A stretch of 64,000 nucleotides of DNA, from positions 1 to 64,000 of IMG/VR virus record IMGVR_UViG_3300042888_000931. One strand, written 5' to 3'. Shown here piece by piece: positions 1-64,000 of the stretch. Positions within the stretch are counted from its first letter, which is position 1, and each line of letters begins with the position of its first letter. The stretch comes from a virus. Both the position numbers and the translations under genes were made by a program. The notes below the pieces were generated by a model. It saw nothing but the letters and a program-made list of their open reading frames with translations. It made no database searches and was not told where the DNA came from.

Positions 1-212
1 TCTCAGATGATAATACATTTGTTCAGTGTGCAATCAGACCTCCAGAAGGAGAGCAATTACTTGCTGGAACAGAATATGTTTATGACGTTGAGGTTAGAAG
101 AGAAAAAGGTTCTTCAGGAGTTGGAGATTATGCAATAGTTCAAACACTTCTAACAGGAAAAATAACAGTTACAGATCAGGTCACAGGCGCAACTGCTGCG
201 ACTAGGCCATAG
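1..212 (+). CDS. Tail-associated protein, 3' end only (baseplate/fibre domain)
   Basis: An open reading frame enters from the left edge (codons in phase from base 3) and stops at 210-212. The 69 visible residues end in ITVTDQVTGATAATRP, with a preceding run YDVEVRREKGSSG. This resembles the C-terminal half of the protein at 7160 (IFDIQLTELLSEGRVWTVAKGSMVI): a Tyr/Phe-Asp-(V/I) strand, a charged segment, then a final hydrophobic strand. Such short beta proteins sit at tail tips and next to fibres (BppU/LtfC-like), but that family link is by pattern only. Its stop lies 8 nt before the next start, so it belongs to the same operon. The start and full length are outside the window. Confidence 0.6.
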   Translation, partial: SDDNTFVQCAIRPPEGEQLLAGTEYVYDVEVRREKGSSGVGDYAIVQTLLTGKITVTDQVTGATAATRP

Positions 213-220
213 GGAGCACA

Positions 221-817
221 ATGGCAGATATTCTTTTATCAAATGACGACCTAACTGTATTTGGTGGACCAGAAACAATCAGTCTTGATTTAGATATAGG
301 ACCACAGGGTGATCGTGGAAGTATTATTGTAGGATCAAATGGAAATCCACAAGATGCCAATGTAAATGCCACAATAGTTCAAGATCTTCAGGCATTAGAT
401 ATTGCAATTGATTATAATCCAGCATCTACAACATATAAGACAGTTTTTCAAAGAGTAGCAACAGCAACTGGGACACAATGGACACAACTGTTTAACCTAA
501 AGACAAATTATTACTCTTCAATAAAAGATGTAACTGCTGCTAATGGAGTGCTTTCAATCCCGCCAATAAATGTTGCAGACATCTACGGTTCTTCTGGCAT
601 AACTGCAGCAACCTCAGCAGCATTCAATGTTCAGTATTCAATATCGTCTTCAGATGCCTCTGGTCCTTTAGCAACAACGCTTCTAGTAAAAGAACTTATA
701 ACCAGTCAAGGCTTTTTGGCACTACCACTTGAAATAAAGGGTGTAGAATATATTGACGATGCTTGGCAGCCTTTGGCTGGTCCAAAGCGTGTCCATTTAT
801 TTATTACAGTGGTATAA
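221..817 (+). CDS. Putative minor tail / fibre protein
   Basis: A 198-residue protein of mostly beta character. A motif near residues 26-36 (IGPQGDRGSII) resembles the short collagen-like or GPQG linkers of phage fibres. The rest is rich in Thr, Ser, Ala and small hydrophobics, with no enzyme motif. It starts at an ATG preceded by AGGGAGCACA and lies between a partial tail-tip protein and a large fibre. Position and composition point to a virion tail-fibre or baseplate component. The exact role is not recognisable, and the stop codon overlaps a -10-like TATAAT used for the next gene. Confidence 0.6.
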   Translation: MADILLSNDDLTVFGGPETISLDLDIGPQGDRGSIIVGSNGNPQDANVNATIVQDLQALDIAIDYNPASTTYKTVFQRVATATGTQWTQLFNLKTNYYSSIKDVTAANGVLSIPPINVADIYGSSGITAATSAAFNVQYSISSSDASGPLATTLLVKELITSQGFLALPLEIKGVEYIDDAWQPLAGPKRVHLFITVV

Positions 818-818
818 T
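810..818 (+). promoter_or_regulatory. Extended -10 promoter TGGTATAAT
   Basis: TGG-TATAAT overlaps the stop codon of the preceding gene and lies 18 nt before the GTG at 837. The predicted transcription start would fall within or next to the SD-like AAGAGGTGA, so use of this box is less certain than that of others in the window. Confidence 0.4.
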
Positions 819-836
819 GACAAGAGGTGATTTATA

Positions 837-2951
837 GTGGCAGAAGAGAATATTGACAATACCGCCAACGGTACTGGACCCTTCAACACCAAAATCCCTG
901 GACTTGGCGATGCAGCAGATATCCAGGCAGCCCTAAGACTTTATCACTATGGATCATATACTTATGATGCAGCAGCACCTGTTCCAGGCCCTCTTCCAAT
1001 CCCATCAGTTGCAAACCACCTAAAAACCCTTGTAGATGCAGATGCCCTAGAAGTAGTAAACAGAACTGCAGCAGATGACTTAGAAATAGTAAATAGAAAT
1101 GCAGCAATAGCAGCACATAATTCAGCAACTGTAAATGTCCACGGAATACTAGATACATCTGATTTAGTAACAATATCAGATCTAAATGATGCAATAGACA
1201 ACACAACTGGATCTTATCCTAACCTTGCTGGAAGCGGTATTGAGTGGAATTCTGTTGATGAGCAATTTGACCTTGATCAATCTTTATTAAACAATAATAC
1301 TGTAGTAATTAAGACAACTGGATTTACTTTAGATGCCCTCGATGTTAATAAAACAATTTTGCTTAATGCATCATCTCCAATGAATTTAACTGTTCCGCTA
1401 AATTCTGCTGTTAATATACCAGTTGGATACAAATATAATTTAGTTGAAATCGGAACAGCAAAAACAACTTTTGTTCCATCATCTGGCGTAACAATTGGTA
1501 GCAAGAACTCACAACTATTTTTAGATGGACAATATAGCAGAGGAAATCTTGTAAAGATTGGAACAGATTCTTGGATTTTGTATGGAGATGTTTATGAAGG
1601 TGTTGCAACACCTACCCCTACACCTGTAGCACCTACCCCTGTAGCACCTACCCCTGTAGCACCTACCCCTGTAGCGCCTACCCCTGTAGCGCCTACACCT
1701 GTAGCGCCTACACCTGTAGCGCCTACACCTGTAGCACCTACCCCAACACCAGTAGCACCGACTCCAGTTGCTCCAACACCAGTAGCACCTACCCCTACTC
1801 CTGTTGCACCAACACCTGTTCCAACACCAGTCCCTACTCCTGTAACACCGTTCTTTTCTCCAACACCAACACCAACACCAACACCAACACCAGTAGCACC
1901 TTCTTCAGGAGTTTGGTACACATTCTGCGGTAATGTTTCTGCAGGATATGCGCCAGGAACTGTAGTCGGACCAGTGTTTGATCCATCACTTACATGTTCT
2001 GAAGCATTAGCACAACAAACCTCATTTGGTGAAATTGGATCTGGATGGAACTGTGCATCAGGAACATCCGCATCTTCTTCTGTACCAGCAGCAAGTTGTG
2101 GAGTAACCCCTACACCAGTAGCACCTACTCCTACACCAGTTGCACCAACACCAGTCAACCCTTGTAACCCAGACTGGAGTTTAATTCCTCAATCACAATG
2201 TGTTGAGTGTGGATTAGTCTGGTCACCTGAGTTTGGTGAATGTATTAGCGTATCACCAACCCCTGTTGCCCCTACACCTGTAGCACCTACCCCTGTAGCA
2301 CCTACCCCTGTAGCGCCTACCCCTGTAGCGCCTACACCAGTTGCTCCAAGTTGTGTTCCAGCCGATGCGTGGTCATACAACCAGTCTAAGTGTCAGTCAT
2401 GCGGATATTACTACAGCACAGAATTTGGAGAGTGCTCAACAACTCCTTGGAATACACCTACCCCAGTTGCTCCAACACCAGTTGCTCCAACTCCAGTTGC
2501 TCCAACTCCAGTAGCACCTACACCTGTACCAGTTGCTCCTACACCAGTAGCACCTGTACCTGTACCTGTTGCTCCTACTCCAACTAATATATGTGCTGGA
2601 GATATTTCCTTACTTAGCCCAAGCCAGTGTACTGCTTGTGGATACTTCTACTCAACACAATTTGGTGAGTGTATAACTACTGCACCTACACCTGTAGCAC
2701 CACCGTTCTTCCCACCATTCTTCCCACCTTACTTCCCATTCTTCCCACCATTCTTCCCACCATTCTTTGGACCTGCACCAGTTGCTCCAACTCCAGTAGC
2801 ACCTACACCAGTAGCACCTACACCAGTAGCACCTGTACCTGTAGCACCTACACCTGTAGCACCTACACCAACAGGGGGATGTACTGGATGTATTAGAAAC
2901 TATTGCTACGAGCCATGTCCAGCATGTTGTAATGGCGACTGCGGATGCTAG
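837..2951 (+). CDS. Modular tail fibre with PTPVAP repeats and Cys-rich modules
   Basis: A 704-residue virion fibre or adhesin, starting at GTG 837 behind AAGAGGTGA. Residues 1-125 hold a VHGILDTSDLVT-type segment and residues about 130-255 a beta domain. Both are shared with the fibre at 10323 (VHGILDTAELVT; VPLNS...YGD). From about residue 257 the chain becomes PTPVAP repeats broken by cysteine modules. The first is about 65 residues (359-423). Three related modules of about 30 residues follow, near 441-473, 505-536 and 583-612, sharing QC-x2-CG, an aromatic-Ser pair and FGEC. A Phe/Pro stretch (about 622-645) and an eight-Cys C-terminus (about 680-704) complete it. The repeats suggest stiff, extended linkers between small disulphide or metal-bound domains. 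Binding target unknown. Confidence 0.75.
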   Translation: MAEENIDNTANGTGPFNTKIPGLGDAADIQAALRLYHYGSYTYDAAAPVPGPLPIPSVANHLKTLVDADALEVVNRTAADDLEIVNRNAAIAAHNSATVNVHGILDTSDLVTISDLNDAIDNTTGSYPNLAGSGIEWNSVDEQFDLDQSLLNNNTVVIKTTGFTLDALDVNKTILLNASSPMNLTVPLNSAVNIPVGYKYNLVEIGTAKTTFVPSSGVTIGSKNSQLFLDGQYSRGNLVKIGTDSWILYGDVYEGVATPTPTPVAPTPVAPTPVAPTPVAPTPVAPTPVAPTPVAPTPVAPTPTPVAPTPVAPTPVAPTPTPVAPTPVPTPVPTPVTPFFSPTPTPTPTPTPVAPSSGVWYTFCGNVSAGYAPGTVVGPVFDPSLTCSEALAQQTSFGEIGSGWNCASGTSASSSVPAASCGVTPTPVAPTPTPVAPTPVNPCNPDWSLIPQSQCVECGLVWSPEFGECISVSPTPVAPTPVAPTPVAPTPVAPTPVAPTPVAPSCVPADAWSYNQSKCQSCGYYYSTEFGECSTTPWNTPTPVAPTPVAPTPVAPTPVAPTPVPVAPTPVAPVPVPVAPTPTNICAGDISLLSPSQCTACGYFYSTQFGECITTAPTPVAPPFFPPFFPPYFPFFPPFFPPFFGPAPVAPTPVAPTPVAPTPVAPVPVAPTPVAPTPTGGCTGCIRNYCYEPCPACCNGDCGC
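1606..2875 (+). repeat. PTPVAP-coding 15-nt repeat blocks
   Basis: Degenerate tandem copies of a 15-nt unit (cctacccctgtagca and variants, coding P-T-P-V-A) occur in four blocks, at about 1606-1900, 2250-2345, 2455-2590 and 2680-2875, separated by cysteine-module coding DNA. Synonymous variation between blocks (cct/cca/acc, gta/gtt) shows they are not all recent copies. Near-identical runs at 1620-1740 and 2276-2340 do look recently expanded or exchanged. Confidence 0.85.
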
Positions 2952-2953
2952 TG

Positions 2954-2959
2954 TATAAT
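2954..2959 (+). promoter_or_regulatory. -10 promoter element TATAAT
   Basis: TATAAT follows the stop at 2951 and lies 36 nt before ATG 2996. The leader would be about 30 nt and includes an AAAGAG SD. It heads the zinc protein / oxygenase-like / glycosyltransferase / epimerase group. Confidence 0.6.
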
Positions 2960-2995
2960 AGATATTACCAAAATAATCTATAGAAAAGAGCATTT

Positions 2996-3235
2996 ATGTC
3001 AGAAGAATTAACTCCTTGGCAAAAATACAAACAAAGTTTGGGAGAAACTAGACCCTGGGATCTTGTCAATCCTGAAACACAGTGGGCTACTTCCGAGGTA
3101 GCAGAAGAAAGATACTCTATTTGTAAGGGCTGTCCAGAACTAATAAAATTAACCAAACAGTGTAAAAAATGTGGATGTTTCATGGCAGCAAAAACAAAAC
3201 TAGAAAAGGCAGTATGCCCACTAGGTAAGTGGTAA
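2996..3235 (+). CDS. Small zinc-binding phage protein
   Basis: A 79-residue protein with six cysteines, C43-x2-C46, C56-x2-C59-x-C61 and C74, ending in a CP-x-GKW tail. The spacing predicts a zinc-ribbon-like fold. Similar short proteins with a C-terminal CKKCGCFM...CPLGKW pattern occur in several environmental phages without a known function. The start has an AAAGAG SD and a promoter upstream. Its stop overlaps the next gene's possible GTG. It may bind nucleic acid or act as a small regulatory or assembly factor. The function is not known. Confidence 0.7.
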   Translation: MSEELTPWQKYKQSLGETRPWDLVNPETQWATSEVAEERYSICKGCPELIKLTKQCKKCGCFMAAKTKLEKAVCPLGKW

Positions 3236-3237
3236 AA

Positions 3238-3819
3238 ATGAAACCTCCTTATCTATTAAAAAATGTGTTACCACCAAAAGAACATAGAGAGTTACAAAAT
3301 TTGGCAATGAACTTGTGGTCAACAGACAAAACAACTTTTGATGAAGGATTTGGAAGGCATCAGTGGGCAATCTGGGATAACACACACAGAGAAAATGTAG
3401 AACCACTTAGAAAATTTCATGAGATGCTTTTGCCATTAGCAAAAGAAGAGTTTGAGTCAGAAACACTTTTGCCATCATGGTCTCTTATAAGTATTTATGA
3501 AACTGATAAGGCAAGGCTGTGGAAACATAAAGATGATAATGCTTGTACATATCATATGAACTATACTATTTTTCATAAGACACCCTGGGATTTTTATGTA
3601 GAGGGAGAAAGGTTTCAGCCAGAAGAAAACGATATGGTTATATCATATGGAAATGATCAAGAGCACTGGAGAGAAGAGTTTCCCAATCCAGAAACAAATT
3701 TAGTTGCAAATGCGTTTTTCTTTTATACAGAGCCAGATCACTGGTTTTTTACTGAAGGCCCTCAATATCTATATACCAATATTCGTGCTAAAAAAGATGA
3801 AGACTCTCCGAGTATGTAG
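3238..3819 (+). CDS. 2OG-Fe(II) oxygenase-like (cupin-fold) protein
   Basis: About 193 residues from ATG 3238; a GTG at 3229 would add three residues. The sequence LWKHKDDNACTYHMNYTIF carries an HxD pair (H-K-D). A distal His lies in NDQEHWREEF, and strands are arranged as in double-stranded beta-helix oxygenases. The C-terminal Arg/Lys that would bind 2-oxoglutarate is not obvious, so it is a divergent member or a cupin relative. It differs from the seven oxygenases downstream, which share a (N/D)DYEGGE motif missing here. Its neighbours are the glycosyltransferase and epimerase, suggesting a part in modifying a protein or sugar. Confidence 0.55.
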   Translation: MKPPYLLKNVLPPKEHRELQNLAMNLWSTDKTTFDEGFGRHQWAIWDNTHRENVEPLRKFHEMLLPLAKEEFESETLLPSWSLISIYETDKARLWKHKDDNACTYHMNYTIFHKTPWDFYVEGERFQPEENDMVISYGNDQEHWREEFPNPETNLVANAFFFYTEPDHWFFTEGPQYLYTNIRAKKDEDSPSM

Positions 3820-3821
3820 TT

Positions 3822-4856
3822 ATGGGAAATATTTTTTATCAACTTTATCAGCCTTGCGGTTTGTTTAATCAGATAACAAGTTTAGAAACTGCGGTTGGTT
3901 TGTCAAGTAGATATAAAAAACAATTAATATTTTACAACATCAGTAATCCTGCAAATGGAGATTATGGTGGAGCAAGAGTTCCAATTTACTCTGCAAACTA
4001 TAGATATAATGAAAGAAGTCATCTAATTGATGTAGATGTTTTTCCAAATATTTCAGATTTGATGGATTGGGAAAATAAAGATTGCAATATTTTAATAAAT
4101 GATATTGTGGATAGTTTTACTAATGAAGATTTAAAAATAGAAAATTTAATGATGTACTATTCACCTGCGTCAAATGACTATAAAGATACGGAGAGTTACT
4201 TTTCTGAAGGAAGAGAGAGGCTGCTACTAGATAACTACAACAATGTACATTTAAAAAAAACATTGGGGTATTACAGCAGATTTTTTTTAGATCGTGAACC
4301 CTCATTAGATAAAAGTCTATCTTCTGTAAGATTTAAATCAGAATATTATCAACTAGCAGAAAAGATAGCCTTGTCTATTGGACTTTTTAATGGGGCACAC
4401 TTTAGGCTTACAGACCATAAAGGTATGTTTGACCCAGACAGCAACATTTTAGATTCTGGAATTAGCCAAATAGATAATGGCTTGCCTATAGTCATGTGCA
4501 CCGATCAACCAAATAGTGAATTAATAAAAAACTCTTCTTATAGTTATTTGTTATTAGATGACTATATATTGAATAATTTTTATAAAGAGTTTAGAGAGTT
4601 TAAATTTAAAGAAGAGGTTTCATTTGGCATATTAAATAACCTAGTTATGCACTATAGTCAAGAATTTATTGGAAGCCCAGGAAGCACATACACTGGATAC
4701 ATCCATAGAGGATTAAATCAAAAAAGAGATATACAATGGAGAATATTCGGGGAAGAAGAGCATCCACAAGATGGTCCGTACTCCTGGAATGGGTATGACA
4801 ATAAGGATAGTTTAACAAAACAGTGGTGGAGAGAATGGAAGGAATCAAGAATATGA
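3822..4856 (+). CDS. Fucosyltransferase-like glycosyltransferase (putative)
   Basis: A 344-residue protein. The N-terminal PCGLFNQITSLETAVGLS recalls the GxxNQ...E.A...A pattern that opens O-fucosyltransferase and alpha-1,2/1,6-fucosyltransferase folds. The C-terminal EFIGSPGSTYTGYI closely resembles the xFIGxxxSTFSxxI motif that binds the GDP-sugar in those families. In between, PIVMCTDQPNSE looks like the strand-plus-loop of the second Rossmann domain. Such enzymes transfer L-fucose or a similar sugar from a GDP donor to protein or glycan acceptors. The next gene overlaps its stop (ATGA) and encodes an enzyme making GDP-L-galactose, a GDP-L-fucose analogue, which supports a paired role. The acceptor is unknown. 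Confidence 0.55.
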   Translation: MGNIFYQLYQPCGLFNQITSLETAVGLSSRYKKQLIFYNISNPANGDYGGARVPIYSANYRYNERSHLIDVDVFPNISDLMDWENKDCNILINDIVDSFTNEDLKIENLMMYYSPASNDYKDTESYFSEGRERLLLDNYNNVHLKKTLGYYSRFFLDREPSLDKSLSSVRFKSEYYQLAEKIALSIGLFNGAHFRLTDHKGMFDPDSNILDSGISQIDNGLPIVMCTDQPNSELIKNSSYSYLLLDDYILNNFYKEFREFKFKEEVSFGILNNLVMHYSQEFIGSPGSTYTGYIHRGLNQKRDIQWRIFGEEEHPQDGPYSWNGYDNKDSLTKQWWREWKESRI

Positions 4857-5884
4857 AAACAGCATTAGTATTTGGCGCAGGTGGGTTTATAGGAAGCCAT
4901 ATGGTAAAGCGTTTAAAGTCAGAAGGATACTGGGTTCGTGGTGTTGACTTAAAACATCCAGACTTTTCAGAAACACAGGCAGACGAGTTTATTGAAAGAG
5001 ATTTGTCCGTATATGAAAATGTTGAAAAGGTTATTCAGTTTAAAGGATATCAAGGAAACTTCTACCATGAAATTCCTTATCGTTCTATAGATTCATTTGA
5101 CGAGATTTACCAGTTTGCTGCAGATATGGGTGGTGCAGGATATATTTTTACTGGTTTGAACGATTCTCAGATTATGGAAAACTCTGCCTTAATAAACCTC
5201 AATCTTTTAAGAGCACAGTCTAGGCTTAATGAAAAATATGATATTAACAAGACTAAAATATTTTATTCAAGTTCTGCCTGCATGTATCCTGACTACAAGC
5301 AGTTAGATGTCAATAATCCTGGACTTAAAGAATCTGATGCATACCCTGCAGACCCTGACAGCGAGTATGGTTGGGAAAAACTCTTTAGTGAAAGAATGTT
5401 CTTGGCATTTAATAGAAACAATAAGATCCCAGTGGCCATTGCTAGATACCACAATATTTATGGACCAGAAGGAACCTGGGATGGTGGAAAAGAAAAAGCA
5501 CCTGCTGCAATGTGTCGAAAAGTTATACAGGCAGATGGCTTTGTAGAAATTTGGGGGGATGGAGAACAAACCCGTTCATTCCTATACATAGATGAATGCA
5601 TAGAGGCAACAAGAAGACTTATGCAATCAGATTTTACTGGTCCTGTTAATATAGGGTCTGAAGAGATGGTTACTATAAATCAACTGGTTGATATTGCTTG
5701 CAGTATTGAGGGCAAGGTTTTGAGCAAGATGCATATTCCTGGACCTTTGGGAGTTAGAGGAAGAAATTCTAATAATGATTTGGTAAGAGAAAGACTAGGC
5801 TGGGATTACTCAATGTCTCTTAAAGATGGAATTGAAAAAACCTACAACTGGATACTTCAGGAAACAAAAAAGAACCCCTCCTAA
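4853..5884 (+). CDS. GDP-mannose 3,5-epimerase (GME-like SDR epimerase)
   Basis: A 343-residue extended SDR enzyme. The start is ATG 4853, overlapping the previous stop. The NAD-binding GAGGFIGSH is at residues 7-15. The catalytic YxxxK is Y172-K176 in SEYGWEKL. An active-site Cys, C143, lies in SSSACMYP. Many segments match plant-type GDP-mannose 3,5-epimerase: QFAADMGGAGYIFTG, RYHNIYGPEGTWDGGKEKAP, GDGEQTRSF and IPGPLGVRGRNS. The known reaction converts GDP-D-mannose to GDP-L-galactose, with GDP-L-gulose as a side product. The product could feed the adjacent glycosyltransferase. Full length compared with the family (about 350-375). Confidence 0.85.
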   Translation: MKTALVFGAGGFIGSHMVKRLKSEGYWVRGVDLKHPDFSETQADEFIERDLSVYENVEKVIQFKGYQGNFYHEIPYRSIDSFDEIYQFAADMGGAGYIFTGLNDSQIMENSALINLNLLRAQSRLNEKYDINKTKIFYSSSACMYPDYKQLDVNNPGLKESDAYPADPDSEYGWEKLFSERMFLAFNRNNKIPVAIARYHNIYGPEGTWDGGKEKAPAAMCRKVIQADGFVEIWGDGEQTRSFLYIDECIEATRRLMQSDFTGPVNIGSEEMVTINQLVDIACSIEGKVLSKMHIPGPLGVRGRNSNNDLVRERLGWDYSMSLKDGIEKTYNWILQETKKNPS

Positions 5885-5890
5885 GAGGGG
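5875..5890 (-). terminator. Intrinsic terminator of the lysin gene
   Basis: CCCCTC-ctaa-GAGGGG forms a 6-bp GC stem whose loop is the stop codon of the convergent + strand gene. On the minus strand it is followed by a U-rich run (ttcttttttg), so it ends the lysin transcript. The + side lacks a good U tract. Confidence 0.75.
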
Positions 5891-5905
5891 GCCTAATTTG
5901 AGATA

Positions 5906-6469
5906 TTACTTAGGAAATTTAGCCATCCAGTATTTGGTTCTTGGAGTGATGCCCTTCCATGAGGACCAATCATCTCCACCATTTGTCATATAGTATGCAA
6001 TCTCTGCATTCTTGACGGGATTGAATAACTCAGCGTTTGACTCAAGATCAAACTTGGTTCTACGATCAGGACCAAGGTTGTCGATCATATTAATTTGGAA
6101 CATACCATAAGATGAGTCACCAGTCTTGTGGTTTCCGTTAAATGCTAATGGACGACCATTAGATTCCTTCTTGGCAACTGCCCAAGCCACAACAAGGTCT
6201 TTACCCTTGAAGCCAACTAGTGAAAGCAGTTCTTTTAGTTCTAGATCAGTCAGAGAAACCTTATTCTCAAAACTCTCTAGTTTTTTAGCCTTAGAAACCA
6301 AAAAAACCTCTTTCGAGGTGGTTTCCGATGTCTGAGCCTGTTCAAGGCTAAGATTGTTCTTTGTATCAAGACCTGAATCAGCATTTGCACCGTTCGACAA
6401 AACAGTTACTAATGCTACGATACTGAGTGTGCTAATGATCTCTTTGTTTCTTTCGATAAATTTAATCAT
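5906..6469 (-). CDS. Secreted lysozyme / lytic transglycosylase-like lysin
   Basis: 187 residues. ATG 6469 is chosen because AAGGAGG lies just upstream; the open frame continues 23 codons further without an SD. Residues 1-30 form a Sec signal peptide: a charged start, the hydrophobic ISTLSIVALVTVL and a possible cleavage after ANA. The mature part ends in a goose-lysozyme/SLT-like domain. The likely catalytic Glu is E102 in AVAKKESNGRP, followed by SYGMFQIN, a classic substrate-groove motif. It would cut peptidoglycan glycan strands outside the membrane, during lysis or entry. It is the only minus-strand gene, with its own promoter, leader hairpin and terminator. A signal-peptide lysin would not strictly need a holin for export; none is seen here. 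Confidence 0.75.
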   Translation of the reverse strand: MIKFIERNKEIISTLSIVALVTVLSNGANADSGLDTKNNLSLEQAQTSETTSKEVFLVSKAKKLESFENKVSLTDLELKELLSLVGFKGKDLVVAWAVAKKESNGRPLAFNGNHKTGDSSYGMFQINMIDNLGPDRRTKFDLESNAELFNPVKNAEIAYYMTNGGDDWSSWKGITPRTKYWMAKFPK

Positions 6470-6490
6470 AGTTTCCTCCTTAGAAAACAA

Positions 6491-6510
6491 TAACACCCTG
6501 GTAGGTGTTA
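6491..6510 (-). promoter_or_regulatory. 5' leader hairpin / operator-like dyad before the lysin
   Basis: A perfect inverted repeat, TAACACC-n6-GGTGTTA, lies between the minus-strand -10 box and the SD. If transcription starts about 6-7 nt after the -10, the transcript begins at this hairpin. It could stabilise the mRNA 5' end or be a protein operator. Confidence 0.5.
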
Positions 6511-6516
6511 CTACCA

Positions 6517-6525
6517 AGTATATCA
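6517..6525 (-). promoter_or_regulatory. Extended -10 promoter TGATATACT of the lysin gene
   Basis: On the minus strand the sequence reads TGA-TATACT, the same form as the + strand promoters, about 48 nt before ATG 6469. It gives the lysin its own transcription, separate from the surrounding fibre operons. Confidence 0.65.
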
Positions 6526-6555
6526 TGAGATTTTTCAAAAAGCAACTTTAGAGGG

Positions 6556-6564
6556 TGGTATAAT
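6556..6564 (+). promoter_or_regulatory. Extended -10 promoter TGGTATAAT, leaderless
   Basis: TGG-TATAAT ends 7 nt before ATG 6572, and no SD is present between them. A transcription start at the usual 6-7 nt from the -10 would make the mRNA begin at or next to the start codon. Confidence 0.7.
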
Positions 6565-6571
6565 AAAGATT

Positions 6572-7147
6572 ATGGCTACAGGCGTATCATCTAATTATCC
6601 TACTATTAAGTATCCACTTGCTTCTGATCCCGTGAACGTACACGGTGATATAAAAGTCCTGGTAGACGCATTAAATAATATTCTTCCACCACTTGGAACG
6701 ACAAGCGTATCTTCTACTGTAAGAAATGCAAGTTCGTCTGTTTCTATTCCAGCAGGAACTCCAGTTTATATTTCTGGAAGCGTTTCTCATGAAGGAAAGC
6801 AAAAGCCAACAGTAGAAAAATATAATCCCTTAAGTCCTAATCATAATCCAAACACCCCAATACTTGGTTTGACTCAGGCAGATATACTTCCTGCAAGTTC
6901 AACTGATGGAGATGGCGTTGTTGTGGTTTCTGGAATTATACAAATGAATACAACAGGCCTAGGAGTTTCTGGAACAAAAATTTATGTAGATGGAAGTGGA
7001 ACATTAGTAAGTGGTCGTCCATCTTCTGGTCCCGCAAGATATATTGGAATAGTTGCAGTTCAAGCAACCAAACCTTTGGGTGGAATGATTATCGTTCAGA
7101 CAAAGGGAAACGGTACTTGGGGAGCACTAAAAGACGGATTGTCGTGA
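6572..7147 (+). CDS. Putative tail-fibre / virion surface protein
   Basis: 191 residues, apparently translated from a leaderless mRNA (no SD; -10 box 7 nt upstream). The protein is beta-rich. Its N-terminus has DPVNVHGDIKVLVDALNNIL, a pattern seen in phage fibres that start with a short trimerising helix. It then has a core with IPAGTPVYISGS and ILGLTQADI segments that resemble capsid-decoration or fibre-head folds. No enzyme motif is visible. It opens the second fibre block, directly downstream of the lysin gene, and is followed by another leaderless gene. Role inferred from context only. Confidence 0.55.
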   Translation: MATGVSSNYPTIKYPLASDPVNVHGDIKVLVDALNNILPPLGTTSVSSTVRNASSSVSIPAGTPVYISGSVSHEGKQKPTVEKYNPLSPNHNPNTPILGLTQADILPASSTDGDGVVVVSGIIQMNTTGLGVSGTKIYVDGSGTLVSGRPSSGPARYIGIVAVQATKPLGGMIIVQTKGNGTWGALKDGLS

Positions 7148-7153
7148 TATAAT
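7145..7153 (+). promoter_or_regulatory. Extended -10 promoter TGATATAAT, leaderless
   Basis: TGA-TATAAT overlaps the stop of the previous gene and ends 6 nt before ATG 7160. No SD is present. Predicted leaderless transcript. Confidence 0.7.
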
Positions 7154-7159
7154 AACATT

Positions 7160-7549
7160 ATGGCTACCTTTAGAAATCAACCCACAGATTCTTATGCACT
7201 TGGATCAGCCCCACCAGAAATTCGTTGGACAGTTGTCCGTGGAGATTCAGCATCATTTCGTGTTTATGTAACTAACGATGCAAGAGAGCCACTTCTTCTT
7301 GACGATTGGGAAGTTGCCATGGATGTTTATCGTCCTTCAACAGATGATGTTGTTTTATCTTTGTCCCCTGAGCCAATTGAGTTTCAAGATACAGAGGGAA
7401 GTTTTACTGTAAACCTTACATCCTCTCAATCAGAACTTCTTGAGACAGGAGACATCTTCGATATCCAACTCACAGAACTTCTATCAGAAGGCAGAGTTTG
7501 GACGGTAGCCAAAGGGTCAATGGTTATTATTGAAGATGTAACACAGTAA
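7160..7549 (+). CDS. BppU/LtfC-like baseplate or fibre-attachment protein
   Basis: 129 residues. The pattern RWTVVRGDSASFRVYVTNDAR, then LDDWEVAMDVYRP, and a C-terminal IFDIQLTE...WTVAKGSMVI is typical of short phage beta-sandwich proteins. In these a 'ppi.w.v.rGds' strand is followed by a 'ydlql' strand, as in upper-baseplate N-terminal domains. They attach fibres to the tail or act as a small collar. The start is leaderless. Its stop overlaps the next ATG (TAATG), so the two are co-translated. The C-terminal half resembles the partial gene at the left edge. Confidence 0.6.
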   Translation: MATFRNQPTDSYALGSAPPEIRWTVVRGDSASFRVYVTNDAREPLLLDDWEVAMDVYRPSTDDVVLSLSPEPIEFQDTEGSFTVNLTSSQSELLETGDIFDIQLTELLSEGRVWTVAKGSMVIIEDVTQ

Positions 7550-7794
7550 TGCCAACAAACCTAACCCCACTATCACAAGAGTTTTATAGAACAACACACA
7601 GACTTGCTCATACACAAATTCAAGACCTTGATGTCAAAAGAATAAAGATCGATCACTTCCAGCCAAAGGCTAGAGTTGAAGAGGTTTTGCCATTTAGAGT
7701 TCAGTTTATAAACGTAAGTGTGTTTGGATATTCCAAAACTAACCCACCCCCAATCCCACTACAGATCATTGGCTATAGCAACTACATTCTCTAA
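7549..7794 (+). CDS. Small tail-associated protein, unknown function
   Basis: An 81-residue protein, start overlapping the previous stop (TAATG). It has a basic, helical N-terminal half (QEFYRTTHRLAHTQIQDL) and a beta C-terminal half (LPFRVQFINVSVFGYS) ending in a Pro-rich stretch. No known motif. Tight coupling to the 7160 gene suggests that the two products work together in the fibre or baseplate. I do not recognise the family. Confidence 0.5.
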   Translation: MPTNLTPLSQEFYRTTHRLAHTQIQDLDVKRIKIDHFQPKARVEEVLPFRVQFINVSVFGYSKTNPPPIPLQIIGYSNYIL

Positions 7795-7812
7795 TAGTAT
7801 TATTAAAAGGGG

Positions 7813-7821
7813 TGTTATAAT
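7813..7821 (+). promoter_or_regulatory. Extended -10 promoter TGTTATAAT, leaderless
   Basis: TGT-TATAAT ends 6 nt before ATG 7828, and the intervening ACCACA-type leader has no SD. A purine run (aaaagggg) lies upstream of the expected transcription start and so cannot serve as an SD. Confidence 0.7.
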
Positions 7822-7827
7822 TACCAC

Positions 7828-8274
7828 ATGGCTAAAGTATCAATTCCATCAGTTAAGGCTCTATTCCAAACAGGAGATAGACCTACTCAAGAAAACTATG
7901 AAGATTTAATCGACACCGCAACTGCTCAGTCAACAGACTTGGGCTCTTCAGGTAATAATGAAAATACAATCAATGGTATTGAGAACTTAACTGTTGTTGA
8001 TAACTTTGACGCTACAGTTTGGCGTATGGTCAAGTATATTGTTTCAATATCAAAGACCTCTGCAGGGGACAATAAGTTCTATGCAACCGAACTAACAATT
8101 CTCGTTGACGGTACAAATGTAAATGTCAGCGAATACGGAACAATCGACAATGATGGGAATATTGGCACCATTAATGTCTCTCGCACTGGAAATACCGTGG
8201 CCTTAACAGTCACTCCAGATCCTGCGATCAAGCCAGTCACAGTTCGTTTTGCACGAATTGGACTTAAGGCATAA
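7828..8274 (+). CDS. Short tail fibre with shared C-terminal beta domain
   Basis: 148 residues, leaderless start. The N-terminal VKALFQTGDRPTQENYEDLID is a common opening of phage tail-fibre proteins. The C-terminal domain (about 58-148) has a YIVSISK...ATELTILVDGTNVNVSEYGTI pattern ending in VTVRFARIGLKA. The protein at 8292 ends with a related domain (LVKVAYGSHTEISKVLLTL...MTEYGIVG). Domains like this occur at the ends of T4-like cyanophage structural proteins. Likely a small distal fibre or fibre tip. Confidence 0.65.
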   Translation: MAKVSIPSVKALFQTGDRPTQENYEDLIDTATAQSTDLGSSGNNENTINGIENLTVVDNFDATVWRMVKYIVSISKTSAGDNKFYATELTILVDGTNVNVSEYGTIDNDGNIGTINVSRTGNTVALTVTPDPAIKPVTVRFARIGLKA

Positions 8275-8291
8275 CTAAGGAGATATAAAAA

Positions 8292-9779
8292 ATGGCAACA
8301 GTAAATAAAGATTTTAAAATTAAGAGTGGACTTATCGTTGAGGGCCTACAAGGTACAATCAACAATAAGAGAATTCTTACAGAGGATGCAGGAGATCAAT
8401 ACATCCTGGACCTTATTGGTGGAGAAACACTAGTAAAGTCAGTTTCAAATGAATTTGATGTTTCAGCAGGTGGAGAACTTTCACTTGACCGTGTAGTAGT
8501 AGATGCTTATTACGATGCAGCAGGCGATGCAGCAGCAGCACAGGCTGCAGCAGAAGCAACTGCTTCAGCAGATGCAACATCTAAGGCTAACGCTGCACAG
8601 GCTGCAGCAGAGGCTACAGCATCAGCAGATGCAACATCTAAGGCTAACGCAGCCCAAGCAGCAGCAGAGGCTACAGCATCAGCAGATGCAACATCTAAGG
8701 CTAACGCAGCCCAAGCAGCAGCAGAGGCTACAGCATCAGCAGATGCAACTTCAAAGGCTAACGCTGCACAGGCTGCAGCAGAAGCAACTGCTTCAGCAGA
8801 CGCTACTTCAAAGGCTAATGCAGCAGAAGCAGCAGCAAACCTTTACACAGATGGAGCAGTTTCAGCACTTGTTGATTCAGCACCAGAACTTCTAAATACA
8901 CTTAATGAATTGGCAGAAGCACTTGGTGATTCACCAGATACAATTACAAACCTTACAACATTAGTTGGAACAAAGGCTGACACATCATATGTTGACTCAG
9001 AAATTTCTGATCTTGACACAGCAGCACAGGGTTATGCATCAGCAGCACAGGCTGCAGCAGAGGCTACAGCATCAGCAGATGCAACTTCAAAGGCTAACGC
9101 TGCACAGGCTGCAGCAGAAGCAACTGCTTCAGCAGATGCAACTTCAAAGGCTAATGCAGCAGAAGCAGCAGCAATCGCACACGCAGATGCTCTTACAACA
9201 TCTGATGTAGCAGAAGGAACAGCACAGTACTTCACAGATGCTCGTGCTAAGTCTTCAGCAGCAAGTCTTTTGACTGGTGCAACACTTACAAACATTACAA
9301 TCACAGGAACAGGTGCAGGACTTACTATTACTGCAGAAAACGGTGTAGCAGACTCTACAACATCTGATCTTGCAGAAGGTTCACGACTATACTTCACAGA
9401 CGAAAGAGCAGTAGACGCTCTTGAAGCAGTAGTTCCAAACTTCACAGCAGTTGAGGTAAACTCAGTTGCTAAGCAGGTTGCTTCAACAATGTCAGCAGCA
9501 TCTGCAGGTGCTCATGTAGGACACGCATTTGCTAAAGCAGATTACCGTTCAGCAGAGTTCCTTGTAAAGGTTGCTTACGGATCACATACTGAAATCTCAA
9601 AGGTCCTTTTGACACTTGACGCTTCAGACAACATTGCAATGACCGAATACGGAATTGTTGGAACAAATGGCACAGCGATGTCAGTTTCAGCAAATGTTGA
9701 CGGTGCAAATGTACAACTTCTAGTAACAACCACAAACAATAACTCAACAGTTACTGTTGTCGGAACACTACTTGCGTAA
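8292..9779 (+). CDS. Long tail fibre with Ala-rich 19-residue repeats
   Basis: 495 residues with a strong AAGGAGAT SD. The N-terminus ATVNKDFKIKSGLIVEG is shared with the protein at 9815. Residues 84-178 hold five copies, and residues 253-290 two more, of a 19-residue unit QAAAEATASADATSKANAA, predicted helical. A central segment APELLNTLNELAEALGDSP also occurs in the 10323 fibre. Two 'YFTDARAKSS / YFTDERAVDA' motifs follow, and a C-terminal beta domain is shared with the 7828 protein. This is the layout of a trimeric, partly coiled-coil fibre shaft with a distal domain. Repeats may let shaft length vary by recombination. Confidence 0.8.
   Translation: MATVNKDFKIKSGLIVEGLQGTINNKRILTEDAGDQYILDLIGGETLVKSVSNEFDVSAGGELSLDRVVVDAYYDAAGDAAAAQAAAEATASADATSKANAAQAAAEATASADATSKANAAQAAAEATASADATSKANAAQAAAEATASADATSKANAAQAAAEATASADATSKANAAEAAANLYTDGAVSALVDSAPELLNTLNELAEALGDSPDTITNLTTLVGTKADTSYVDSEISDLDTAAQGYASAAQAAAEATASADATSKANAAQAAAEATASADATSKANAAEAAAIAHADALTTSDVAEGTAQYFTDARAKSSAASLLTGATLTNITITGTGAGLTITAENGVADSTTSDLAEGSRLYFTDERAVDALEAVVPNFTAVEVNSVAKQVASTMSAASAGAHVGHAFAKADYRSAEFLVKVAYGSHTEISKVLLTLDASDNIAMTEYGIVGTNGTAMSVSANVDGANVQLLVTTTNNNSTVTVVGTLLA
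8541..9161 (+). repeat. 57-nt tandem repeats coding the Ala-rich shaft
   Basis: Five adjacent 57-nt units (8541-8825) and two more (9048-9161) code for the 19-residue repeat. Units 2 to 4 are nearly identical at DNA level (gctacagcatcagcagatgc...), whereas the outer units differ synonymously. This pattern is expected from recent internal duplication. Confidence 0.85.
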
Positions 9780-9814
9780 TAAAAAATAAAAATAGTTGGA
9801 AGAGGGAGCAGTAA

Positions 9815-10264
9815 ATGGCAACAGTCGATAAAGACTTCAAGGTCAAGAATGGATTAGTCGTAGCAAACGGCGGTACATTCGGAGATGCAGTAACAGTAGG
9901 AGCCCCAACTCTTAATGTCCATGCAGCAACTAAGGAGTATGTCGATAACCGATCAATGGCTGTTGGCTCAACTGCTCCTTCTTCACCAACTAATGGAACC
10001 CAGTGGTTAGACACTGGAACAAACCGAATTAATTTCTATTACAATGGAGTTTGGTATACCCAAGCAACTATTGATGATACAAATAATTTACCACAGCACA
10101 TTCACGATACCGCAATTGATGGAACTGGCTTCATAGTATCCCAGTTCTATGAAGGTGGATCATTCAACAGCCCATTGGGTGTAGGTTTGGATGCAGGTGG
10201 ACCAGACTCAACAGTTTGGACAGTTGTATTCGATGGCGGTAGTGTAGTAGATAACTTCAATTAA
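9815..10264 (+). CDS. Short tail fibre / fibre-tip protein
   Basis: 149 residues with a GAGGGAG SD. The N-terminus ATVDKDFKVKNGLVVANG matches that of the 8292 fibre. Next comes VHAATKEYVDNRS, a widespread fibre motif before a trimeric domain, then a segment PTNGTQWLDTGTNRINFYYNG seen in many phage tail proteins. The C-terminal 30 residues (DSTVWTVVFDGGSVVDNFN) are Gly/Asp-rich. It looks like a shorter relative of its neighbour, arisen by duplication and domain replacement. Confidence 0.65.
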   Translation: MATVDKDFKVKNGLVVANGGTFGDAVTVGAPTLNVHAATKEYVDNRSMAVGSTAPSSPTNGTQWLDTGTNRINFYYNGVWYTQATIDDTNNLPQHIHDTAIDGTGFIVSQFYEGGSFNSPLGVGLDAGGPDSTVWTVVFDGGSVVDNFN

Positions 10265-10272
10265 AAAATTGA

Positions 10273-10281
10273 TGTTATAAT
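10273..10281 (+). promoter_or_regulatory. Extended -10 promoter TGTTATAAT
   Basis: TGT-TATAAT lies 41 nt before ATG 10323, giving a leader of about 35 nt. The leader holds a small hairpin (ATGGG-cagcc-CCCAT, 10293-10307) immediately before the SD AAGGAG. Confidence 0.65.
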
Positions 10282-10322
10282 AAGATAAGTTAATGGGCAG
10301 CCCCCATAAGGAGAATATACAA

Positions 10323-11804
10323 ATGGCAACAAGAATGCAACAGCGCAGAGGTACTGCAGCACAATGGACGGCTGCAAACCCAATTCTAGCAGCAGGTGAA
10401 ATCGGTTTTGAAACAGATACAAGTAAGTTTAAGATGGGTAACGGCTCTTCAACATGGTCTGCCCTAACATATTTTGCTAATGCAACAGAATTAGCAGCAA
10501 TCGTTGATGGAGCACCAGCAGCCCTGAACACTCTCAATGAGTTAGCAGAAGCACTAGGAGACAATCCAGCATTTTTAACAGATATTTCAAACAATCTATC
10601 AAGCCATGCTAACGATACAACACTAATCCATGGTATTGCTGACACAGCACTTCTTGCAACTACAGCAAATGTAGAAGCAGCAAATCAGGCTGCCTCTGGA
10701 GCACTCTCAGAACACGCTGCAGATACTACATCAATCCATGGTATTGCAGACACATCACTTCTTGCAACAACTGCAGATATCACAACACACAATTCAGACA
10801 CAACAGGCGTACATGGTATTGCAGATACATCACTTCTAGCAACTACAGCAAATGTACAAGCAGCAGCAGATAGCGCATCAGCAGCACTTGGAGTACACGC
10901 TTCAGACACAACAGATGTTCATGGAATCGCTGATACTTCACTTCTTGCAACAACAGCAGATATTTCAACACACAACTCAGCAACAGAAAATGTTCACGGA
11001 ATTCTAGATACAGCAGAACTAGTGACACAGTCAGACCTAGTAACCGCACTAGGAAATGCTGCAGTAGATCAGTCAACTCTTGCAGGAGTAGGTATTGACT
11101 GGAACGGAACTTCAGAAGCATTTGACATTGATTCAACTGTAGCAACAAAGACTTACGCAGACGATGCAGTGACAACACACAACTCTGACACAACAAATGT
11201 TCACGGAATTGCAGACACATCACTTCTTGCGACAACTGCAGATGTGGCAGCAGTTACAAAAACCACTCTAGGTCTTGGAAATGTTGACAATACATCAGAT
11301 GCTGACAAGCCAGTTTCAACAGCAACTGTAACAGCAATCGCAACAGCAAAGTCTGAAGCAATTGCAGAAGTAACAGCAGTTATTGATGGTGCACCAAACG
11401 CACTTAACACCCTTAACGAACTTGCTGCAGCACTTGGCGATGATGCTAACTTTGCTTCAACAATTACAACATCACTTGCAGCAAAGGTAGATTCATACAC
11501 ACCAATTACACAAAAGACAGCATCTTATACTCTATCAACGCTAGATCACAGAGATGATTTAATTGAAATGGGTTCAGCATCAGCACTTACATTAACAATT
11601 CCGCTAAATTCATCAATTGCTTACCCAGTAGGAACATCTTTAGATATTCTTCAAACTGGTGCAGGTCAAGTAACGATTGCTGGAGCAGCAGGAGTTACCG
11701 TAAATGCAACACCAGGTCTTAAGTTGAGAACTCAGTGGTCATCTGCAACTCTTTTCAAGAGAGCAGAAAACACATGGGTTGTCTACGGCGATCTAACAGC
11801 GTAA
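10323..11804 (+). CDS. Tail fibre with Mtd-like N-terminus and IHGIADTSLL repeats
   Basis: 493 residues. ATG 10323 is chosen over 10293 because AAGGAG lies 9 nt upstream and the protein then begins ATRMQQRRGTAAQW. The first 50 residues (AGEIGFETDTSKFKMGNGSSTW) match the N-terminal domain of the Bordetella phage tropism determinant and other tail fibres. Then come several copies of a 'SDTT-x-VHGIADTSLLATTAD' unit, NALNTLNELAAALGD segments, and a C-terminal beta domain (about 395-493). The central and last parts are paralogous to residues 93-255 of the 837 protein. Likely receptor-side fibre shaft plus a head domain. Confidence 0.8.
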   Translation: MATRMQQRRGTAAQWTAANPILAAGEIGFETDTSKFKMGNGSSTWSALTYFANATELAAIVDGAPAALNTLNELAEALGDNPAFLTDISNNLSSHANDTTLIHGIADTALLATTANVEAANQAASGALSEHAADTTSIHGIADTSLLATTADITTHNSDTTGVHGIADTSLLATTANVQAAADSASAALGVHASDTTDVHGIADTSLLATTADISTHNSATENVHGILDTAELVTQSDLVTALGNAAVDQSTLAGVGIDWNGTSEAFDIDSTVATKTYADDAVTTHNSDTTNVHGIADTSLLATTADVAAVTKTTLGLGNVDNTSDADKPVSTATVTAIATAKSEAIAEVTAVIDGAPNALNTLNELAAALGDDANFASTITTSLAAKVDSYTPITQKTASYTLSTLDHRDDLIEMGSASALTLTIPLNSSIAYPVGTSLDILQTGAGQVTIAGAAGVTVNATPGLKLRTQWSSATLFKRAENTWVVYGDLTA

Positions 11805-11836
11805 TACAAAATTCAATAAGAAATTAGGAGATACAA

Positions 11837-12808
11837 ATGGCAGCAGGTAAGAAGATAGGTAAGAAGTCCCAAGCGTCAAATGACTTTTTGGAGCCATTAA
11901 AGCCAGTTATTGGTACTGCAACAAACGTAGGAACTAACAGACCATTTAACAATGGAGCAGCAGTTGTTACATTTTCTTTACCCGCACTTTCCCCTGCTGC
12001 CACATCTTTCACAGTAACAGCAAGCACTGGACAGACAGGAACTGGAGCATCTTCTCCAATCACTGTAGAAGGCATTGCATCAACAGCAACACCAACATTT
12101 ACAGTAAGAGCAACTAATGCAGCAGGAACATCTGCTGCTTCTGATGCATCTAATTCTGTAACAATTACAACAGTTCCAGCAACACCATCTGCACCAACTG
12201 CAACAGCGGGAGTAGATCAAGATACAGTTTCTTGGACAGCACCAGCAAACGGAGGAAGTGCAATCACTTCTTATGTTTGGGCAGCATCAGATGGCAAAAC
12301 TAATTCAACAGCATCAACATCTGTCGCTGTAGGACAAGAAGCAAACACTGCACAGACATACACTGTTCGTGCAATAAATGCTAACGGAACATCTGCAACA
12401 TCTCCAGCATCCAATAACGTAACCACAATTGCTCCATTCTTTCCCCCATTCTTCCCCCCATTCTTCCCATTCTTCCCTCCATTTTTCCCACCATTCTTCC
12501 CGTTCTTCCCACCATTTTTCCCACCATTCTTCCCATTCTTCCCACCGTTCTTCCCATTCTTCCCTTACTTCCCATTCTTCCCACCGTTCTTCCCATTCTT
12601 CCCGTTCTTCCCACCGTTCTTCCCACCTTACTTCCCATTCTTTCCACCGTTCTTCCCATTCTTCCCTTACTTCCCATTCTTCCCACCGTTCTTCCCGTTC
12701 TTCCCGTTCTTCCCACCGTTCTTCCCACCAACATTCTCATCAAGTTCAGGACCAAAGTGTACAGCCAACTATTGCTGGCAGTGCCCATGTCAACCATGCG
12801 CTTGTTAA
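11837..12808 (+). CDS. Fibronectin-like protein with Phe/Pro-only domain and Cys tail
   Basis: 323 residues with an AGGAGAT SD. Residues about 25-195 are two fibronectin type III-like domains (PSAPTATAGVDQDTVSWTAP... AINANGTSATSPAS). Residues about 198-300 consist almost entirely of Phe and Pro, with a few Tyr, in FFPP/FFP units. The last 19 residues hold six cysteines (KC..YC..CPC..CAC). A shorter Phe/Pro stretch and Cys tail also end the 837 fibre. No precedent is known to me for such a long aromatic/proline tract. It is probably virion-exposed and may act as an adhesive or as a substrate for the prolyl-hydroxylase-like enzymes in the next operon. Confidence 0.7.
   Translation: MAAGKKIGKKSQASNDFLEPLKPVIGTATNVGTNRPFNNGAAVVTFSLPALSPAATSFTVTASTGQTGTGASSPITVEGIASTATPTFTVRATNAAGTSAASDASNSVTITTVPATPSAPTATAGVDQDTVSWTAPANGGSAITSYVWAASDGKTNSTASTSVAVGQEANTAQTYTVRAINANGTSATSPASNNVTTIAPFFPPFFPPFFPFFPPFFPPFFPFFPPFFPPFFPFFPPFFPFFPYFPFFPPFFPFFPFFPPFFPPYFPFFPPFFPFFPYFPFFPPFFPFFPFFPPFFPPTFSSSSGPKCTANYCWQCPCQPCAC
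12430..12735 (+). repeat. Phe/Pro-coding low-complexity repeat (TTC TTC CCA CCx)
   Basis: About 300 bases of pyrimidine-rich + strand made of 9- and 12-nt units (ttcttcccattc, ttcttcccaccg). A block of roughly 100 nt containing the Tyr variant (ccttacttcccattc) occurs twice, around 12552 and 12655, showing internal duplication. The strand asymmetry is extreme, with almost no G. Confidence 0.85.
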
Positions 12809-12816
12809 AGATAGGG

Positions 12817-12841
12817 GGCACATACAAAACTAGTATGTGCC
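12817..12841 (+). terminator. 9-bp perfect hairpin after the fibre block
   Basis: GGCACATAC-aaaacta-GTATGTGCC forms a perfect 9-bp stem 9 nt after the stop at 12808. There is no U tract after it, so it is either a U-less actinobacterial-type terminator or an operator for the promoter 15 nt downstream. Confidence 0.55.
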
Positions 12842-12855
12842 AACTGTCAAAGATA

Positions 12856-12864
12856 TGCTATACT
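12856..12864 (+). promoter_or_regulatory. Extended -10 promoter TGCTATACT
   Basis: TGC-TATACT lies 23 nt before ATG 12888. The leader contains AAAGGAG at a proper SD distance. Confidence 0.65.
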
Positions 12865-12887
12865 ACTAATACAAAAGGAGAATATAC

Positions 12888-13316
12888 ATGTACGCAATAC
12901 TTGTAAAAGATAACAATAACATCTACGATGTGCTTGGTGTGCTTAAGACTGATGAAGAAATAAGAACTAAACTTGACTCAGAGTGGGATAAGAACTTGCC
13001 TATAATCGGTATGGATGTAAATGCTCACAAAGCAACAGCAACTAGAGGTGCAACATGGAATGGCACATCTTTTGACGGAACTGCAAACGAAGGATTTTTT
13101 GCATTATCACAAGAAGAAAAAGATGCCTATAAGCAATATGCATTTTTATGTGACAACAAGATAATCTACAGACTTGCTCTAGACGCTGCTGATGAAAAGA
13201 CAGCAATGTACGATGCAGCATTTTCTAGCGAAGTAATATTGGTAAAGTGTACCTTTGTTACTGCTGGAGTAAAAGTTGTATACGACGAAGCAACCAGAGA
13301 ATTCACAGCCGCTTAA
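12888..13316 (+). CDS. Unknown protein, possibly fibre-related
   Basis: 142 residues, with its own promoter and an AAAGGAG SD. It has an N-terminal mixed alpha/beta part and a segment ATRGATWNGTSFDGTANEGFF resembling the 'GA.WdG..F' tail-fibre-assembly pattern. A helical middle (EEKDAYKQYAFLC) follows, then a beta C-terminus. There are no catalytic motifs. It sits between the Phe/Pro fibre and the oxygenase operon, so it could be a fibre-assembly factor. This is a weak inference. Confidence 0.45.
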   Translation: MYAILVKDNNNIYDVLGVLKTDEEIRTKLDSEWDKNLPIIGMDVNAHKATATRGATWNGTSFDGTANEGFFALSQEEKDAYKQYAFLCDNKIIYRLALDAADEKTAMYDAAFSSEVILVKCTFVTAGVKVVYDEATREFTAA

Positions 13317-13338
13317 TCTATACTGTTTTTAGTTTTTG

Positions 13339-13347
13339 TGATATACT
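13339..13347 (+). promoter_or_regulatory. Extended -10 promoter TGATATACT of the oxygenase operon
   Basis: TGA-TATACT lies 28 nt before ATG 13376, with AAAGGA as SD. I saw no further promoter box of this type at the gene junctions down to 21112, so the whole oxygenase operon probably depends on it. Confidence 0.65.
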
Positions 13348-13375
13348 ATAGTCATAGCCCAAACAAAGGAACTAA

Positions 13376-14089
13376 ATGACAACTTATGATGAAAATGAAA
13401 CCCCTTGGTTTACCAAGGATAGATCAGAAACAGCCTTAAATAGATATCCATCAAAAACTATTGGAAACAATATTTTAGTTGAAAACCCAGCATTAGGAAT
13501 TAACCTATACAGAAATGTGTTTTCAAAAGAAGATTCTGAAAGATACATAAAAATATTAGAGTCTAATCTAGGTGGCAATGGAAAATACAAATGGTCAGAA
13601 GCAAAAGTAACTAACTCAGATGTGCCAATTAAAAAGGCTAGAGATGCTGTAGACTTTAGATTTAAGCAAGAAAATTTAGGTCCAAGAGACGAAGATAACT
13701 CTGAACTAATTGACCTACACGAAGAGATCTATCAAAAGTTAAAGTTCTGTGTTGACGATTATGCACGGTACTGGGGAATCAACGTAGTATATTATGAAGC
13801 ATTTAACTTTGTAAAGTATGAAGGAGAAGGAACCCACTTCAACATTCATGCCGATCACGGTCCAATGTATAATTGCACGGTCTCTGCTGTTATTTATATA
13901 AATGAAGACTACGAAGGTGGAGAGATTAGATTTCCAAGAATGGACAATTATACTCATAGTCCAAAAATAGGAGACATTGTTCTTTGCCCATCAAACTATA
14001 TTTATGAGCATGCTTCATTGCCTATGAAAGAGGGAACAAAGTATTGTGTTGTCGTAATGACAGACATTAATGAACTAGGACACAAGTAG
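13376..14089 (+). CDS. 2OG-Fe(II) oxygenase 1 (prolyl-4-hydroxylase-like)
   Basis: 237 residues. The double-stranded beta-helix core carries H158-A-D160 in NIHADHG and the distal H212 in YEHASLP, with GTKY supplying a possible 2-oxoglutarate-binding Lys. Between them are the hallmark AVIYINEDYEGGEIRF and KIGDIVLCPS. P4H-type enzymes use O2 and 2-oxoglutarate to hydroxylate peptide prolines or small molecules. It is the first gene of the oxygenase operon. Its stop overlaps the next GTG. The closest relative in the window appears to be the 14866 protein (both have a DHG after HxD and an ESNLG segment), so these are duplicates. Confidence 0.85.
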   Translation: MTTYDENETPWFTKDRSETALNRYPSKTIGNNILVENPALGINLYRNVFSKEDSERYIKILESNLGGNGKYKWSEAKVTNSDVPIKKARDAVDFRFKQENLGPRDEDNSELIDLHEEIYQKLKFCVDDYARYWGINVVYYEAFNFVKYEGEGTHFNIHADHGPMYNCTVSAVIYINEDYEGGEIRFPRMDNYTHSPKIGDIVLCPSNYIYEHASLPMKEGTKYCVVVMTDINELGHK

Positions 14090-14856
14090 TGTCTTTAGTC
14101 GCTAAGTTCAGATCCTTTAGACCCTGGCTAGATAAAGAGAATATCTCTACACCAGTACCAACACAAAAAGAAATGCCAGATTGGTATAAAAACGCAGACA
14201 GATTTGCTAAAATGCCAAACGGAGAATACTATAAAGCACCAAAAGAAGTTTGTCCATTTCCCAAAGAAGGAACAACAGACGACTATGGAAAGATACCTAC
14301 ATGGAAGGCGTGTCCTGCAATTATGGATGCGTTTGCAACTGGTTATGTGTTTAAAACTCCTTGCGACCTAACATTTGCTAAAAATTCTCAGGGGATAATT
14401 AATGTTACAATTGATGATCCTAAATATAGAGACTTCTGTACACAAAGACCACCAATGCCACAGTTTGAACATCCAAAAGGATATTACCAGTACCACTTTG
14501 CCTGGAGTTCTCCATGGGGGCTAGAATTACCAGAAGGATATAGTGCATTATTTATGACTCCAATGAATAGGTTTGATCTGCCATTTTTAAATACTACTGG
14601 AGTTGTTGATTCTGACAAGGTACACCTTCTTGGAAGTTTTCCATTTTTTATAGCAGAGGGCTGGGAAGGAACGCTTCCTGCTGGAACCCCATACTTGCAA
14701 GTTCTTCCATTTAAAAGAGAAAACTGGGAACATGAGATAGAGATTTTAGGTCAGTCTGATATATATGGTAAAATGGTAGATAACGCAAAATTCTATCGGC
14801 AACCTGATGGAGGAGTGTACATTAAAAAAGTTTGGTCCCGTAGAGAATATAAATAG
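14089..14856 (+). CDS. DUF6065-like cupin protein 1
   Basis: 255 residues from a GTG that overlaps the previous stop. Notable segments are the N-terminal STPVPTQKEMPDWYKN, MTPMNRFDLPFL, FFIAEGWEGTLPAGTPYLQVLPF and KVWSRREYK. The pattern of a 'NP.N/MNRFD' strand followed by 'F..E.W.G.LPAGTP..Q..P' fits the DUF6065 type of phage and bacterial beta-barrel proteins, often found near oxygenases. No metal ligand set is evident. The protein at 15549 looks like a relative. It could be a partner or substrate carrier for the oxygenases. Function unknown. Confidence 0.6.
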   Translation: MSLVAKFRSFRPWLDKENISTPVPTQKEMPDWYKNADRFAKMPNGEYYKAPKEVCPFPKEGTTDDYGKIPTWKACPAIMDAFATGYVFKTPCDLTFAKNSQGIINVTIDDPKYRDFCTQRPPMPQFEHPKGYYQYHFAWSSPWGLELPEGYSALFMTPMNRFDLPFLNTTGVVDSDKVHLLGSFPFFIAEGWEGTLPAGTPYLQVLPFKRENWEHEIEILGQSDIYGKMVDNAKFYRQPDGGVYIKKVWSRREYK

Positions 14857-14865
14857 GAGAATAAA

Positions 14866-15549
14866 ATGCAAACATGGACAGAAAAAGAAGACCTTGGCAA
14901 TGGAATCATCTGCTATAGAAATGTAATCAAAAAAGAGTTTGACGTAATAAACAGACTTGAGTCCAACTTGGGATTAGTTGCTGACTACGGAGTGTTGTCT
15001 GCAGATGGCAAAAGATATCACTGGATGCCAGCCTATGTTGGATACCAGCAACTTATGCCAGACTATAGAGACTGCGTTGATTTTAAGTTTAAAAAAACAG
15101 ACATAGAATTAGACAAAAGCGAAGAGTCCTTAAATCTACAGGCATTGTGGCAAGACATTTATGATGCACAACATGCAGCAGTAGAAGATTATAGAAAAGA
15201 CTACAACATTATGCCACTTAAATACTGGGAGGCTTTTAACTTTATCAAGTATGGTCCAGGTCAGCACTTTATGGAGCACCATGACCACGGATATTCTTAC
15301 AACTGCACACTATCTTTAGTTGCATACGTAAATGACGACTATGATGGCGGAGAGTTATTCTTTAGACTGCAAGGACTAAACATTAAGCCACAGGCTGGAG
15401 ATTTGTACATCTTCCCATCTAATTTTATGTATCCTCATCAGGCTATGCCAGTTCACTCTGGAACAAAGTATTCTATTGTAACAATGTTAGACTATAGCAA
15501 GAAGTATCATACACCAGATATGTATGATCCAAAGTGGGACAATGAGTAA
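14866..15549 (+). CDS. 2OG-Fe(II) oxygenase 2 (prolyl-4-hydroxylase-like)
   Basis: 227 residues with an AGGAGAAT SD. H138-H-D140 lies in MEHHDHGYS, the core YVNDDYDGGELFF follows, then KPQAGDLYIFPSNFMYPH supplies the distal His and GTKYS the 2-oxoglutarate-binding Lys. It is strongly similar in layout to oxygenase 1. The N-terminal KEDLGNGIICYRNVIKKEF matches the 'hp.nv.s.ee' opening of phage P4H-like proteins. The stop overlaps the next ATG (TAATG), linking it to the second DUF6065-like protein. The repeat of oxygenase plus DUF6065-like pairs suggests duplication of a two-gene unit. Confidence 0.85.
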   Translation: MQTWTEKEDLGNGIICYRNVIKKEFDVINRLESNLGLVADYGVLSADGKRYHWMPAYVGYQQLMPDYRDCVDFKFKKTDIELDKSEESLNLQALWQDIYDAQHAAVEDYRKDYNIMPLKYWEAFNFIKYGPGQHFMEHHDHGYSYNCTLSLVAYVNDDYDGGELFFRLQGLNIKPQAGDLYIFPSNFMYPHQAMPVHSGTKYSIVTMLDYSKKYHTPDMYDPKWDNE

Positions 15550-16265
15550 TGCTAAATATATCAGTAGAAAGGATGCAAGGTAGTAATTTTAATATTAGTC
15601 CAATGTCTATTAAAAGAGATTGGATGGACCTTACATCTGAACACCATGCATATAGATGTTTTCCAGTAACACAGGCAAACGTTATTGGATGGAATCTTAC
15701 TTGCACAGAAGATATTGAGTTTGAGTGGGATGGTATAAATGATCAAACAGATCAGCATGTAACAATATTTAATCCACAAGGTTCTTATGCTGGTAGAGGT
15801 CAGTCTTCTATAAGTTTAAATACTAGTTTAGTTTTTAGAACAGATCCAGAAATTAGCATCTGGACAATTAATCCAGTAAACTATTTTAGCGAAGACTTTG
15901 AGACAATGTCTAACCTGGTTAGCACATCTTTTTATCCCAATCCACTACCACTTGCCATTAGAGCACGAAAAGCAAATCAAAGAGTAGTCATAAAAGCAGG
16001 TACTCCAATAGCAACGATTATTCCTATATCTCTAACAAACTTAAATAACACTACTATAGAGGTTGTTGAATATAGAGATGACGACAGGTCAAAGGAAAAC
16101 GCAAACAGATCCTACGGTGAAGCAGCACAAGAAGTAAACAAGTCTGGACAATGGACAGATTGGTATAGAGATGCTATTAACGAAAAGGGAGAAAGTTTAG
16201 GTTCTCACGAAGTAAAAGCATTAAAACTTTCAGTTAAAGATAACACGAATGGTGATACAATATGA
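15549..16265 (+). CDS. DUF6065-like cupin protein 2
   Basis: 238 residues, start in TAATG with the previous gene. Segments such as WTINPVNYFSEDFETMSNLV, SFYPNPLPLAIRARKANQRV and IKAGTPIATIIPISL reproduce the 'NP.N.F...G...T.f.P.p.p....... P.G.P.A.i.P' layout of the 14089 protein and the DUF6065 family. The C-terminus (KENANRSYGEAAQEVNKSGQ) is helical. It is sandwiched between two oxygenases, with an ATGA overlap downstream. No enzymatic motif is visible. Confidence 0.6.
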   Translation: MLNISVERMQGSNFNISPMSIKRDWMDLTSEHHAYRCFPVTQANVIGWNLTCTEDIEFEWDGINDQTDQHVTIFNPQGSYAGRGQSSISLNTSLVFRTDPEISIWTINPVNYFSEDFETMSNLVSTSFYPNPLPLAIRARKANQRVVIKAGTPIATIIPISLTNLNNTTIEVVEYRDDDRSKENANRSYGEAAQEVNKSGQWTDWYRDAINEKGESLGSHEVKALKLSVKDNTNGDTI

Positions 16266-16936
16266 ACATGGATGAATACAAAGTAGTACAAAGAAAGCCA
16301 TCAATGACGCCATCAGGCTGGTTTGGTAACAGCAAGGATATGATTGTTGAATTAGAAAATTTTATGACACAACAAGAAATAGAGTTTCTAGAAAAGGCTG
16401 CAAAGTCATTAACAATTTGGGATGTTACTGAAAGCCATGTTAATGAAAATGGAACTGTCGTATATGAAGCAAGTTATTGGAAAGACAGGGTTGCTACTAG
16501 TCCTACTCTAGATAAGAATGATCCATCGATTGCTCCAATTATTGCAGGTCTGTTTGAAAGACTAAAGCCAATAGTTGAAGAGTTCTACAAGGTAAAGGTT
16601 ATTCCTACTGGAACAACCATTGTTAGATGGCTTCCTGGTCAGTTCCAGAAGCCTCATGCAGACAAAGAACTGCATGAAGGTCCAGATGCTGGAACTCCAA
16701 ATGATTTTCCAAACTACGACCTTTCTAGTTTGTTCTATTTGAATGATGATTATGAGGGTGGAGAGTTATACTTCCCATTACAAGATGTTAAGTTTAAACC
16801 TAAAAAAGGTGCTGCTTACTTTTTTCCAGGGGATATGAATTATATTCACGGAGTAACAGAGATTAAGAGTGGTATCAGATACACCTGCCCATTCTTCTGG
16901 GAAATTACAGAGCATACGGGAGATAGAAAGCCATGA
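16262..16936 (+). CDS. 2OG-Fe(II) oxygenase 3
   Basis: 224 residues; ATG 16262 overlaps the previous stop, and a second ATG is two codons later. The iron site is H-A-D in QKPHADKELHEG with a distal His in YIHGVTEIKSGIRYT, whose Arg fits the 2-oxoglutarate site. The core SLFYLNDDYEGGELYFPLQDV is classic P4H-like, and KPKKGAAYFFPGD precedes the distal His. All residues needed for activity are visible. It is joined by ATGA to the next oxygenase. Confidence 0.85.
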   Translation: MNMDEYKVVQRKPSMTPSGWFGNSKDMIVELENFMTQQEIEFLEKAAKSLTIWDVTESHVNENGTVVYEASYWKDRVATSPTLDKNDPSIAPIIAGLFERLKPIVEEFYKVKVIPTGTTIVRWLPGQFQKPHADKELHEGPDAGTPNDFPNYDLSSLFYLNDDYEGGELYFPLQDVKFKPKKGAAYFFPGDMNYIHGVTEIKSGIRYTCPFFWEITEHTGDRKP

Positions 16937-17805
16937 CAGAGTCTCTTAATGCAGTTGAAATATATCCAAAGATTTTTGTATATAAGGGTCTCTTTAAAGA
17001 CATAAATCACACCTATAGTCTTTTAAAAGAATCAGAAGGACAGGAAGATGGACTTTTTAGTCCTTGGACGAGTTGGTCTCACTTTGGAGAATATATTAAT
17101 CCAATATTTAAAAACCATAATGATAATTTAAAAATAGAACATGTTCAAACTATAAAAACTTCAACAGAAAAACAAGAAGAACATAAGCAAGTTCTTTTAG
17201 AAATTCTTAATAATTTTATGATAGCAACAAAAGACTATATTGCAAAAAACAATGTTGACTTTGACGAAGATAGGCTTGTCCCAGGTATTAAAGATCAAAG
17301 AGGAAATGATGTTAAAGAATGGGTATATACTGGACCATCTATAGCAAGATACAAGGTAGACATTGAAGACCCACTGGCAATGACATATCATACAGACTAC
17401 ATAAGAGAGCCAATAGTAAGCCCAGGACACAAGTTTGCAATTACTGCTTTAACATACTTTAATGACGATTACCACGGTGGAGAAATTGATTTTATAGCAA
17501 ATGGAGAAGCGTATATGTATAAGCCAGAGGCTGGAGACCTTCTCGTTTTTCCATCAGGTCATCCAGAATTTCTAATGTCTGAAAAGTCTATATACCTTCA
17601 TGGAGTAATGCCTGCAGAGCATAACTCAAAGTATCTTTCAAGAATGTACTGGACAAAATACTCTACTGGTTCACCAGAGTGGCTTGAGAACGAAGAAAGA
17701 CTTGGCAAGGAAAAGTGGCAGGAAGAATGGAAAGACATTATGCAAAAGTTTAGAGATGAGAATCCTAATAGAAATAATGCTGATAAAGAAAGAAGGATAC
17801 AATGA
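16933..17805 (+). CDS. 2OG-Fe(II) oxygenase 4
   Basis: 290 residues, the longest of the set. The iron site is H-T-D in MTYHTDYIREP, the core ALTYFNDDYHGGEIDFIANG follows, then KPEAGDLLVFPSGHPEF and a distal His in YLHGVMPAEHNSKY. The N-terminal 130 residues differ from the other copies, with a charged helical part (KTSTEKQEEHKQVLLEILN) that may set substrate choice. The C-terminal 40 residues are highly charged. ATGA overlaps occur at both ends. Confidence 0.85.
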   Translation: MTESLNAVEIYPKIFVYKGLFKDINHTYSLLKESEGQEDGLFSPWTSWSHFGEYINPIFKNHNDNLKIEHVQTIKTSTEKQEEHKQVLLEILNNFMIATKDYIAKNNVDFDEDRLVPGIKDQRGNDVKEWVYTGPSIARYKVDIEDPLAMTYHTDYIREPIVSPGHKFAITALTYFNDDYHGGEIDFIANGEAYMYKPEAGDLLVFPSGHPEFLMSEKSIYLHGVMPAEHNSKYLSRMYWTKYSTGSPEWLENEERLGKEKWQEEWKDIMQKFRDENPNRNNADKERRIQ

Positions 17806-18548
17806 ATCTAGATAATAAAAAGAGAATAACTAAGGACATAGTTGTTTATGAAAACTTTATTGATGCAGAAACTGCTGCAAAACTTGTAAAGGTTTTAGAC
17901 AAGCATGTAGAAGTTGGCACAATAACCTGGATGCCTATATCTTTCTATGAGTCTTATTCCTCAGTATTGCCACAAGACAATGATGAGCATGTAGAAAACG
18001 AAGGATTGCCAAGCGACATATTTTCACAAATGAAGCAAGGAATTATTGAGGCAGTTGCAAGTGTTCACGATCTTGACCCAAAGATAATTTCTCAAATTGG
18101 ATACCATACGCAAAAGTGGGAGCCAGGAGCATATGCAAGAAAGCATTCCGATAACACTGATGAGCATGGAAAATCTGGTGCTTTTACAAGAAGCAGGTAT
18201 GCAGCATTCTTATATTTGAATGATGACTTTGAAGGTGGAATGTTGCAGTTCCCAGACCAAGACATAAGTCTTCAACCTAAAGTTGGAATGCTTGCTGCAT
18301 TTGACGGGGGATTTAACAATATGCACGAAGTAACCCTTATCACTAGTGGAGTTAGATACACCATTGGTTCATTCTGGGATGATCGTGAAGAGGATGCTTA
18401 CCCTCAAGAAGTAAGAGATGCTTGGGCTGAAGAGATGAAGGCCACTAGAGCACAACAGGAAATTGAAAGAGCAGAGTGGCAAGAGTTGCTGAAGCAAGGC
18501 TGGAAACTTGATGCTGATGGAAATAAATATAAGGCGGAGGACCTGTAA
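17802..18548 (+). CDS. 2OG-Fe(II) oxygenase 5
   Basis: 248 residues. The iron site is H-S-D in ARKHSDNTDEHG, the core AAFLYLNDDFEGGMLQFPDQD follows, and the distal His with Arg lies in NMHEVTLITSGVRYTIGSFW. The last 45 residues form a charged helix (WAEEMKATRAQQEIERAEWQ). The LQFPDQDI...PKVGML order matches soluble P4H-like phage enzymes. It is linked upstream by ATGA, and its stop is directly followed by the GTG of the next gene. Confidence 0.85.
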   Translation: MNLDNKKRITKDIVVYENFIDAETAAKLVKVLDKHVEVGTITWMPISFYESYSSVLPQDNDEHVENEGLPSDIFSQMKQGIIEAVASVHDLDPKIISQIGYHTQKWEPGAYARKHSDNTDEHGKSGAFTRSRYAAFLYLNDDFEGGMLQFPDQDISLQPKVGMLAAFDGGFNNMHEVTLITSGVRYTIGSFWDDREEDAYPQEVRDAWAEEMKATRAQQEIERAEWQELLKQGWKLDADGNKYKAEDL

Positions 18549-19211
18549 GTGGAAGTTTTTTTAAAAAAAGAGTTTGATGATGCTGGATATAGTACTGAGG
18601 TTTTTCATGAACATGTTTTGTTTATAGAAGACTTTATCAGTGCTGAAGAACTTGATACTATTTTAAAAATAATTGAAACGACCCCAAACGAAGACTGGAT
18701 GATAGAGTATACTAAAAATCTTGCTAGATTCTGCATGGAAAAGTTTGGAAGAGATGATGTAGATAATCTTGTTGCAGAAGGAAAGTTTGAGATTACTCAA
18801 AATTGGGCAGACAAGAATTTAAACATTGTTACTGAGCCGATAAGCGTAACCCTTCAAGGAAGACTTGGAAGACTTCTGGCACTTGCAGACCCATCTCTAG
18901 AACTTGCTGGTTTTGGAACACTACAAAGGATGCAGGGTGGGGTTGAACTAAAGTCTCACACAGACCAGCATACAGATCCATCCATTAGATATGCTGCTAT
19001 ACTATACATTAACGATGACTACAAGGATGGAACTTTATTCTTTAAAAATAAAGAGAATTCAGACTTAAGGCCAAAGCCAGGAACATTGCTTATTTTCCCA
19101 GGTAACGAAGAATATGAGCATGGAGTAAGGCCTGTAGGAGAAGGACCCATAAGATATGTTACTGTAGGCTTTATGAAGGTAACAGGTTTTTATGAGAAAA
19201 ATAAATACTAA
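18549..19211 (+). CDS. 2OG-Fe(II) oxygenase 6
   Basis: 220 residues from GTG 18549, placed directly after the previous stop with GGCGGAGG as SD. The iron site is H-T-D in KSHTDQHTDP, the core AAILYINDDYKDGTLFFKNK follows, and the distal His with Arg lies in YEHGVRPVGEGPIRYVTVGF. The usual EGGE is KDGT here, so the loop differs, but the ligand set is intact. The N-terminal half (FIEDFISAEELDTILKIIE) is the helical cap common to these enzymes. Confidence 0.85.
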   Translation: MEVFLKKEFDDAGYSTEVFHEHVLFIEDFISAEELDTILKIIETTPNEDWMIEYTKNLARFCMEKFGRDDVDNLVAEGKFEITQNWADKNLNIVTEPISVTLQGRLGRLLALADPSLELAGFGTLQRMQGGVELKSHTDQHTDPSIRYAAILYINDDYKDGTLFFKNKENSDLRPKPGTLLIFPGNEEYEHGVRPVGEGPIRYVTVGFMKVTGFYEKNKY

Positions 19212-19222
19212 GGAGATACAAA

Positions 19223-19852
19223 ATGGACAGAGAAATACTTGAGGAAAAGGTTTATTATTACACAAATGTAATTGAAGACCCAAAGAAACTTGTTGAGGCA
19301 ATTGAAAATGACAACAAGGATGAATGGGGAGAGTGGATGGCATGCAGCGGAGAGCACTATGTCTATGGAACAGACAAGAGCATATCTTTAACAGCAGAGT
19401 CAAACGAAAAAGATAAGTATATTTATAACACTCTACAAAAGGCATTTGATGATGTAGCAAGAGACTACGCTGCAGCACAAGGTATTACAGAAGAGCCAAA
19501 ACTGTTTCCAATGTATCCTATCAAGAAGTACCAGCCTGGAACGTTTATGGGTGCACACTTTGATCAGCAAGAAGGAGACGAAAGACTAAAGGTTTCTTTT
19601 GTTATGTACCTTAATGATGATTACGAAGGCGGAGAAATATCTTTCACTATTGCTTCTCCAGACGGAGTTTTACAGAATCCAAGCCCAGAAGCAGATTTTG
19701 CAGAAGCACAGCATAATGGAAATTATTCATTTGCAGTAAAGCCAAAGGCTGGAAGCATCATTGTGTTCCCACCATCACCACCATACCATCACACTGCACA
19801 CCTAGTTAAAAGCGGTGAAAAGATCATGGTCCCACAACACTGGATTCACTAG
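19223..19852 (+). CDS. 2OG-Fe(II) oxygenase 7
   Basis: 209 residues with an AAGGAGAT SD. The iron site is H-F-D in GAHFDQQEGDE, followed by VMYLNDDYEGGEISF. An insertion of about 30 residues (SPDGVLQNPSPEADFAEAQH) precedes KPKAGSIIVFP. The distal His is in YHHTAHLVKSGEKIMVPQHW, with Lys for 2-oxoglutarate. It ends the run of seven oxygenases; the methyltransferase begins one base after its stop. Confidence 0.85.
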   Translation: MDREILEEKVYYYTNVIEDPKKLVEAIENDNKDEWGEWMACSGEHYVYGTDKSISLTAESNEKDKYIYNTLQKAFDDVARDYAAAQGITEEPKLFPMYPIKKYQPGTFMGAHFDQQEGDERLKVSFVMYLNDDYEGGEISFTIASPDGVLQNPSPEADFAEAQHNGNYSFAVKPKAGSIIVFPPSPPYHHTAHLVKSGEKIMVPQHWIH

Positions 19853-19853
19853 T

Positions 19854-20447
19854 ATGACCCAGGGCTATCAAAATTTTAGCGAACAAGAACAGTTTGTTTT
19901 AAATTTACTTGATAACAAAAAAGAAGGATACTATGTAGAACTTGGTGCTGCCCATTCAAAAAATGGAAGCAATACTTACAGACTTGAAAATGAGTTTGAC
20001 TGGAAGGGTGTTTCTTTTGAAATTGTTCCAGAACTACACAAAGAAGTTTCTGAGAATAGGAAAAACCCTTGTATCCTTGGGGATGCTACAAAGTTTGACT
20101 ATATCAAATACTTTGAAGAAAACAACTTTCCAAACCAGATAGATTACTTGCAGGTAGATATTGATGCTGGATACCAAACAGATGGTAGACCTGCTGGTAA
20201 CCACTATACAACTCTACATGGTTTGATTGCTGTACCTCTAAATAAGTATAGATTTACAGTTATAACTTTTGAGCACGATTCAAACATGTACTGGAGAAAT
20301 ACGGCAATGCGTGATGCACAAAGAGAAATTCTTGACTCGTTGGGCTACTCTCTAGTTGTTAGACAAATCCATGAAGACTGGTGGGTAGACCCAACAGCAA
20401 TTGGACTAGAAAAATATAGAGAGTACTTTAAATGGGACACCCTATAA
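19854..20447 (+). CDS. FkbM-like SAM-dependent methyltransferase (putative)
   Basis: 197 residues from ATG 19854, which directly follows the previous stop (the frame is open 13 codons further upstream, inside oxygenase 7). YYVELGAAHSKNGSNTYRLE matches the SAM-binding first motif of FkbM-type methyltransferases (VDvGA..G..S). GVSFEIVPELHKEV gives the acidic ribose-binding position, and QIDYLQVDIDAG the later motif. FkbM-type enzymes O-methylate sugars and other small molecules. In this operon it could cap a sugar or a hydroxylated residue made by its neighbours. It overlaps the next gene by 16 nt. Confidence 0.65.
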   Translation: MTQGYQNFSEQEQFVLNLLDNKKEGYYVELGAAHSKNGSNTYRLENEFDWKGVSFEIVPELHKEVSENRKNPCILGDATKFDYIKYFEENNFPNQIDYLQVDIDAGYQTDGRPAGNHYTTLHGLIAVPLNKYRFTVITFEHDSNMYWRNTAMRDAQREILDSLGYSLVVRQIHEDWWVDPTAIGLEKYREYFKWDTL

Positions 20448-21112
20448 ACAATAAGACAGCAATTGTTACAGGAGCCAGCAAAGGTGTTGGATACGCAACA
20501 GTAAAACTTTTATCTGAAAATGGATATAAAGTTATTGCTGTTTCAAGAGACCTCTCTAAAGTTTCAGAACTTGTTTCTGAGAATGTTGAAATGTATGAAT
20601 TAGACATTACAAATTCAGAAGAAATTAAACGCTTTCACGAACACTATAAAGACATAACTTTAGATCTTTTAGTAAACAATGCTGGTGGAGGCTCAGGGCC
20701 AACATATATAATTAATGAGACTATGGACAACTTTAGAAGAGCGTATGATATAAATGTTTCTGGTCCAATGTATCTTTCCCAACTTTTTGTTCCATCTATG
20801 AAAAAGTCAGAGTCTGCAACAATCATTTTCGTTAGTTCTATTGGTGGAAAATATCCATACAGATCTGGTGGAAATTACACAAACGCTAAAAGAGGAATGA
20901 TGGCACTTGTAGACACCATGAGACTAGAGTTCCCAGAGTACGGAATTAAGGTTACTGAAATTTGTCCAGGTACAATTGACACACAAATAGAAAAAAGAGA
21001 AATTGCCATTACTGCTGAAGACATGGCTGAGTCTATAAGATGGGTAGCAAGTTTGCCAAAGCATGTCAACATAAATCATATAGAGATAAATCATATACTT
21101 AGTGGTAAATAA
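20432..21112 (+). CDS. Short-chain dehydrogenase/reductase (SDR)
   Basis: 226 residues, classical SDR. The cofactor motif TGASKGVG is near residues 14-21, with NNAGGG at about 86-91. The catalytic Ser is in FVSSIGG and the catalytic Tyr/Lys in NYTNAKRG (YxxxK). ICPGTIDT sits where the PG motif is expected. These enzymes oxidise or reduce alcohol/ketone groups with NAD(P). It is the last gene of the oxygenase operon and is followed by a terminator. It might process a hydroxylated or sugar product. The substrate cannot be read from sequence. Confidence 0.8.
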   Translation: MGHPINNKTAIVTGASKGVGYATVKLLSENGYKVIAVSRDLSKVSELVSENVEMYELDITNSEEIKRFHEHYKDITLDLLVNNAGGGSGPTYIINETMDNFRRAYDINVSGPMYLSQLFVPSMKKSESATIIFVSSIGGKYPYRSGGNYTNAKRGMMALVDTMRLEFPEYGIKVTEICPGTIDTQIEKREIAITAEDMAESIRWVASLPKHVNINHIEINHILSGK

Positions 21113-21117
21113 TTACT

Positions 21118-21157
21118 AACTCTCAACCTCTTATTTAGGGGAGAGTTTTGCTTTTTT
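21118..21157 (+). terminator. Intrinsic terminator of the oxygenase operon
   Basis: AACTCTC and GAGAGTT form a 7-bp stem (21118-21124 with 21141-21147), with a partly paired loop (CCT/AGG), followed by TTGCTTTTTT. It closes the operon before the reductase promoter. Confidence 0.75.
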
Positions 21158-21165
21158 GAAAACTC

Positions 21166-21174
21166 TGCTATACT
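21166..21174 (+). promoter_or_regulatory. Extended -10 promoter TGCTATACT
   Basis: TGC-TATACT follows the terminator directly and lies 37 nt before ATG 21212. The leader contains GAAAGGA as SD. Confidence 0.65.
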
Positions 21175-21211
21175 TAACACTTAATCCGTTTTTGAAAGGA
21201 CGATACATATT

Positions 21212-23245
21212 ATGTCAGATTTTTTTAGTTTTAAACTTCCAGAGGACTTCGTAGAAAAGTACAAGAGCCAAGAAAGCCCATTTGGGTTTAAGGATGCAGC
21301 AGAAAACTCACTTGGAGAAATTACTTTTATTCGTACATATTCTCGAATGAAGGAAGATGGAACTAAGGAGCGTTGGCATGAAGTTTGTCGTCGTGTAATC
21401 GAGGGTATGTATTCAGTTCAGAAGAATCATGCTAAAGAAAACCGTTTGCCATGGAATGACTACAAGGCTCAGAAGTCAGCACAAGAAGCATTCCAAAGAA
21501 TGTTTGAATTGAAGTGGACACCACCAGGACGAGGTATGTGGGCATTTGGAACTCCTATGACTATGGAGAAGAAGAACTCAGCAGCACTACAGAACTGTGC
21601 CATGGTCTCCACAAAGGACCTTGATAAGAATGATCCAGGAGCCCTATTTGCCTGGGTTATGGATGCATTGATGCTTGGCATTGGTGTAGGGTTTGACACA
21701 GTGGGACAGGATAAGAATTTTACAATCTATGCTCCAACAGAGCCAGAAGAGGTGTTCGAAATTCCAGACACTCGTGAAGGCTGGGTCGAGTCAGTCAGAC
21801 TTCTAATCAACTCATATTTGAGAGCAAACCAGAGCATTCAGAAGTTTAACTATGATTTGATCAGACCTCTTGGAGCCCCTATCAAGGGCTTTGGAGGCGT
21901 TGCATCAGGACCTGCACCTCTTATCAAGTTGCACGACCAGATAGACCGTGTAATCGGCTCCAGAGGCGGAGAAACACTAGACTCTCGTGCTATCGTAGAC
22001 TTGGTAAACCTTATTGGTACCTGCGTGGTATCAGGCAATGTTCGCAGATCAGCAACTCTTGCTTTAGGTAATGCAGGTGATGAGACATTCATGAATCTAA
22101 AGAATGCAGAACTATTCCCAGAGCGTAACTCGTTTGACCCAGACAATCCAGGTTGGGCCTGGATGTCAAACAATTCTATTTCAGCAGAAGTAGGAACAAA
22201 GTACGAAGACTATGTAGATTTAATTACGGAAAACGGAGAACCAGGTTTTATCTGGCTAGATGTTGCTCGTAATTATGGACGACTAAAGGATGCGCCAGAC
22301 GGTAAGGATTATCGTGTGATGGGATTTAACCCATGTGCGGAGCAGCCATTGGAATCATACGAACTATGTACACTTGTAGAAGTGCACTTGAATCGTCATG
22401 AATCTAAGGAAGACTTCCTGCGTACCCTTAAGTTTGCATACCTTTATGGAAAGACCGTAACACTTGTTCCAACACACTGGCCACAAACAAACGGTATCAT
22501 GCAGCGCAACCGTCGTATTGGTACGTCACTAACAGGTATAGCATCCTTTGCAGATCAAAAGGGTTTGCCAATTGTTCGTGAGTGGATGGATGAGGGATAC
22601 AACAAGATCCGTCACTATGACCACCAGTATTCAGAATGGCTTTGTGTTCGTGAATCAATTCGTGTAACAACAGTTAAGCCATCAGGATCAGTTTCAATTC
22701 TTTCTGGTGCAACTCCTGGAGTTCACTGGGGACCTGGAGGAAACTTCTTCCTTCGTGCAGTTCGATTTGGAAACACAGATCCAATGATGCACTTGTTCAA
22801 AGCAGCAGGGTACACAATTGAAGATGACGTAGTATCAGCAAACACCTCAGTAGTCTACTTCCCAATCAAGTCAGGTCATCCAAGATCTGAAAAGGATGTA
22901 ACATTGTTTGAGAAGATTGCACTTGCTGCAACTGCTCAGAAGTACTGGTCAGATAATGGTGTTTCTGTAACTCTATCCTTTGATAAGGAAACAGAGTCAA
23001 AGCATGTTGTTCCAGCACTTCACATGTACGAGGGACAACTAAAGGCAGTCTCATTCCTTCCAATGGGAAATACTGTTTATCCTCAGCAACCATATACTCA
23101 GATCACTGAAGAAGAATATGAGTCCTATATCGGCAAGTTGAAGCACATTGATTTCTCTGCTATCTATGATGGAGCAGAAAATCTTGAGGCTCAAGGCGAG
23201 ATGTACTGCACAACAGATTACTGTGAAATTAAAATAAACAAGTAG
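21212..23245 (+). CDS. nrdJ: Class II (B12-dependent) ribonucleotide reductase
   Basis: 677 residues, resembling the monomeric adenosylcobalamin-dependent ribonucleoside-triphosphate reductases. Recognisable parts are PPGRGMWAFGT, the first active-site Cys in ALQNCAMVST, the radical-site loop NPCAEQPLESYELC, TTVKPSGSVSILSGATPGVHW and a C-terminal redox Cys pair CTTDYC. It makes dNTPs from NTPs without oxygen or a separate small subunit, but needs host adenosylcobalamin. It has its own promoter and lies between the modification operon and the head genes. No B12 riboswitch is visible in its 37-nt leader. Confidence 0.9.
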   Translation: MSDFFSFKLPEDFVEKYKSQESPFGFKDAAENSLGEITFIRTYSRMKEDGTKERWHEVCRRVIEGMYSVQKNHAKENRLPWNDYKAQKSAQEAFQRMFELKWTPPGRGMWAFGTPMTMEKKNSAALQNCAMVSTKDLDKNDPGALFAWVMDALMLGIGVGFDTVGQDKNFTIYAPTEPEEVFEIPDTREGWVESVRLLINSYLRANQSIQKFNYDLIRPLGAPIKGFGGVASGPAPLIKLHDQIDRVIGSRGGETLDSRAIVDLVNLIGTCVVSGNVRRSATLALGNAGDETFMNLKNAELFPERNSFDPDNPGWAWMSNNSISAEVGTKYEDYVDLITENGEPGFIWLDVARNYGRLKDAPDGKDYRVMGFNPCAEQPLESYELCTLVEVHLNRHESKEDFLRTLKFAYLYGKTVTLVPTHWPQTNGIMQRNRRIGTSLTGIASFADQKGLPIVREWMDEGYNKIRHYDHQYSEWLCVRESIRVTTVKPSGSVSILSGATPGVHWGPGGNFFLRAVRFGNTDPMMHLFKAAGYTIEDDVVSANTSVVYFPIKSGHPRSEKDVTLFEKIALAATAQKYWSDNGVSVTLSFDKETESKHVVPALHMYEGQLKAVSFLPMGNTVYPQQPYTQITEEEYESYIGKLKHIDFSAIYDGAENLEAQGEMYCTTDYCEIKINK

Positions 23246-23252
23246 TCTTCTG

Positions 23253-23261
23253 TGGTAAAAT
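23253..23261 (+). promoter_or_regulatory. Extended -10-like promoter TGGTAAAAT, near-leaderless
   Basis: TGG-TAAAAT ends 9 nt before ATG 23271, with no SD. A leader of only 2-3 nt is predicted. The -10 has one mismatch from TATAAT. Confidence 0.55.
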
Positions 23262-23270
23262 AGACCTATA

Positions 23271-26200
23271 ATGTCTACTCCCTCAAACCTATATGCCGAA
23301 AAAGTCTTTGCTGAGCATCCGACTGGTCTATGGGCATTGGATGACAAAGCAGATTATGTTTCTTTAATTTCAGAGGCTCAGAGAGATCTCTCTAACAGTC
23401 TAAAATGGACGGTAACGGGTGGAACTGTATCTGTATACTCCCAGTCAGTAGATGAGCCATTTATCAATAGTTATGTTCATAGAATAGTTGCCACTCCAAC
23501 ATCTGATGAGTCTGCATCCATTGTTGCAGTAAGCGATGAGATCATGAATCTAGAAGACCTAAATGCCTATTTAAAAACATTTTCTGTTGGAGGATATTTC
23601 TATTCTGAAAGTACTTACATTGCTGGTTTTGAAATTGGGTACAGATATGAAGATTCAACTAGCGGAAATGTGATCACACATCTAAAAAACTATGACACCA
23701 TTATAAATAATAATTGGGTTTTTATATCAGAAACATTTGACACACCACCAGAGGATTCACAAATACGATTAGTATTTAAGATTAACTTCATTGGAGGCTC
23801 AGGAGTAGAAGATGCGTTTTTGGTAAATGGTTTAAGTTTTGGGCAATGGTCAGAAGAGTTCTCTTCCACATCTCTTGGAGTAACACCAATAGACCTTCCT
23901 TCATCGATTGCACTTGCCCCACAAAAGGCTGTTGTTGCAAGATGCTATGGACTGCAAGAACTTGATGGATATTATTTAATTTCTGACAACATGCTTAAGG
24001 CAAAAAATTTAGGAATCCCAATTGTTTATGGAACATCTAGTTTGACAGCCTTGTATCCAAATGGAGCGAACCCATCAATTATAATTCCTGGCCTAGGATT
24101 TTTAAATGATTCTGGAAAGTTTAAACAGTATACTTTAGAAACTTGGCTTAGAGTTAACGCATACACAAATGATAGAAAGCGTATCATTGGTCCCATAGCA
24201 TCTAATGATGGAATCTATGTTGATGGTCCTTCAATTGGACTAAAGATAGGCAATGAGTATCAAACATATTATGTTGGAGAATGGACAAGACCAATGCTTG
24301 TTCACCTAAGACTTGGAAAAGATACTGCCTCTCTTGTTATTAATGGTCAAGAAGTTATATCGTTTAGTTATAATCCTGACCTGTTAGATTTTCCAGATCT
24401 GATTTTAAATGAAAAAGATCAAGACTGGATAGGTTTTTATGCACACGAAGATGTATTCCCAATCGATATCGACTGTGTAGCAATTTATCCATACGTTGTT
24501 CCGACTGCAGTTACAAAGAGAAAGTTTGTTTTTGGTCAGGGTGTCGAAATACCAGAAAACATTAATACATCGTATAGCGGAACCTCCGTGTTTATTGATT
24601 ATGCTTTTGCAAATTACTCTGCTAACTACCAATATCCTAAGATCGGTTCTTGGCAACAGGCTTTTAACGATAACACTTTAATTCAGAGTAAAGGCTTATC
24701 AGTATCAAAAAATCCACTTCCTCAAATCCTGCTGTCTTCAAAAACACAAGAAGAGTTGTTCTCAGATTGCAATACTGCACAATCTTCAGACACGGTAAAC
24801 TTTTTTTCGTTTAGACCAAACGATTCTTGGAATGCAGTGTCTGGACATATTCTATTTGAAAATTTTGATTTCTTAAAAAGTTCTGTATCCGCTTTCTACG
24901 GATGCTTTAGATTGCCACAATCATCTTCCCAAGTACAAACCTTGTTTAGAATTGAAAAAGAAAATAGCAGCAGTTATTTTTTAATACAGTTGTTAAATAA
25001 TCAAATATCATATGTAATTAATTATAATGGAACCTTGCAGACACTTTACTCACCACTAGTTGCTGAGCCAGGCGAGTTGGTTGATGTTGGAATAAACATT
25101 CCAGCCTTTGTTGAAAGATTTGGAGATCAGGCTTCAGACTTTTTTGGATCTTTATCTGACCTAAGATTGTACGTAGGCGGAAAGAAAGATAACACTTCAA
25201 CATTTACTGGAAAAATATACAAGGTTGGATTTTCTACAAAATACAATTTTCAAAAAATCAGGGGATTGTTTAATGAAGTAGGTGTGCCAATATGGAACGA
25301 AGACCTATTCGCTGTATATCAAAACAACCAGTTAATAAATATAGACGGTGGAGTAGACACAACATCAATGGGTCCTTCTGGAGGAATAACTTCAACCGTC
25401 GTAGGTGCTATCTCTGGTGGAGGGGTTTTTGTTAATGACGAAGACTCGCTTATGGACCATGTTGCTAGTTACACACTTGCCCCTAGCAAAGTATTTGATA
25501 ATTACAAGTTGTCAGTATCTGCAAATGCATACTGGGAAGATCAGATTCCATTAACTTATTTTGCTGAGTCTGTTATTGATAAAAGGGGAGACCAGTATTT
25601 TGACCTTGATTTTATTCAGTTTAATATTGACTATCCAGTACCATCAAAAACAATCGCAATAGAAACTGAGCCAGTTGACTGGACATATGCAGAACTTGCA
25701 AGCGAGTACGGATTGCCAGTTCAAAGAACTTATGAGTCACTGGATAATTACTTATTTACTGGCTATAACGATTATGAAGATCTTAAAAATAAAATAGCAA
25801 AAGACTATAGGTATGACACGGACGGGGCAATTGTAAAAAGTTATGTAACTTTTCAGTATACTAAATTAGGAGCAAATGCAACCCCATTCTATTTTACAAA
25901 AACAGAGAGACCTTCTAGAAACGGAATCCTAACACCAGGCTCAGACTGGATGACAACAAAGTATGAGGTTGTAGACAACATGATTATCTATCCACCTTCT
26001 GGAGTGGACTTTAACGATCTATCTATTGTGACACATATTGACATGAACGTTAAAGATTCAGATATTGGAAATGTTATTATTAAAAAACTTTCTTATGCAT
26101 CACAGGCATTGAATGAATCTGATGCCAGCCCAATTGGAACAAGGTTTGGAACTCCTATTTATCCTTATACAAAAACAGGAATATATTATGACTTCAAAAA

Positions 26201-26993
26201 ACAAAATCCGTTTTCAATATATAATGGCTCATCTTCCTATTTGTATTTGACTAAAACAAGTGGAATACAGGTGAGAGGAAAACATGATCCTCTAGTAAAC
26301 AGGGGTCTTTTAATTCCAATCAATAGCAGCAGAGCAAATGACTTTAAGGCAATTGCAATGCAGATGGCAATTAGATTTGATGGAGAGTACTTCCCTTACG
26401 CACCTACACAAATATTTGAAATAGAAAGCAAAGATTCATACATAAAGTTCTACATGGTTGCAAGTGACCCAAGTGGAAGAAGAGCAAAAATTTATGCAAT
26501 TGATGCAAAGACTGGCCTAGTCCAGAATGGTATAGGTTTTTATTGGAACGGAAAGATTGTTAAAGAGCCAGTGCTGAGTCTTCAGGAGTGGGGATTCTTG
26601 GGTATAAGTTTTGCAGATAGCCTAGTGTTCTCATCTTTCGAGGGGGCCATAAGATTAACAGGGCCACTACTATTTAATAGCATTTCATATTACCAGTCAA
26701 CAAACCTGCAGGAGGTTCAGAACGTTTCAGACAGACCCTGGTTTAGAGTAAAGGTATTGTCTGGGTCTGTCCTAGATTGGGAGTTTTGGGATTCTCCTTC
26801 ATTTAACTGGAATAAGGTTCTTGTTTTGGCAGAAACTAGTTATTATGGTGTCAATCCAGCAGAGGTTTATAAGAGTTATACAGGAACCAATAAGTTGATT
26901 GTAGGGGATGATATACCTGTATCGTTAAAGAATTACGGATATTCTGTATATACGGATGTTAACTGGGTCAAATACGTTGTCGATCCAGTTTAA
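23271..26993 (+). CDS. Large tail / adhesin protein with lectin-like domains
   Basis: 1240 residues, probably near-leaderless. The region about 280-405 (YTLETWLRVNAYTNDRKRI..., LVHLRLGKDTASLVINGQEV, WIGFYAHEDVFPIDIDCVAI) has the layout of a concanavalin A/laminin-G-like domain. Similar halves occur near 520-660 (FYGCFRLPQSSSQVQTLFRI) and 1020-1180 (FEIESKDSYIKFYMVASDP). Such domains bind glycans. No catalytic motif is visible. It lies directly before the portal region rather than with the other tail-tip genes, so its place in the virion is uncertain. A shared style with the 46673 protein suggests it is tail- or surface-associated. Confidence 0.65.
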   Translation: MSTPSNLYAEKVFAEHPTGLWALDDKADYVSLISEAQRDLSNSLKWTVTGGTVSVYSQSVDEPFINSYVHRIVATPTSDESASIVAVSDEIMNLEDLNAYLKTFSVGGYFYSESTYIAGFEIGYRYEDSTSGNVITHLKNYDTIINNNWVFISETFDTPPEDSQIRLVFKINFIGGSGVEDAFLVNGLSFGQWSEEFSSTSLGVTPIDLPSSIALAPQKAVVARCYGLQELDGYYLISDNMLKAKNLGIPIVYGTSSLTALYPNGANPSIIIPGLGFLNDSGKFKQYTLETWLRVNAYTNDRKRIIGPIASNDGIYVDGPSIGLKIGNEYQTYYVGEWTRPMLVHLRLGKDTASLVINGQEVISFSYNPDLLDFPDLILNEKDQDWIGFYAHEDVFPIDIDCVAIYPYVVPTAVTKRKFVFGQGVEIPENINTSYSGTSVFIDYAFANYSANYQYPKIGSWQQAFNDNTLIQSKGLSVSKNPLPQILLSSKTQEELFSDCNTAQSSDTVNFFSFRPNDSWNAVSGHILFENFDFLKSSVSAFYGCFRLPQSSSQVQTLFRIEKENSSSYFLIQLLNNQISYVINYNGTLQTLYSPLVAEPGELVDVGINIPAFVERFGDQASDFFGSLSDLRLYVGGKKDNTSTFTGKIYKVGFSTKYNFQKIRGLFNEVGVPIWNEDLFAVYQNNQLINIDGGVDTTSMGPSGGITSTVVGAISGGGVFVNDEDSLMDHVASYTLAPSKVFDNYKLSVSANAYWEDQIPLTYFAESVIDKRGDQYFDLDFIQFNIDYPVPSKTIAIETEPVDWTYAELASEYGLPVQRTYESLDNYLFTGYNDYEDLKNKIAKDYRYDTDGAIVKSYVTFQYTKLGANATPFYFTKTERPSRNGILTPGSDWMTTKYEVVDNMIIYPPSGVDFNDLSIVTHIDMNVKDSDIGNVIIKKLSYASQALNESDASPIGTRFGTPIYPYTKTGIYYDFKKQNPFSIYNGSSSYLYLTKTSGIQVRGKHDPLVNRGLLIPINSSRANDFKAIAMQMAIRFDGEYFPYAPTQIFEIESKDSYIKFYMVASDPSGRRAKIYAIDAKTGLVQNGIGFYWNGKIVKEPVLSLQEWGFLGISFADSLVFSSFEGAIRLTGPLLFNSISYYQSTNLQEVQNVSDRPWFRVKVLSGSVLDWEFWDSPSFNWNKVLVLAETSYYGVNPAEVYKSYTGTNKLIVGDDIPVSLKNYGYSVYTDVNWVKYVVDPV

Positions 26994-26995
26994 TA

Positions 26996-27004
26996 TGGTA
27001 TACT
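26996..27004 (+). promoter_or_regulatory. Extended -10 promoter TGGTATACT, leaderless
   Basis: TGG-TATACT ends 7 nt before ATG 27012, matching the spacing at other leaderless starts. The earlier ATG 27006 is only 1 nt from the box and would be upstream of the expected transcript start. Confidence 0.65.
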
Positions 27005-27011
27005 TATGGAT

Positions 27012-27398
27012 ATGGATTCCTTAATAAACCCAAAAACTGGTGAACCGATTGTAAAGAATGTAAGACGACAGGTCATTGAAAAGAACTATGACTGGGGCCT
27101 TTATGTGTACAAGAAGGCAAATGGCAAATGGTTTACAGATGGGAACGGCTCTGTGCTTAATATTCCTTCAGATAAAAACGATATTTCTAGAATGGCAGAA
27201 TTAAAAAAGACTGCAATGTATTATGGAGATCCAGGAGATGGCACATGCGTGTTTGTTCCAGGACTAACAAGAGTTTCTGAAGAAGAGTATTCTGAGCAAG
27301 TTGATAGGCTAAATGCTGGACTTATCCCTTCTCTAAATGACCTTGGAGCAGTACAAGCAGCCAAAGACACTATTGCTAAATATGGGGATGAGGAGTAA
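27012..27398 (+). CDS. Unknown protein preceding the portal
   Basis: 128 residues. ATG 27012 is preferred to the in-frame ATG 27006 because the -10 box ends at 27004. The protein starts DSLINPKTGEPIVKNVRRQV, continues with an aromatic basic region (DWGLYVYKKANGKWF) and ends acidic. No known motif. It lies 2 nt before the portal gene and is probably co-expressed with it. It may be a head-assembly accessory protein, but I do not recognise it. Confidence 0.5.
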   Translation: MDSLINPKTGEPIVKNVRRQVIEKNYDWGLYVYKKANGKWFTDGNGSVLNIPSDKNDISRMAELKKTAMYYGDPGDGTCVFVPGLTRVSEEEYSEQVDRLNAGLIPSLNDLGAVQAAKDTIAKYGDEE

Positions 27399-27400
27399 TC

Positions 27401-28993
27401 ATGGAAGACAACGATTATGAAATCTACGCAAGAATTGATGATCCAATAAAGAAGGATGACACATTCTCAAAGTCAGATCCATTTAGTGGTAACTGGGATA
27501 CACTAAAATCTCTTGACGGACTAGAAGCAAATTTTAAAAGACGCATCAGCAGATCTTCAACTAAAATGGTTGAACCAACAACACAATATACAACTGCAGC
27601 ACTTGCTGGAAAAAGCGGTATTGATGGAGCACAATCAAAAGAGATCAACCCAGGACTAGTATATGTAAACGGCTATGGAATGTTCGATGTCATTACACCA
27701 CCATGGAACCTTTATGAATTAGCAAACTACTACGATACTTCATTTGCAAACCACGCAGCAATTGATGCTAAGGTAGAGAACATCGTTGGTCTTGGTTATG
27801 AGTTCAAGGTTTCTCAAAGAACAATGATGAGACTTGAGTCATCAGAAGATAACAGTGCAACACAGAAGGCAAGAAAAAGAATTGAAAGAACAAAGATTGA
27901 AGCAAGAGACTGGCTAGAGTCACTTAATGACGATGACTCATTTACAGCCACAATGGAAAAGGTTTACACAGACCTACAGTCAACTGGAAATGGTTATCTT
28001 GAAATTGGAAGAACAACTCGTGGAGAAATTGGATACGTTGGACACATACCATCAACAACCATGCGAGTACGAAGACTGAAAGATGGTTATGTACAAATCA
28101 TTGGAAATAAGATTGTTTACTTCCGTAACTTTGGGGCAAAGAATCAAAATCCACTAACAACAGATGCTAGACCAAACGAGATTATTCACTTTAAGCAGTA
28201 CTCACCTCTCAACACATTCTACGGAGTGCCAGACATCATGTCGGCTATCAACTCACTTCATGGAGACTCACTTGCTTCACAATACAATATTGACTACTTT
28301 GCAAACAAGGCAGTTCCAAGATACGTTGTAACACTAAAGGGTGCAAAACTTTCTGGAGATGCAGAAGATAAGATGTTCCGATTCTTGCAGACAAATCTCA
28401 GAGGGCAGTCACACAGAACGCTATATATTCCACTTCCAGGTGATAGCGAAAATAACAAAGTCGAATTTAAGATGGAGCCCATCGAAGACGGTATACAGGA
28501 CGGCTCATTTAAAGAGTATCGTAAGCAAAACCGTGATGATATCCTAGTAGCACATCAGGTGCCACTGTCTAAACTTGGAGGTGGCGATTCTGGTTCTATT
28601 GCAGCAGCACTTGCACAGGATCGCACCTTTAAGGAGCAGGTTGCAAGACCAGCACAGAGACAACTTGAAAAGATGATCAACAAGATTATTCGTGAAAAGA
28701 CAGATATCATTGAGTTTGTATTTAACGAGTTGACACTGACAGATGAAATTGCACAGTCTCAAATTCTTGAAAGATACGTTAAGAATCAGATCATGACTCC
28801 TAACGAGGCAAGAGTTGTTTTGGACATGCCACAAAGAGATGGTGGTGATGAGGTCCTAGACCTTAAACCAGAAGCAGCAGCAGAGGCAACTACTACAAGA
28901 GCCAGAGATGCTGAAAGAACAAACAACAACTCTGACAGTTCATCGACTGTCGCTGGACGAAACCCAAAGGGTGAAGGAAGAAAAACTCCTTAA
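27401..28993 (+). CDS. Portal protein
   Basis: 530 residues. HK97/SPP1-like portal features are visible. NEIIHFKQYSPLNTFYGVPD leads to the clip/stem region. AINSLHGDSLASQYNIDYFANKAVPRYVV is the conserved helix-strand. EYRKQNRDDILVAHQVPLSKLG and AALAQDRTFKEQVARPAQRQ are typical of actinophage and firmicute-phage portals. The C-terminal tail (EAAAEATTTRARDAERTNNN) is disordered. Twelve copies form the DNA gate at one capsid vertex. The next genes are protease and capsid, the normal order. No terminase precedes it in this window. Confidence 0.9.
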   Translation: MEDNDYEIYARIDDPIKKDDTFSKSDPFSGNWDTLKSLDGLEANFKRRISRSSTKMVEPTTQYTTAALAGKSGIDGAQSKEINPGLVYVNGYGMFDVITPPWNLYELANYYDTSFANHAAIDAKVENIVGLGYEFKVSQRTMMRLESSEDNSATQKARKRIERTKIEARDWLESLNDDDSFTATMEKVYTDLQSTGNGYLEIGRTTRGEIGYVGHIPSTTMRVRRLKDGYVQIIGNKIVYFRNFGAKNQNPLTTDARPNEIIHFKQYSPLNTFYGVPDIMSAINSLHGDSLASQYNIDYFANKAVPRYVVTLKGAKLSGDAEDKMFRFLQTNLRGQSHRTLYIPLPGDSENNKVEFKMEPIEDGIQDGSFKEYRKQNRDDILVAHQVPLSKLGGGDSGSIAAALAQDRTFKEQVARPAQRQLEKMINKIIREKTDIIEFVFNELTLTDEIAQSQILERYVKNQIMTPNEARVVLDMPQRDGGDEVLDLKPEAAAEATTTRARDAERTNNNSDSSSTVAGRNPKGEGRKTP

Positions 28994-29036
28994 TGTCCAA
29001 TTTGTCCACAATGTGATACTTATATAAAACGGAGGG

Positions 29037-29042
29037 TATAAT
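29037..29042 (+). promoter_or_regulatory. -10-like TATAAT overlapping the protease gene start region
   Basis: GGAGGG-TATAAT-ATAATGGTG: the box ends 3 nt before ATG 29046 and 6 nt before the in-frame GTG 29049. GGAGGG also works as an SD for ATG 29046 on a transcript from further upstream (TGTGATACT near 29012). Either route is possible. Confidence 0.4.
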
Positions 29043-29045
29043 ATA

Positions 29046-30383
29046 ATGGTGAGCAATATATCCAAGGCCCATTGGAACTCAGATGGGGAAAATTTACGTC
29101 TTTCCATGCCACTTACTAAGGTGGACAAGGAGCGTAGAGTTGTTTCTGGATTTGCATCTTTAGACAATGTTGATAAGCAGGATGACATTGTAACAGCAGA
29201 AGCATCAATGGAGGCTTTTGCAAAATTCCGAGGGAACATTAGAGAAATGCATCAGCCACTAGCAGTAGGCAAGATGGTATCATTCAAAGCAGATAAGTAT
29301 TTTGATCCAGAATCAAAGAAGTTTTATAACGGAGTATTTGTATCAGCATATGTTTCAAAGGGTGCACAAGATACTTGGGAAAAAGTTCTAGATGGAACAC
29401 TAACTGGTTTTTCTATTGGTGGACGTATGAACAAGTGGGATGAAGGGTTTGACGAGAAGTCAGACAAGGCAATTAGAATTATTAAGCAATATGATTTGAT
29501 TGAGTTGAGTCTTGTAGATTCCCCAGCAAATCAATTTGCAAACATTGTATCTGTTGAAAAGGTTGACGGAGTAGATGTTATTAAGGGTGACGAAACAGTT
29601 TTAGAGAATGTTTTTTATGATAAGGAATCAGGTCTCGTAATGGTTTCAGAAAATGAGTCAGAGGTAAGCCCAACTACTGGTGAGCAAATGGAAAACATAG
29701 GTTTCGTTGAAAAAACGGATAATGAAAAGACAGACATGATAAAATTCTTAGTTGATAGTGCTAAAGGCATTAATACTTCTAAGATTAACAAGGAGGTACA
29801 ACCTATGACAAAATCAAAAACACAAGTTGAAAAGACAGACGTAATTGAAGATGTTGTGGTCGCTCCAGAGGCAGATGCAGCAGTTGCAGAGGTTACTGAA
29901 GAAATTACAAAGGCAGAAGAGACAGAAACAACAGAGGTTGTTGAAGTTGAGAAGGCACTTGTAGATATCAACGGAGAGGCACCAGTTGCCGACTCAGTTG
30001 AAGCAGTAACAGAAGCAGTTGTAGAAGTATCTAAGTCAGAAGAGGTAATTGCAGAAGCAGTTACTGAAATGAAGAATACTCTAGAATCAGCCTTTAGCGA
30101 TCTAGTGTCAACAGTAAAGTCTTTGCAAGCAGAAGTAGAACTTCTTAAGTCTTCAAAGGTCGATGTTGATACAGTAAAGGATTCATTTGCAGCAGTTGCA
30201 AAAGATATTGCAGCAGTATCAAATGAGTTTAATGAATTTGGAAAACGAGTAGACGCTGTGGAAGCAGACACCGCATTCCGAAAGTCTGGAGATATCGGCG
30301 ATATCTTTCAGAATCAACCTGAAACGGTTGAAAAATCCCTATGGGGCGGTAGTTTCCTCAAAACAGCCGATCTATTCAAATGA
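29046..30383 (+). CDS. Capsid maturation protease with C-terminal scaffold
   Basis: 445 residues. Residues 15-180 are an XkdF/HK97-type prohead protease. H69 lies in REMHQPLAVGK, S123 in TGFSIGGR and D158 in LVDSPAN, a likely catalytic set. From about residue 250 on, the chain is acidic and helical (VAPEADAAVAEVTEEITKAEE; LESAFSDLVSTVKSLQAEVELL), as expected of a scaffolding domain. Inside the gene, AAGGAGG plus ATG 29805 in the same frame can start a shorter scaffold protein. It cleaves the scaffold and capsid N-termini during head maturation. It ends 4 nt into the frame preceding the capsid gene. Confidence 0.85.
   Translation: MVSNISKAHWNSDGENLRLSMPLTKVDKERRVVSGFASLDNVDKQDDIVTAEASMEAFAKFRGNIREMHQPLAVGKMVSFKADKYFDPESKKFYNGVFVSAYVSKGAQDTWEKVLDGTLTGFSIGGRMNKWDEGFDEKSDKAIRIIKQYDLIELSLVDSPANQFANIVSVEKVDGVDVIKGDETVLENVFYDKESGLVMVSENESEVSPTTGEQMENIGFVEKTDNEKTDMIKFLVDSAKGINTSKINKEVQPMTKSKTQVEKTDVIEDVVVAPEADAAVAEVTEEITKAEETETTEVVEVEKALVDINGEAPVADSVEAVTEAVVEVSKSEEVIAEAVTEMKNTLESAFSDLVSTVKSLQAEVELLKSSKVDVDTVKDSFAAVAKDIAAVSNEFNEFGKRVDAVEADTAFRKSGDIGDIFQNQPETVEKSLWGGSFLKTADLFK
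29805..30383 (+). CDS. Nested in-frame scaffolding protein (internal start)
   Basis: ATG 29805 is in frame with the protease gene and preceded by a perfect AAGGAGG SD with a 7-nt gap, better than the SD of the full-length gene. The product would be 192 residues, beginning TKSKTQVEKTDVIEDVVV, almost wholly acidic and coiled coil. This copies the lambda C/Nu3 plan, in which a protease and a separate scaffold share one reading frame. The internal initiation is inferred from sequence only. Confidence 0.65.
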   Translation: MTKSKTQVEKTDVIEDVVVAPEADAAVAEVTEEITKAEETETTEVVEVEKALVDINGEAPVADSVEAVTEAVVEVSKSEEVIAEAVTEMKNTLESAFSDLVSTVKSLQAEVELLKSSKVDVDTVKDSFAAVAKDIAAVSNEFNEFGKRVDAVEADTAFRKSGDIGDIFQNQPETVEKSLWGGSFLKTADLFK

Positions 30384-30406
30384 ACAAATCACTAGGAGGT
30401 GACAAT

Positions 30407-31540
30407 ATGTCAGAAGAAATAATCAAAAACCAGCCAGGCGAGAGTGCAAATCTAGGAGGAACAACTCCAGGTCTGTACCAAGGCCAAGGTGCTTTCGCAT
30501 CAGGTGGAATTGGTGGAGTAAGTAACCCAGGTGCAGATACACTTGGAAATATTCCAACAGCAACTCTTGGATCTACAAGCGGAGCAAACGCTGTTAACCC
30601 TAGTGGTTCAGCGGCTTCTGGAATTTTGCGCCCTGAGCAGGCACGTCGTTTTATCGACTATGTTTGGGACGCAACAGTATTAGCAAAGGATGGCCGTCGT
30701 GTAACAATGAAGGCTAACTCAATGGAACTTGAGAAGGTAAACGTCGGTGAGCGTGTAATTCGTGCAGCAGCGCAAGCAGTTGGTAACTACACAAACACAG
30801 GTGCAACATTCTCTAAGGTCGAACTTACTACCAAGAAGATTCGTCTTGATTGGGAAGTAACAGCAGAATCATTGGAAGATGGTGTAGAAGGTGACGCTCT
30901 AGAAGATCACTTGGTACGCTTGATGACCAACGCATTCGCAAATGATATCGAAGATCTCGCTATCAATGGTGATGGTGCAACAGGAGCATTCTTGTCAATC
31001 ATGCCAGGCTTTATCAACAAGGTAAAGACAAACGGAGATGCACATGAGTCAGTAGTGACCGTAGCAGATAATGCTTGGACACCTGATGTAATGCAGGGCA
31101 TCATCAATGCAATGCCACGTAAGTATCGTGCACTTAAGAACAATCTTAAGTTCTACGCAGGTACAGATGCATTCGGTGGAATCGTTAAGAACAACGGTAC
31201 ACTTGCTGATGCAGTAGCAGAAGCATTTGCTGGACAGGTCCCAGGATCAACCCAGGCAAACCGCCAGTCATACCTTGATGGTATCGGACAGACATTCGGT
31301 GGAGCACGTACAACACGTGTTCTCGGAATTGAAGTTCAGGAAGTTCCTTACTACCCAGCAGGCTATATCGATTTGACATTCCCTGCAAACCGTGTATGGG
31401 GATTCCAGAGAGATATCACTGTAAACCGTGAGTACGTAGCGAAGAAGGATACAATTGAATACACTGTATTCGTTCGCTTCGGTATCAACTGGGAAGAAGA
31501 GGATGCAATCGCATTCGCTGACGCTGCTTCAGATTCATAA
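30407..31540 (+). CDS. Major capsid protein (HK97 fold)
   Basis: 377 residues from ATG 30407, chosen for the AGGAGGTGAC SD; the frame is open nine codons earlier without an SD. A Gly-rich N-terminal arm of about 60 residues leads to RPEQARRFIDYVWDATVLAK, the start of the E-loop/N-arm region. RLDWEVTAESLEDGVEGDAL, FANDIEDLAINGDG and PRKYRALKNNLKFYAG are typical HK97-fold spine-helix and P-domain segments. A C-terminal VFVRFGINWEEEDAIAF follows. It forms the capsid shell. The N-terminal arm may be cut by the protease upstream. The gene ends in a strong terminator. Confidence 0.9.
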   Translation: MSEEIIKNQPGESANLGGTTPGLYQGQGAFASGGIGGVSNPGADTLGNIPTATLGSTSGANAVNPSGSAASGILRPEQARRFIDYVWDATVLAKDGRRVTMKANSMELEKVNVGERVIRAAAQAVGNYTNTGATFSKVELTTKKIRLDWEVTAESLEDGVEGDALEDHLVRLMTNAFANDIEDLAINGDGATGAFLSIMPGFINKVKTNGDAHESVVTVADNAWTPDVMQGIINAMPRKYRALKNNLKFYAGTDAFGGIVKNNGTLADAVAEAFAGQVPGSTQANRQSYLDGIGQTFGGARTTRVLGIEVQEVPYYPAGYIDLTFPANRVWGFQRDITVNREYVAKKDTIEYTVFVRFGINWEEEDAIAFADAASDS

Positions 31541-31561
31541 TCTGTAAACAGTACCTTTAAT

Positions 31562-31591
31562 GGGGGGCGGGAGTTCACTCTCCTGTCCCCC
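31562..31591 (+). terminator. Strong terminator hairpin after the capsid gene
   Basis: GGGGGGCGGGAG-ttcact-CTCCTGTCCCCC folds into a 12-bp stem (two G-U pairs) with a 6-nt loop, then TTAATACTTT. It separates the abundant capsid transcript from the connector genes, which have their own promoter 13 nt later. Confidence 0.8.
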
Positions 31592-31603
31592 TTAATACTT
31601 TAA

Positions 31604-31612
31604 TGATATAAT
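31604..31612 (+). promoter_or_regulatory. Extended -10 promoter TGATATAAT
   Basis: TGA-TATAAT lies 18 nt before ATG 31631. The leader is about 12 nt and contains AAGGAGG. Confidence 0.65.
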
Positions 31613-31630
31613 ACAAACAAGGAGGATACA

Positions 31631-32077
31631 ATGGAAAATAATGATTACAACAAGCCATTTTCAGTAGAAAATGTAGAAGAGCCAGCACACGTTGAAGCCC
31701 CAGTGGTCGAGACACCAGCAGAGCCAGTAGTAGAGCCAGTCGTAGAGCCAGTAGTTGAGGCACCAGTTGAGGTAGCAGTCGAATCACCAGTTGTCGAAGC
31801 ACCACCAGCAGAAGAGCCAGTTCAATCACTAGGATTTACAGAAACAGGTGCTATTGGATCAATGGCAGCAGATGGTCCAAAGAAAGATATTAAGCCAGAA
31901 CTAGGCCTTGCAGACAAGGTTGCTATCTACTCAACAAGCAATGTTCGTTGGGAAGAAGCAAATGGAGCAATCTACAAGGGTGTTAATATTGTAACAAAAG
32001 ACCAAGCAGACAAGTGGCTAACTCGTTCACATGTTCGCATCGCAACACCCGAAGAAGTCCAAAAGGTTTTAGGGTAA
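31631..32077 (+). CDS. Capsid-associated protein with E/V/P-rich arm (putative)
   Basis: 148 residues. The first 65 residues are an acidic, proline-rich low-complexity arm (PVVEPVVEPVVEAPVE and similar). The C-terminal 80 residues form a compact domain with VRWEEANGAIYKGVNIVTKD and HVRIATPEEVQKVLG. The position right after the major capsid protein is where head-decoration or head-completion proteins usually lie. The C-terminal part could be the capsid-binding domain. No family assignment can be made with confidence. Confidence 0.5.
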   Translation: MENNDYNKPFSVENVEEPAHVEAPVVETPAEPVVEPVVEPVVEAPVEVAVESPVVEAPPAEEPVQSLGFTETGAIGSMAADGPKKDIKPELGLADKVAIYSTSNVRWEEANGAIYKGVNIVTKDQADKWLTRSHVRIATPEEVQKVLG

Positions 32078-32083
32078 TTTAGC

Positions 32084-32980
32084 ATGGAGATATTGAGAGT
32101 TTCGCCATATGCAGAAGTACCTGCTAATTTTGTAATTCCTGCGGGGATTGTAGATGCAGATATAACTGTTACCATAACGGATATGGCGGACCTTTCAATT
32201 TCAACATCAACATTTACAGAGTCTTCTTCTGGAGAAACATTAGAGATTTCTTTGCCAGGAAAATATGACTCTTCATACAGAGTTGAGATTGTCAAAGATC
32301 TTGGAACATCAGATGAGCAAATTTTACAAGATGAGACATACGAGATAGTTAGACCGTATATTGATCCATCAACAAAAGCAACAACAGCATCAGACATCGC
32401 AGCCTATGCATTAAATGAGGAAATTGCTAGAGCAATTATTGACTCAATAATCCCAGAAGGATTTTATTATAAGAAAAAAGTTTTACATTTTACAGGAACA
32501 GGTGCCGACTATCTTCCAATCTGGGACGATGTTAAAAAAGTTTTAGCGGTATATGAAAACAATAAGTTAGTAGAAGATAGACAATACGAAGTATCATCAG
32601 ACAAGACGGCGATTATAGAAAAGTCTTCTGATAACATCAATCGTGCAGAGTCTTCTCCACTAGTTTTACCAGCAGCAGCATCAGATTCTTTGGACCCACA
32701 GTTTGTATATAGAGGGTTTGGCAAAACATGGGACTACCTAATAACTGTTGAGTATGGATATACAACAGTTCCATCAGACATTATCAGAGCAACAGAGATG
32801 CTAGTCCACGATTTAGAGTGTGGAAAGTTAGATTATTACAAGAGATTTATTTCTTCTTACAACACAGATCAATACAGAATTCAGTTTGATAAGGGTCTTT
32901 TCGAAGGAACAGGAAATATAATTGTAGACAAGATACTTTCTAAGTATGCTAAGTCTATTACAAAACTTGGGGTGTTGTAA
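32084..32980 (+). CDS. Head-tail connector / adaptor protein (putative)
   Basis: 298 residues. The N-terminal 90 residues are beta-rich (DITVTITDMADLSISTSTFT). The C-terminal region (about 215-298) is helical with PSDIIRATEMLVHDLECGKLDYYKRF, resembling the helix bundle of phage adaptor proteins that sit under the portal. It is the second gene after the capsid, where the adaptor (gp6/gp15-like) normally lies, and its stop overlaps the next ATG (TAATG). Confidence 0.6.
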   Translation: MEILRVSPYAEVPANFVIPAGIVDADITVTITDMADLSISTSTFTESSSGETLEISLPGKYDSSYRVEIVKDLGTSDEQILQDETYEIVRPYIDPSTKATTASDIAAYALNEEIARAIIDSIIPEGFYYKKKVLHFTGTGADYLPIWDDVKKVLAVYENNKLVEDRQYEVSSDKTAIIEKSSDNINRAESSPLVLPAAASDSLDPQFVYRGFGKTWDYLITVEYGYTTVPSDIIRATEMLVHDLECGKLDYYKRFISSYNTDQYRIQFDKGLFEGTGNIIVDKILSKYAKSITKLGVL

Positions 32981-33429
32981 TGACAGTTTGCGAAACTCCA
33001 GACTTCATGTTTCCAATGCAGGCCTCTCTTTATCACCCAATCATTGAGCAGGGTGACTTTGGAGCAATTAAAAAACAATGGGTTTTAGATAGAACCTTTG
33101 CCTGTAGTTTTTCATCAGGTGGATCAGCATTCAAAGAGGATGTAAAGCCAAATGTTAACATTACTCAGAACTCACTACTGGTCGGAAGAACAAAATCAGA
33201 CATAAGAATATCTTCAAGAGACAATAAAAATGCACTAACAAACATATTAATAACGGATATCAAAGACCAAGAAGGAAATCTAATATACATGGAAACCTCT
33301 GGCGTTAGATCTGGAAAGCCAACTCTTTTTGAAATAGCAACATGCGAACCATTCGTAGGCCCTTTCGGAGTTGTAGAGTCATTTAAGTTAGTTATTAGAA
33401 GATCAGAAAATCAATCAGGTGACCTATGA
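32980..33429 (+). CDS. Head-closure / stopper protein (putative)
   Basis: 149 residues, beta-rich, with LYHPIIEQGDFGAIKKQWVLDRTFACSF at the front, close to the 'y.p..dd.G.....w' pattern of head-tail joining stoppers. A C-terminal EPFVGPFGVVESFKLVIRRSEN strand pair closes the barrel. The gene order (adaptor, stopper, neck, terminator, major tail protein) supports the call. Its stop overlaps the next start (ATGA). Confidence 0.6.
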   Translation: MTVCETPDFMFPMQASLYHPIIEQGDFGAIKKQWVLDRTFACSFSSGGSAFKEDVKPNVNITQNSLLVGRTKSDIRISSRDNKNALTNILITDIKDQEGNLIYMETSGVRSGKPTLFEIATCEPFVGPFGVVESFKLVIRRSENQSGDL

Positions 33430-34100
33430 AACCAGTATACAATTCTAAGAAGTTTAAAAAAGAAATGAACAACATTATGAACTACTCTATTGGTTTCTTG
33501 GACGGTGTTCAAAGAGGAAAGACTCCATTCTTAAGATCTTTAGGAGCACAAACCGTAGAAGTAATGAAGCAGTTTGTGGACTCAAATGCAAGGGTAAATC
33601 CAGAGATGCTTCACCATATATACGAGTGGAACAGAACAGGAAGCCCAGGGGCAAGACTATACGACATAGAGTTTACAACTAGTAATATCGGACTATCTTT
33701 TAAATCATCTTTCCGTCAATCATCATCAATCAAGGATGGATCGAAGGTTCCTTTCTACGACAAAGCAAGAATTATTGAAAGCGGAGCCTCTGTATTAATT
33801 AAGCCAAGAACTTCAGAGGTTTTGGCTTTTGAAGAAAATGGAGAAACTGTGTTTACAAAAAAGCCAATTAAGATTAGTAACCCTGGAGGAGAAGAAGCAC
33901 AGGGTGGATTTGAAAAAACACTAGATCTATTCTTTAATAGATATTTTTCACAATCATTCTTGAGAACTAGTGGAGTTGCAAAGTATCTTGAAAACCCACA
34001 GGTATATAAAAAGAATTTAAGAGCAGGGAAAGCAAGAGGAAGAAGCAAGGGCGTTTCAGTAGGATACGTCTGGGTTGCTAATGCTGGAGTAGGTGCATAA
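33426..34100 (+). CDS. Neck / HK97 gp10-like tail-completion protein (putative)
   Basis: 224 residues. The N-terminal helix region (NIMNYSIGFLDGVQRGKTPFL) is followed by EWNRTGSPGARLYDIEFTTS and a basic C-terminus (KKNLRAGKARGRSKGV). Long helix, strand and basic-tail layouts of this size are found for gp10/HK97-type neck proteins. Position between the stopper and the tail-terminator gene fits. Overlaps of 4 nt upstream (ATGA) and 1 nt downstream (TAATG). Confidence 0.55.
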   Translation: MKPVYNSKKFKKEMNNIMNYSIGFLDGVQRGKTPFLRSLGAQTVEVMKQFVDSNARVNPEMLHHIYEWNRTGSPGARLYDIEFTTSNIGLSFKSSFRQSSSIKDGSKVPFYDKARIIESGASVLIKPRTSEVLAFEENGETVFTKKPIKISNPGGEEAQGGFEKTLDLFFNRYFSQSFLRTSGVAKYLENPQVYKKNLRAGKARGRSKGVSVGYVWVANAGVGA

Positions 34101-34711
34101 TGGCAGCAGCAATTCATCATCCACCAACAATTATTAATGCTTACTTAGCAGCCAAGATTGGTCCAAGTTTTGGTTCCTCTGGAACTACATACTTTTTCCC
34201 TACACTTCCTACCCAAATAGACGATCTCATAAACACGTTTCCTCAGAGTAACGGTGTCTTTGGAGTATACGACAGAATGTTCAAGATGAGAAGAGAGGCT
34301 TTTCCATACATTAAGTGTGAGCAACTCTTATATTATTTTTATTCTGTAGGTGAGGATGCACAAAAGAATATGATAATTACTCAGCAAGAGATAAGTGATC
34401 TGCTTGATAATGGTGATGACTCAGCAAAAGACCTAAATGAGTGGGCTGCAGCAAACATAGACTACGAAACAATAGACTCCAAGCCATGCTTCTTTCATAA
34501 CTTCAAGATCTATCAATTAGAAGAGACACGAGATATTGTTGACTTTGCCACAGCCCGTACTTATGCGGGTAACAAGATAATTATTGACTATGACTGGCAC
34601 CCAGAATATGTTTACCAGGGTGCCCCATGTGAAAAAATAGGCATTGTAAAAGGTAGTTTTACTTGCATAAAGACAGATGAAAATAAGTTAGTCTGGGATA
34701 AAAACACCTAA
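34100..34711 (+). CDS. Tail terminator protein (putative)
   Basis: 203 residues. IIDYDWHPEYVYQGAPCEKIG at the C-terminus and an N-terminal region with FPTLPTQIDDLINTFPQSNGVFGVYDR suggest an alpha/beta tail-terminator fold. A central helix (NDEW-like DDSAKDLNEWAAANID) is present. It lies just before the major tail protein, the standard slot for a tail terminator. The sequence match to known families is weak. Confidence 0.5.
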   Translation: MAAAIHHPPTIINAYLAAKIGPSFGSSGTTYFFPTLPTQIDDLINTFPQSNGVFGVYDRMFKMRREAFPYIKCEQLLYYFYSVGEDAQKNMIITQQEISDLLDNGDDSAKDLNEWAAANIDYETIDSKPCFFHNFKIYQLEETRDIVDFATARTYAGNKIIIDYDWHPEYVYQGAPCEKIGIVKGSFTCIKTDENKLVWDKNT

Positions 34712-34722
34712 TAAAAAGCCTG

Positions 34723-34728
34723 TATAAT
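34723..34728 (+). promoter_or_regulatory. -10 promoter TATAAT of the major tail gene
   Basis: CTG-TATAAT lies 49 nt before ATG 34778. The leader of about 43 nt contains a G/C-rich patch (AAGGTGAGG / CCCCCTTTT) that could pair weakly, and ends with AAAGAGGTGAG as SD. Confidence 0.6.
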
Positions 34729-34777
34729 TAAGGTGAGGAAACAACCCCCTTTTAATAAAATGAAAGAGGTGAGATAT

Positions 34778-35431
34778 ATGGCATACAGCCGTGGTTCAAG
34801 TAGTAACATCATCGTGGGTGCAGCAGCACTATTTACGCATGATGCAGGTCCAATCGGACTAGATGAGGACGGAAAGATTACCGATGCTCAAGCAGCAACA
34901 GATCTTCCACCGTTAACAGCATCAGCAACATCATACAAGACAACATTGTCAGCAGACAATGCATACACAAATATCGGTTACACATCAAATGGTCTAGAAC
35001 TAGCGTTCGAACCAGATTTTGGTGAAGTAGCGGTAGATCAACTTCTCGACGTTGCTCGTTTATTCAAGCAAGGTATGACAGTTAACCTAAATACATCTTT
35101 CGCAGAGGCAACACTAGAAAACCTTCTAGTAGCAATTGCAGCAGATGAAGACGATCTATCTCCAGAGGCCCTAGGTCTTCAGACAATGAACATGTCAGCA
35201 GGAGATATTGGCGACGTTCCACTAGAGCGTGGTCTAGTAGCAGTAGGACCAGGTTCTGGTTCTTCAGCAGATCCAAAGGAAAGAATCTATGTTGCATACC
35301 GTGCACTCTCAATCGAGAGCGTAACAGTATCAGCAAAGCGTGATGAGGCTTCAATGTTTGAAGTATCATTCCGTCTTCTTCCAAACGATGACGCATCATA
35401 CGGTAAGATCGTAGATCGTTCACTCGCATAA
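34778..35431 (+). CDS. Major tail (tube) protein
   Basis: 217 residues. ATG 34778 is chosen because AAAGAGGTGAG is just upstream; a GTG at 34733 is in frame but lacks an SD. The beta-sandwich layout has N-terminal SSNIIVGAAALFTHDAGPIG, NIGYTSNGLELAFEPDFGEVAV and a C-terminal ERIYVAYRALSIESVTVSAKRDEAS followed by FEVSFRLLPNDD. These segments are typical of siphophage tube proteins, which stack in hexamers around the tape measure. The next gene group (chaperones, tape measure) confirms the call. A strong terminator follows. Confidence 0.85.
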   Translation: MAYSRGSSSNIIVGAAALFTHDAGPIGLDEDGKITDAQAATDLPPLTASATSYKTTLSADNAYTNIGYTSNGLELAFEPDFGEVAVDQLLDVARLFKQGMTVNLNTSFAEATLENLLVAIAADEDDLSPEALGLQTMNMSAGDIGDVPLERGLVAVGPGSGSSADPKERIYVAYRALSIESVTVSAKRDEASMFEVSFRLLPNDDASYGKIVDRSLA

Positions 35432-35449
35432 TACAACTTAATACATGAG

Positions 35450-35475
35450 AGGCTCAATCCTTCGGGGTTGGGCCT
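35450..35475 (+). terminator. Terminator hairpin after the major tail gene
   Basis: AGGCTCAATCC-TTCG-GGGTTGGGCCT forms an 11-bp stem with a TTCG loop, followed by TTCTGTTT. A new promoter starts 8 nt later. Confidence 0.8.
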
Positions 35476-35482
35476 TTCTGTT

Positions 35483-35491
35483 TGGTATACT
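35483..35491 (+). promoter_or_regulatory. Extended -10 promoter TGGTATACT, leaderless
   Basis: TGG-TATACT ends 6 nt before ATG 35498. No SD is present, and the terminator hairpin is immediately upstream, so this gene must start its own transcript. Confidence 0.75.
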
Positions 35492-35497
35492 TATATA

Positions 35498-36178
35498 ATG
35501 GCAACAAGCATATATCAAAAACGAAAGTTCTATTTTGTAGATAGGACAGAGATTTCTGCGGGACCCCTTAAGATAAAATATCTTAGAGATTTTCTAGAAA
35601 CCTTTGAACCAATTAAAGAAGCAAAAACAGATAGCGAATCAATAACTATTTTAGTTGACTGTGCACTAATTGCAATGAAGCAGTATGCTCCACACATAAA
35701 GACAATAGAAGATCTTGAGGACAACCTAGACCTTCCTACAATCTATGAGGTTTTAGATATTGCAGCAGGTATTAAGATTAATTCAAAATCAGAAGAACCA
35801 GTAAAATCTCAAGCCGTAGAAAGCGGATCATCATGGGAAACTCTAGACTTGGCAAAACTAGAGTCAGAAGTATTTGTTCTTGGAATATGGAAAGACTATG
35901 AGGAACTAGAGCAGTCTTTATCTATGCCAGAGTTAACTGCAACGCTTGAAATAAAAAGAGAACTAGAGTATAACGATAAAAAGTTTTTTGCTGCAATGAA
36001 GGGTATTGATTTAGACAAGAAATCAGGCAAGGGAAATGAATGGGAAGACATGAAAGCCAGGGTATTTAGCAAGGGCAAGGCAACAGATGGAAGCGACATT
36101 ATGGCTTTACAGGGCAAGAATGCACAGAGGGCTGGTTTTGGAATAGGAAATGGACTCTCTTACGAGGTTTACGAATAG
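35498..36178 (+). CDS. Tail assembly chaperone, long form
   Basis: 226 residues from ATG 35498, apparently leaderless; an upstream TTG lies in the terminator and is rejected. The first 85 residues (FYFVDRTEISAGPLKIKYLRD, NLDLPTIYEVLDIAAGIKI) are clearly homologous to the whole of the next protein. The C-terminal 130 residues are an added charged domain. Placement just before the tape measure gene matches the gpG/gpGT pair, which coats the tape measure during tail assembly. Here the long form precedes the short form and no frameshift is needed. Confidence 0.75.
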   Translation: MATSIYQKRKFYFVDRTEISAGPLKIKYLRDFLETFEPIKEAKTDSESITILVDCALIAMKQYAPHIKTIEDLEDNLDLPTIYEVLDIAAGIKINSKSEEPVKSQAVESGSSWETLDLAKLESEVFVLGIWKDYEELEQSLSMPELTATLEIKRELEYNDKKFFAAMKGIDLDKKSGKGNEWEDMKARVFSKGKATDGSDIMALQGKNAQRAGFGIGNGLSYEVYE

Positions 36179-36198
36179 CCAAAAATAAGCCTGCACTA

Positions 36199-36207
36199 TG
36201 GTATAAT
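36199..36207 (+). promoter_or_regulatory. Extended -10 promoter TGGTATAAT
   Basis: TGG-TATAAT lies 25 nt before ATG 36233. The leader contains AAGGAGG. It drives the short chaperone and probably the tape measure and tail-tip genes. Confidence 0.65.
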
Positions 36208-36232
36208 TGACTAAACCTTATAAGGAGGACAG

Positions 36233-36556
36233 ATGTCTACAAAAGTTGAAGACAAAGAAGAACTATATCTTATCGATGGAACAAAGTTTGAAGTAAGACC
36301 ACTAAAGATCTCACTTCTAAAGCCATTTATGCAGAAGTTTAATGAGTTGCAGGAAGTGGCAGAAGATAACGAAAAGTCAATGAACGTTTTGCTAGATTGT
36401 GTGCAGATTGCATTTAAGCAATATCTACCACTAGTAGCAGACAACAGAGAGGCGATTGAGGAAAATCTAGATCTTCCTACAGTCTATAAGATTATTGATG
36501 CAGCGTCAGGTATGAAACTGGCAGATGCAACTGGTCTTCTAAACTCAATCAAATAA
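36233..36556 (+). CDS. Tail assembly chaperone, short form
   Basis: 107 residues with an AAGGAGG SD. It aligns along its length with the N-terminal domain of the previous protein: LYLIDGTKFEVRPLKISLLK with FYFVDRTEISAGPLKIKYLR, and NLDLPTVYKIIDAASGMKL with NLDLPTIYEVLDIAAGIKI. It represents the gpG-like function. The stop is 18 nt before the tape measure start. No slippery heptamer is visible near its end. Confidence 0.75.
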   Translation: MSTKVEDKEELYLIDGTKFEVRPLKISLLKPFMQKFNELQEVAEDNEKSMNVLLDCVQIAFKQYLPLVADNREAIEENLDLPTVYKIIDAASGMKLADATGLLNSIK

Positions 36557-36574
36557 AGAAGAGGGTGTTAATGA

Positions 36575-39500
36575 GTGGCTGATGTAAACTCAAATATTGG
36601 TATTAATTTTGATACCAGAGCAGCCCTCGCATCTCTTCGTAAACTCCAGGCTGGATTAAGCACATTTAATCAATCCCTGACTCAGGGTAACGTTGCAGCA
36701 ATGAATGCCCAAAAGGGACTTAATGATTCATTGATGCAGTCTATCAATGCTACTGGCAAGTTTGTTGCAAGTCAAAAAGAGATAGCAACAAGTACGTCGT
36801 CATTCACAAGTGCTCTTGAAAAGAACCAACTCTCTATGCGAGAGTACTTTAGATATACAGCAGCAGCAGCGACGGCAAACACAAAAACCTTTAAGGGTAT
36901 GTTTGCCCAAGAGCGTGAGATTATTAACCGTGCTCGTAGAGACAGAGTAAAACTTCTTCAGTCTCAGTACATACAATTGGGTAATGCCAATGGTGACCTT
37001 GTCAAGGTTTTGCAGGTAGTTCCAAAGCACCTACAAATGGCCAATGGCAAGTACGCTGACTATGCAACAAGAGTTCAGATGGCTGCACAGCGTCAACAGT
37101 TCTTAAATCAGTTATTGAAGCAAGGATCAACAAACCTTCTAAACTTCGGTAAGAATACTCAGTGGGCAGGCCGTCAGTTGATGGTTGGTTTGACTATTCC
37201 TCTTTCCATTCTTGGATCTGCAGCAGCAAAAACATTTATGGAAATGGAAGAGGCAGTCCTCAAGTTTACAAGAGTTTATGGAGATATAACAACCTCTGGA
37301 GATGCAACAAATAAAGCAGTTGCTAATATTCAAAGACTAGGTAAAGAGTTTACAAAATACGGTATTACCGTAAAGGACACAATGGAAATGGCTGCAACTG
37401 CAGCAGCAATGGGTATGCAAGGAGATGCTCTAGAAGCCCAAGTAGTTCAAGCAACACGACTTTCTGTACTTGGTCAAGTAGAACAGCAGCAAGCACTTGA
37501 GACTACAATCTCTTTACAAAATGCTTTTGGTATATCTTCAGAACAACTTGCACAGAAAATCAACTTCCTCAACGCAGTAGAAAACCAGACTGTTCTTTCT
37601 ATCGAAGACTTAACGATTGCAATTCCAAAGGCTGGACCAGTTGTAAAGCAACTTGGTGGTGATGTTGAAGATCTAGCCTTCTTTATGACTGCAATGAAGG
37701 AAGGTGGAATTAACGCATCAGAAGGTGCTAACGCACTCAAGTCTGGTCTTGCATCTTTGATTAACCCTTCAAAAAAGTCAGCAGAATTCATGGCACAACT
37801 TGGAATCAACGTAAAGGGAATTGTAAATAATAATGCTGGAGATCTTAAAGGTACAGTAGTTGGTTTTGCTAGAGCACTTGATACTTTAGATCCACTTAAC
37901 CGTGCAAGAGCAATTGAGCAGATGTTTGGTAAGTTCCAGTTTGCTCGTCTATCAACATTATTCCAGAACGTTACAAAAGACTCTTCTCAAGCAGCAAGGG
38001 CATTAGGACTTGCAGGAGCATCAGTTGAAGAGTTAGCAATTCTGTCTGAGCGAGAATTAAAAAGAGTTGAAGATTCAACAGGGGCTAAATTCAAAAAAGC
38101 CATGGAAAATTTAAAGAATGAACTAATACCAGTAGGTAAAGCATTCTTACAAGCAATAACACCAGTCGTTGAATTTGTTGGAAGACTGCTAGAAAGATTT
38201 AATGGTCTCAGTGATGGAACCAAGAAGGTAATAACAATTATGATTGGAGTGCTTGGAGCAATTGCCCCAGTTGCACTTATGACATTCGGTGTTCTTGTTA
38301 ACGGTATTGCAAACGTAATTAAGTTCTTTGCCATGTTGCGTGGTGGAATTGCTAAACTTAACGGACAGAACAATGTTCTTGGTGGAGGGTTTGACTATTT
38401 AAGTAATAAGCAGACTGAGTTGCTTGCAGAAACAAATGCTCTTCATACCTCTCACCAGCAATTAATCTCTACATTCAATGTTGAAAAATCTGCAGTTGAT
38501 GGTTTGGCAGCATCATACGCTACCGCAGCAAGCCAAGCACGTGCCCTTGCAAGTTCATCACCAGGACTGTTTAATTCAGTCCCAGGGGCAGCAGGAGCCG
38601 TAGCAGGGCTACCTCCTAAGAAGTTTGCAGAGGGTGGAGTTGTTCCAGGCACAGGAAATAAAGACACAGTACCAGCACTACTAACCCCTGGAGAGGTTGT
38701 TCTTACAAAGCAGACTGCAAAAGAAAATCCAGAATTAGTTGCAGCACTTCAAAACGGATCTGTTATGAAGTACAATAACGGAACTGGTAAAAGACAGACC
38801 ACAGGACAATCATCTAAGGGAGTAGCATTTGATGTTGGCGGACAACAACTTCGTTTAGCAATAAAGCCAGAATCAGAAAAGAATGTTACAGCAGTAACAA
38901 ACCTTGTAAAAGCAATGCAAGATGGATCAATGGGTGTTGAAAATGGAGCAGAGGTTCTTCAAGAAGTCTTTGCAAGATTAGCAAAAGAAGGAAAGGTAAA
39001 ACTTGAAACCTTCCTTGCAGAATTAAGAATTGTAACAGAAGAAATGAGTGGTGTTACTTTAGCATCTAATCAAATCAATGACAAAGCAGGATTTACAGGT
39101 AAGCAAAAAATTGCAGGTCACTCTCAAGGAGAATCTGAGGGTGGTGGTAGTAGTGTAAGAGATGACATGTACGCAGCAGGTCGAGGTGCTGAGTATGAAA
39201 GAATGCAGAAAATTGCTAATGAGTCTGGAGACAGAATAGATCAAATACCTGGAATGAAACCACTTCAAAGGCCAGATGCATCAAAGGGCAAGAAGGGAAA
39301 TGTTCAGTTAGACAGAGGTCATATTGCTTCTCCTGGTGCAACGGCAAAATCAGTTTCTGAAGGATGGGACCCAGACTTGTGGGATATCTCAACCCACTCA
39401 GAAAATGAACTATCTGAAATGCTTGCACCTAAGCAAAATGAAGACGGCACAGAAAAAGCAAATGCAGCAAGAGATCTTTATTTTAAAAAATTAGATGAAC

Positions 39501-42500
39501 TTGAAGCAAAAAAAGCAGCAACAACAGAACAAATAAATTCTATAAAAGAAAAAATTCTTGTTAATGGAGCATTGAACGAAGAAGAACTTCAGATCCAAGC
39601 AGGAGTCCTTCAATCAATGCTGGATGACACAGAGTTTATGGCTAAAGAAACAACAGGAAAGAAAGGCAATAAAGGAACTGTTGCAACCCCTGGATTTAAA
39701 AGAGCAGCAACAGCAACAATTTTTGATGCCGAAGGAAGAGCAAAATATCCTAAAACAGATATTGCAGACCAAAGACCTAAAGAAGAGCGTATTGCTTCTG
39801 GAATGGCAAAGGTTGAAAAAAGAAAAGGAAAGTTTAATGAAGACGGTGGTGATGGTTTTGTCCCACTATCAGAAGCCGAAAAGAAAGCAAGACTTGATTC
39901 AATCACAGTTGCTGAAGATGTAGACGCAGACCTTACTGCTGCAGAAAAGAAAGCAGAGACAGCATCACCATCAAAAAGAACTAAGCGTCTTGGAAAAGAT
40001 ATTGCAGACGGACTTGCACAAGGATTAGAAGAAGGAACTCCTGGGGTAAAGACAAAGTCTTCACAACTTACTGATGCAGCGCTTCCATCAGCAGCAGAAA
40101 CACAAGGCAAAGTTGACAAGATGGATCTTGCAAACAAAGCATTCTATGATGATATTGATACACCAGAAATGCGTGATGAAAGACAAGTTCTTAAGTCTCT
40201 AGATAGACAAAGAAGAAAGCGTGGTGCTACAGGAACGGTAGATTCAGTTTCATCAACACCAGTAGCATCTCAAGCATCACTTCTAAATGCTTCAAAGACT
40301 AGCGCAGCAGCAGAAGAGTTAGCGGTAAGCACAGAGCAGGCAGCGACAGCACAAGCACAAGTTGTCCAGCAGATCAAGGATGAAAGCAGATCAAGAGTTA
40401 CTGTTAAGGGTAACACCATTAATATTGGTAAGGCTCGTCAAGAAGCAGATAGATTAGACAAAGAAGCATCTGAAGCAGAAGCAGCAGCAGCAAAAGTTAG
40501 AACTGAAGCAGCAAAGTGGGAAGAGGTTGCAGCCCGTGAAGGTGGCAAGAATATGCACACTGCTGAGAATGCTAGAGACCTTAAGAAACTGGCAGATGAA
40601 GCAGAAATCAGAGCAGCAGAAGCAAGAATAAGAGCAGCAGAAGCAGACATACAGGCAACTCAGTTAGAAAACGGTACTGAAGCGTCAAATGAAATTATCT
40701 CCAATGGAACACAAGAGCAAGGCGATGGCTTAAAGAGAATTGTTGAAGGTACAGAAGACACAGCAGGATCAACACTTTTGGTTGCAGACCAAACTGACGA
40801 ACTTGCAAATGTAACTGGTGATGCCCTTGACGCTCAAACAACAAATACAGAAAACTTAATAACCACTGGTCAGTTAACAGCAGCAGCAAATAATAACCTT
40901 GGAGAAATGCTTCCAGCAATGGATCAAACAGGAGTTGCACAGCAAGACCTTGCAGCATCTTCTGCAAACATTGCAACTGTAAATGATCAAATAGAGGCAG
41001 AAAAAAGAGAGCAGTTAGCACAACTAAAAGCATATAACGCTCAAGAGGCTGCAAGACAAGCAGCAGAAAATGGAATTATCCCACCAGGAAGCCAGTCAGG
41101 AAACGAAGAATTGGGCAAGAACAGAATGGGATCTGTTGCGGCATATGAAGAAGCATCCACATATACCAGAGACAAGAATGGTCAAATTATCTTTGATCCA
41201 GAACTAGATGCAAATGGAAAGAAGCAACCAACAACTCTTTCAGAAAAGCAAGTTAAAGAAAAGAAACGTGGAATGCGTAGAGAAAGGGCTGGCAGGTTTT
41301 CTGGAAAAGTTTCAGGCGGATTAGGTACCGCAGCGATGGTTGCTGGTATGGCAGGAGCACCAGCAGCAGTTACAGGAGGATTAGGAGCAGCAGCAACTGT
41401 TTCACAGTTTGCTCCTATGCTTGTAGGAATGACTGGACCTCAAGGAGTTGTCGTAGGTTTGGCAGCCCTTGCAGCAGGAGCATATGTTTTAAATAAAAAA
41501 TTAGAAGGAACCGCAATAGCAATTGCAAAGTTTACAAGGTCTACAACTGTTGGTGCTGACCTGCTCAAAAAGATAGGAGAGCAAACTGGAAAGGTTGGCG
41601 CTTCTGAATTAATGAACAAGAAAAGATCTGGAGGGCAACTACAGAATTATAACGAAGCAAATAGAGACAGCACCATGGAAGCAACCCAGTTCCTTGAAGG
41701 AGATGCAGGTAAGGCTCTTCAAGCAGCATTTGTTTCAAATTCAACAAAAAATGGAACAGAAGTTGCTGCTCAACAGTTTGCCCTACAACTTGCAGCAGCG
41801 ATATCTGATGGAACAATTGCTCCAGAATTAGGACAAAAAATTGCATACCAGATGGGAATCAATCTTAAAGATTCAGTTGCTGCAACAAGAATTAATGTAC
41901 AGTTAAGAAAACTTATCGGTCCAAATGGAGAAGATCTAGGAAAAGATCCTCTAGAGATTAGAGCAAGAATTGCACAGCAAGCATCTTCTCTATCTGAAGA
42001 TTTAGTGAAAAAAATTAACTCAACCGATAGATCAGAAGTTGGTGGCAACAGCAAACTTTCTATGTTCGGAACACTTGGACTCATCGGAGCAGCATCTGGC
42101 TCTGATAAAACAGCAGCACTTGCAGTTGCTGGTTCTTCAGCAATTGAAACAGCACAGGCACAGGCTGATGCAATGTCGTTATATTATGATGAGCAACTTA
42201 GAGTATTAAGAGCACAAAGAGAAACAACTACAGATAAAGCAAAGCAGTTAGAACTAGACACAAAAATTAAAGACATGTTGGCAGAACAAGAAGCAGGAAT
42301 GACTAGAATGAACTCGGCAGTTCTTGGTCAACTAGCAAGACAGAATGCAATTGCAAAAGATCTAATTGCTAATGGATCATTAAAGGTTAATGCTAGTAGC
42401 GGAGACGATTCAAGTAGGTCCTTCTTCCTTAATGATGGAGCAAGAAGAGAAGATGCATTCTTTGATGCTCAGAAGGCCGATGTTAAGGCTAAATTCCAGG

Positions 42501-45500
42501 GAACAGCACAAGAAGCCTCAGCACAAAGAGTATTAAACTTAGGTGCTAGAGCAGACGAAGATACGTCTTTCCAAAAAAATTATGATCCAGCAGCAGAAGG
42601 AAGCAAGTATGCACAAGGCAAGCAAGCAGGAAGAGCCTTTGAAGCAAAAGTTAATTTCTTGATGCAGTCTGGACAGATGCAGCCAGAACAAATTGAAACA
42701 ATGATGAAGATGTTTAGTGGCGATTTGCAAAAAATGGATACTGTCTTGGCTGTTGGAATGAGACTTCACGGTGGAGCAAAAATGGGAGAACTTGCCTCTA
42801 TGCTGACTGGCGTTGATAAGAAAACTGCTAAGACAATTATGCTTAGAATGGCAAGAAAAAATCCAAAAGAGTTTGATGAAGTTGGAAATGCTATAGCCCT
42901 ATTGCAAGCATCTGATGGTTTAGAAGTAGACATGGAAGCAGCAATCGAACTTCTTGGTGAAAAAGGTTTAGCCCAACTAGGTAAAGATCTTGCAGCAATT
43001 GAAGCACTGCCAGACCCAATAGAAAAAACAGGAATGATAAAGTTTATAGAAGAAAATCCTGATATGAACTTACAAGGTGTAATAGATAATTGGGAGTATT
43101 ACCAATCTCTTGAGCCAGCAGTCAGAAAAGAAGCAATTCAAACTTACAAAACTTTGTTTGAAACAGCAACTAACTTTAACACAGTAGCAGAAAGAGATGC
43201 ATGGGCAAGGATTCAGGCAGAAAATGCAGGACTCTTAGCAGGAGACAAGGGCACAAAAGAATATAACGAAAAATATAAAACAACATTTGAGGCTTTAACA
43301 ATGATAAACGGAAAGCCTGCGACTCTAGAACAGATGCAAATTGTAGGTGCGGACTTTGCACAAGAAGGAACAGAAGCAAAATACAGAAGCAAGTCTACTG
43401 TAGGATCTAAAGATGGAGGGAAAGTTCCAAGCACTGGCGGAGGAGATAAGAAAAACCCTCTAGACTTCCTTGATTCACTTGCAATGAGAATTAAGAATGT
43501 TCGTGATGGAGCATTTGATGCAACAAAGCCATTAGAGTCTATGCTTGCTGCATTTAGTAATCCAAAAATAAAGAAGGACATGGATAGTGCATTTAAGGCA
43601 TTCGATGGTCTTCAGCAAAGAATGATTGGAATGAAGGTTCCAAAAGAATTTAGAGATATGATTGCTGGCATGTCTTCTGAAGATTTTAAAGACCTTGCAA
43701 ACCTAACGGGCAAGAAGGCTATCTTTGAATTTGAAAAGGGTAAGCCAAAAACAAAGGCAAACATTAAGGGCCTTACCGACACTGGCAAAAAGATGATGAA
43801 GACATATAACGAGGCTATAGTTGGAGAAGGCAATGTTGTTAATAGAGAAGCAGTAGAGCAAGTTGCCAACCAAGAAAAAGCGTTTAATATATTAATTTCC
43901 GAAGGAGCAACTGCAACAGAAGCATTAGAACATGTTCAGGATGCAGCCCTTGCTGCAGCAATTGCAGCAGGTGCACTTGGTAAAAAGGGAAGCAAGGAAA
44001 GAAAGCAATATCTTGCAGATCTCAAAAAGGCTACTGATGAAACAGAAAGATTTGCTCTTAAACAAAAAATGATTCAGGCTAACGAAGACTTCAAACTTCT
44101 TCAACAAATGCCAAAACTTTCAACAGCGATGAAATCAGCAGGATTTACTGCAGATCAAATGAGCGAGGTATTGAATGACCCAGCACTTGCAAAGTCTTTA
44201 ATTGAAGACCTCAAAGATGGAAAGGTTGACTCTAAAGAAATAGCAGACTACCTAAACTCTATTGAGGCTAGAAAAATGATTGACATTAAGGTAAACTACA
44301 ACGCTGGAAAATACTCTGATTCCGCCAAGCCAGGAATGGAAATTGTAGATGAGATGTTTGCTGTTCAAGAACAGATGCTAAGAACAGGTGCTGACCCAAG
44401 AACAGAAGGCATGGTTGCACAATTCCAGGCTAACGAAGACCAGTTATTGGCACTAGAAAAAGCAGCAAAACCAATTAGAAGAGAAATTGAACTGCTTAAT
44501 CGTGAGATTAGAGATATAGAGCAGGGTATTGAAAAGAACTACACAAGACCAATAGAAGGACTACAGGAAGAGATTAGCGACTTTGAGCGAACTCTAGAAA
44601 TAGATCCAAAATTTGGTGATCGTGCAATGGAAGAAATTAACAAGGCAAATGCTAAGATGTCAAATGATTCTGCGATTATGGCAAATCAAGCAGAAAAAAT
44701 TAATGAAGAATATGACAAGCAAGCAGAGGCTCTTGAAAAGGTCGCACAAGTAAATGAAGAAATTACAAATCAGCAAAAGAGCCAACTTGATATTGCAGGG
44801 GCTTTAACTAGCGGAGACATAGCAGCAGCAGCAAGAGCAGCACAAGAGGCCCGTGCACAATCAGCACAAAGGTTTGGTACAGCAACAGCAGATGCTTTGC
44901 AACAGTCTAGAGAAAATGAAATCAAGAATCTTAGATCTTCGGATGGTTTAACTCAAAAAGAAATTGATGAAAAACAATTTGAAAATTCTCAAAAACTTTA
45001 CAAAATGGAAAACGATCCAGCACGAATTACAATTCTTGAAAATATTAGGAAAAAGCAAGACGAGATTTATAGACTCGAAGAGTTGCGTGAAGAAGAACTT
45101 CTTAAGATTCAGAAAAAAGAAGATGCTATTCTTAAAATACAAAAAGAACAACTCCAACCTTTGGAAGATAAGATTGCAGATCTCACATATGCTAATGAAA
45201 AGATACAGGAAGAAATAGACCTGCTTGTCAAGGGTATAACAGTTTTGGGCAACACTCAATTAGAGTGGGACAAGATCAAGGCTAAGATTGATGCCAACGC
45301 CCTTGCAAGTAAAAACCTTAATGGTGATCTTGGAGCGTTGCTTGCTTCAACTGCTGCTATAGATGACAAGTGGCAATCTATTCTTGACAAGTTGGCAGAA
45401 TACAATGGCACACCACAAGGCGTTCTTGATGCTCAGGCAGAGGTTGATGGAAGTGCAGAAGATTATGCAGCCTTTGATTCTTCAGTAGAAGCATTGTCAG

Positions 45501-46039
45501 CAGCAGAAGAGGCAATGTGGGCAGCAGAAGATGCACTTAACGCAGCAACCGATGCTGGACAATGGGCAAAGTTTGCAGAACTTCAAAGAGCACTTGCCGC
45601 AGCAAAGGCAAAAGTCGCTGATGCAACTGAGGCATATGACGCTGCTTCAGCGCAAATTAGTGGAAGTGCTGCAGAAGTAACTCCTGGTGCTGGTGGAGGT
45701 GGAGGCTCTACTTCAATGCAAATGATGTCTAAGGGCGGAATGGTAAAGCCAAACTACTTTGCAATGGGTGGATTTGCAAAGGGTACAGATACAGTGCCAG
45801 CAATGCTTACACCAGGAGAATTCATAATGAGCAAGTACGCTGTAGATGCTCACGGTATAAATACATTGAAGTCAATGAATAGCGGACAACCAGTTGGCGG
45901 AGCAGTGTATAATAATACATATACGTTAACAGTAAATGCCAAGACCGATGCAAACCCTAATGAGATTGCACAGGCAGTTATGTCAACAATTAAAAACGTT
46001 GAGGGCAGAAGAGTTAGAGGAGTGTCACTAAATGGCTGA
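36575..46039 (+). CDS. Tape measure protein (3154 residues)
   Basis: GTG 36575 follows GAAGAGGGTG. The N-terminal 600 residues are a TP901-like tape measure core (KYGITVKDTMEMAATAAAMG, EGANALKSGLASLINPSKKS). Hydrophobic segments are at about 553-590 and about 1580-1640. A GGVVPGTGNKDTVPALLTPGE motif near residue 690 recurs near 3070 (GGFAKGTDTVPAMLTPGEF). The middle and later parts are long charged coiled coils, for example around 1290-1370 and 2640-2900. A DRGHIASPG motif at 913-921 resembles the DNA/RNA non-specific nuclease signature. It sets tail length and is ejected at infection. At about 0.15 nm per residue it predicts a tail of up to about 470 nm. Confidence 0.9.
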   Translation: MADVNSNIGINFDTRAALASLRKLQAGLSTFNQSLTQGNVAAMNAQKGLNDSLMQSINATGKFVASQKEIATSTSSFTSALEKNQLSMREYFRYTAAAATANTKTFKGMFAQEREIINRARRDRVKLLQSQYIQLGNANGDLVKVLQVVPKHLQMANGKYADYATRVQMAAQRQQFLNQLLKQGSTNLLNFGKNTQWAGRQLMVGLTIPLSILGSAAAKTFMEMEEAVLKFTRVYGDITTSGDATNKAVANIQRLGKEFTKYGITVKDTMEMAATAAAMGMQGDALEAQVVQATRLSVLGQVEQQQALETTISLQNAFGISSEQLAQKINFLNAVENQTVLSIEDLTIAIPKAGPVVKQLGGDVEDLAFFMTAMKEGGINASEGANALKSGLASLINPSKKSAEFMAQLGINVKGIVNNNAGDLKGTVVGFARALDTLDPLNRARAIEQMFGKFQFARLSTLFQNVTKDSSQAARALGLAGASVEELAILSERELKRVEDSTGAKFKKAMENLKNELIPVGKAFLQAITPVVEFVGRLLERFNGLSDGTKKVITIMIGVLGAIAPVALMTFGVLVNGIANVIKFFAMLRGGIAKLNGQNNVLGGGFDYLSNKQTELLAETNALHTSHQQLISTFNVEKSAVDGLAASYATAASQARALASSSPGLFNSVPGAAGAVAGLPPKKFAEGGVVPGTGNKDTVPALLTPGEVVLTKQTAKENPELVAALQNGSVMKYNNGTGKRQTTGQSSKGVAFDVGGQQLRLAIKPESEKNVTAVTNLVKAMQDGSMGVENGAEVLQEVFARLAKEGKVKLETFLAELRIVTEEMSGVTLASNQINDKAGFTGKQKIAGHSQGESEGGGSSVRDDMYAAGRGAEYERMQKIANESGDRIDQIPGMKPLQRPDASKGKKGNVQLDRGHIASPGATAKSVSEGWDPDLWDISTHSENELSEMLAPKQNEDGTEKANAARDLYFKKLDELEAKKAATTEQINSIKEKILVNGALNEEELQIQAGVLQSMLDDTEFMAKETTGKKGNKGTVATPGFKRAATATIFDAEGRAKYPKTDIADQRPKEERIASGMAKVEKRKGKFNEDGGDGFVPLSEAEKKARLDSITVAEDVDADLTAAEKKAETASPSKRTKRLGKDIADGLAQGLEEGTPGVKTKSSQLTDAALPSAAETQGKVDKMDLANKAFYDDIDTPEMRDERQVLKSLDRQRRKRGATGTVDSVSSTPVASQASLLNASKTSAAAEELAVSTEQAATAQAQVVQQIKDESRSRVTVKGNTINIGKARQEADRLDKEASEAEAAAAKVRTEAAKWEEVAAREGGKNMHTAENARDLKKLADEAEIRAAEARIRAAEADIQATQLENGTEASNEIISNGTQEQGDGLKRIVEGTEDTAGSTLLVADQTDELANVTGDALDAQTTNTENLITTGQLTAAANNNLGEMLPAMDQTGVAQQDLAASSANIATVNDQIEAEKREQLAQLKAYNAQEAARQAAENGIIPPGSQSGNEELGKNRMGSVAAYEEASTYTRDKNGQIIFDPELDANGKKQPTTLSEKQVKEKKRGMRRERAGRFSGKVSGGLGTAAMVAGMAGAPAAVTGGLGAAATVSQFAPMLVGMTGPQGVVVGLAALAAGAYVLNKKLEGTAIAIAKFTRSTTVGADLLKKIGEQTGKVGASELMNKKRSGGQLQNYNEANRDSTMEATQFLEGDAGKALQAAFVSNSTKNGTEVAAQQFALQLAAAISDGTIAPELGQKIAYQMGINLKDSVAATRINVQLRKLIGPNGEDLGKDPLEIRARIAQQASSLSEDLVKKINSTDRSEVGGNSKLSMFGTLGLIGAASGSDKTAALAVAGSSAIETAQAQADAMSLYYDEQLRVLRAQRETTTDKAKQLELDTKIKDMLAEQEAGMTRMNSAVLGQLARQNAIAKDLIANGSLKVNASSGDDSSRSFFLNDGARREDAFFDAQKADVKAKFQGTAQEASAQRVLNLGARADEDTSFQKNYDPAAEGSKYAQGKQAGRAFEAKVNFLMQSGQMQPEQIETMMKMFSGDLQKMDTVLAVGMRLHGGAKMGELASMLTGVDKKTAKTIMLRMARKNPKEFDEVGNAIALLQASDGLEVDMEAAIELLGEKGLAQLGKDLAAIEALPDPIEKTGMIKFIEENPDMNLQGVIDNWEYYQSLEPAVRKEAIQTYKTLFETATNFNTVAERDAWARIQAENAGLLAGDKGTKEYNEKYKTTFEALTMINGKPATLEQMQIVGADFAQEGTEAKYRSKSTVGSKDGGKVPSTGGGDKKNPLDFLDSLAMRIKNVRDGAFDATKPLESMLAAFSNPKIKKDMDSAFKAFDGLQQRMIGMKVPKEFRDMIAGMSSEDFKDLANLTGKKAIFEFEKGKPKTKANIKGLTDTGKKMMKTYNEAIVGEGNVVNREAVEQVANQEKAFNILISEGATATEALEHVQDAALAAAIAAGALGKKGSKERKQYLADLKKATDETERFALKQKMIQANEDFKLLQQMPKLSTAMKSAGFTADQMSEVLNDPALAKSLIEDLKDGKVDSKEIADYLNSIEARKMIDIKVNYNAGKYSDSAKPGMEIVDEMFAVQEQMLRTGADPRTEGMVAQFQANEDQLLALEKAAKPIRREIELLNREIRDIEQGIEKNYTRPIEGLQEEISDFERTLEIDPKFGDRAMEEINKANAKMSNDSAIMANQAEKINEEYDKQAEALEKVAQVNEEITNQQKSQLDIAGALTSGDIAAAARAAQEARAQSAQRFGTATADALQQSRENEIKNLRSSDGLTQKEIDEKQFENSQKLYKMENDPARITILENIRKKQDEIYRLEELREEELLKIQKKEDAILKIQKEQLQPLEDKIADLTYANEKIQEEIDLLVKGITVLGNTQLEWDKIKAKIDANALASKNLNGDLGALLASTAAIDDKWQSILDKLAEYNGTPQGVLDAQAEVDGSAEDYAAFDSSVEALSAAEEAMWAAEDALNAATDAGQWAKFAELQRALAAAKAKVADATEAYDAASAQISGSAAEVTPGAGGGGGSTSMQMMSKGGMVKPNYFAMGGFAKGTDTVPAMLTPGEFIMSKYAVDAHGINTLKSMNSGQPVGGAVYNNTYTLTVNAKTDANPNEIAQAVMSTIKNVEGRRVRGVSLNG

Positions 46040-46673
46040 TGAAGTAATAGACCCAAGAGTCACCTATATGCTAGGTCGTAAAAAGTATAGAAGACCAAGC
46101 GGTATGCTGTGGTCAGAAAACACTGGCACCCTACAAAATGGACTCTATGTCCCTAATGGCTATGAGGTCGGGGCAGATCCAGAAGGAGTTGACGATCCAT
46201 CACTAGTAGACCAGTTCTTATTAATTACTGATGATAATAGACAGACCCTACAGTTTAAAAATGAAAGAATTGAAAAGCGTGAAAGAATGATTAATGGTCG
46301 AATGAGATCTTATCATATTGCTGACAAACTTACTCTAAGTACCAGTTGGACACTAATTCCATCTAGGTCTCATGATGATGTTCCAACATTTAATACAGTA
46401 ACTGGTTTGTCTCCAAACAAATCATACACAACAGATGGAGGAGCAGGTGGTGCCGACATGCTCGAATGGTATGACGCACACAAGGGATCTTTTTGGGTAT
46501 TTCTTGCTTACGATAGAAAGGGTATATTCAAAGGAACTGCAGATCCTTATAACCATCTCCAGCAATATAACCAACTAATTGAAATGTTTATTAGCGACTT
46601 TTCTTACTCTGTTGAAAAACGAGGAAACAAGTTTGACTACTGGAATGTATCAGTAACCTTGGAAGAAGTATAA
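46032..46673 (+). CDS. Distal tail protein (Dit-like, putative)
   Basis: 213 residues, start 8 nt inside the tape measure 3' end. A long beta region includes QTLQFKNERIEKRERMINGRM and LTLSTSWTLIPSR. GSFWVFLAYDRKGIF and FISDFSYSVEKRGNKFDYWNVSVTLEEV form the end of the fold. A final strand reading 'fDyWnVsv.leEv' is typical of distal tail or minor tail proteins placed immediately after the tape measure gene. Stop and next start overlap (TAATG). Confidence 0.65.
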   Translation: MADEVIDPRVTYMLGRKKYRRPSGMLWSENTGTLQNGLYVPNGYEVGADPEGVDDPSLVDQFLLITDDNRQTLQFKNERIEKRERMINGRMRSYHIADKLTLSTSWTLIPSRSHDDVPTFNTVTGLSPNKSYTTDGGAGGADMLEWYDAHKGSFWVFLAYDRKGIFKGTADPYNHLQQYNQLIEMFISDFSYSVEKRGNKFDYWNVSVTLEEV

Positions 46674-49600
46674 TGTTTGAGGACAAAGACTTAAAAGCAT
46701 TTTTAGAGACTGCTGATACTGTTAGAAATAAGTCAGCAGTTATCGCAGAAATAAATATGAATAGGGCAACCAATATTAAGCATATTGGAAACTACAGATA
46801 CAGACCCACTCAACCAACATCCATATATTCTTCTTTGCCAACAAGTTTTGATATCAATGATGCTGGAAATTTTTATACAGGAGCAACTGATGCAGATGTT
46901 TTGATTGATGGAACATTTGAAAATGATAATACTCCAACTACATTTTTAACTAAAAAAGAAAAAACACAAACCCTGTATTCTTTAGAAAGTTGCTTTGAAA
47001 GATTTAGACCAAGGTCTGGAATAAACAAGGCAGTTTATTTTGAAAATGGAAAACTTCACTATCCTAATATGTTTATGGCAGATAGGCCTAGATACTATAT
47101 GCCAGACAAAAAGGATAAGTTTAAATACTGGACATCCTACAGATCCGAAACTAGATACAAATACACATACAATGATTCTTCTATTTCTTATGGGTTTAGT
47201 GAAAAATTTATTGACAAAGACAATACAGAGAAAAAGGGTGTGGCAGAAAATTCTGAGTATGGAATTTCTTCAAAGGTAAGTGGTGTTAGCAATGCAATAG
47301 AAGATGCTTGTCCTTTCGTGGTGTATAAAGATCAGATACCAACAAACAGAATTGTAGTAAAGATGCAAACTCATACTGGTACTGAAGACCTAGGACCATT
47401 CTCATCTTCAACAGGATCATTTACTGATCCATTTTATGGAGAGGTAAATCAAAAAGTTCCAAGCAGATGGAAGATTCAATTCTTAAAAGATAATAACTGG
47501 CAAGATGTTATTTCTTTTGATCCATCAAAAAGAAGAAAAGATGGTTCTGCAATTATTAAAAGCGATGGCTATGTCGAGATTGCTTATGGGTTCATTGTCC
47601 CAGATGAATGGATAACTAGATTTGTTTTTGCAGAGGTATACTCAAGCGAGACACTCCTTCCTGAGCAGTCTGTAACTGGTTATGCATATCTTATTAAAGA
47701 AAATGAAAATGACATAGGCAAGTACTATATCTGGAACGAAACAGACTATGAAATCATAACTCCAAAATATGGATGGTATGTACAGGATGAGACTGTTGAC
47801 AGACTAACTAACTTTGTTACAGATGCTACATCTCCAGATAATTTTATAACACCTTTAAACAATAAAGTTCAGTATAGAGAGTTTGAGTATATTTCTGGAA
47901 TTAGAATTGTTGTAGACACAATGACTTCAAAAGATTCGACATTCGATCTTATTGAAATGTCTCCAAGACTTGTAATGAATCTTTCTGATAAGGTTATAAA
48001 TTATTCAATTAACAAGAGTGCATCTGACCTAGGACTAAGCGGTTTGCCAGTTGGTCAACTAGTTGCATCAAATGGAAGCGTAAGTATATTTGATCATGAT
48101 CAAGCATTCAATGATAACAATCCAGCAAGCATCATAGCAAAATATGTAGATAGCCACGTACAGTTTAAGTTTTATGAAATTATCATAAACGTTAAAGGTT
48201 GGGACTACTGGGTTCCAATGAAGACGTTGTACTCAGATTCGTTTCCAAAAACAGATCTAGAAAATAAAAAAATCTCAATAACACTAAGAGATATGTATTG
48301 GTATTTAGAATCAATTACAGCACCAGAAATCCTAATGACAGAAGTGTCAGTTAGTTCTGCCGTATCTCTACTACTAGACAGTATTGGGTTTTCTAACTAC
48401 ACTTTTAGAAGAGTTTTAAATGAAAAGGAAATGATCATGCCATTCTTTTTTGTTGCTCCAGACAAAAGCGTTGCTCAAGTACTACAAGATTTAGCAGTAT
48501 CAACACAAACAGCAATGTTCTTTGACGAATATAATAACTTTGTTATGATGAGCAAAGACTACATAATGCCAACCAGGGAGCAGAGACCAACAACTTTTGC
48601 ACTTAAAGGAACGAACGATCTATATGAAGACAACGAAATTAAGAACAAGACAACAGATGAATCTAAACTGTCAAACATCATTTCAGTCTCAAATGAATCA
48701 AACGCTATTTACAACGGAGGATCGATAAACTATACTGTAAGACATATTCAGAGATCTATCGGAACTCTAAGACAAGCAAGTCTTTTAGAAGATGAAAGAA
48801 TGTATGCTTATAAGCCAGCCCTGCTTTGGGAAGTATCTGGTACTGAAAATACAAAGTCAATCAACAATGAAGTTGGAACACAGTCTTCATACGTCCTTGC
48901 TGCGATACCTTTAAACTCAAACCTGTCAGACAAGGTTCCAGAAGTAAAAAACGGTATCGTAATAAATAATACCTTCAGCCTAGGAGAAGCAGTATACTGG
49001 ATAACAAGATACAACGGATACTTCTACTCTAGTGGAGAGGTAATTAAATATGACGCAGTTCAATATAATGTTACTGGGTTTGGCAATGTTTGGATCTCGT
49101 CCGTTGAAGAGTACCAGAATTATTTCTCTAAGTTGCCATTTAATGGAAAGATCTATCCTACTGGTCTTGTAAGAATTTACTCTGTGCCTAATTACTTTGA
49201 GCAAGAGGGAGTTATCAAACTTAAGAATGGCCCAGTAGCAAAGCATGGTCGTGGTCAGTTTGGAACAACAGTTGTAGAACATTCTGCTGGAATATCTGAT
49301 TACTGGAAATCTGATGACAACGTAAAGGGGTGCTCTATGGCCTCAGAATATTTGTTTGAAACAAAAACTGATTCTCCAGTAACCACTGTTGCATCAGCAG
49401 GAAAGACATTAATCACTGGCATTTCATCAGATGCCCTAGCAAGAACTTCAACAAGAACAGGACTTATCAAAAATTTCTTATCAACTTCTTTAACAGGAGA
49501 AATAACCACAAAGACTCAACAAGTTCCTGGCTCTGTGCAGTCATCAGCATTCTCTTTGACTGGTCCAAATTTTACAACAAAAGATAAGCCAAGAGATTTT

Positions 49601-51061
49601 ATATCTTATGTTCACAAGCCTCTAACAGATAAAAAATACAAGCACTTTGGTACAAGAGTTAGACTAATTGGTAAAATAGAAAACAATCAAGACAGAGGTC
49701 AAACTGCCAATGGCGCAGCAGCATACTATGTTGTAAATGGATCTACACCAGACAAGAATGTTACAATCTCTGGAGGTTCTGCTGGAATAGCAGTAATGCT
49801 AAATCCAACCACAAATGTAGGGTATTACTTTGAAATTGCAGCACTTGGTTTGAACAAGTTGTCAGAAAGAGAAAAGCAAAATGTTCAAAATGTTTTATTC
49901 TATAAGGTTAAATCTGATGCTGGTAAAGCAATTCCAGTCCCCCTATACAAGGGTCTGGCTAAAATTATTGTAGATGATGGTAGGTTCACTGGACAGTCAA
50001 GACTGTTTGCTGAAGAAAATCCGACGGTATATGATTTAGCAGTTGAGTATGAGAACATAGGAAAGATAAGAAGATTCTACCTATACATAAACGGAACCAT
50101 GGTAAAGACAGTGGATGATCCAGATCCGCTACCAGAGTACTCTGATATTGCCCTATTTACTAGAGGTTCCTCAAGAGCAATGTTTGAGAATGTCTATGCC
50201 TTGTCCAACAACTACTCTCAAAATACATCATTCTCTTTGGGCACAATCGCTAACTCTGTTTTTGCAGACTCTGATATTGATGCAAGCAATTCTTTTAGAA
50301 AGTATGCCTTAAGTGGTCTTATCCAAAATACCTACCTTACTGGAATTGGATCTTCAGAGCCACCAAAATACAATATTTATTTTGAAGAATTTGGAAGCAT
50401 AATGCGAGAAGTAGCAGAATTTAGTTTTAGATATGACAAGGCCTTCCCAGCCCTTACTGCAAAAATTTCTCCTACCTTTAATAATATAAAAGGTTTTGTT
50501 ATCTCTGGCTTCAGGGCAGGATCCTACGGAGCAGAGTTCTTGGTGTTTAATGCAACAGACACTGCCCTCAACCTAGATGAGACTAGTGGAAACTATTTAA
50601 GAATTCAGGGAATTACTTTTACTCAGCAGTCAAACAATACTTTGACAGTTGATCAATATTTTACAAAGAATAGTCTTATGTCAGATCCAAAGTTTGTTGC
50701 AGATAAGTTAATTTCAAATCCGTTCAAGTTTAAACTAGACTATGAAGATATCAAGTTTAGCAGAATGCAACACGGCAAAAAAGATTTTTCTTTAGACGCA
50801 GCCTATATTCAGTCACAAGATGAAGCATCAGAGTTGATGAAGTGGATTGTTACAAAAATATCAAAACCAAGAAAGTCTTTAGGAGTTAAGATATTCTCTA
50901 TCCCAACTATTCAACTTGGAGATATAGTAACTTTAGACTATAAAGAAAATGGAATAGACATTGCAGCAAATTCATCTAACCGATTTGTTGTATACAACAT
51001 TGACTTTTCAAGAACTTCCAACGGCCCAGAAATGCAATTGTTCTTAAGTGAGGTGATCTAA
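46673..51061 (+). CDS. Large tail-tip / Tal-like minor tail protein
   Basis: 1462 residues, in the slot of the tail-associated (tip) protein. Residues about 500-640 (KFYEIIINVKGWDYWVPMKTLYSD; ISITLRDMYWYLESITAPEI) resemble the baseplate-hub-like domain of large tip proteins. Residues about 1000-1190 contain a laminin-G/concanavalin-like domain (DLAVEYENIGKIRRFYLYINGTMV; FENVYALSNNYSQN). The C-terminal LGVKIFSIPTIQLGDIVTLDYKENG is a hub-like 'lGD.v.i.y' strand. It probably forms the tail tip and contacts the cell surface. No peptidase motif is clear. Confidence 0.7.
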   Translation: MFEDKDLKAFLETADTVRNKSAVIAEINMNRATNIKHIGNYRYRPTQPTSIYSSLPTSFDINDAGNFYTGATDADVLIDGTFENDNTPTTFLTKKEKTQTLYSLESCFERFRPRSGINKAVYFENGKLHYPNMFMADRPRYYMPDKKDKFKYWTSYRSETRYKYTYNDSSISYGFSEKFIDKDNTEKKGVAENSEYGISSKVSGVSNAIEDACPFVVYKDQIPTNRIVVKMQTHTGTEDLGPFSSSTGSFTDPFYGEVNQKVPSRWKIQFLKDNNWQDVISFDPSKRRKDGSAIIKSDGYVEIAYGFIVPDEWITRFVFAEVYSSETLLPEQSVTGYAYLIKENENDIGKYYIWNETDYEIITPKYGWYVQDETVDRLTNFVTDATSPDNFITPLNNKVQYREFEYISGIRIVVDTMTSKDSTFDLIEMSPRLVMNLSDKVINYSINKSASDLGLSGLPVGQLVASNGSVSIFDHDQAFNDNNPASIIAKYVDSHVQFKFYEIIINVKGWDYWVPMKTLYSDSFPKTDLENKKISITLRDMYWYLESITAPEILMTEVSVSSAVSLLLDSIGFSNYTFRRVLNEKEMIMPFFFVAPDKSVAQVLQDLAVSTQTAMFFDEYNNFVMMSKDYIMPTREQRPTTFALKGTNDLYEDNEIKNKTTDESKLSNIISVSNESNAIYNGGSINYTVRHIQRSIGTLRQASLLEDERMYAYKPALLWEVSGTENTKSINNEVGTQSSYVLAAIPLNSNLSDKVPEVKNGIVINNTFSLGEAVYWITRYNGYFYSSGEVIKYDAVQYNVTGFGNVWISSVEEYQNYFSKLPFNGKIYPTGLVRIYSVPNYFEQEGVIKLKNGPVAKHGRGQFGTTVVEHSAGISDYWKSDDNVKGCSMASEYLFETKTDSPVTTVASAGKTLITGISSDALARTSTRTGLIKNFLSTSLTGEITTKTQQVPGSVQSSAFSLTGPNFTTKDKPRDFISYVHKPLTDKKYKHFGTRVRLIGKIENNQDRGQTANGAAAYYVVNGSTPDKNVTISGGSAGIAVMLNPTTNVGYYFEIAALGLNKLSEREKQNVQNVLFYKVKSDAGKAIPVPLYKGLAKIIVDDGRFTGQSRLFAEENPTVYDLAVEYENIGKIRRFYLYINGTMVKTVDDPDPLPEYSDIALFTRGSSRAMFENVYALSNNYSQNTSFSLGTIANSVFADSDIDASNSFRKYALSGLIQNTYLTGIGSSEPPKYNIYFEEFGSIMREVAEFSFRYDKAFPALTAKISPTFNNIKGFVISGFRAGSYGAEFLVFNATDTALNLDETSGNYLRIQGITFTQQSNNTLTVDQYFTKNSLMSDPKFVADKLISNPFKFKLDYEDIKFSRMQHGKKDFSLDAAYIQSQDEASELMKWIVTKISKPRKSLGVKIFSIPTIQLGDIVTLDYKENGIDIAANSSNRFVVYNIDFSRTSNGPEMQLFLSEVI

Positions 51062-51597
51062 TGGCAGATACAAGCATGCCAGCAACAGCAGGGATTCCAT
51101 CCCCAGCCAAGACAAGCACATCTGATTCTGTAAAAATTGCAACACCTGATCTTCTTATATTTGGAGAGCAGGCTGTTGCTATTGAAATAATGACAGACCT
51201 TATCTTTGAAGATATAGGTGGGTTTGAACTTGCAACGATATCTAGACACGATTTGGTAAATGGTCAGACAGTAATCTATGCACCAATTAAAAACTTAACA
51301 GATCTTTATCTGCAGTATAATCCAAATAACGTATTAAGGCTTCAGTCTGCAGACTCATTCTTTAATTCCTTGGCTATAACGCTTGCTAATTACCTTCCAA
51401 AGTATGGCAATGGATATGACTTGGTTGGAACCAACCCAGACTTAACAAAAAGAGTAAAGGTCTATAATGGCAAAGCAATATACATCGATCCAATAAGCGG
51501 AGACCTTGTAATTAATCTAATAAACATAAAAGAAAATGAGCAGGTAGAGGTTGAAATCTTAACTGCTGGAGGTACTTTTGATGATACAATGTACTAA
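51061..51597 (+). CDS. Minor tail / baseplate protein, unknown
   Basis: 178 residues, start overlapping the previous stop (TAATG). An N-terminal disordered Pro/Ala/Ser segment precedes a central SADSFFNSLAITLANYLPKYGNGYDL and a C-terminal beta region ending in VEVEILTAGGTFDDTMY. The gene context is tail tip. The family is not recognised, but the 'I..P.tgDLvI...n' strand pattern is like small beta-sandwich proteins at phage tips. Confidence 0.5.
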   Translation: MADTSMPATAGIPSPAKTSTSDSVKIATPDLLIFGEQAVAIEIMTDLIFEDIGGFELATISRHDLVNGQTVIYAPIKNLTDLYLQYNPNNVLRLQSADSFFNSLAITLANYLPKYGNGYDLVGTNPDLTKRVKVYNGKAIYIDPISGDLVINLINIKENEQVEVEILTAGGTFDDTMY

Positions 51598-51608
51598 GGG
51601 AGCAATCA

Positions 51609-52772
51609 ATGATAACTAATGTAGGCAAAAATATCTTAGCAAAGTACCTTGTTGGACAGACAACATCTTATGCATCTCACATCGCTATAGGGTGTGGAAC
51701 AAATCCAGTGGCATCTGACTACACATTTAGTCCTGCCGAGTTACTGGCAATGAAAAATAGAGAATCCCTAGAGTTTGAAATGATCCGCATGCCTATTGTT
51801 TCTAGAGGCTTTGTTGATGAGGACGGAATATCAAAGGTTGTTCTAACTGCAGAACTTCCAACTCAAGAAAGATATGAAATTACAGAGGTAGGTATATTTT
51901 CTGCAGCATCAAACCCAGTAGCAGGAGCATTCGATAGCAGAGTTGTTTATTCTTTTTCAGACACCGACAACTGGCGATACAGTATTGATGGAGAATCTCC
52001 TACTAATATTTTTGTACAAAATGCTCCGCTAGATGGAGAAACAAATACTGGAAATATTATTCAGACACCAAAAGTTTTTGCAACAAATGCAGACAATAGA
52101 ATTTTTACAGACGAAGACAGAGTTGCCAGAAATGAAAGATGTAGATTTTTAAATAACATTATTGCAATGAGAGGCGACACATCGAGCCTTGGCTATAACC
52201 CACAAGGAAGCATGGTTCCTCTAACTGGTTCAGACTACATTATATTAGATCCTACATCTATAGATTTTACAAAGAATAGCCCATTAGATGAACTTCGTCT
52301 TGCATTTTCTATTGCTAACAAGACTGCAAACTCTCTAACTGTTCCAGACAACGTTAAAATACTTTTAGAGTTTTCTCACCCTGGAGCAAACTCAAGCATA
52401 CAGTATGCAAAGTTTCAAGTAGACATTGATGATACAGGATACGACAATGGGACGTCTGTAAACTCTCATGATTTTGAAAACAATAGATACGTCGTAGTAA
52501 ACAAAACTTTTCAAGAGTTAGACAAGAGTTTGAGATTTAGTTGGTCAGAAGTTAAAACAGCAAAGATTTATGCCACTATTACTAAAAACAATCTTCCATC
52601 TGATTCCTATTATGTTTGTCTGGATGCTCTGAGGGTTGAAAATAATACAGCAACAAACTCTCTCTATGGAATGACTGGGTACTCTGTAATTAAAAATGTA
52701 CAGTCTAGACCAATTATTAAATCAGCAAACACAACAAACTATATTGAGTTTAGATTTGCATTGGATGTTTAA
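51609..52772 (+). CDS. Minor tail / tail-fibre protein
   Basis: 387 residues with a GGGAGCA SD. The opening ITNVGKNILAKYLVGQTTSYASHIAIGCG is a widespread phage tail-fibre N-terminus that anchors the fibre to the tail. The mid part includes LLEFSHPGANSSIQYAKFQV and SDSYYVCLDALRVEN, which is like a carbohydrate-binding jelly-roll. The C-terminus ends in SANTTNYIEFRFALDV. Probably a side fibre or a receptor-binding arm in the tip complex. Confidence 0.65.
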   Translation: MITNVGKNILAKYLVGQTTSYASHIAIGCGTNPVASDYTFSPAELLAMKNRESLEFEMIRMPIVSRGFVDEDGISKVVLTAELPTQERYEITEVGIFSAASNPVAGAFDSRVVYSFSDTDNWRYSIDGESPTNIFVQNAPLDGETNTGNIIQTPKVFATNADNRIFTDEDRVARNERCRFLNNIIAMRGDTSSLGYNPQGSMVPLTGSDYIILDPTSIDFTKNSPLDELRLAFSIANKTANSLTVPDNVKILLEFSHPGANSSIQYAKFQVDIDDTGYDNGTSVNSHDFENNRYVVVNKTFQELDKSLRFSWSEVKTAKIYATITKNNLPSDSYYVCLDALRVENNTATNSLYGMTGYSVIKNVQSRPIIKSANTTNYIEFRFALDV

Positions 52773-52774
52773 CA

Positions 52775-53212
52775 ATGGCAATTACACCAGACCCTGGAAT
52801 TAAAAATATTATTATTAAAAAGCAATCACTAGGAAAAGTGACAGAAAATAATAAAACTGTTTTAAGATTTAGAATAGTTGCAGAAGATAAGAACAGAAAG
52901 TCTGCCTATTCTCCAATAGTTTTTACTCAATCAGAGCAGGTTGAGGATGGAACTGGAGACCTAAGACAACTAGGAAACACTCTGATTCTCAGTTGGGATC
53001 CTGGCAACACTTCTACACAATTGCTATATGATGTTTTTGTTGGGTTTGACTCTGCTGAACCAACATATAAAGCAACAACTGGATCTACAAGTTATTCATT
53101 TTTAAAAACTGGAACAACCTCCGTTCGTGCTATTGTTCAGGTATCTTCAATTAACCCAAAGATAAATGTAGGGCTACAGATTTACGATTCTGGAACTGAG
53201 AGTCTGGTATAA
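52775..53212 (+). CDS. Ig/Fn3-like tail protein
   Basis: 145 residues. An immunoglobulin/fibronectin-like pattern is visible in the second half (LILSWDPGNTSTQLLYDVFV; TSYSFLKTGTTSVRAIVQVS), preceded by a strand region VLRFRIVAEDKNRKSAYSP that fits a first partial domain. Such domains decorate phage tails and help weak cell binding. It starts 2 nt after the previous stop. A promoter for the next gene overlaps its 3' end. Confidence 0.6.
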   Translation: MAITPDPGIKNIIIKKQSLGKVTENNKTVLRFRIVAEDKNRKSAYSPIVFTQSEQVEDGTGDLRQLGNTLILSWDPGNTSTQLLYDVFVGFDSAEPTYKATTGSTSYSFLKTGTTSVRAIVQVSSINPKINVGLQIYDSGTESLV

Positions 53213-53213
53213 T
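53205..53213 (+). promoter_or_regulatory. Extended -10 promoter TGGTATAAT, leaderless
   Basis: TGG-TATAAT overlaps the stop of the previous gene and ends 6 nt before ATG 53220. No SD is present. Confidence 0.7.
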
Positions 53214-53219
53214 TATATT

Positions 53220-53666
53220 ATGGCAATTTTACCTGTACCAGAACGAGGACAGCCCTTAGATGTAACCTACATTTATCAGATTGTTAAGGCTGTTAATGAT
53301 TTGTCAACTCAGGCTTCTACATCTATAAATAAGTATGTAACAGTAGACACTCCCAATGCAGGCAAGCAGAGTGTCAAGACTTCAGAGGCAAGAGTTATCG
53401 GTGGTTATGTTAGAGTTACAAATGGTGAAACCCAGACTGCTGGGTCAGCACTTCCATTTTCCTATTCTTTTCCAACTGAATTTAAGTTTACTCCAATCGT
53501 AACAGCAACCCCAGTGAACAATGCAATTGCCTCTACTGCAGGAAATGATGTTGTTGTCACCCTTTCTAGCGTAACTACCTCAAGCATAGAAGGATCAGTC
53601 AAGTTTAATGTTGGTGGAGTTTCAAGTGTTGGCGTTAACCTTATTGCAATAGGTATACCCAACTGA
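53220..53666 (+). CDS. Short tail-fibre tip-like protein
   Basis: 148 residues with a leaderless start. The N-terminal LPVPERGQPLDVTYIYQIVKAVNDLS is a helical trimerisation-like opening. The C-terminal 80 residues (PFSYSFPTEFKFTPIVTATPV; SIEGSVKFNVGGVSSVGVNLIAIGIPN) have the layout of the short H-type lectin or fibre-tip domains used by many phages. Likely a small receptor-binding or fibre-end protein. Its stop overlaps the start of the next gene. Confidence 0.6.
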   Translation: MAILPVPERGQPLDVTYIYQIVKAVNDLSTQASTSINKYVTVDTPNAGKQSVKTSEARVIGGYVRVTNGETQTAGSALPFSYSFPTEFKFTPIVTATPVNNAIASTAGNDVVVTLSSVTTSSIEGSVKFNVGGVSSVGVNLIAIGIPN

Positions 53667-53857
53667 TGATTTTTTGTAAAAAATGTAAAGGTAGAATGTT
53701 TATAGACAGACAGTATACCGAAATAAACAATTTAGAAATGTACTGTATGTCTTGTGGAGCACGAGCATTCTTTCATCCACCAAGCAATTCTCAGGAGGGC
53801 CGATGGCTATTAAAAAGGGAACAATTGAGAGCGAAGGCTACAATGTCCTCCCTGTAA
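53666..53857 (+). CDS. Zinc-ribbon small protein
   Basis: 63 residues. CKKCKGRMFIDR near the N-terminus and CMSCGARAFFH form two CxxC knuckles, so it is a rubredoxin-like zinc ribbon. A basic C-terminal tail (RWLLKREQLRAKATMSSL) overlaps the next gene by 55 nt. ATG 53666 overlaps the stop of the preceding tail gene. It marks the change from structural genes to the regulation/replication module. Function unknown, probably nucleic-acid binding. Confidence 0.65.
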   Translation: MIFCKKCKGRMFIDRQYTEINNLEMYCMSCGARAFFHPPSNSQEGRWLLKREQLRAKATMSSL

Positions 53858-54345
53858 TTCAAGGGAATAAAAAAGTCTGGTTCTTAAATGGAGACTTAGT
53901 AAGAGTCCATCACCTCAACAAGTCTAATGGGATTATGTCTGTTTACAATATCACAAAAGATCAGATTGAAAGTTGTTTAATTAGTGATTTTAAAAATAAA
54001 AGAGAACGGGCATACACTGTAGGGCAGACTGCTGATTTAGTTAATCGTCATAAAAAATATATGCCATCACTAATGAAACGAAGAGTCATTCCTTTTCCAA
54101 CGGGATCTCAAAAGGGTGGAGCAAGAGGATTTCAAGTAAGATCGTATTACTCAGAATCGCAAGTCAGAGAGATACGTGATATACTTGCTTCATACCATAT
54201 TGGTAGACCAAGAAAAGATAAATTAATAACTAATGATATTACGCCCAGCAAGCAAGAGTTGACACGCAGGATGGGCGATGGTATACTTACATATACGAGA
54301 ACAGAAGATGGACGGTTTGTTCCCATTTGGGGCGAATCTATTTAA
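53803..54345 (+). CDS. HTH (MerR-like) DNA-binding regulator, putative
   Basis: 180 residues from ATG 53803, chosen for AGGAGGG 4 nt upstream; the longer frame has no SD. A short N-terminal beta part (WFLNGDLVRVHHLNKSNG) resembles a small barrel. The central region YTVGQTADLVNRHKKYMPSL continues to YYSESQVREIRDILASYHIG, the order of a MerR or excisionase-type winged helix followed by a helix. A basic linker GRPRKDK resembles an AT-hook. It may regulate replication or late genes. No DNA target is evident. Confidence 0.6.
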   Translation: MAIKKGTIESEGYNVLPVIQGNKKVWFLNGDLVRVHHLNKSNGIMSVYNITKDQIESCLISDFKNKRERAYTVGQTADLVNRHKKYMPSLMKRRVIPFPTGSQKGGARGFQVRSYYSESQVREIRDILASYHIGRPRKDKLITNDITPSKQELTRRMGDGILTYTRTEDGRFVPIWGESI

Positions 54346-54358
54346 CGAAGGGTATAAA

Positions 54359-54592
54359 ATGCAAAACGATTCAGGATATGTAGTAACAAATGAACCAACA
54401 AAAGTATCCGTTACACTGGGATACACACTTAATCTAGGAAATTTTCAATCACTAAGACTTGACCTTGGTGTTGTAGACTCAAAGCGTGATGGAGAGAATA
54501 CAGATCAGGCTTTTGAGCGTGTGTACAAGTTTGTTGAAGACAAACTAACTGCCAAGATTTTAGAAGCACAATCCGAGGCTGAAGAAAAGTAA
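54359..54592 (+). CDS. Conserved small replication-region protein
   Basis: 77 residues from ATG 54359, which has GAAGGG as SD; the frame is open 27 codons further upstream inside the previous gene. The main signature is SVTLGYTLNLGNFQSLRLDLGVVDSKR (residues about 17-43), followed by a helix AFERVYKFVEDKL. Proteins of this type occur next to replication genes in several phages, but I cannot name a proven role. Its stop overlaps the next ATG. Confidence 0.55.
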   Translation: MQNDSGYVVTNEPTKVSVTLGYTLNLGNFQSLRLDLGVVDSKRDGENTDQAFERVYKFVEDKLTAKILEAQSEAEEK

Positions 54593-54900
54593 TGGCTGAA
54601 CGCAAAGACCGTATGGCTTTGCTTTCAAGATACAGCAAGTATCATACCGCAAGGTACGAATCAAAGCCATCTCTAAACCTGAATGTAGAACAGTGGGCAT
54701 CTGATGCTCTTATTGAATCCTACACACTGCCAGGATGCTACGATATACTTGAGTACTACTTTGCTGTTTCAGAAACCCCATCGTGGAATTACTTTGCATA
54801 CAATGCAGAGAAAATATTACAGGCAAAAAAGGATAGACTAAAAGATAGTCAAGAAAGAGCAGAGCGTAGACGAATGGCAAAGGAGTGGCTAAGTGAATAA
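54592..54900 (+). CDS. Small helical protein before the helicase
   Basis: 102 residues, almost entirely helical and charged, with a Trp-rich centre (NVEQWASDALIESYTLPGCYD; SWNYFAYNAEKILQAK) and a C-terminal charged helix (ERAERRRMAKEW). The size, position directly before a DnaB-like helicase gene and overlap with its GTG start suggest a helicase loader or replisome accessory. This is inference from location; the sequence does not match a loader motif that I know. Confidence 0.5.
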   Translation: MAERKDRMALLSRYSKYHTARYESKPSLNLNVEQWASDALIESYTLPGCYDILEYYFAVSETPSWNYFAYNAEKILQAKKDRLKDSQERAERRRMAKEWLSE

Positions 54901-56113
54901 TACAGAGTCAAAACTAATTACTGCTGTTCTTCAGGATAAGCAGATCCATGTTCTGCTACAGGCAAACGTAGATACATTACTTAGAACTCACGGAGATATT
55001 TGGAATTTTGTAAGACTTTATTTTGAGAATAACTCGTCTCTTCCTCCAGTAGATTTGGTAAGAGAAAAGTTTCGTGACTTTGATCCAGTTCCAGGTGTTG
55101 GTGCTACCAAGCATCACCTTGAAGAGTTGCAAGGAGAATACTTAAGGGATAGTCTAAAAGATATCTTAAGGTCTGCTGCAACTGATGTTCAGCAAGGCGA
55201 GGGTGGTAAAGCCCTAGAAGGACTTATTACAAAAACCTCAGAACTAAAAAAGAATACTGCTGCTATTCGTGATATTGATGTAACAGATCTAGAGTCTGCG
55301 ATTGCTTACTTTGAAAATGTAAAGAAGCAACAAGCCCTAGGTCATATTGGCATCAAGACTGGCTTGCCAGGATTTGATAACTATCTGCCATCTGGAATTA
55401 TGCCAGGGCAGTTAGGAGTCTTCTTGGCATACCCAGGTATAGGAAAGTCCTGGTTAGCCCTGTACTTCGCTGTACAGGCCTGGAAACAGGGTAAGACACC
55501 CCTTGTAATCTCTCTTGAGATGTCTGAGACAGAAGTCAGAAACCGTGTCTTTACCATTATGGGAGAAGGTCGTTGGTCTCACAGAAAGATTAGTAATGGC
55601 GAGATTGAGATTGATATGCTAAAGGAATGGCATGCAAAGAATCTTCAAGGCAAGCCAGAGTTTCACATTATCTCAAACGATCAGGGTGGAGAAATTAACC
55701 CTTCTGTTCTTCGTGGAAAGATTGACCAGTACAAGCCAGACTTTGTAATCGTTGACTACCTTCAGTTGATGGCTCCTAATCAGAAGTCAGATAATGAAAC
55801 GGTACGAATGAAGAACCTTTCACGAGAACTTAAACTAATGGCTATTGGTGAAGAGGTTCCTATTATTGCTATCTCATCTGCTACACCAGATGACGTTAAT
55901 GACCTATCTACCGTCCCTACCCTGGGCCAAACGGCATGGTCTAGACAGATTGCCTACGATGCTGACTGGGTCCTTGCCCTAGGCCGTGGGACTAATAGTG
56001 ACATCATTGAGTGTGCCTTTAGGAAGAATCGTAATGGTTTTATGGGAGACTTCTTAGTCCAGTGCGACTTTGACAAGGGATACTACAGGTATAAAGACTT
56101 TGAAGATAAGTAG
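54893..56113 (+). CDS. DnaB-like replicative DNA helicase
   Basis: 406 residues from GTG 54893 with AAAGGAG at a 7-nt gap. The RecA-type core has a Walker A loop at 181-186 (AYPGIGKSW), PLVISLEMSETEVRNRV, the Walker B KPDFVIVDYLQLM and the arginine-finger region (FRKNRNGFMGDF). The N-terminal domain of about 150 residues is short compared with bacterial DnaB (about 470 total). It unwinds DNA ahead of the phage-encoded polymerase III alpha at 58025. The primase gene lies just downstream. Confidence 0.9.
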   Translation: MNNTESKLITAVLQDKQIHVLLQANVDTLLRTHGDIWNFVRLYFENNSSLPPVDLVREKFRDFDPVPGVGATKHHLEELQGEYLRDSLKDILRSAATDVQQGEGGKALEGLITKTSELKKNTAAIRDIDVTDLESAIAYFENVKKQQALGHIGIKTGLPGFDNYLPSGIMPGQLGVFLAYPGIGKSWLALYFAVQAWKQGKTPLVISLEMSETEVRNRVFTIMGEGRWSHRKISNGEIEIDMLKEWHAKNLQGKPEFHIISNDQGGEINPSVLRGKIDQYKPDFVIVDYLQLMAPNQKSDNETVRMKNLSRELKLMAIGEEVPIIAISSATPDDVNDLSTVPTLGQTAWSRQIAYDADWVLALGRGTNSDIIECAFRKNRNGFMGDFLVQCDFDKGYYRYKDFEDK

Positions 56114-56114
56114 G

Positions 56115-56120
56115 TATAAT
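56115..56120 (+). promoter_or_regulatory. -10 promoter TATAAT, near-leaderless
   Basis: TATAAT (preceded by AGG, not TGn) ends 5 nt before ATG 56126. No SD lies between them. Confidence 0.5.
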
Positions 56121-56125
56121 ATGGT

Positions 56126-56497
56126 ATGTCAAAAACCAAGGAGAACATACCTCCAGATTTCTATCACCACAAGCCACTTAAAAAGTTTTACATAAGTGGG
56201 ATAATCCAAGATGAGGCCTTGCTTGGAAGATTAAAGATAGAGTACGTAAGACTATTAGTTTCAGAAATGAGGTTGAGTGGGTATGTTCCAAGAATTGACC
56301 TTGACCCAGACTTCACCTTACTGTATAATGATAGTAAAGACTTTTTTGAATTTGAATTATCTGTACACGGAGTTTACGCAGGGAAAAGGAAGAGCGAATG
56401 CATAGCAGGGGTAGACGGGACCAATCCAGTCCTTATACAGCCGAGCAAGTCAAGCGAGTCATCACTGGATCAGGCACAACAATCGAGTCAGAACTAG
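56126..56497 (+). CDS. Unknown protein overlapping the primase gene
   Basis: 123 residues. The first 90 (FYHHKPLKKFYISGIIQDEALLGRLKIEY; FTLLYNDSKDFFEFELSVHGVYAGK) form an alpha/beta domain. The last 33 residues are Ser/Gln-rich, the part that overlaps the primase gene in another frame by 100 nt. It starts near-leaderless. The position in the replication module suggests a replisome accessory. No motif is recognised. Confidence 0.5.
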   Translation: MSKTKENIPPDFYHHKPLKKFYISGIIQDEALLGRLKIEYVRLLVSEMRLSGYVPRIDLDPDFTLLYNDSKDFFEFELSVHGVYAGKRKSECIAGVDGTNPVLIQPSKSSESSLDQAQQSSQN

Positions 56498-57342
56498 ATG
56501 CTGACTTTATAATCTTTTGTCCATTTCACAACAATCATAGAACTCCAGCAGGAGAAGTGCACAAGACCAACGGAATGTTCTTTTGTTTTTCATGTCAGAA
56601 GTCTGCAGATCTAATAGAGTTAGTAATGCACACATCTAACAGGACATATTTTGAAGCAGCAAGATTCATAAAGAGCAAAGAAAAAGAAAGTAATCTTGCA
56701 GTCGAGATTGACCGTGCCTTAGTAAAAGAAGAACAGTACAAGCCATTTGATGAATTGATTATCAAAAGACTTCACAATAATCTTATTTCATCTGACAGGG
56801 CCAAGAGTTATTTTCAATATCGAAAACTAACTAAGCACTCTTGCGAGAAGTTTGTTTTAGGATATTCTGAAAAGCAGGATATGGTTACTGTACCAGTGCA
56901 CAGTCCAGACGGAGTTCCTATTGGATTTGTTGGAAGGTCTATTGAGGGCAAAGACTTTAAGAATACTCCAGGGCTTCCTAAAAGCAAAACTCTTTTTAAC
57001 TTGCATCGTGTCAAGAAATCTGATATAGTATATGTTGTAGAGTCTTCATTTGATGTGATCAGGCTTGACCAATTAGGAATTCCTGCAGTCGCAACACTAG
57101 GTGCAAACGTTTCAGGAAAACAAATAGAATTGCTTCAAAAGTATTTCAATAACATTCTTGTTATTGCAGATAATGATGAGGCAGGAGGAAACATGAAAGA
57201 CAGGATAATTGAAAAACTTGGATCTCGTGTATCTGTTGTACAACTAAATACAAAATATAAAGACATAGGCGATATGCCAGATGAAGAAATTAAAGACTTA
57301 AGTTCTTCGTTTGACAAAACCATAGAGTCTATGCTAAACTAA
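56398..57342 (+). CDS. DnaG-type DNA primase
   Basis: 314 residues. ATG 56398 has an AAAAGGAAG SD; no later start would keep the zinc site. Zinc finger CPFHNNH followed by FFCFSCQKSADL matches the CHC2 type. A TOPRIM core follows: VVESSFDVIRLDQLGIPAVATLG, then VIADNDEAGGNMKD with the conserved DxD. It makes RNA primers for the phage polymerase. It lacks the long C-terminal helicase-binding domain of bacterial DnaG (about 600 residues), as expected for a compact phage primase. The 5' part overlaps the previous gene. Confidence 0.85.
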   Translation: MHSRGRRDQSSPYTAEQVKRVITGSGTTIESELDADFIIFCPFHNNHRTPAGEVHKTNGMFFCFSCQKSADLIELVMHTSNRTYFEAARFIKSKEKESNLAVEIDRALVKEEQYKPFDELIIKRLHNNLISSDRAKSYFQYRKLTKHSCEKFVLGYSEKQDMVTVPVHSPDGVPIGFVGRSIEGKDFKNTPGLPKSKTLFNLHRVKKSDIVYVVESSFDVIRLDQLGIPAVATLGANVSGKQIELLQKYFNNILVIADNDEAGGNMKDRIIEKLGSRVSVVQLNTKYKDIGDMPDEEIKDLSSSFDKTIESMLN

Positions 57343-57366
57343 TACAAACACACAAAGGAGAAAAAT

Positions 57367-58023
57367 ATGAGCATTGTAAAGGGAATCAAGAACATCAACG
57401 CCCTGCTCGACAGACCAAAGTACGAAAACGAAGGACCAAAGGTTAAGTGGCTAAAACTTGCCGATGGGCAATCAGTAAAGATCCGATTCATTGAAGAACT
57501 CGATGAGGATTCTGCAAACTATAATGAAAAGCGTGGACTAGCACTTGTTGTTAAGGAGCACGTAAATCCAAAGGACTACAAGCGTAAGGCTGTAGACACA
57601 ATGGAATCAGAAGGCCGTGACTGGGCAGAAGAAATGCACCGCAAGGATCCAAAGGCAGGATGGCGTGGCCGTCTTCGCTTCTATTGCAACGTTCTTGTTG
57701 ACGATGGAATTGAAGCACCGTATGTTGCAATCTGGTCAATGGGTATCAGCAAGCAGTCATCATTTAATACAATTCGTGAGTATGCACTTGAAACAGGAAG
57801 CATCTCAAACGTAATCTGGAAGTTAAAGCGTAATGGTCAGGGAACTGAAACCAATTACACACTTATTCCATCAGCACCAGATAAGGAACCATTCGATTGG
57901 AAAGATATCGAACCTTATCCTTTGGAGTCAGCACTAAAGAAGATTCCATACGCAGAACAAGAAGCGTTCTACTTGGGCTTTGATGGCCCATCTACTACCT
58001 CAGCAACAAACGCTGATTGGTAA
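57367..58023 (+). CDS. Single-stranded-DNA-binding protein (putative)
   Basis: 218 residues with an AAAGGAG SD. The sequence SIVKGIKNINALLDRPKYEN, then KVKWLKLADGQSVKIRFIEEL, fits a phage gp32-like or OB-fold ssDNA-binding protein. LRFYCNVLVDDGIEAPYVAIWSMG is the OB core, and SNVIWKLKRNGQGTETNYTLIP a second strand pair. The tail ends in a short acidic/aromatic segment (NADW). It sits between primase and polymerase, where such a protein is normally found. The next start is 2 nt after its stop. Confidence 0.7.
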   Translation: MSIVKGIKNINALLDRPKYENEGPKVKWLKLADGQSVKIRFIEELDEDSANYNEKRGLALVVKEHVNPKDYKRKAVDTMESEGRDWAEEMHRKDPKAGWRGRLRFYCNVLVDDGIEAPYVAIWSMGISKQSSFNTIREYALETGSISNVIWKLKRNGQGTETNYTLIPSAPDKEPFDWKDIEPYPLESALKKIPYAEQEAFYLGFDGPSTTSATNADW

Positions 58024-58024
58024 T

Positions 58025-61000
58025 ATGAACTACGTAGGCTTACATGTCCACACCCATTTTAGTTTGTTTGATGGGATTGCTACTCCAGAAGAATACGTTG
58101 ACCGTGCAGTTGAGTTAGGGATGCCTGCAATAGCCATCACTGACCACGGTACTTTATCTGGGCATAGGGAACTGCACCGTATTGCAAAAGCAAAGGGCAT
58201 AAAGCCAATTCTTGGACTAGAGGGATACATGTGTGCAGACATATCTGATACACGAGATAAGTCTGAAAGAGAAGGTCAGCAAGATCTTGTCTACAACCAC
58301 ATTATCCTTCTAGCCAAGAATCAAATTGGTTTGGAAAACTTAAACAAGATTAGTGAACTATCTTGGACAGATGGTTTCTTTAAGAAGCCACGCTTTGACT
58401 TTACTATTTTAGAAAAGTATAAAGAAGGAATTATCGTAACTTCTGCTTGCCCAAGTAGCGTTTTAGTTAAAGCACTTGAAGAAGAAGAGTTTGCTCTTGC
58501 TAAGAAATATATATCTTGGTTTAAGGAACGCTTTGAAGATGACTACTATATTGAAGTCATGCCTCACAACGAAGCACATATTAATAAATATTTAATTGAA
58601 CTTGCAGATGAGTTTGGAATTAAGGTTGTTGTAACACCAGACTGCCACCATGTAGACTCGTCACAAAAAGAAGTTCAAGAATTTAAGTTGCTTATGAACA
58701 CCCACGGTAAGTTTGTAAAAGATGCAACATACGAGAAGTCAAAGAAAAAAGGCAACATGATGGAACGCCTTGACTATCTTTATGGCGAAGACCGTCAGAT
58801 CACATTTAATAAATTTGATATCCACCTACTCTCATACGAAGAGATTAAAGCAGCGATGGAATCGCAGGGTATTGATAGACCAGACATATATTCAAATACA
58901 CTTCTATTAGCAGATAAAGTAGAAGACTATGGCATTCAAGAAGGATTAAACCTACTACCAGTACAGTATAAGAGTCCTGACAAAGAACTTGCAAAGGTAG
59001 CATTAGAAGGTTTGGCAGAGAGAGGTTTGTCAGAAAACCAAGAGTATCTCGATAGACTTGAAGAAGAATTACAAATTATTAAAGATAAGAAGTTTGCTCC
59101 ATACTTCCTTGTTGTGAGTAACATGATCAACTGGGCAAAAAAGGAAGGAATTATGGTTGGGCCAGGTCGTGGTTCATCTGCTGGCTCTCTTGTTTGCTAC
59201 GCACTAAAAATTACAGACATTGATCCTATTGAACACAACCTTTTGTTCTTCCGTTTTATTAATCCAGAGCGTAATGACTTCCCAGATATTGATACAGATA
59301 TTCAAGATACTCGTCGTGAAGAAGTAAAAGACTATCTTGTTAGACAGTATCGACACGTTGCATCCATTGCTACCTTCCTTCAGTTTACTGGAAAGGGAAT
59401 TGTTAGAGATGTCTCAAGAGTTCTAAATATTCCTTTGTCAGATGTAAACAAGGTTTTGAAAACTGTAGACTCATGGGATGATTTCTGTACATCAAAATCA
59501 ACATACGAGTTTCGTGAGAAGTATCCAGAGGTAGAGGTTTACGGAGAACAACTTCGTGGTCGAATTCGTGGCACAGGTATTCACGCTGCTGGTGTTGTTA
59601 CTGCAAAAGAACCAATCTTTAGGTATGCCCCACTTGAAACAAGATCATCTACTGGGTCTGACGAAAGAATTCCAGTAGTTGGTGTTGACATGGAAGAGGC
59701 TGAAAGAATTGGTTTAATTAAGATTGATGCACTTGGTCTTAAGACTTTATCTGTTCTTAAGAATACAATTGACATTATTAAAGAACGAGATGGCAAAAAG
59801 ATTGATCTTCTTAAGATTAAGATGGACGATGCCAATGTATATCAGATGTTATCAGATGGATATACAAAGGGAGTGTTCCAGTGTGAAGCAGCACCATACA
59901 CAAACCTTCTTGTCAAGATGGGTGTCAAGAATCTAAATGAACTTGCAGCATCAAACGCACTTGTCCGTCCAGGTGCAATGAATACTATTGGTAAGGACTA
60001 TGTTGATCGCAAGCATGGTCGTCAAAACATTTCCTATACTCACCAAGTACTAAAACAATTTACGGAGGACACATATGGCTGTATTCTTTACCAGGAACAA
60101 GTTATGCAAGCATGCGTACACCTTGGCGGTATGTCCATGTCGGAAGCAGATAAAGTTAGAAAGATCATTGGAAAGAAAAAGGATGCTAAAGAATTTGATC
60201 AGTTTAAAGAAAAATTCGTAGAGGGAGCATCTAAATTCATTACTCCTCATGCTGCTTTAGATCTATGGCATGACTTTGAGGCTCACGCAGGGTACTCATT
60301 TAACAAGTCACACGCAGTAGCATACTCAACGCTATCATATTGGACAGCATGGTTAAAGTATTATTATCCACTTGAGTTTATGTACTCAGTGCTAAAGAAT
60401 GAAAAGGACAAGGATGCAAGAACTGAATATCTTATTGAAGCAAAGAGAATGGGTATTAGCGTTAAGTTACCTCACATTAACGATTCGGATATCGATTTTA
60501 AAATTGAGGGTAAGGGTATTCGGTTTGGGCTCACTGCTATCAAGTTCATATCTGACAAGATTGCAGAAAGATATATTGCAGCACGACCATTTAGTTCTTA
60601 CAAAGAACTTGAAGAGTTTACATTCACCAAGGGTAACGGAGTAAACAGTCGTGCACTACAAGCACTAAGAGTAATTGGTGCTGCAACATTCAATGATAAT
60701 CCTAGAAATGATCAGGATATTAAAGAGAACTTATATGAATACTTAAACCTTCCAGAGTTTAATATCACTATACCTTCTCACTACTATGCCTTCATTCAAG
60801 ATATTGTTGACTTTGAAGAAAAGGGATCATACATATTTATGGGTATGGTAAAATCAATTAAACGAGGAACAGGATGGTCACGAGTTGAAATTTTGGACAA
60901 AACTGGCAGTGTCGGTATATTTGACGACGAAAATACAACTATTGAGACGGGTCGTTCTTATCTTGTCTTGTGTAATGATAACAGGATTGTTTCTTTCATA

Positions 61001-61300
61001 CCTTCAGATGAGATAAAAGAATCATCACATGCTCTTGTAAAGTTCTTAAGTTACAAGCAGTTGCCATACAAGGATGATGAAATGTTTGTTGTATCGTTTA
61101 AGCCAAGGATCACAAAGGCTGGAAAGAAGATGGCATCTCTTACACTTGCAGATACGAGCAGAGACTTGCATTCTATTACAGTTTTTCCTACATCTTTTGC
61201 AAAGGCGTATATGCATATTGAAGAAGGAAAGTCATACAAGTTTGATTTTGGAAAGACTAAAGACGGAACAGTAACATTGGAGGATGTACATGTCAGTTAG
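58025..61300 (+). CDS. dnaE: DNA polymerase III alpha subunit (DnaE type)
   Basis: 1091 residues from ATG 58025. The PHP domain is intact: LHVHTHFSLFDG at 5-16, ITDHGTLSGH, and further metal-type motifs. The family-C palm has GPGRGSSAGSLVCYAL and the catalytic aspartates in DFPDIDTDIQD. GTGIHAAGVV, LVRPGAMN, YQEQVM and AGYSFNKSHAVAYS are also conserved. The C-terminal third carries an OB-fold (about 935-1030). Bacterial DnaE is usually about 1100-1180 residues, so it is nearly complete, but the tau-binding end seems reduced. It overlaps recA by 11 nt. No clamp or clamp loader was found here, so host factors may be used. Confidence 0.9.
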   Translation: MNYVGLHVHTHFSLFDGIATPEEYVDRAVELGMPAIAITDHGTLSGHRELHRIAKAKGIKPILGLEGYMCADISDTRDKSEREGQQDLVYNHIILLAKNQIGLENLNKISELSWTDGFFKKPRFDFTILEKYKEGIIVTSACPSSVLVKALEEEEFALAKKYISWFKERFEDDYYIEVMPHNEAHINKYLIELADEFGIKVVVTPDCHHVDSSQKEVQEFKLLMNTHGKFVKDATYEKSKKKGNMMERLDYLYGEDRQITFNKFDIHLLSYEEIKAAMESQGIDRPDIYSNTLLLADKVEDYGIQEGLNLLPVQYKSPDKELAKVALEGLAERGLSENQEYLDRLEEELQIIKDKKFAPYFLVVSNMINWAKKEGIMVGPGRGSSAGSLVCYALKITDIDPIEHNLLFFRFINPERNDFPDIDTDIQDTRREEVKDYLVRQYRHVASIATFLQFTGKGIVRDVSRVLNIPLSDVNKVLKTVDSWDDFCTSKSTYEFREKYPEVEVYGEQLRGRIRGTGIHAAGVVTAKEPIFRYAPLETRSSTGSDERIPVVGVDMEEAERIGLIKIDALGLKTLSVLKNTIDIIKERDGKKIDLLKIKMDDANVYQMLSDGYTKGVFQCEAAPYTNLLVKMGVKNLNELAASNALVRPGAMNTIGKDYVDRKHGRQNISYTHQVLKQFTEDTYGCILYQEQVMQACVHLGGMSMSEADKVRKIIGKKKDAKEFDQFKEKFVEGASKFITPHAALDLWHDFEAHAGYSFNKSHAVAYSTLSYWTAWLKYYYPLEFMYSVLKNEKDKDARTEYLIEAKRMGISVKLPHINDSDIDFKIEGKGIRFGLTAIKFISDKIAERYIAARPFSSYKELEEFTFTKGNGVNSRALQALRVIGAATFNDNPRNDQDIKENLYEYLNLPEFNITIPSHYYAFIQDIVDFEEKGSYIFMGMVKSIKRGTGWSRVEILDKTGSVGIFDDENTTIETGRSYLVLCNDNRIVSFIPSDEIKESSHALVKFLSYKQLPYKDDEMFVVSFKPRITKAGKKMASLTLADTSRDLHSITVFPTSFAKAYMHIEEGKSYKFDFGKTKDGTVTLEDVHVS

Positions 61301-62300
61301 TATAGAAGAAGCATTAGCACAACTTGATCCTAAGTTGAGAAAAAGATTAGGCAGTGGAGTAGGTGTTAACTATGAGTACCAGCCAACCCCTAGTTATGGA
61401 TTAAATCGTGCACTAGGTGGTGGACTTCCTTATGGTAGACAGGTACTTATCTGGGGTTCAAAGTCTTCGGCAAAGTCTTCTATGTGCCTTCAGATGATTG
61501 CTTTAGCACAGGCAGAAGGAAAGTTGTGTGCCTGGATTGACTCAGAGATGTCATACTCTGAAGACTGGGCCAGAACTCTTGGGGTAGATCCAGAAAAACT
61601 AATCTACTCACAAGCAAGAACTATCAGTGACATGGTAGACGTTGGTGTTGGACTTATGAATGCTGGTGTAGACCTAATCGTGGTAGACTCTATTACATCA
61701 ATGCTTCCTGCAATCTATTTTGAAAAAGATACAGATGAAATGAAAGCGTTAGAAAATACAAAACAGATTGGAGCAGAATCCCGTGACTTTAGTAACGCAT
61801 GGAAAATGCTTAACTATGCAAACAATAAAGTTAAGCCAACTTTGCTTGTTCTTATTTCTCAGTCTCGTAATAATATTAATGCTATGTATACTAGCCAGCA
61901 GCCTTCTGGTGGTCAGGCTACTAAGTTTTATTCCTCATGTATTGTTAAACTCTTTTCTTCAGAGTCAGACAATCAAGCGATTAAGGGTAAGATCAAGGTA
62001 GGAGATAAATTAATTGAAGAAAAAATTGGCAGAACTATTAAGTGGGAACTCCAGTTCTCCAAAACCTCTCCAGGGTTCCAGTCTGGTGAGTATGATTTTT
62101 ATTTTAGAGGTGACAATATTGGTCTTGATACCATTGGTGATCTGGTTACTACCGCAGAACTAAACGGCATTGTAGAACGAACAGGTGCCTGGTATATCCT
62201 TCCTGACGGAACAAAGGTGCAAGGCAAAGAAGCATTTGTTAATCGTGTAAGGGAGGATCTTGATTTGCAAGAATCAATCAAGGCTAAACTAAATGGCTAG
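61290..62300 (+). CDS. recA: RecA-like recombinase with an unusual Walker A
   Basis: 336 residues. ATG 61290 is 6 nt after GGAGG; an ATG two codons earlier touches the SD and is rejected. The recombinase core is recognisable: GGGLPYGRQVLIWG, CAWIDSEMSYSEDWARTLGV, VDLIVVDSITSMLP, LLVLISQSRNNINAMYT and GGQATKFYSSCIVKLF. The Walker A reads G56-SKSSA-K62-SS, with Ala at the position usually Gly (GxxxxGK). It would promote strand exchange and recombination-dependent replication. It starts inside the polymerase gene and its stop overlaps the next small gene's ATG region. Confidence 0.85.
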   Translation: MSVSIEEALAQLDPKLRKRLGSGVGVNYEYQPTPSYGLNRALGGGLPYGRQVLIWGSKSSAKSSMCLQMIALAQAEGKLCAWIDSEMSYSEDWARTLGVDPEKLIYSQARTISDMVDVGVGLMNAGVDLIVVDSITSMLPAIYFEKDTDEMKALENTKQIGAESRDFSNAWKMLNYANNKVKPTLLVLISQSRNNINAMYTSQQPSGGQATKFYSSCIVKLFSSESDNQAIKGKIKVGDKLIEEKIGRTIKWELQFSKTSPGFQSGEYDFYFRGDNIGLDTIGDLVTTAELNGIVERTGAWYILPDGTKVQGKEAFVNRVREDLDLQESIKAKLNG

Positions 62301-62472
62301 TTATACTGTTTATCAGGGTCAGTGGGTTTGCCACACATGCAAAGCAATAGTTCCAACATTGAGATGCTATGCTGAAACAAAAACATTAACTTGGATGTGC
62401 AAAGATAAGCATCTAACCACTGTATATCTGGGCAGAAGAAAGAAGAAAGATTTTGATGACGGAGAAGAGTGA
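62293..62472 (+). CDS. Small zinc-ribbon protein (59 residues)
   Basis: ATG 62293 lies in the last codons of recA (ATGG overlap) and the frame runs to TGA 62470-62472. The product has WVCHTCKAIVPTLRCYAETK, then WMCKDKHLTTVYLGRRKKKD. The CxxC plus later Cys/Cys-His fits a zinc ribbon, and a basic-acidic tail (RRKKKDFDDGEE) ends it. It overlaps the next gene by 20 nt. The compact coupling to recA and the next nuclease-like protein suggests a recombination-linked DNA-binding factor. Unknown family. Confidence 0.6.
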   Translation: MASYTVYQGQWVCHTCKAIVPTLRCYAETKTLTWMCKDKHLTTVYLGRRKKKDFDDGEE

Positions 62473-62737
62473 GTCTAAAAGGATTGGTGCTAAGCAGCAC
62501 AAGAACTCTGGTCGTAATACCCAAAAGGGAGATGCTTCATGGAAAAACTTTGTCGTAGACTTTAAAGAGGTTGGCAAATCCTTTACTTTAAATAAAGAGG
62601 TTTGGGCTAAGGCTACTACAGATGCTATGAAGAATGGCAAGGACCCAGCCATAGTAGTCGTAATAGGCGAGGGTAACTCTAAGGTCAGACTTGCTATAAT
62701 TGAGATGAGTATTCTAGAAGACATGGTGGAGGAATAA
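62453..62737 (+). CDS. Small PD-(D/E)XK nuclease-like protein (putative)
   Basis: 94 residues (a second Met follows directly). SKRIGAKQHKNSGRNTQKGD is followed by FVVDFKEVGKSFTLNKEVW and IVVVIGEGNSKVRLAI. The KGD ... (V)DFKE spacing matches the acidic and D/E-x-K positions of Holliday-junction-resolvase and VRR-NUC-like small nucleases. It could cut branched or recombination DNA in line with its recA neighbour. Only the motif pattern supports this. It overlaps the next gene by one base. Confidence 0.55.
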   Translation: MMTEKSESKRIGAKQHKNSGRNTQKGDASWKNFVVDFKEVGKSFTLNKEVWAKATTDAMKNGKDPAIVVVIGEGNSKVRLAIIEMSILEDMVEE

Positions 62738-63042
62738 TGGAACAGCAAGGAACAACAATAGATATGGTCAATGGTCTTTCAGAGATAGCAGACTATATGC
62801 AAGACGAAGAACTTACGGTAGCACTAACAATGATTGCTAAATTAATTATAAAGCCAGACATCCCAATCAATGTTGCTCACGTAGAGATTGTAAGGCTTCA
62901 GGCAATTGCTGCAAAGATGGCTTTTAAGGCTACCTGGATGGCTAATGTTGACAAGTCGGATCGTGGAAAGAAGAATCTTTATTATACGGCAGCAGAGTCG
63001 CTTAATAATTTAGTGTCTGCACTCAAATATATTACACGCTAA
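62737..63042 (+). CDS. Small all-helical protein, unknown
   Basis: 101 residues, with long amphipathic helices (GLSEIADYMQDEELTVALTMI; VEIVRLQAIAAKMAFKATW) and a C-terminal NNLVSALKYITR. No motif is recognised. Position between two nuclease-like genes and overlap with the previous stop suggest an accessory of the recombination module. A promoter-like box lies just after its end. Confidence 0.5.
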   Translation: MEQQGTTIDMVNGLSEIADYMQDEELTVALTMIAKLIIKPDIPINVAHVEIVRLQAIAAKMAFKATWMANVDKSDRGKKNLYYTAAESLNNLVSALKYITR

Positions 63043-63044
63043 TC

Positions 63045-63053
63045 TGCTATACT
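63045..63053 (+). promoter_or_regulatory. Extended -10 promoter TGCTATACT
   Basis: TGC-TATACT lies 23 nt before ATG 63077. The leader of about 17 nt has only weak SD-like purines (GAAACGAGAAACG). Confidence 0.6.
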
Positions 63054-63076
63054 TATACTAATAGAAACGAGAAACG

Positions 63077-63892
63077 ATGACGAAGAATTTACTGCACACT
63101 GTAATGATAAAGCCAGAAGAAAAGCCGATTCACCGCATGGATATAGCGGGACTTGAGGCAAAGATTAAAGAAGGCTATACGATTACTCGTGTAGACAAGC
63201 ACACAACAAAGAAAACTTTTGCACCATCAACCATTGCTTATGGCCATGGAGAGTGTGCAAGATACTGGTACCTTGCATTTGATGGTCAGATTTTTGAAGA
63301 TAATGCAGACGCATACGCATCAGCAAATATGACTGCTGGCACTCTATCACATGCAAGAATTCAAAACGCAATGCTAAATGCTGGTATTGTTAAGGTTTTC
63401 CGTGATGAAAATAATGAAGCAACAACAGAGTTTAAGATTATAAATGAAGATCCTCCTATCTTTGGGTATGGGGATGTCATGTTTAATTGGCAGGGAGAAG
63501 AACTCATTGGTGAAATTAAAACAATGATGAACGAAGGGTTTGAATATAGAAAGGCATCAGGCAAGGCCAAGACTGGTCACTTGATGCAATTACTTATCTA
63601 TATGAAAATCTTAAAGAAACCAACAGGTGTTATGATTTATGAAAATAAAAATAATCATGAACTTCTTTTAATACCTGTAGATGTAAACGATCATTACCGT
63701 CGGTGGGTAGACCAGGCATTTGATTGGATGAGACTAGTTCGCAAGACATGGGAAGACAGAACCCTGCCAAACAAAAACTATAGATCAAATTCCAAGATAT
63801 GCAAGTCATGCCCAATTAAAAAAGCATGTGAGTCTGCAGGTCCAGGCGTGTTAAAGATAGCACCCCTGGAGATTCTAAGTGAGACACTGTAA
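63077..63892 (+). CDS. Cas4/RecB-like Fe-S exonuclease
   Basis: 271 residues. PD-(D/E)XK nuclease core: GYGDVMFNWQGEELIGEIKT supplies the D and ExK. LMQLLIYMKILKKPTGVMIY is the helix-strand after the core. Four cysteines, C60 (GEC), C242, C245 and C251 (CKSC-x5-C), match the 4Fe-4S layout of Cas4 and AddB-type nucleases. Family members resect DNA ends. Phage Cas4-like enzymes also serve replication or recombination, and no CRISPR locus is visible here. Its 3' end overlaps the next frame by 14 nt. Confidence 0.8.
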   Translation: MTKNLLHTVMIKPEEKPIHRMDIAGLEAKIKEGYTITRVDKHTTKKTFAPSTIAYGHGECARYWYLAFDGQIFEDNADAYASANMTAGTLSHARIQNAMLNAGIVKVFRDENNEATTEFKIINEDPPIFGYGDVMFNWQGEELIGEIKTMMNEGFEYRKASGKAKTGHLMQLLIYMKILKKPTGVMIYENKNNHELLLIPVDVNDHYRRWVDQAFDWMRLVRKTWEDRTLPNKNYRSNSKICKSCPIKKACESAGPGVLKIAPLEILSETL

Positions 63893-64000
63893 CTTTTGCG
63901 ATAAACAATTTACTCAATCAGTATCGTATCAAATATACTGCTCTGTTGAATGTAGAGAACTTGCAACAAAAGAAAAAATTGCTGCAAGGTATATGCAATC
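63879..64000 (+). CDS. Zinc-finger protein, 5' end only
   Basis: GTG 63879, with GGAG at 63868-63871, opens a frame that reaches the window edge. The 40 visible residues start RHCNFCDKQFTQ and continue YCSVECRELATKEKIAARYMQ: two CxxC-type pairs (C-x2-C and C-x3-C) forming a zinc finger. A charged helix follows. The frame is open across its whole visible part and the start overlaps the nuclease gene, typical of this operon. The family and full length cannot be judged. Confidence 0.55.
   Translation, partial: MRHCNFCDKQFTQSVSYQIYCSVECRELATKEKIAARYMQ

Follow-up and report, generated by a model that had tools for sequence, protein, structure and literature searches.

A freshwater phage encodes two proline-rich repeat tail adhesins, each adjoining its own set of enzymes, and these are two distinct cassettes rather than a single pathway: an FFPP-repeat adhesin with an oxygenase array, and a PTPVAP-repeat fibre with oxygenase(s) and a glycosyltransferase. 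Judged by sequence, both enzyme sets look suited to proline hydroxylation, and the PTPVAP set also to sugar addition. The analyzed window is a 64,000-nt portion of the 90 kb record of an uncultured siphovirus. It includes the PTPVAP-repeat fibre, the FFPP-repeat Fn3 adhesin, eight genes resembling 2-oxoglutarate (2OG) oxygenases, an epimerase, and a protein O-fucosyltransferase-like (O-FucT-like) gene, and the clustering far exceeds chance expectation. The freshwater host of phages carrying such cassettes is probably an actinobacterium.

837..2951, + strand: PTPVAP-repeat fibre/adhesin; N-terminal part common to tail proteins in PHROGs
3229..3819, +: PTPVAP-paired oxygenase; phrog_2954 family, HKD..H motif
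3822..4856, +: glycosyltransferase resembling protein O-fucosyltransferases, part of the PTPVAP cassette; top PDB match of the family profile, POFUT2
4823..5884, +: GDP-mannose 3,5-epimerase; PDB match to plant GME, E=4e-91
10293..11804, +: conserved gene for a tail fibre with an Mtd_N domain; borders the swapped FFPP cassette on the left
11837..12808, +: adhesin with FFPP repeats; a pair of Fn3/PKD-like domains, the FFPP tract, and a Cys-rich C-terminus
13376..14089, +: P4H-like 2OG-Fe(II) oxygenase, array member 1; PF13640; reciprocal-best partner in 10/16 other FFPP records
14089..14856, +: phrog_7084 protein, interleaved in the array; FFPP-cassette homologues 48-94% identical
14866..15549, +: P4H-like oxygenase, array member 2; PF13640; reciprocal-best partner in 16/16 other FFPP records
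15549..16265, +: DUF6065 protein; PF19541, 5.6e-31; weak dUTPase-like fold similarity of the model
16262..16936, +: P4H-like oxygenase, array member 3; PF13640; partner in 15/16 other FFPP records
16933..17805, +: P4H-like oxygenase, array member 4; PF13640; included in the partner analysis of other FFPP records
17802..18548, +: P4H-like oxygenase, array member 5; PF13640; included in the same partner analysis
18549..19211, +: P4H-like oxygenase, array member 6; PF13640; included in the same partner analysis
19223..19852, +: P4H-like oxygenase, array member 7; PF13640; included in the same partner analysis
19815..20447, +: accessory gene, judged an FkbM-like methyltransferase by eye only; close to FFPP in a minority of records only
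20432..21112, +: SDR oxidoreductase, accessory; PF00106, 1.7e-43; ends the cassette in some relatives
21212..23245, +: ribonucleotide reductase (RNR); borders the swapped cassette on the right; 84-98% identity to relatives

Both repeat adhesins named in the first-pass annotation of this DNA are present. The ORF at 837-2951 comprises a tail-fibre N-terminal part, a PTPVAP stalk (1617-2864; 31 units in 17 distinct codings), and Cys-rich modules and tail, and it also holds a short FFPP stretch at about 2706-2760. The FFPP/FFP tract of the second adhesin (12434-12730) has 53 F, 43 P and 3 Y among its 99 residues, including 14 FFPP units in 8 distinct codings. The many synonymous codings of both repeats argue for selection at the protein level and against simple DNA slippage, and on this codon variety chance or slippage was rejected as the origin of the repeats.

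The eight oxygenases claimed earlier were also recovered. All seven array ORFs exceed the Pfam cut-off for PF13640 and retain the HxD..H iron site plus the K/R for 2-oxoglutarate, a pattern kept in 153/155 array oxygenases across FFPP records. The eighth, at 3229, is phrog_2954-like; it does not reach the PF13640 cut-off, its Pfam match being sub-threshold. The nearest sequences to the array oxygenases in profile searches were P4H, PHD2, and lysyl hydroxylases. The AlphaFold model of the one member modelled (14866-15549; pLDDT 93) had as its nearest folds the P4H of P. putida, PHD2, and the P4Hs of Chlamydomonas and PBCV-1 (TM 0.5-0.7). By sequence and model, the array oxygenases look like peptidyl-prolyl hydroxylases; PF13640 also covers enzymes with other substrates.

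The proposed epimerase and fucosyltransferase-like pair held up unequally. Homology of the 4823-5884 product to characterised GME is full-length (residues 9-351), and the enzyme presumably supplies the GDP-sugar donor. For 3822-4856, the family profile searched against the PDB gave human POFUT2 as the best match (E=2.5e-5). The single sequence matched nothing, Pfam included, and a relative scored 17.4 bits against the 31.5 required by the Pfam O-FucT cut-off, so that the relation to protein O-fucosyltransferase is one of similarity only. As for the two genes said to end the oxygenase array, the SDR was confirmed, while 19815-20447 matched no methyltransferase model in Pfam, NCBIfam, PHROG, or PDB. 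Neither gene is a consistent part of the cassette, and both are accessory.

We then compared viral contigs chosen by FFPP-coding DNA alone. PF13640 was found in 46/50 of these records, compared with 11/50 collagen-repeat and 4/31 Walker-A control contigs (Fisher p about 5e-13 and 3e-13, respectively), the habitats of the controls not being matched to those of the FFPP set. An oxygenase lies at most 3 kb from FFPP, often only 6-130 nt away, in 44/52 loci (34/40 clusters); the other 8 loci have no oxygenase inside 3 kb. Most FFPP genomes encode 7-14 different oxygenases, and one record (G048) has a single one. Near FFPP, a DUF6065 relative was seen in 16/17 records. Sugar enzymes are rare there: of about 118 loci, 2 have the 3822-type glycosyltransferase and 3 the epimerase, and an FFPP pathway that includes both was rejected. 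Contigs chosen by PTPVAP-coding DNA only gave a different picture. In 65/70 loci the 3229-type oxygenase follows at most 2 kb downstream; either oxygenase type is present in 69/70 (36/37 distinct tails). A glycosyltransferase is encoded in 58/59 PTPVAP loci, the 3822 type in 33/59, and the epimerase in 34/59, in agreement with the claimed tie between glycosyltransferase and proline-repeat fibre. Since the array and DUF6065 go with FFPP and are almost never found with sugar enzymes, and the epimerase, the O-FucT-like enzyme, and the 3229 oxygenase go with PTPVAP, there are two cassettes. The glycoprotein system of the first-pass annotation is thus upheld in its coupling of enzymes to adhesins, but its joint hydroxylation-glycosylation pathway, with FkbM and SDR included, merged two systems. 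The association of oxygenases with proline-repeat adhesins extends to diverged phages, including those with non-matching portal, capsid, and polymerase, and this recurrence of the same pairs in unrelated uncultured phages suggests an undescribed system for the chemical decoration of attachment proteins.

The comparison within the clade is nearer to habitat-matched than the control contigs. Within the clade, records that have FFPP carry 7-13 oxygenases and those that lack it 0-7, so arrays are not equally frequent in relatives lacking the repeat, and the syntenic site is without an oxygenase array in every FFPP-negative relative. Where relatives share the backbone (portals 67-97% identical), adhesin and enzymes are exchanged together at one site, flanked by the fibre gene and RNR. 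A further repeat type, FSPFGVF, is coupled to enzyme family A4 (phrog_2696) in 71/80 loci, and the FFPP and FSPFG types have zero overlap in 28 records. Homology of A4 to known 2OG oxygenases was not found, only a visible HxH..H..R motif; a P4H-like identity is unsupported, as no relation to P4H was detectable.

We consider it probable that the window holds two adhesin-modification cassettes, in which each low-complexity stalk would be the substrate of the enzymes encoded directly downstream. In the FFPP cassette, the seven P4H-like oxygenases would hydroxylate the tract inside the infected cell, prior to virion assembly, perhaps with some assistance from the DUF6065 and phrog_7084 proteins. 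The presence of several non-redundant enzymes suggests a division of labour by position or by type of residue (Pro, and perhaps Phe/Tyr as well). In the PTPVAP cassette, proline would be hydroxylated by the 3229-type oxygenase, in many relatives together with one PF13640 enzyme; the epimerase may feed the O-FucT-like enzyme with GDP-L-galactose or similar, and the latter would add a sugar to the new hydroxyl or to Thr. The benefit may be soluble, stiff, or receptor-specific stalks on the virion. Somewhat better than an even chance is given to the broader proposal that each stalk type (FFPP, PTPVAP, FSPFGVF, and others) moves together with a dedicated set of modifying enzymes, yielding multiply hydroxylated, partly glycosylated or sulfated fibres, and that a cassette swap alters the surface chemistry and perhaps host recognition.

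The oxygenases could instead act on the adhesin mainly at aromatic residues, by Phe/Tyr hydroxylation, desaturation, or cross-linking. This appears unlikely, though it deserves serious consideration: the Phe content of the FFPP and FSPFGVF tracts at least equals their Pro content, the FSPFGVF partner family has no detectable kinship with P4H, and the different enzymes number 7-14 in most FFPP genomes, but the residues hydroxylated by the array enzymes' nearest kin are Pro or Lys. It is improbable that the oxygenases serve auxiliary metabolism, acting on free metabolites or 2-oxoglutarate pools, with the adhesins nearby because of a general insertion hot spot. According to the available parts of two reports, T4-like cyanophages have many PF13640 2OG-Fe(II) oxygenase genes per phage, as in the window, with up to 24 in S-SCSM1, and an effect on 2-oxoglutarate levels has been proposed (PMC9602691, PMC3037559); those parts report no adhesin pairing, unlike the FFPP and PTPVAP loci. 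Against a metabolic role, the enzyme type varies with the repeat type of the adhesin, cassettes at the same site swap as units, and the nearest homologues are peptide hydroxylases.

We regard as quite improbable that the proteins encoded downstream catalyse little or nothing and serve the adhesins as dedicated factors for folding or assembly. The two interleaved ORFs at 14089 and 15549, neither of them an oxygenase by sequence, would fit such a role: no active site could be recognised in them, and the fold comparison gave only a weak dUTPase-like match. A divergent 2OG oxygenase identity for DUF6065 found no support. However, nearly all array oxygenases retain their catalytic residues, and PTPVAP cassettes encode a glycosyltransferase and an epimerase. 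Modification of nucleic acid (TET/JBP or AlkB-like) unrelated to the fibres is very improbable, since the weak Tet_JBP match of one array member (E=0.016) and one relative stands against the hydroxylases returned by profile and fold searches, and this role predicts no adhesin link.

The proposed adhesin modification by the paired enzymes has partial counterparts in known systems. The Ala-Pro, Thr-Pro, and Val-Pro repeats of plant arabinogalactan proteins and extensins are similar to PTPVAP, but belong to the secretory pathway rather than to a phage-infected bacterium; searches of general scope turned up no homologue of a plant Hyp-glycosyltransferase. Mycobacteriophages have glycosylated virions, and phage-encoded glycosyltransferases act on their virion proteins; we know of no prolyl hydroxylation step there. 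In one group of glycosyltransferases from PTPVAP cassettes, all members (8/8) contain PF11397, which we take to be the Gnt1 family; the window shows none and has the O-FucT-like and epimerase variant. The group thereby resembles the Skp1 system of Dictyostelium and Toxoplasma (PhyA, Gnt1, PgtA), where a cytoplasmic P4H acts first and a sugar is then placed on hydroxyproline, although there a single site of a eukaryotic regulator is concerned, and here a phage adhesin whose repeats number in the tens (PMC3515798). The virus-encoded P4H of PBCV-1 (PDB 5c5t) is a clear profile and fold match to the array enzymes but has no adhesin-linked array. Attempts to detect hydroxyproline in PBCV-1 virion proteins are described in PMC7019647, and the note cited there appears to report none; a real viral P4H without established virion hydroxyproline is a warning for the hydroxylated-adhesin reading.

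The open-access literature gave no account of a proline-repeat adhesin, oxygenase, and glycosyltransferase combined in a phage, in line with the earlier impression of novelty. To our knowledge, no earlier phage system couples prolyl hydroxylation with Hyp-type glycosylation of attachment proteins; if correct, ours would be the first. It would provide a role for numerous 2OG oxygenases from environmental phages that are currently filed as auxiliary metabolic genes, and it offers a testable rule, that enzyme type is predicted by repeat type. It may also add a new dimension to how freshwater phages and their hosts recognise each other, and supply enzymes with which bacteria could produce repeat proteins that are hydroxylated or glycosylated.

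Among isolate phages, BLAST found no match to the FFPP adhesin (its low-complexity filter masks the repeat itself) or to the DUF6065 protein at 15549, and the 14866 oxygenase is less than 60% identical to every isolate-phage match. Relatives of the 14089 protein occur in haloarchaeal viruses and gave no hint of a function. FFPP gave 17 matches among 84,980 cellular species genomes, mostly isolated stretches out of context; the few genuine ones lie on short contigs from MAGs, possibly of viral origin.

The IMG/VR record behind the window comprises 90,067 bases, of which the window represents positions 1-64000, and genes for portal, capsid, protease and tail proteins and for a polymerase show that it belongs to a tailed phage. 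Since the best portal matches among isolates come from Streptomyces phages (about 46-48% identity), an actinobacterial freshwater host is likely. The positions reported in the first-pass annotation for both repeat proteins, for the oxygenases and epimerase and for the short-chain dehydrogenase (SDR) were all confirmed. The window PTPVAP protein contains 31 repeat units written in 17 distinct codings, and the FFPP protein contains 14 units in 8 codings. Both look like fibres: the former has an N-terminal part common to tail fibres, while the latter carries Fn3/PKD-like domains, ends in a Cys-rich tail and adjoins an Mtd_N fibre gene.

Features of the window
837-2951: PTPVAP fibre, followed by oxygenase 3229 (phrog_2954 family) and O-fucosyltransferase-like 3822
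4823-5884: epimerase
5906-6538 (-): lysozyme/transglycosylase-like ORF (by eye) within the fibre region; a comparable ORF, also on the minus strand, occupies the equivalent position in G004, a viral record (32913-33500)
8292-9779: AAQAAAEATASADATSKAN-type repeat protein, kept in relatives at 42-76%
11837-12808: FFPP adhesin
13376-19852: seven PF13640 oxygenases (the array), interleaved with 14089 (phrog_7084) and 15549 (DUF6065)
20432-21112: SDR

We scanned the viral collection using DNA coding for FFPPFFPPFFP as the sole criterion. PF13640 was present in 46 of 50 selected records of at least 15 kb, typically in 6-11 copies, compared with 11 of 50 records picked by a collagen-type repeat and 4 of 31 picked by a Walker-A motif, both being controls of unmatched habitat. 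Because viral collections are redundant, cluster or tail counts are given alongside locus counts. An oxygenase lay within 3 kb of FFPP in 44 of the 52 loci with at least 4 kb downstream (34/40 clusters at 80% clustering), often only 6-130 nt away. The array enzymes are conserved individually: a reciprocal-best partner of 14866 exists in 16/16 other FFPP records, and one of 16262 in 15/16. In all 17 full FFPP records, a relative of 15549 (16 records) or 14089 was found a few kb from FFPP, and this pairing extends to phages without a matching portal or polymerase. Distant relatives of 14089 also occur in haloarchaeal tailed viruses, e.g. Halophage HF1 48119-49003 (L662).

The nearest matches of the array profile are the Bacillus anthracis prolyl 4-hydroxylase (P4H; 6e-11), a chlorella-virus P4H, prolyl 3-hydroxylase and lysyl hydroxylase, and 153 of 155 array enzymes retain HxD..H and K/R. 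The AlphaFold model of 14866 (pLDDT 93) comes closest in fold to the Pseudomonas putida P4H–EF-Tu complex, to PHD2 complexed with HIF peptides and to Chlamydomonas P4H with (Ser-Pro)5 bound. The modelled DUF6065 fold has weak dUTPase similarity.

A second pairing was approached from the enzyme side, by a viral search with the candidate enzyme family A4 (phrog_2696) only, which yielded 80 loci (L663-L742). In 71 of them the A4 gene lies 45-1300 nt downstream of the end of an FSPFGVF-type adhesin, and FFPP occurs in none of the 80. Conversely, none of the 17 FFPP records contains A4, and the FFPP and FSPFG types do not overlap among 28 full records. A4 shows no detectable homology to P4H.

The scan for PTPVAP-coding DNA gave 70 loci with sufficient downstream sequence. 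In 65 of these, a same-strand 3229-type gene is no more than 2 kb away, and either this type or a PF13640 enzyme is found in 69 (36/37 distinct C-terminal tails). A glycosyltransferase is encoded at 58 of the 59 loci that have 4 kb of downstream sequence (with overlapping counts, 3822 type in 33, PF11397 in 13, GT8-like in 12, and other fucosyltransferase-like, assigned by eye without a Pfam match, in 12), and 34 have the epimerase too. The 3822-type enzyme and epimerase almost never appear at FFPP or FSPFG loci; gene densities were computed over five sets in all. Among solved structures, the 3822 family profile matches human protein O-fucosyltransferase 2 best (E = 2.5e-5). All 8 distinct proteins of the PF11397 group match this family (2e-25 at best), to which the Skp1 hydroxyproline GlcNAc-transferase belongs. 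In the Skp1 pathway, P4H acts first and then Gnt1 (PMC3515798). Thirteen PTPVAP loci also encode a JmjC/cupin-8 protein (e.g. locus L745:1699-2244), possibly a further peptide hydroxylase.

Relatives sharing the portal (67-97% identical) permit a same-clade comparison of like with like, unlike the contig-level controls, whose habitat was not matched. FFPP-positive records have 7-13 oxygenases versus 0-7 in FFPP-negative ones (Mann-Whitney p = 0.001), and well-supported tree branches force at least two changes of the FFPP label. One and the same site, flanked by a fibre gene on one side and the gene for ribonucleotide reductase on the other, holds FFPP and 6-10 oxygenases in FFPP-positive relatives. 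FFPP-negative relatives have at this site a different adhesin, often with homologous Fn3 domains. Its repeats are of kinds such as FSFAPFGVF, SFTPYSFTPY, GFSHYAGFSHY or FGAFGAF, and its C-terminus frequently forms a Hint-like domain. It is followed by other genes, including family A4 (conserved HxH..H..R) and sulfotransferase-like genes. The Hint ends may serve self-processing or ligation of the adhesin.

Features of relatives (G and L, viral records and loci)
G001:93245-93973, G003:28527-29222, G005:102594-103376 (L291, L300, L316): sulfotransferase-like genes near adhesin genes; matched to PF03567/PF00685 at scores around or under the cut-off; phrog_3347
G010:46870-48180 and 56674-59217: Hint-like (hedgehog/intein) adhesin ends; Hint_2 E about 2e-4 for both
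G035:3762-5135; L297:3192-4751: Hint-like adhesin ends, by eye

The genes and their residues, the fold class, and the pairing and swapping are observed, and from them we infer the substrate and products, their presence in virions and their benefit. Most likely, the oxygenases would hydroxylate the stalk of the neighbouring adhesin in the cytoplasm, ahead of assembly. At PTPVAP, a sugar would be added after hydroxylation; since FFPP has no linked sugar enzyme, hydroxylation alone may be its end product, now and then with methyl or sulfate groups. The case of PBCV-1 (PMC7019647) shows that a virus may encode a P4H without its virions necessarily containing hydroxyproline.

The chemistry itself is not without precedent: collagen, HIF and Skp1 undergo prolyl hydroxylation, hydroxyproline glycans occur in Skp1 and plants, and virion glycosylation occurs in phages. 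Oxygenase-rich phages have been described before (PMC9602691, PMC3037559). The new element would be the system of repeat-specific adhesin-enzyme cassettes moving between phages as units, of which we found no description in the open-access literature. Beyond the window, the record also encodes a PTPEPTPEP-rich protein (68825-71008) that is kept in both FFPP-positive and FFPP-negative relatives; thus proline richness alone does not require the array.

Follow-up and report, generated by a model that had tools for sequence, protein, structure and literature searches.

The closest described relatives of the protein reported here are the fn3/Ig proteins of uncultured tailed phages represented by UniProt A0A6J5NYB8, which have the same pair of N-terminal domains with 58% identity over the aligned part; the entry is named for its fn3 domain only, and the likeness is known for the aligned part alone. 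In the literature that we searched, no aromatic stalk class is described for phage fn3/Ig proteins. Architecturally, a parallel is found in the collagen-like proteins of a hypervariable island of Ca. Nanopelagicales phages (PMC10202952), i.e. fibres with a conserved attachment end, a repetitive stalk of variable length and a variable receptor-facing end, encoded in a host-recognition island. Their stalk, however, consists of Gly-X-Y triplets, whereas that of the protein encoded from position 11837 of our sequence consists of Phe and Pro and comes with its own oxygenase cluster.

A system that works in a similar manner is prolyl 4-hydroxylase with collagen and extensin: these are Pro-rich repetitive structural proteins, and the gene with the FFPP block has 2OG-Fe(II) oxygenases of the same broad superfamily as its neighbours. 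The substrates are non-homologous, however, and the FFPP stalk, whose hydroxylation we infer, is half Phe. Regularly spaced Phe within small spacers is also a feature of FG-repeat nucleoporins and of further low-complexity proteins rich in aromatic residues; the Phe spacing is comparable, especially to that of the FSFTP, FGFTP and FGA stalk classes described below, but there is no homology, and the FFPP stalk is far richer in Phe and Pro and is free of Gly or polar spacers. A search of PMC full text for 'FFPPFFP' returned nothing; as most subscription papers lie outside its scope, an earlier description is possible. As far as the literature was searched, we class the FFPP protein as a stalk-and-tip fibre with a previously undescribed stalk.

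A 99-residue block of phenylalanine and proline

The window, i.e. the whole stretch of viral DNA analysed here, comprises 64,000 nt. The gene under study and its parts are:

11837..12808, + strand: gene of a probable anchor-stalk-tip protein of 323 aa (ORF with ribosome-binding site; at least 327 relatives)
11837..12430, + strand: two fn3/Ig-like domains, residues 1-198 (Pfam, AlphaFold, Foldseek)
12434..12730, + strand: [FY]FP(P) stalk of 99 residues (200-298) and 28 units (composition, unit grammar, codon pattern)
12731..12805, + strand: variable tip TFSSSSGPKCTANYCWQCPCQPCAC with six Cys (relatives' tips diverge much faster than N-termini)

The block at 12434-12730 is made up of 53 Phe, 43 Pro and 3 Tyr and contains no other residue; its units are FFPP (14 times), FFP (11 times) and YFP (3 times). 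An earlier reading of the DNA from its letters alone (the sequence-only reading) had described just such a domain of about 100 residues with few Tyr, followed by a six-Cys tail, which we find as well (CTANYCWQCPCQPCAC), and it had rightly pointed to a strand asymmetry of the DNA, purines accounting for 13% of the block. As F, Y and P together make up 12% of the residues in the 16 other window genes, a run of 99 such residues has a chance of ~1e-91 per start. Across all six frames of the window there are two F/Y/P runs of at least 8 residues, this block and a run of 23 residues in the protein encoded at 837-2951. No other part of the 11837 protein is as hydrophobic as the block (GRAVY 0.76), which has neither the Gly-X-Y triplets of collagen nor a single glycine. 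In the AlphaFold model it is devoid of secondary structure (pLDDT 52-67), in agreement with the expectation of the sequence-only reading that it would form no helix or sheet; a chain that is disordered or polyproline-II-like would look the same. A repeat like that of the RNA polymerase II CTD was considered and rejected: the sole match of the block in a PDB sequence search, to the CTD of RPB1 (phmmer E 9e-5), is due to composition, coming from spaced Tyr and Pro only, and no YSPTSPS heptad aligns.

The codon usage of the block is unusual as well, with 49 of 53 Phe codons being TTC, compared with 137/485 (28%) in the other genes, perhaps reflecting avoidance of T runs or slippage; over the FFPP blocks as a set, the TTC share is 92% inside and 41% outside. 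The block holds 14 diproline motifs, the translation of which may require EF-P.

The DNA of the block is of low complexity, and open frames also run through it antisense and in a second forward frame. This would fit a DNA-level repeat or assembly artefact whose reading frame is no real protein feature; an assembly artefact is what the sequence-only reading had itself named as a refutation. However, a scan of IMG/VR for relatives of the 11837 protein gave at least 599 candidate stretches, at least 327 of which encode relatives, and the DNA pattern for FFPPFFPFFP, of the kind that the sequence-only reading had proposed to look for in other phage proteins, occurs in at least 120 IMG/VR stretches; relatives thus come from hundreds of contigs and many metagenomes. 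One relative from another metagenome (L001) has a block identical in amino acids over all 99 residues to that of the window, with 13 nucleotide differences, all 13 of them in third positions and silent in the frame given here. Among 23 pairs of blocks of the same length, codon differences were silent in 326 cases and replacements in 20, where 21% of single-base changes are silent by chance; the protein sequence of the block is therefore under strong purifying selection. In light of this, we regard the chance that the block is an artefact as negligible.

In isolate phages, neither tblastn nor blastn found a match, a true negative for the N-terminus alone because the low-complexity filter of BLAST masks the block, and no family in PHROGs matches the 11837 protein. 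Among 84,980 cellular genomes there was one relative (L083, JAFMJX010000128.1), located together with three oxygenases on a 5.3-kb contig of a Chitinophagaceae MAG. This contig is most likely a phage fragment, probably misbinned, and a cellular origin was rejected.

The grammar of the units

Within 125 distinct blocks we counted 2317 canonical [FY]F-P(P) units, which are not independent events because repeat copies arise partly by duplication. The residue before Pro is Phe in 2317/2317 of them, while the first residue is Phe in 2159 and Tyr in 158. Tyr is found at position 1 in 63 of 169 proteins and at position 2 in none of the 169. When the unit is defined more loosely, Phe is the last residue in 2496 of 2504 two-residue inter-proline segments, and the first position also accepts S, T, W, A, G, H and R. 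Since a single base change from TTC to TAC would give Tyr at either aromatic position, selection tells the two apart; the invariant second Phe thus indicates that the requirements on the block are specific and go beyond mere greasiness. The mean unit length is 3.53 residues. Long and short units alternate locally (the variance over 2-6 units is smaller than binomial), and this alternation is lost over 8-10 units; in the absence of a strict 7-residue period, a fixed heptad register was rejected.

Conserved N-terminal domains and hypervariable tips

The Pfam matches of the N-terminus of the 11837 protein, fn3 at E 2e-4 and PKD_6 at E 5e-4, stay below the curated cut-off. The relative L053 matches fn3 above it (E 1.5e-9), and Foldseek likewise returns fn3 matches, so that the region can be taken as fn3/Ig-like; the best viral match in Foldseek is the above-mentioned A0A6J5NYB8 ('Fibronectin type III', uncultured phage). 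AlphaFold predicts two beta-sandwich domains with pLDDT >90 over most of residues 21-200, followed by the extended block.

The relatives share the same layout, i.e. common N-terminal domains, a repetitive stalk of varying length and dissimilar tips. Between relatives with 85-95% identical N-termini the median tip identity is 31-38%, and the tips comprise Cys-rich peptides, Hint domains and short glycine-rich or acidic ends. A spacer joining an anchor to a receptor-facing tip would show just this pattern. A diversity-generating retroelement as the source of tip variation was rejected, since the 90-kb record contains no reverse transcriptase.

Hint/intein-like tips are present in many relatives (e.g. 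L211:8796-9275, L119:3622-4125, L173:3786-4295, L056:6727-7218), the tip in the window not being one of them. Their Hint fold is evident from a profile match to 2lwy (E 6e-11), an AlphaFold model with pLDDT 94 and Foldseek matches to BIL, intein and hedgehog structures (E 1e-7 to 1e-5). In FFPP phages, many of these tips retain Cys1 as well as the HN at the end, whereas the versions from FGA phages have lost both, and the block-B His is often replaced by Gln. Other tips (L116, L140, L174, L196, L200, L030) have short motifs at their ends, e.g. SSERFKHSIIKV or SDYRLKDDIEEY, which are reminiscent of how S74-type intramolecular chaperone domains begin; the domain itself is absent.

Two further window genes are of relevance here:

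837..2951, + strand: second protein with a short FFPP block (2700-2768), flanked by PVAPTP repeats and, at 2880-2948, a Cys-rich tip
10293..11804, + strand: tail-fibre gene lying upstream, its product having an Mtd_N domain (E 9e-14 in Pfam; tail fibre families in PHROG)

The 837 protein is fibre-like with long PTPVAP repeats. The sequence-only reading had a shorter FFPP version at its end: the version exists and is 23 residues long, but about 60 more residues follow it, with PVAPTP repeats and the Cys-rich tip CTGCIRNYCYEPCPACCNGDCGC. This tip resembles those of the 11837 family, and judging from this protein, and likewise from L153, tips look exchangeable between paralogues. FFPP blocks are also attached to other unrelated N-termini, in PTPVAP-repeat proteins and in an fn3-FFPP-fn3 arrangement besides fibres like 837.

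Other stalk types and one type per phage

Searches that started from the L038 and L056 proteins showed that an N-terminus of the 11837 type may also bear (FSFTPY)n, (FGFTP)n, (FGVFGFSP)n, (FGA)n or (YNF)n. These alternative stalks are all aromatic-rich and nearly uncharged; among the stalk types compared, Phe directly before Pro is specific to FFPP stalks. Stalk types were never mixed in the contigs tested: FFPP DNA occurs in 0/42 contigs with a non-FFPP stalk, and FGA or FxP DNA in 0/26 tested FFPP contigs. In all 18 loci with two aromatic-stalk proteins, several of these loci being near-copies, the types match, even across unrelated N-termini (L202, L253). Any of the following could account for the matching: linkage, gene conversion, an enzyme system used in common or contact between stalks.

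That every alternative stalk is aromatic and almost uncharged, together with the hydrophobicity of the block, could be taken to mean that it is the stalk which adheres to the envelope of the host by hydrophobic contacts, as an adhesive or membrane-touching element of the sort that the sequence-only reading had also listed, with the tip being secondary. A host-contacting element should show the reverse of what we observe, namely a strict stalk grammar and hypervariable tips, and mere stickiness would not separate the two aromatic positions of the unit; we thus consider this improbable. Of the receptor-gripping role suggested for the FFPP domain in the sequence-only reading, gripping by the tip is the more likely version and gripping by the stalk the less likely one, because the stalk retains its grammar at varying length while the tips are almost wholly different at 85-95% identical N-termini.

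2OG-Fe(II) oxygenase genes clustered behind the stalk gene

Directly downstream of the 11837 gene lie seven 2OG-Fe(II) oxygenase genes, two DUF6065-type genes and one dehydrogenase gene:

13376..14089, + strand: 2OG-Fe(II) oxygenase 1 (PF13640 E 5e-10; prolyl-4-hydroxylase-like HxD...H...K motif)
14089..14856, + strand: phrog_7084 protein, relative of DUF6065 genes in other cassettes
14866..15549, + strand: 2OG-Fe(II) oxygenase 2 (PF13640 E 1e-14; prolyl-4-hydroxylase-like motif)
15549..16265, + strand: DUF6065 protein (PF19541 E 6e-31)
16262-16936, 16933-17805 and 17802-18548 (within 16262..19852), + strand: 2OG-Fe(II) oxygenases (PF13640 above curated cut-off)
18549-19211 and 19223-19852 (within 16262..19852), + strand: 2OG-Fe(II) oxygenases (PF13640 above curated cut-off)
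20432..21112, + strand: short-chain dehydrogenase, in the cassette (PF00106 E 2e-43)
21212..23245, + strand: ribonucleotide reductase, conserved right border of the cassette (96-99% identical in other-stalk phages)

All seven oxygenases score above the PF13640 cut-off, and HxD, the distal His and Lys/Arg were identified by pattern in the six tested, with 19223 being less typical. Of these six, only 13376 and 14866 have the His/Lys spacing of prolyl 4-hydroxylases. Members of PF13640 act on substrates other than proline too.

For an association test, proteins were thinned to ~93% N-terminal identity and taken with 5 kb of downstream DNA. At least two oxygenases within these 5 kb were found for 64/64 FFPP proteins, a class that as counted takes in variants such as HFPPFFPP and NFCPFFP, compared with 1/37 for other stalks. 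A total of 8 changes of the FFPP label are required on the N-terminal tree, and well-supported branches force 3 or more of these; the supported independent contrasts between stalk and oxygenases agree in 3/3 cases (p 0.25, too few for significance), and the best tree irrespective of support offers 8 contrast pairs. Among contigs of at least 30 kb, which are partial and mutually related, six or more PF13640 genes are present in 27/29 with FFPP and 2/27 with other stalks. The FFPP exceptions are L128 (38-kb contig, 0 PF13640 genes) and L095 (54 kb, 1), the non-FFPP exceptions L297 (7 genes) and L253 (6).

The association could also come about by linkage without function, which is the main rival to hydroxylation of the stalk. 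The stalk would then be an unmodified spacer, and the oxygenases would act elsewhere (on the host envelope, small molecules or other virion proteins), both merely sharing a hypervariable host-recognition island. The genes are adjacent and physical linkage alone can co-transfer them; L128 has an FFPP stalk and no oxygenases on its contig, relatives of the 14866 oxygenase are found in cyanophages, and Fe(II)-oxygenases have been reported in host-recognition islands of marine phages, no substrate being given (PMC3909814). On the other hand, FFPP stalks on unrelated N-termini are likewise found in PF13640-rich contigs (L087, 6 genes; L088, L115 and L145, 7 each; L157 and L161, 13 each), and the strict separation of stalk types in every phage tested also argues against it. 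We consider linkage without function unlikely, though as a rival it has to be taken seriously.

Exchange of the cassette between near-identical phages

Phages with FGA or FxP stalks can be almost the same as the phage of the window: the DNA polymerase is 95-98% identical in L275, L297, L304, L303 and L029, the portal protein 93-96% identical in L275, L277, L304 and L303, and the upstream gene order is the same. Backbone lineage as the cause of the association between stalk and oxygenases was therefore rejected. What differs is the segment from the stalk half of the 11837-type gene through to the genes before the ribonucleotide reductase. Genome comparison thus shows exchange of stalk and oxygenase cluster as one cassette between phages; that the exchanged segment begins inside the stalk gene and runs to the reductase gene is in keeping with linkage as well. 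The nearest relatives of the window polymerase are those of Streptomyces phages (54%), suggesting that the phage is perhaps actinobacterial.

The cassettes of other stalks carry different genes. Just behind the stalk gene, most FGA loci (e.g. L275:9194-10149) have a GNAT-like gene (15/18, weak match) and a gene of ~140 aa (14/18). The product of L202:9716-10513, also present in L038, is sulfotransferase-like (PF03567 22.6 bits, cut-off 22) and is encoded behind a Tyr/Ser/Thr-rich (FSFTPY)n stalk; tyrosine sulfation of the (FSFTPY)n stalk in L202 and L038 is possible. These loci suggest that each stalk chemistry may have its own modifying enzymes.

A proposed mechanism

From its anatomy, which supports this well, the 11837 protein of these aquatic phages is probably an accessory protein for host recognition with anchor, stalk and tip. 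A location on the virion is suggested by its neighbours, which include the Mtd_N tail-fibre gene 10293, and the two fn3/Ig-like domains would hold the protein there. Judging from its composition, the [FY]FP(P) block would form an extended polyproline-II-like spacer of up to ~30 nm, the phenylalanines of which probably pack against adjacent stalks, and the hypervariable tip, in this phage a small six-cysteine peptide, would contact the host.

The prolines of the stalk are probably the target of the 2OG-Fe(II) oxygenases encoded directly downstream, if our model is correct. The proposal, one of several in the sequence-only reading, that the domain is a dense hydroxylase substrate has gained strong circumstantial support from the association with downstream oxygenases and the joint swapping; together with the P4H-like motif of 13376 and 14866, this makes hydroxylation of the stalk by the neighbouring enzymes a real though tentative possibility. 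In the literature searched, nothing relevant was found on hydroxylation of phage fibres. Hydroxyproline in collagen and plant extensins offers a comparison for solubility and stiffness: hydroxylation might turn a greasy rod into a more soluble and stiffer one, with the invariant Phe before Pro serving as an enzyme recognition site or a packing core. Stalk and enzymes are inherited as a single exchangeable cassette. For the explanation as a whole, a recognition protein of the tail region with anchor, stalk and tip whose stalk is hydroxylated by linked enzymes, we see an even chance. More speculatively, phages may encode dedicated post-translational modification systems for their own fibre stalks, in which clusters of prolyl-hydroxylase-like enzymes would make F-P repeats into a hydroxyproline/phenylalanine rod, a novel kind of fibrous protein; whole phages would then switch between cassettes of chemically different stalks and their enzymes, hydroxylases in the case of FFPP and other enzymes in those of FGA and FSFTPY.

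If true, this would establish a class of fibrous proteins consisting of about half phenylalanine, although low-complexity regions are reported to be depleted of aromatic residues (PMC6821194), and a stalk that phages of near-identical sequence exchange along with the enzymes encoded next to it. It would also name a substrate for many 2OG-Fe(II) oxygenases of aquatic phages, the targets of which are mostly unknown.

Follow-up and report, generated by a model that had tools for sequence, protein, structure and literature searches.

2OG oxygenase genes occur commonly and without explanation in aquatic phages, and there are precedents both for multi-oxygenase phages and for viral prolyl hydroxylases. 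Synechococcus phage S-SCSM1 carries 24 2OG oxygenase genes, for which its authors propose a role in host metabolism (PMC9602691), and the Chlorella virus PBCV-1 encodes a prolyl 4-hydroxylase (Eriksson 1999, as cited in PMC9301287). Here we analysed a 64,000-nucleotide stretch of viral DNA (the window), in which seven intact 2OG-Fe(II) oxygenase genes (OX1–OX7) occupy positions 13376–19852, with every open reading frame present. Their cassette is conserved across a family of freshwater bacterial viruses, directly behind the gene of a tail protein with Phe-Pro repeats. The entire set is missing from relatives without this motif, a pattern suggesting that the virus uses these enzymes to modify its own tail chemically. 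Cultured phages gave no DNA match to this virus, and the repeat protein, FFP14, had no match in a phage collection.

The oxygenase cassette and its neighbours

The cassette and the genes around it are as follows.

10293..11804, plus strand: tail fibre with an Mtd_N domain (Pfam Mtd_N, E = 9e-14; PHROG tail and minor tail families) and HGIADT repeats, directly 5′ of FFP14
11837..12808, plus strand: FFP14, with Fn3-like domains (weak fn3 and PKD_6 matches), FFPP/FFP repeats and a Cys-rich tail; homologues in the same slot
12437..12730, plus strand: FFPP/FFP repeat block of FFP14, 98 residues (53 F, 42 P, 3 Y)
12888..13316, plus strand: small protein between FFP14 and the cassette (open reading frame; varies among relatives)
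13376..14089, plus strand: OX1, 2OG-Fe(II) oxygenase (PF13640, E = 5e-10; H158, D160, H212 and K222 kept in 60–61 of 61)
14089..14856, plus strand: D1, phrog_7084 (DUF6065-like) protein, not an oxygenase (phrog_7084, E = 2e-34)
14866..15549, plus strand: OX2, 2OG-Fe(II) oxygenase, sister of OX1 (PF13640, E = 1e-14; ligands in 64 of 64)
15549..16265, plus strand: D2, DUF6065 protein, not an oxygenase (PF19541, E = 6e-31; phrog_7084, E = 8e-10)
16262..16936, plus strand: OX3, 2OG-Fe(II) oxygenase (PF13640, E = 1e-9)
16933..17805, plus strand: OX4, 2OG-Fe(II) oxygenase (PF13640, E = 5e-8; ligands in 53 of 53; dN/dS 0.20)
17802..18548, plus strand: OX5, 2OG-Fe(II) oxygenase (PF13640, E = 8e-9; ligands in 60 of 60)
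18549..19211, plus strand: OX6, 2OG-Fe(II) oxygenase (PF13640, E = 1e-11; ligands in 56 of 56)
19223..19852, plus strand: OX7, 2OG-Fe(II) oxygenase (PF13640, E = 6e-11; H-D-H in 57 of 57)
19815..20447, plus strand: methyltransferase-like protein, FkbM-like by eye; many relatives lack the gene
20432..21112, plus strand: short-chain dehydrogenase (SDR), accessory (adh_short, E = 2e-43); absent in many relatives
21212..23245, plus strand: ribonucleotide reductase (RNR), class II by eye from sequence; conserved downstream gene

In a profile search all seven oxygenases passed the PF13640 gathering cut-off of 27 bits, scoring 34–56 bits, and each has the H-x-D...H facial triad (H-H-D as the first motif in OX2) with a K/R for 2OG. 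By profile and ligands they are members of the PF13640 superfamily, with 2OG/Fe catalysis predicted. An earlier note on this DNA had described seven full-length genes with intact iron sites whose loops diverge after the (N/D)DY motif, and the sequences agree on both counts: the loop after (N/D)D(Y/F) reads EGGE in OX1, OX3 and OX7, DGGE in OX2, HGGE in OX4, EGGM in OX5 and KDGT in OX6. The genes are not quite 'seven in a row', as the note put it; the seven oxygenases belong to a run of nine genes, with D1 and D2 interposed. The translational coupling also needs refining: there are 1-nt overlaps (OX1/D1 and OX2/D2) and 4-nt ATGA overlaps (D2/OX3, OX3/OX4 and OX4/OX5), OX5 and OX6 abut, and D1/OX2 and OX6/OX7 are separated by 9–11 nt.

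The oxygenases are old and distinct. Paralogues share 18–43% identity, whereas about 130 related IMG/VR contigs preserve the gene order and carry a separate orthologue of each gene, mostly 70–97% identical; OX4 is the most variable member, and some relatives are without it. Among ungapped orthologues (53–64 per group) the residues for iron and 2OG do not vary, and dN/dS values of 0.03–0.20 indicate purifying selection on each gene. Given the conserved order, ligands and selection, the array is not due to chance. In a tree, each oxygenase forms its own old orthologous group, including orthologues from phages with another repeat, and OX1 and OX2 (about 42% identity) look like the only clear sister pair. 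Recent tandem duplication is ruled out by the low paralogue identity and by orthologous groups that predate the phage lineages; the note's 'tandem array', taken as a fresh duplication series, also founders on the single sister pair and the two interrupting genes. Its preference for distinct roles over gene dosage is supported by the old, separate groups and by purifying selection, whereas its argument that the array is striking since single oxygenases are common was overstated in view of the S-SCSM1 count.

Upstream of the cassette, the FFP14 repeat is no simple duplication at the DNA level, since its prolines use mixed codons (CCA 26, CCG 10, CCT 4, CCC 2). FFP14 with its FFPPFFP repeats, the most telling feature of the locus, was overlooked in the note. 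The low-confidence AF2 model of D1 (pLDDT 65) resembles the dUTPase/dCTP deaminase fold, its best Foldseek matches being all dUTPase-like at E > 0.001 (best E = 2e-3). D1 is not bound to the oxygenases, as D1-like genes also adjoin GAF repeats. Our search for bacterial relatives of D2 returned one 5.3-kb MAG contig only. The methyltransferase-like protein had no Pfam match, and ATG at 19854 is the likelier start of its gene. The RNR gene, kept whether or not a relative has the cassette, forms the 3′ boundary of an exchangeable slot.

Co-segregation of the cassette with the repeat type

Scans for a link between repeat and cassette used seeds that contain no oxygenases (FFPPFFPPFFP DNA and a fibre motif). 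With the DNA seed, the density of 2OG genes was 5.4–7.8 per 10 kb at 0–6 kb downstream from the repeat gene, but 0–0.5 per 10 kb across the 6 kb preceding it. With the fibre motif, at least two oxygenases lay within 7 kb in 19 of 20 FF(x)P loci versus 1 of 17 loci without FF(x)P (p = 2e-8, a statistic without phylogenetic correction). In the slot between the Fn3 homologue and the RNR gene, all 68 FF(x)PP loci had 4–9 oxygenases, whereas 0 of 13 loci with other repeats had a PF13640 oxygenase, even at 97–98% RNR identity. Three relatives whose RNR is 97–98% identical to that of the window (L270, L304 and L357) have Pro-free GAFGAFGAF repeats and a slot without oxygenases, as does a more distant one (L281; RNR 85%, portal 74%). 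Divergent phages with GFFAPPGFFSPP repeats at the same slot carry orthologous cassettes. One FFPP locus (L228) is seemingly without oxygenases, and its array sits elsewhere in the same record. The earlier note's hint of a link to the fibre repeats thus proved real and strong. The check that the note itself proposed, on relatives with fewer oxygenases and intact repeats, went in its favour: the cassette-less relatives had also lost or swapped FF(x)PP.

Proline-rich repeats do not always have such neighbours. SPF/TPF repeats accompany a different candidate oxygenase family (phrog_2696-like), for which homology to the OX proteins was not found by hhalign (probability 0.5% and 11%) and a match to cyanophage 2OG proteins is suggestive (E = 3e-4, probability 41%). 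In marine phages, loci with the proline-rich RTPFTYQ fibre repeat mostly lack a nearby PF13640-type gene, the one 2OG type covered by this check, and the link falls short of a general rule.

Tail loci are known hot spots of recombination. The fibre and cassette stretch could be a recombination module in which the oxygenases hitch-hike and act on another tail protein or a host protein; neighbours can be co-exchanged without any enzyme–substrate relation, and because repeat gene and cassette are adjacent any exchange moves both. The RNR tree places 11 changes on each of the two traits, repeat and cassette, and the four independent pairs with support all agree, but four well-supported switches give a sign test of only p = 0.125. 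We nevertheless consider hitch-hiking unlikely: the pairing persists where the repeat differs (GFFAPP) and the cassette is distant, and other tail genes of the stretch (fib11, fib12 and the Mtd fibre) occur whether or not a phage has the cassette, which links the cassette to the repeat type and not to the tail locus generally.

Candidate substrate and chemistry

The AF2 model of OX3 (pLDDT 81, pTM 0.80) had the viral prolyl hydroxylase vCPH as its best Foldseek match (E = 8e-11), and its top matches were vCPH, BaP4H and CrP4H (E about 1e-10). The substrate cannot be read from the fold, because OX3 also lies near PiuC and other oxygenases whose substrates differ or are unknown; the modelled double-stranded beta-helix appears nearest to prolyl 4-hydroxylases, though not exclusively. 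OX2 matched prolyl 4-hydroxylase and lysyl hydroxylase profiles. Against the PKHD/PiuC equivalog (NCBIfam, PRK05467; cut-off 143 bits), OX2 and OX7 reached only 24–31 bits in a scan that left out OX3 and OX5.

The closest structures, most of them protein hydroxylases, speak against a pathway in which the oxygenases, methyltransferase-like protein, SDR, epimerase and sulfotransferases would tailor a sugar or metabolite. Such a pathway would fit an operon that ends with methyltransferase-like and SDR genes, an epimerase gene at 4823–5884, and sulfotransferase and Trp halogenase genes elsewhere in the genome; yet many oxygenase-bearing relatives lack the SDR and methyltransferase-like genes and the tie to repeat type is left unexplained, and we think it rather improbable. 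Reprogramming of the host through 2-oxoglutarate consumption or altered nitrogen or iron signalling has been suggested for cyanophages (Sullivan 2010, PMC3037559; PMC9602691), and the PiuC-like matches emphasised by a virus study (PMC13184970) might favour it, but it seems very improbable here, as it cannot account for seven conserved distinct enzymes, adjacency to tail genes or joint absence with the repeat. TET/JBP-like oxidation of viral DNA bases, hinted at by one sub-threshold Tet_JBP match on OX3 (E = 0.016), is the least credible of all, since all seven exceed the PF13640 cut-off, the closest OX3 folds are protein hydroxylases and the cassette lies in the tail locus, away from DNA-metabolism genes.

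OX1–OX7 with D1 and D2 are probably a tail-locus module that hydroxylates the FFP14 repeat, most likely on proline. After synthesis of FFP14, its FFPPFFP repeat would be modified by several Fe(II)/2OG oxygenases, different enzymes perhaps acting on different prolines (the first or second of PP, or that of FP) or in successive steps. The modified repeat would become part of the virion tail and might affect adsorption or stability, with repeat and enzymes retained and traded together in the interval from the fibre gene to the RNR gene. Proline is preferred over the abundant phenylalanine only because GAF repeats, which have Phe without Pro, have no oxygenases; the enzymes could instead act on the Mtd fibre, on glycans or on host proteins. 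More tentatively, low-complexity tail repeats (FFPP, GFFAPP, SPF and GAF) may be interchangeable, each with its own modification module: in the FFPP type, about seven non-redundant oxygenases would write a defined hydroxylation pattern, and close phages would swap repeat and enzymes as a unit, perhaps changing receptor binding. Because repeat type is tied to enzyme set, a concrete substrate can be named and the question becomes testable.

Comparison with described systems

If this reading is right, the locus would encode a multi-enzyme system for post-translational hydroxylation of the virion of a bacterial virus, a system that related phages exchange along with its substrate. D1 has a homologue in the haloarchaeal virus HCTV-8, gp35 (phrog_7084/DUF6065), which likewise lies between tail-fibre/adhesin genes and a class II RNR, but adjacent 2OG genes are not annotated there. 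The prolyl 4-hydroxylases of Bacillus anthracis and Chlamydomonas share fold and iron site with OX3 but are single enzymes with other substrates; the Chlamydomonas structure matched by OX3 (PDB 3gze) has a non-collagen (Ser-Pro)5 repeat bound. PBCV-1 vCPH (PDB 5c5t) is an Fe/2OG enzyme that is likewise encoded by a virus and shares the OX3 fold, reportedly assayed on proline-rich viral repeat peptides; it is a single enzyme of a eukaryotic virus, about 19% identical, and not part of an ordered multi-enzyme cassette. S-SCSM1 has, as here, many 2OG genes of low mutual identity, but they are scattered genome-wide over several Pfam subfamilies, none nests within the OX1–OX7 groups in our tree and no DUF6065 gene was seen. 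Four consecutive S-SCSM1 oxygenases, gp240–243, directly precede the tail fibre genes gp244/gp245, and gp245 carries Arg/Pro/Phe-rich repeats.

Seven oxygenases among nine packed genes

In the 90,067-base IMG/VR virus record from which the window is taken, positions 13376-19852 are filled by nine tightly packed genes. Profile searches placed seven of them (OX1–OX7) above the PF13640 cut-off as 2OG-Fe(II) oxygenases, each with H-x-D...H plus K/R. This confirmed the seven oxygenases of the earlier note but not their contiguity, as D1 (phrog_7084) and D2 (DUF6065), neither an oxygenase by profile search, interrupt the array.

Scans with OX2 and D1 collected around 130 contigs, nearly all retaining the order OX1-D1-OX2-D2-OX3-(OX4)-OX5-OX6-OX7; OX4 is absent from some relatives, and variation is greatest in OX7 and OX4. 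Orthologues are mostly 70–97% identical, compared with 18–43% for paralogues. The 2OG-binding residue and iron ligands are invariant in ungapped orthologues (53–64 per gene), and median dN/dS ranges from 0.03 (OX1) to 0.20 (OX4), with 0.04 for the ribonucleotide reductase (RNR) gene. Records of 28–89 kb hold 6–9 PF13640 genes each. In a 123-protein tree (quick search, long branches), divergent cassettes also hold orthologues of the OX groups, proteins of cyanophage S-SCSM1 fall outside these groups, and OX1/OX2 is the only clear sister pair.

PDB searches with the OX2 and OX3 profiles matched prolyl 4-hydroxylases and PiuC, with further matches to prolyl 3-hydroxylase 1 (OX3) and lysyl hydroxylases (OX2). 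The structure nearest to our OX3 model (pLDDT 81, pTM 0.80) is the Chlorella virus prolyl hydroxylase, followed by Bacillus and Chlamydomonas P4H (E ~1e-10), with PiuC, PHD2 and LH3 nearly as close. These resemblances favour a peptide hydroxylase while leaving its substrate unfixed. The low-confidence D1 model resembles trimeric dUTPases. In haloarchaeal tailed viruses D1 homologues have tail genes on one side and class II RNR on the other, marking a tail-locus family; one is gp35 of the Haloarcula virus HCTV-8 (L259 5860-6693), flanked by tail fibre/adhesin genes and class II RNR. D1 and D2 may have an accessory role.

Repeat type and the oxygenase slot

Upstream of the cassette lies the gene of a presumed tail protein:

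11837-12808, FFP14: Fn3-like domains, then an FFPP/FFP block, then a Cys-rich tail

Of the 98 residues in the block, 53 are Phe, 42 Pro and 3 Tyr; the proline codons are mixed, which suggests selection on the repeat protein. FFP14 homologues share the three-part layout. By eye, some Fn3-repeat proteins end, after the repeat, in a Hint/intein-like domain (L132 7846-9168; L281 2511-4124; L218 4048-5253).

To keep the repeat–cassette test non-circular, viral contigs were scanned without oxygenase queries. In a DNA scan for FFPPFFPPFFP, the density of 2OG genes was 5.4–7.8 per 10 kb over the 6 kb that follow the repeat gene, compared with 0–0.5 over the 6 kb before it. Among 37 usable loci from a scan with the fibre motif HGIADT, at least two oxygenases lay within 7 kb in 19/20 loci with an FF(x)P repeat versus 1/17 without; many loci initially scored repeat-negative have the same slot filled by GFFAPPGFFSPP repeats, also with cassettes. 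An RNR-motif scan added further relatives. Between the Fn3-repeat and RNR genes, 4–9 PF13640 oxygenases were found in 68/68 FF(x)PP loci (exactly seven in 48), many of them preselected for the cassette through the OX2/D1 scans, and none in 13 loci with other repeats. With the fibre and RNR scans alone, at least two oxygenases occurred in 14/14 versus 2/14 loci in an 8-kb window (p=6e-6) and at least one in 18/19 versus 4/16 in a 3-kb window (p=4e-5). In all these comparisons the contigs are mostly fragments, and the sets overlap and include related, non-independent phages. On an RNR tree, repeat and cassette each changed 11 times, and all four well-supported independent pairs were concordant; with p=0.125, this phylogeny-corrected test is not significant by itself.

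Four loci with GAFGAFGAF repeats, which have Phe and no Pro, contain zero oxygenases in the slot. Their flanking gene order is that of the window, and in three of the four the RNR is 97–98% identical to the window's. One 73-kb GAF record (L304) has no PF13640 gene anywhere; others have a few, located elsewhere. Beside the proline-free repeats at L270, L304 and L281, where the oxygenases are missing, genes like D1 (phrog_7084) have been retained; their family therefore appears to be linked to the Fn3-repeat protein as such.

At SPF/TPF loci the slot mostly holds 1–3 genes of another, phrog_2696-like family, whose pattern is H-x-[DE]...H...R and which is possibly a second oxygenase family paired with a second repeat type. 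Its H-x-[DE]...GHPH...RIT motifs were seen at:

L484 2083-3371
L457 3086-4377
L409 4379-6280

Separately, viral contigs L365–L395 carry long Pro-rich low-complexity fibre repeats (RTPFTYQARQPGTY...), with PF13640-type genes nearby only sometimes.

Proposed function and host

Co-segregation with repeat type, like the genes, their intact sites, age and constraint and the OX3 fold, is established; substrate, residue, step order and benefit we infer. Most likely, the cassette would hydroxylate prolines in the FFPP repeat of the adjoining tail protein, the oxygenases dividing the labour among themselves. The main rival is that repeat and cassette form a recombination unit and the enzymes modify something else.

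A WhiB transcription factor gene (L007:17220-17498, record 81220-81501; PF02467, E=8e-12) in this phage genome makes an actinobacterial host probable; that host and a freshwater habitat are proposed from WhiB and general knowledge of such phages. The same genome encodes, outside the window, a tryptophan halogenase (L007:13741-15276, record 77741-79276; PF04820, E=3e-106), a sulfotransferase (record 75590-76189) and a 693-aa ORF that by eye is a catalase-peroxidase (KatG)-like candidate, unusual in a phage (L008 ~1921-4002, record 85921-88002, minus strand). At window 3229-3819, a match to phrog_2954 (named ferrochelatase; E=1e-12) with an HKD motif is possibly a further oxygenase-like gene, for which profile comparison gave no confirmation.

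Comparison with known systems

Multi-oxygenase phages and viral prolyl hydroxylase are already known. S-SCSM1 has 24 oxygenases, termed uncommon and of uninvestigated function (PMC9602691); four consecutive 2OG genes (L254 3885-8349) directly precede its tail fibre genes, and its tail fibre gp245 has long Arg/Pro/Phe-rich repeats. PBCV-1 is on record, as cited in PMC9301287, for its prolyl hydroxylase and for viral hydroxyproline. Nanopelagicales phage isolates have a variable island with tail fibre and collagen-like proteins (PMC10202952, in which the word 'oxygenase' is absent). Relative to the literature searched, the conserved seven-gene cassette in a metagenomic phage family, its FFPP partner and the joint switching of repeat and enzymes appear to be new.
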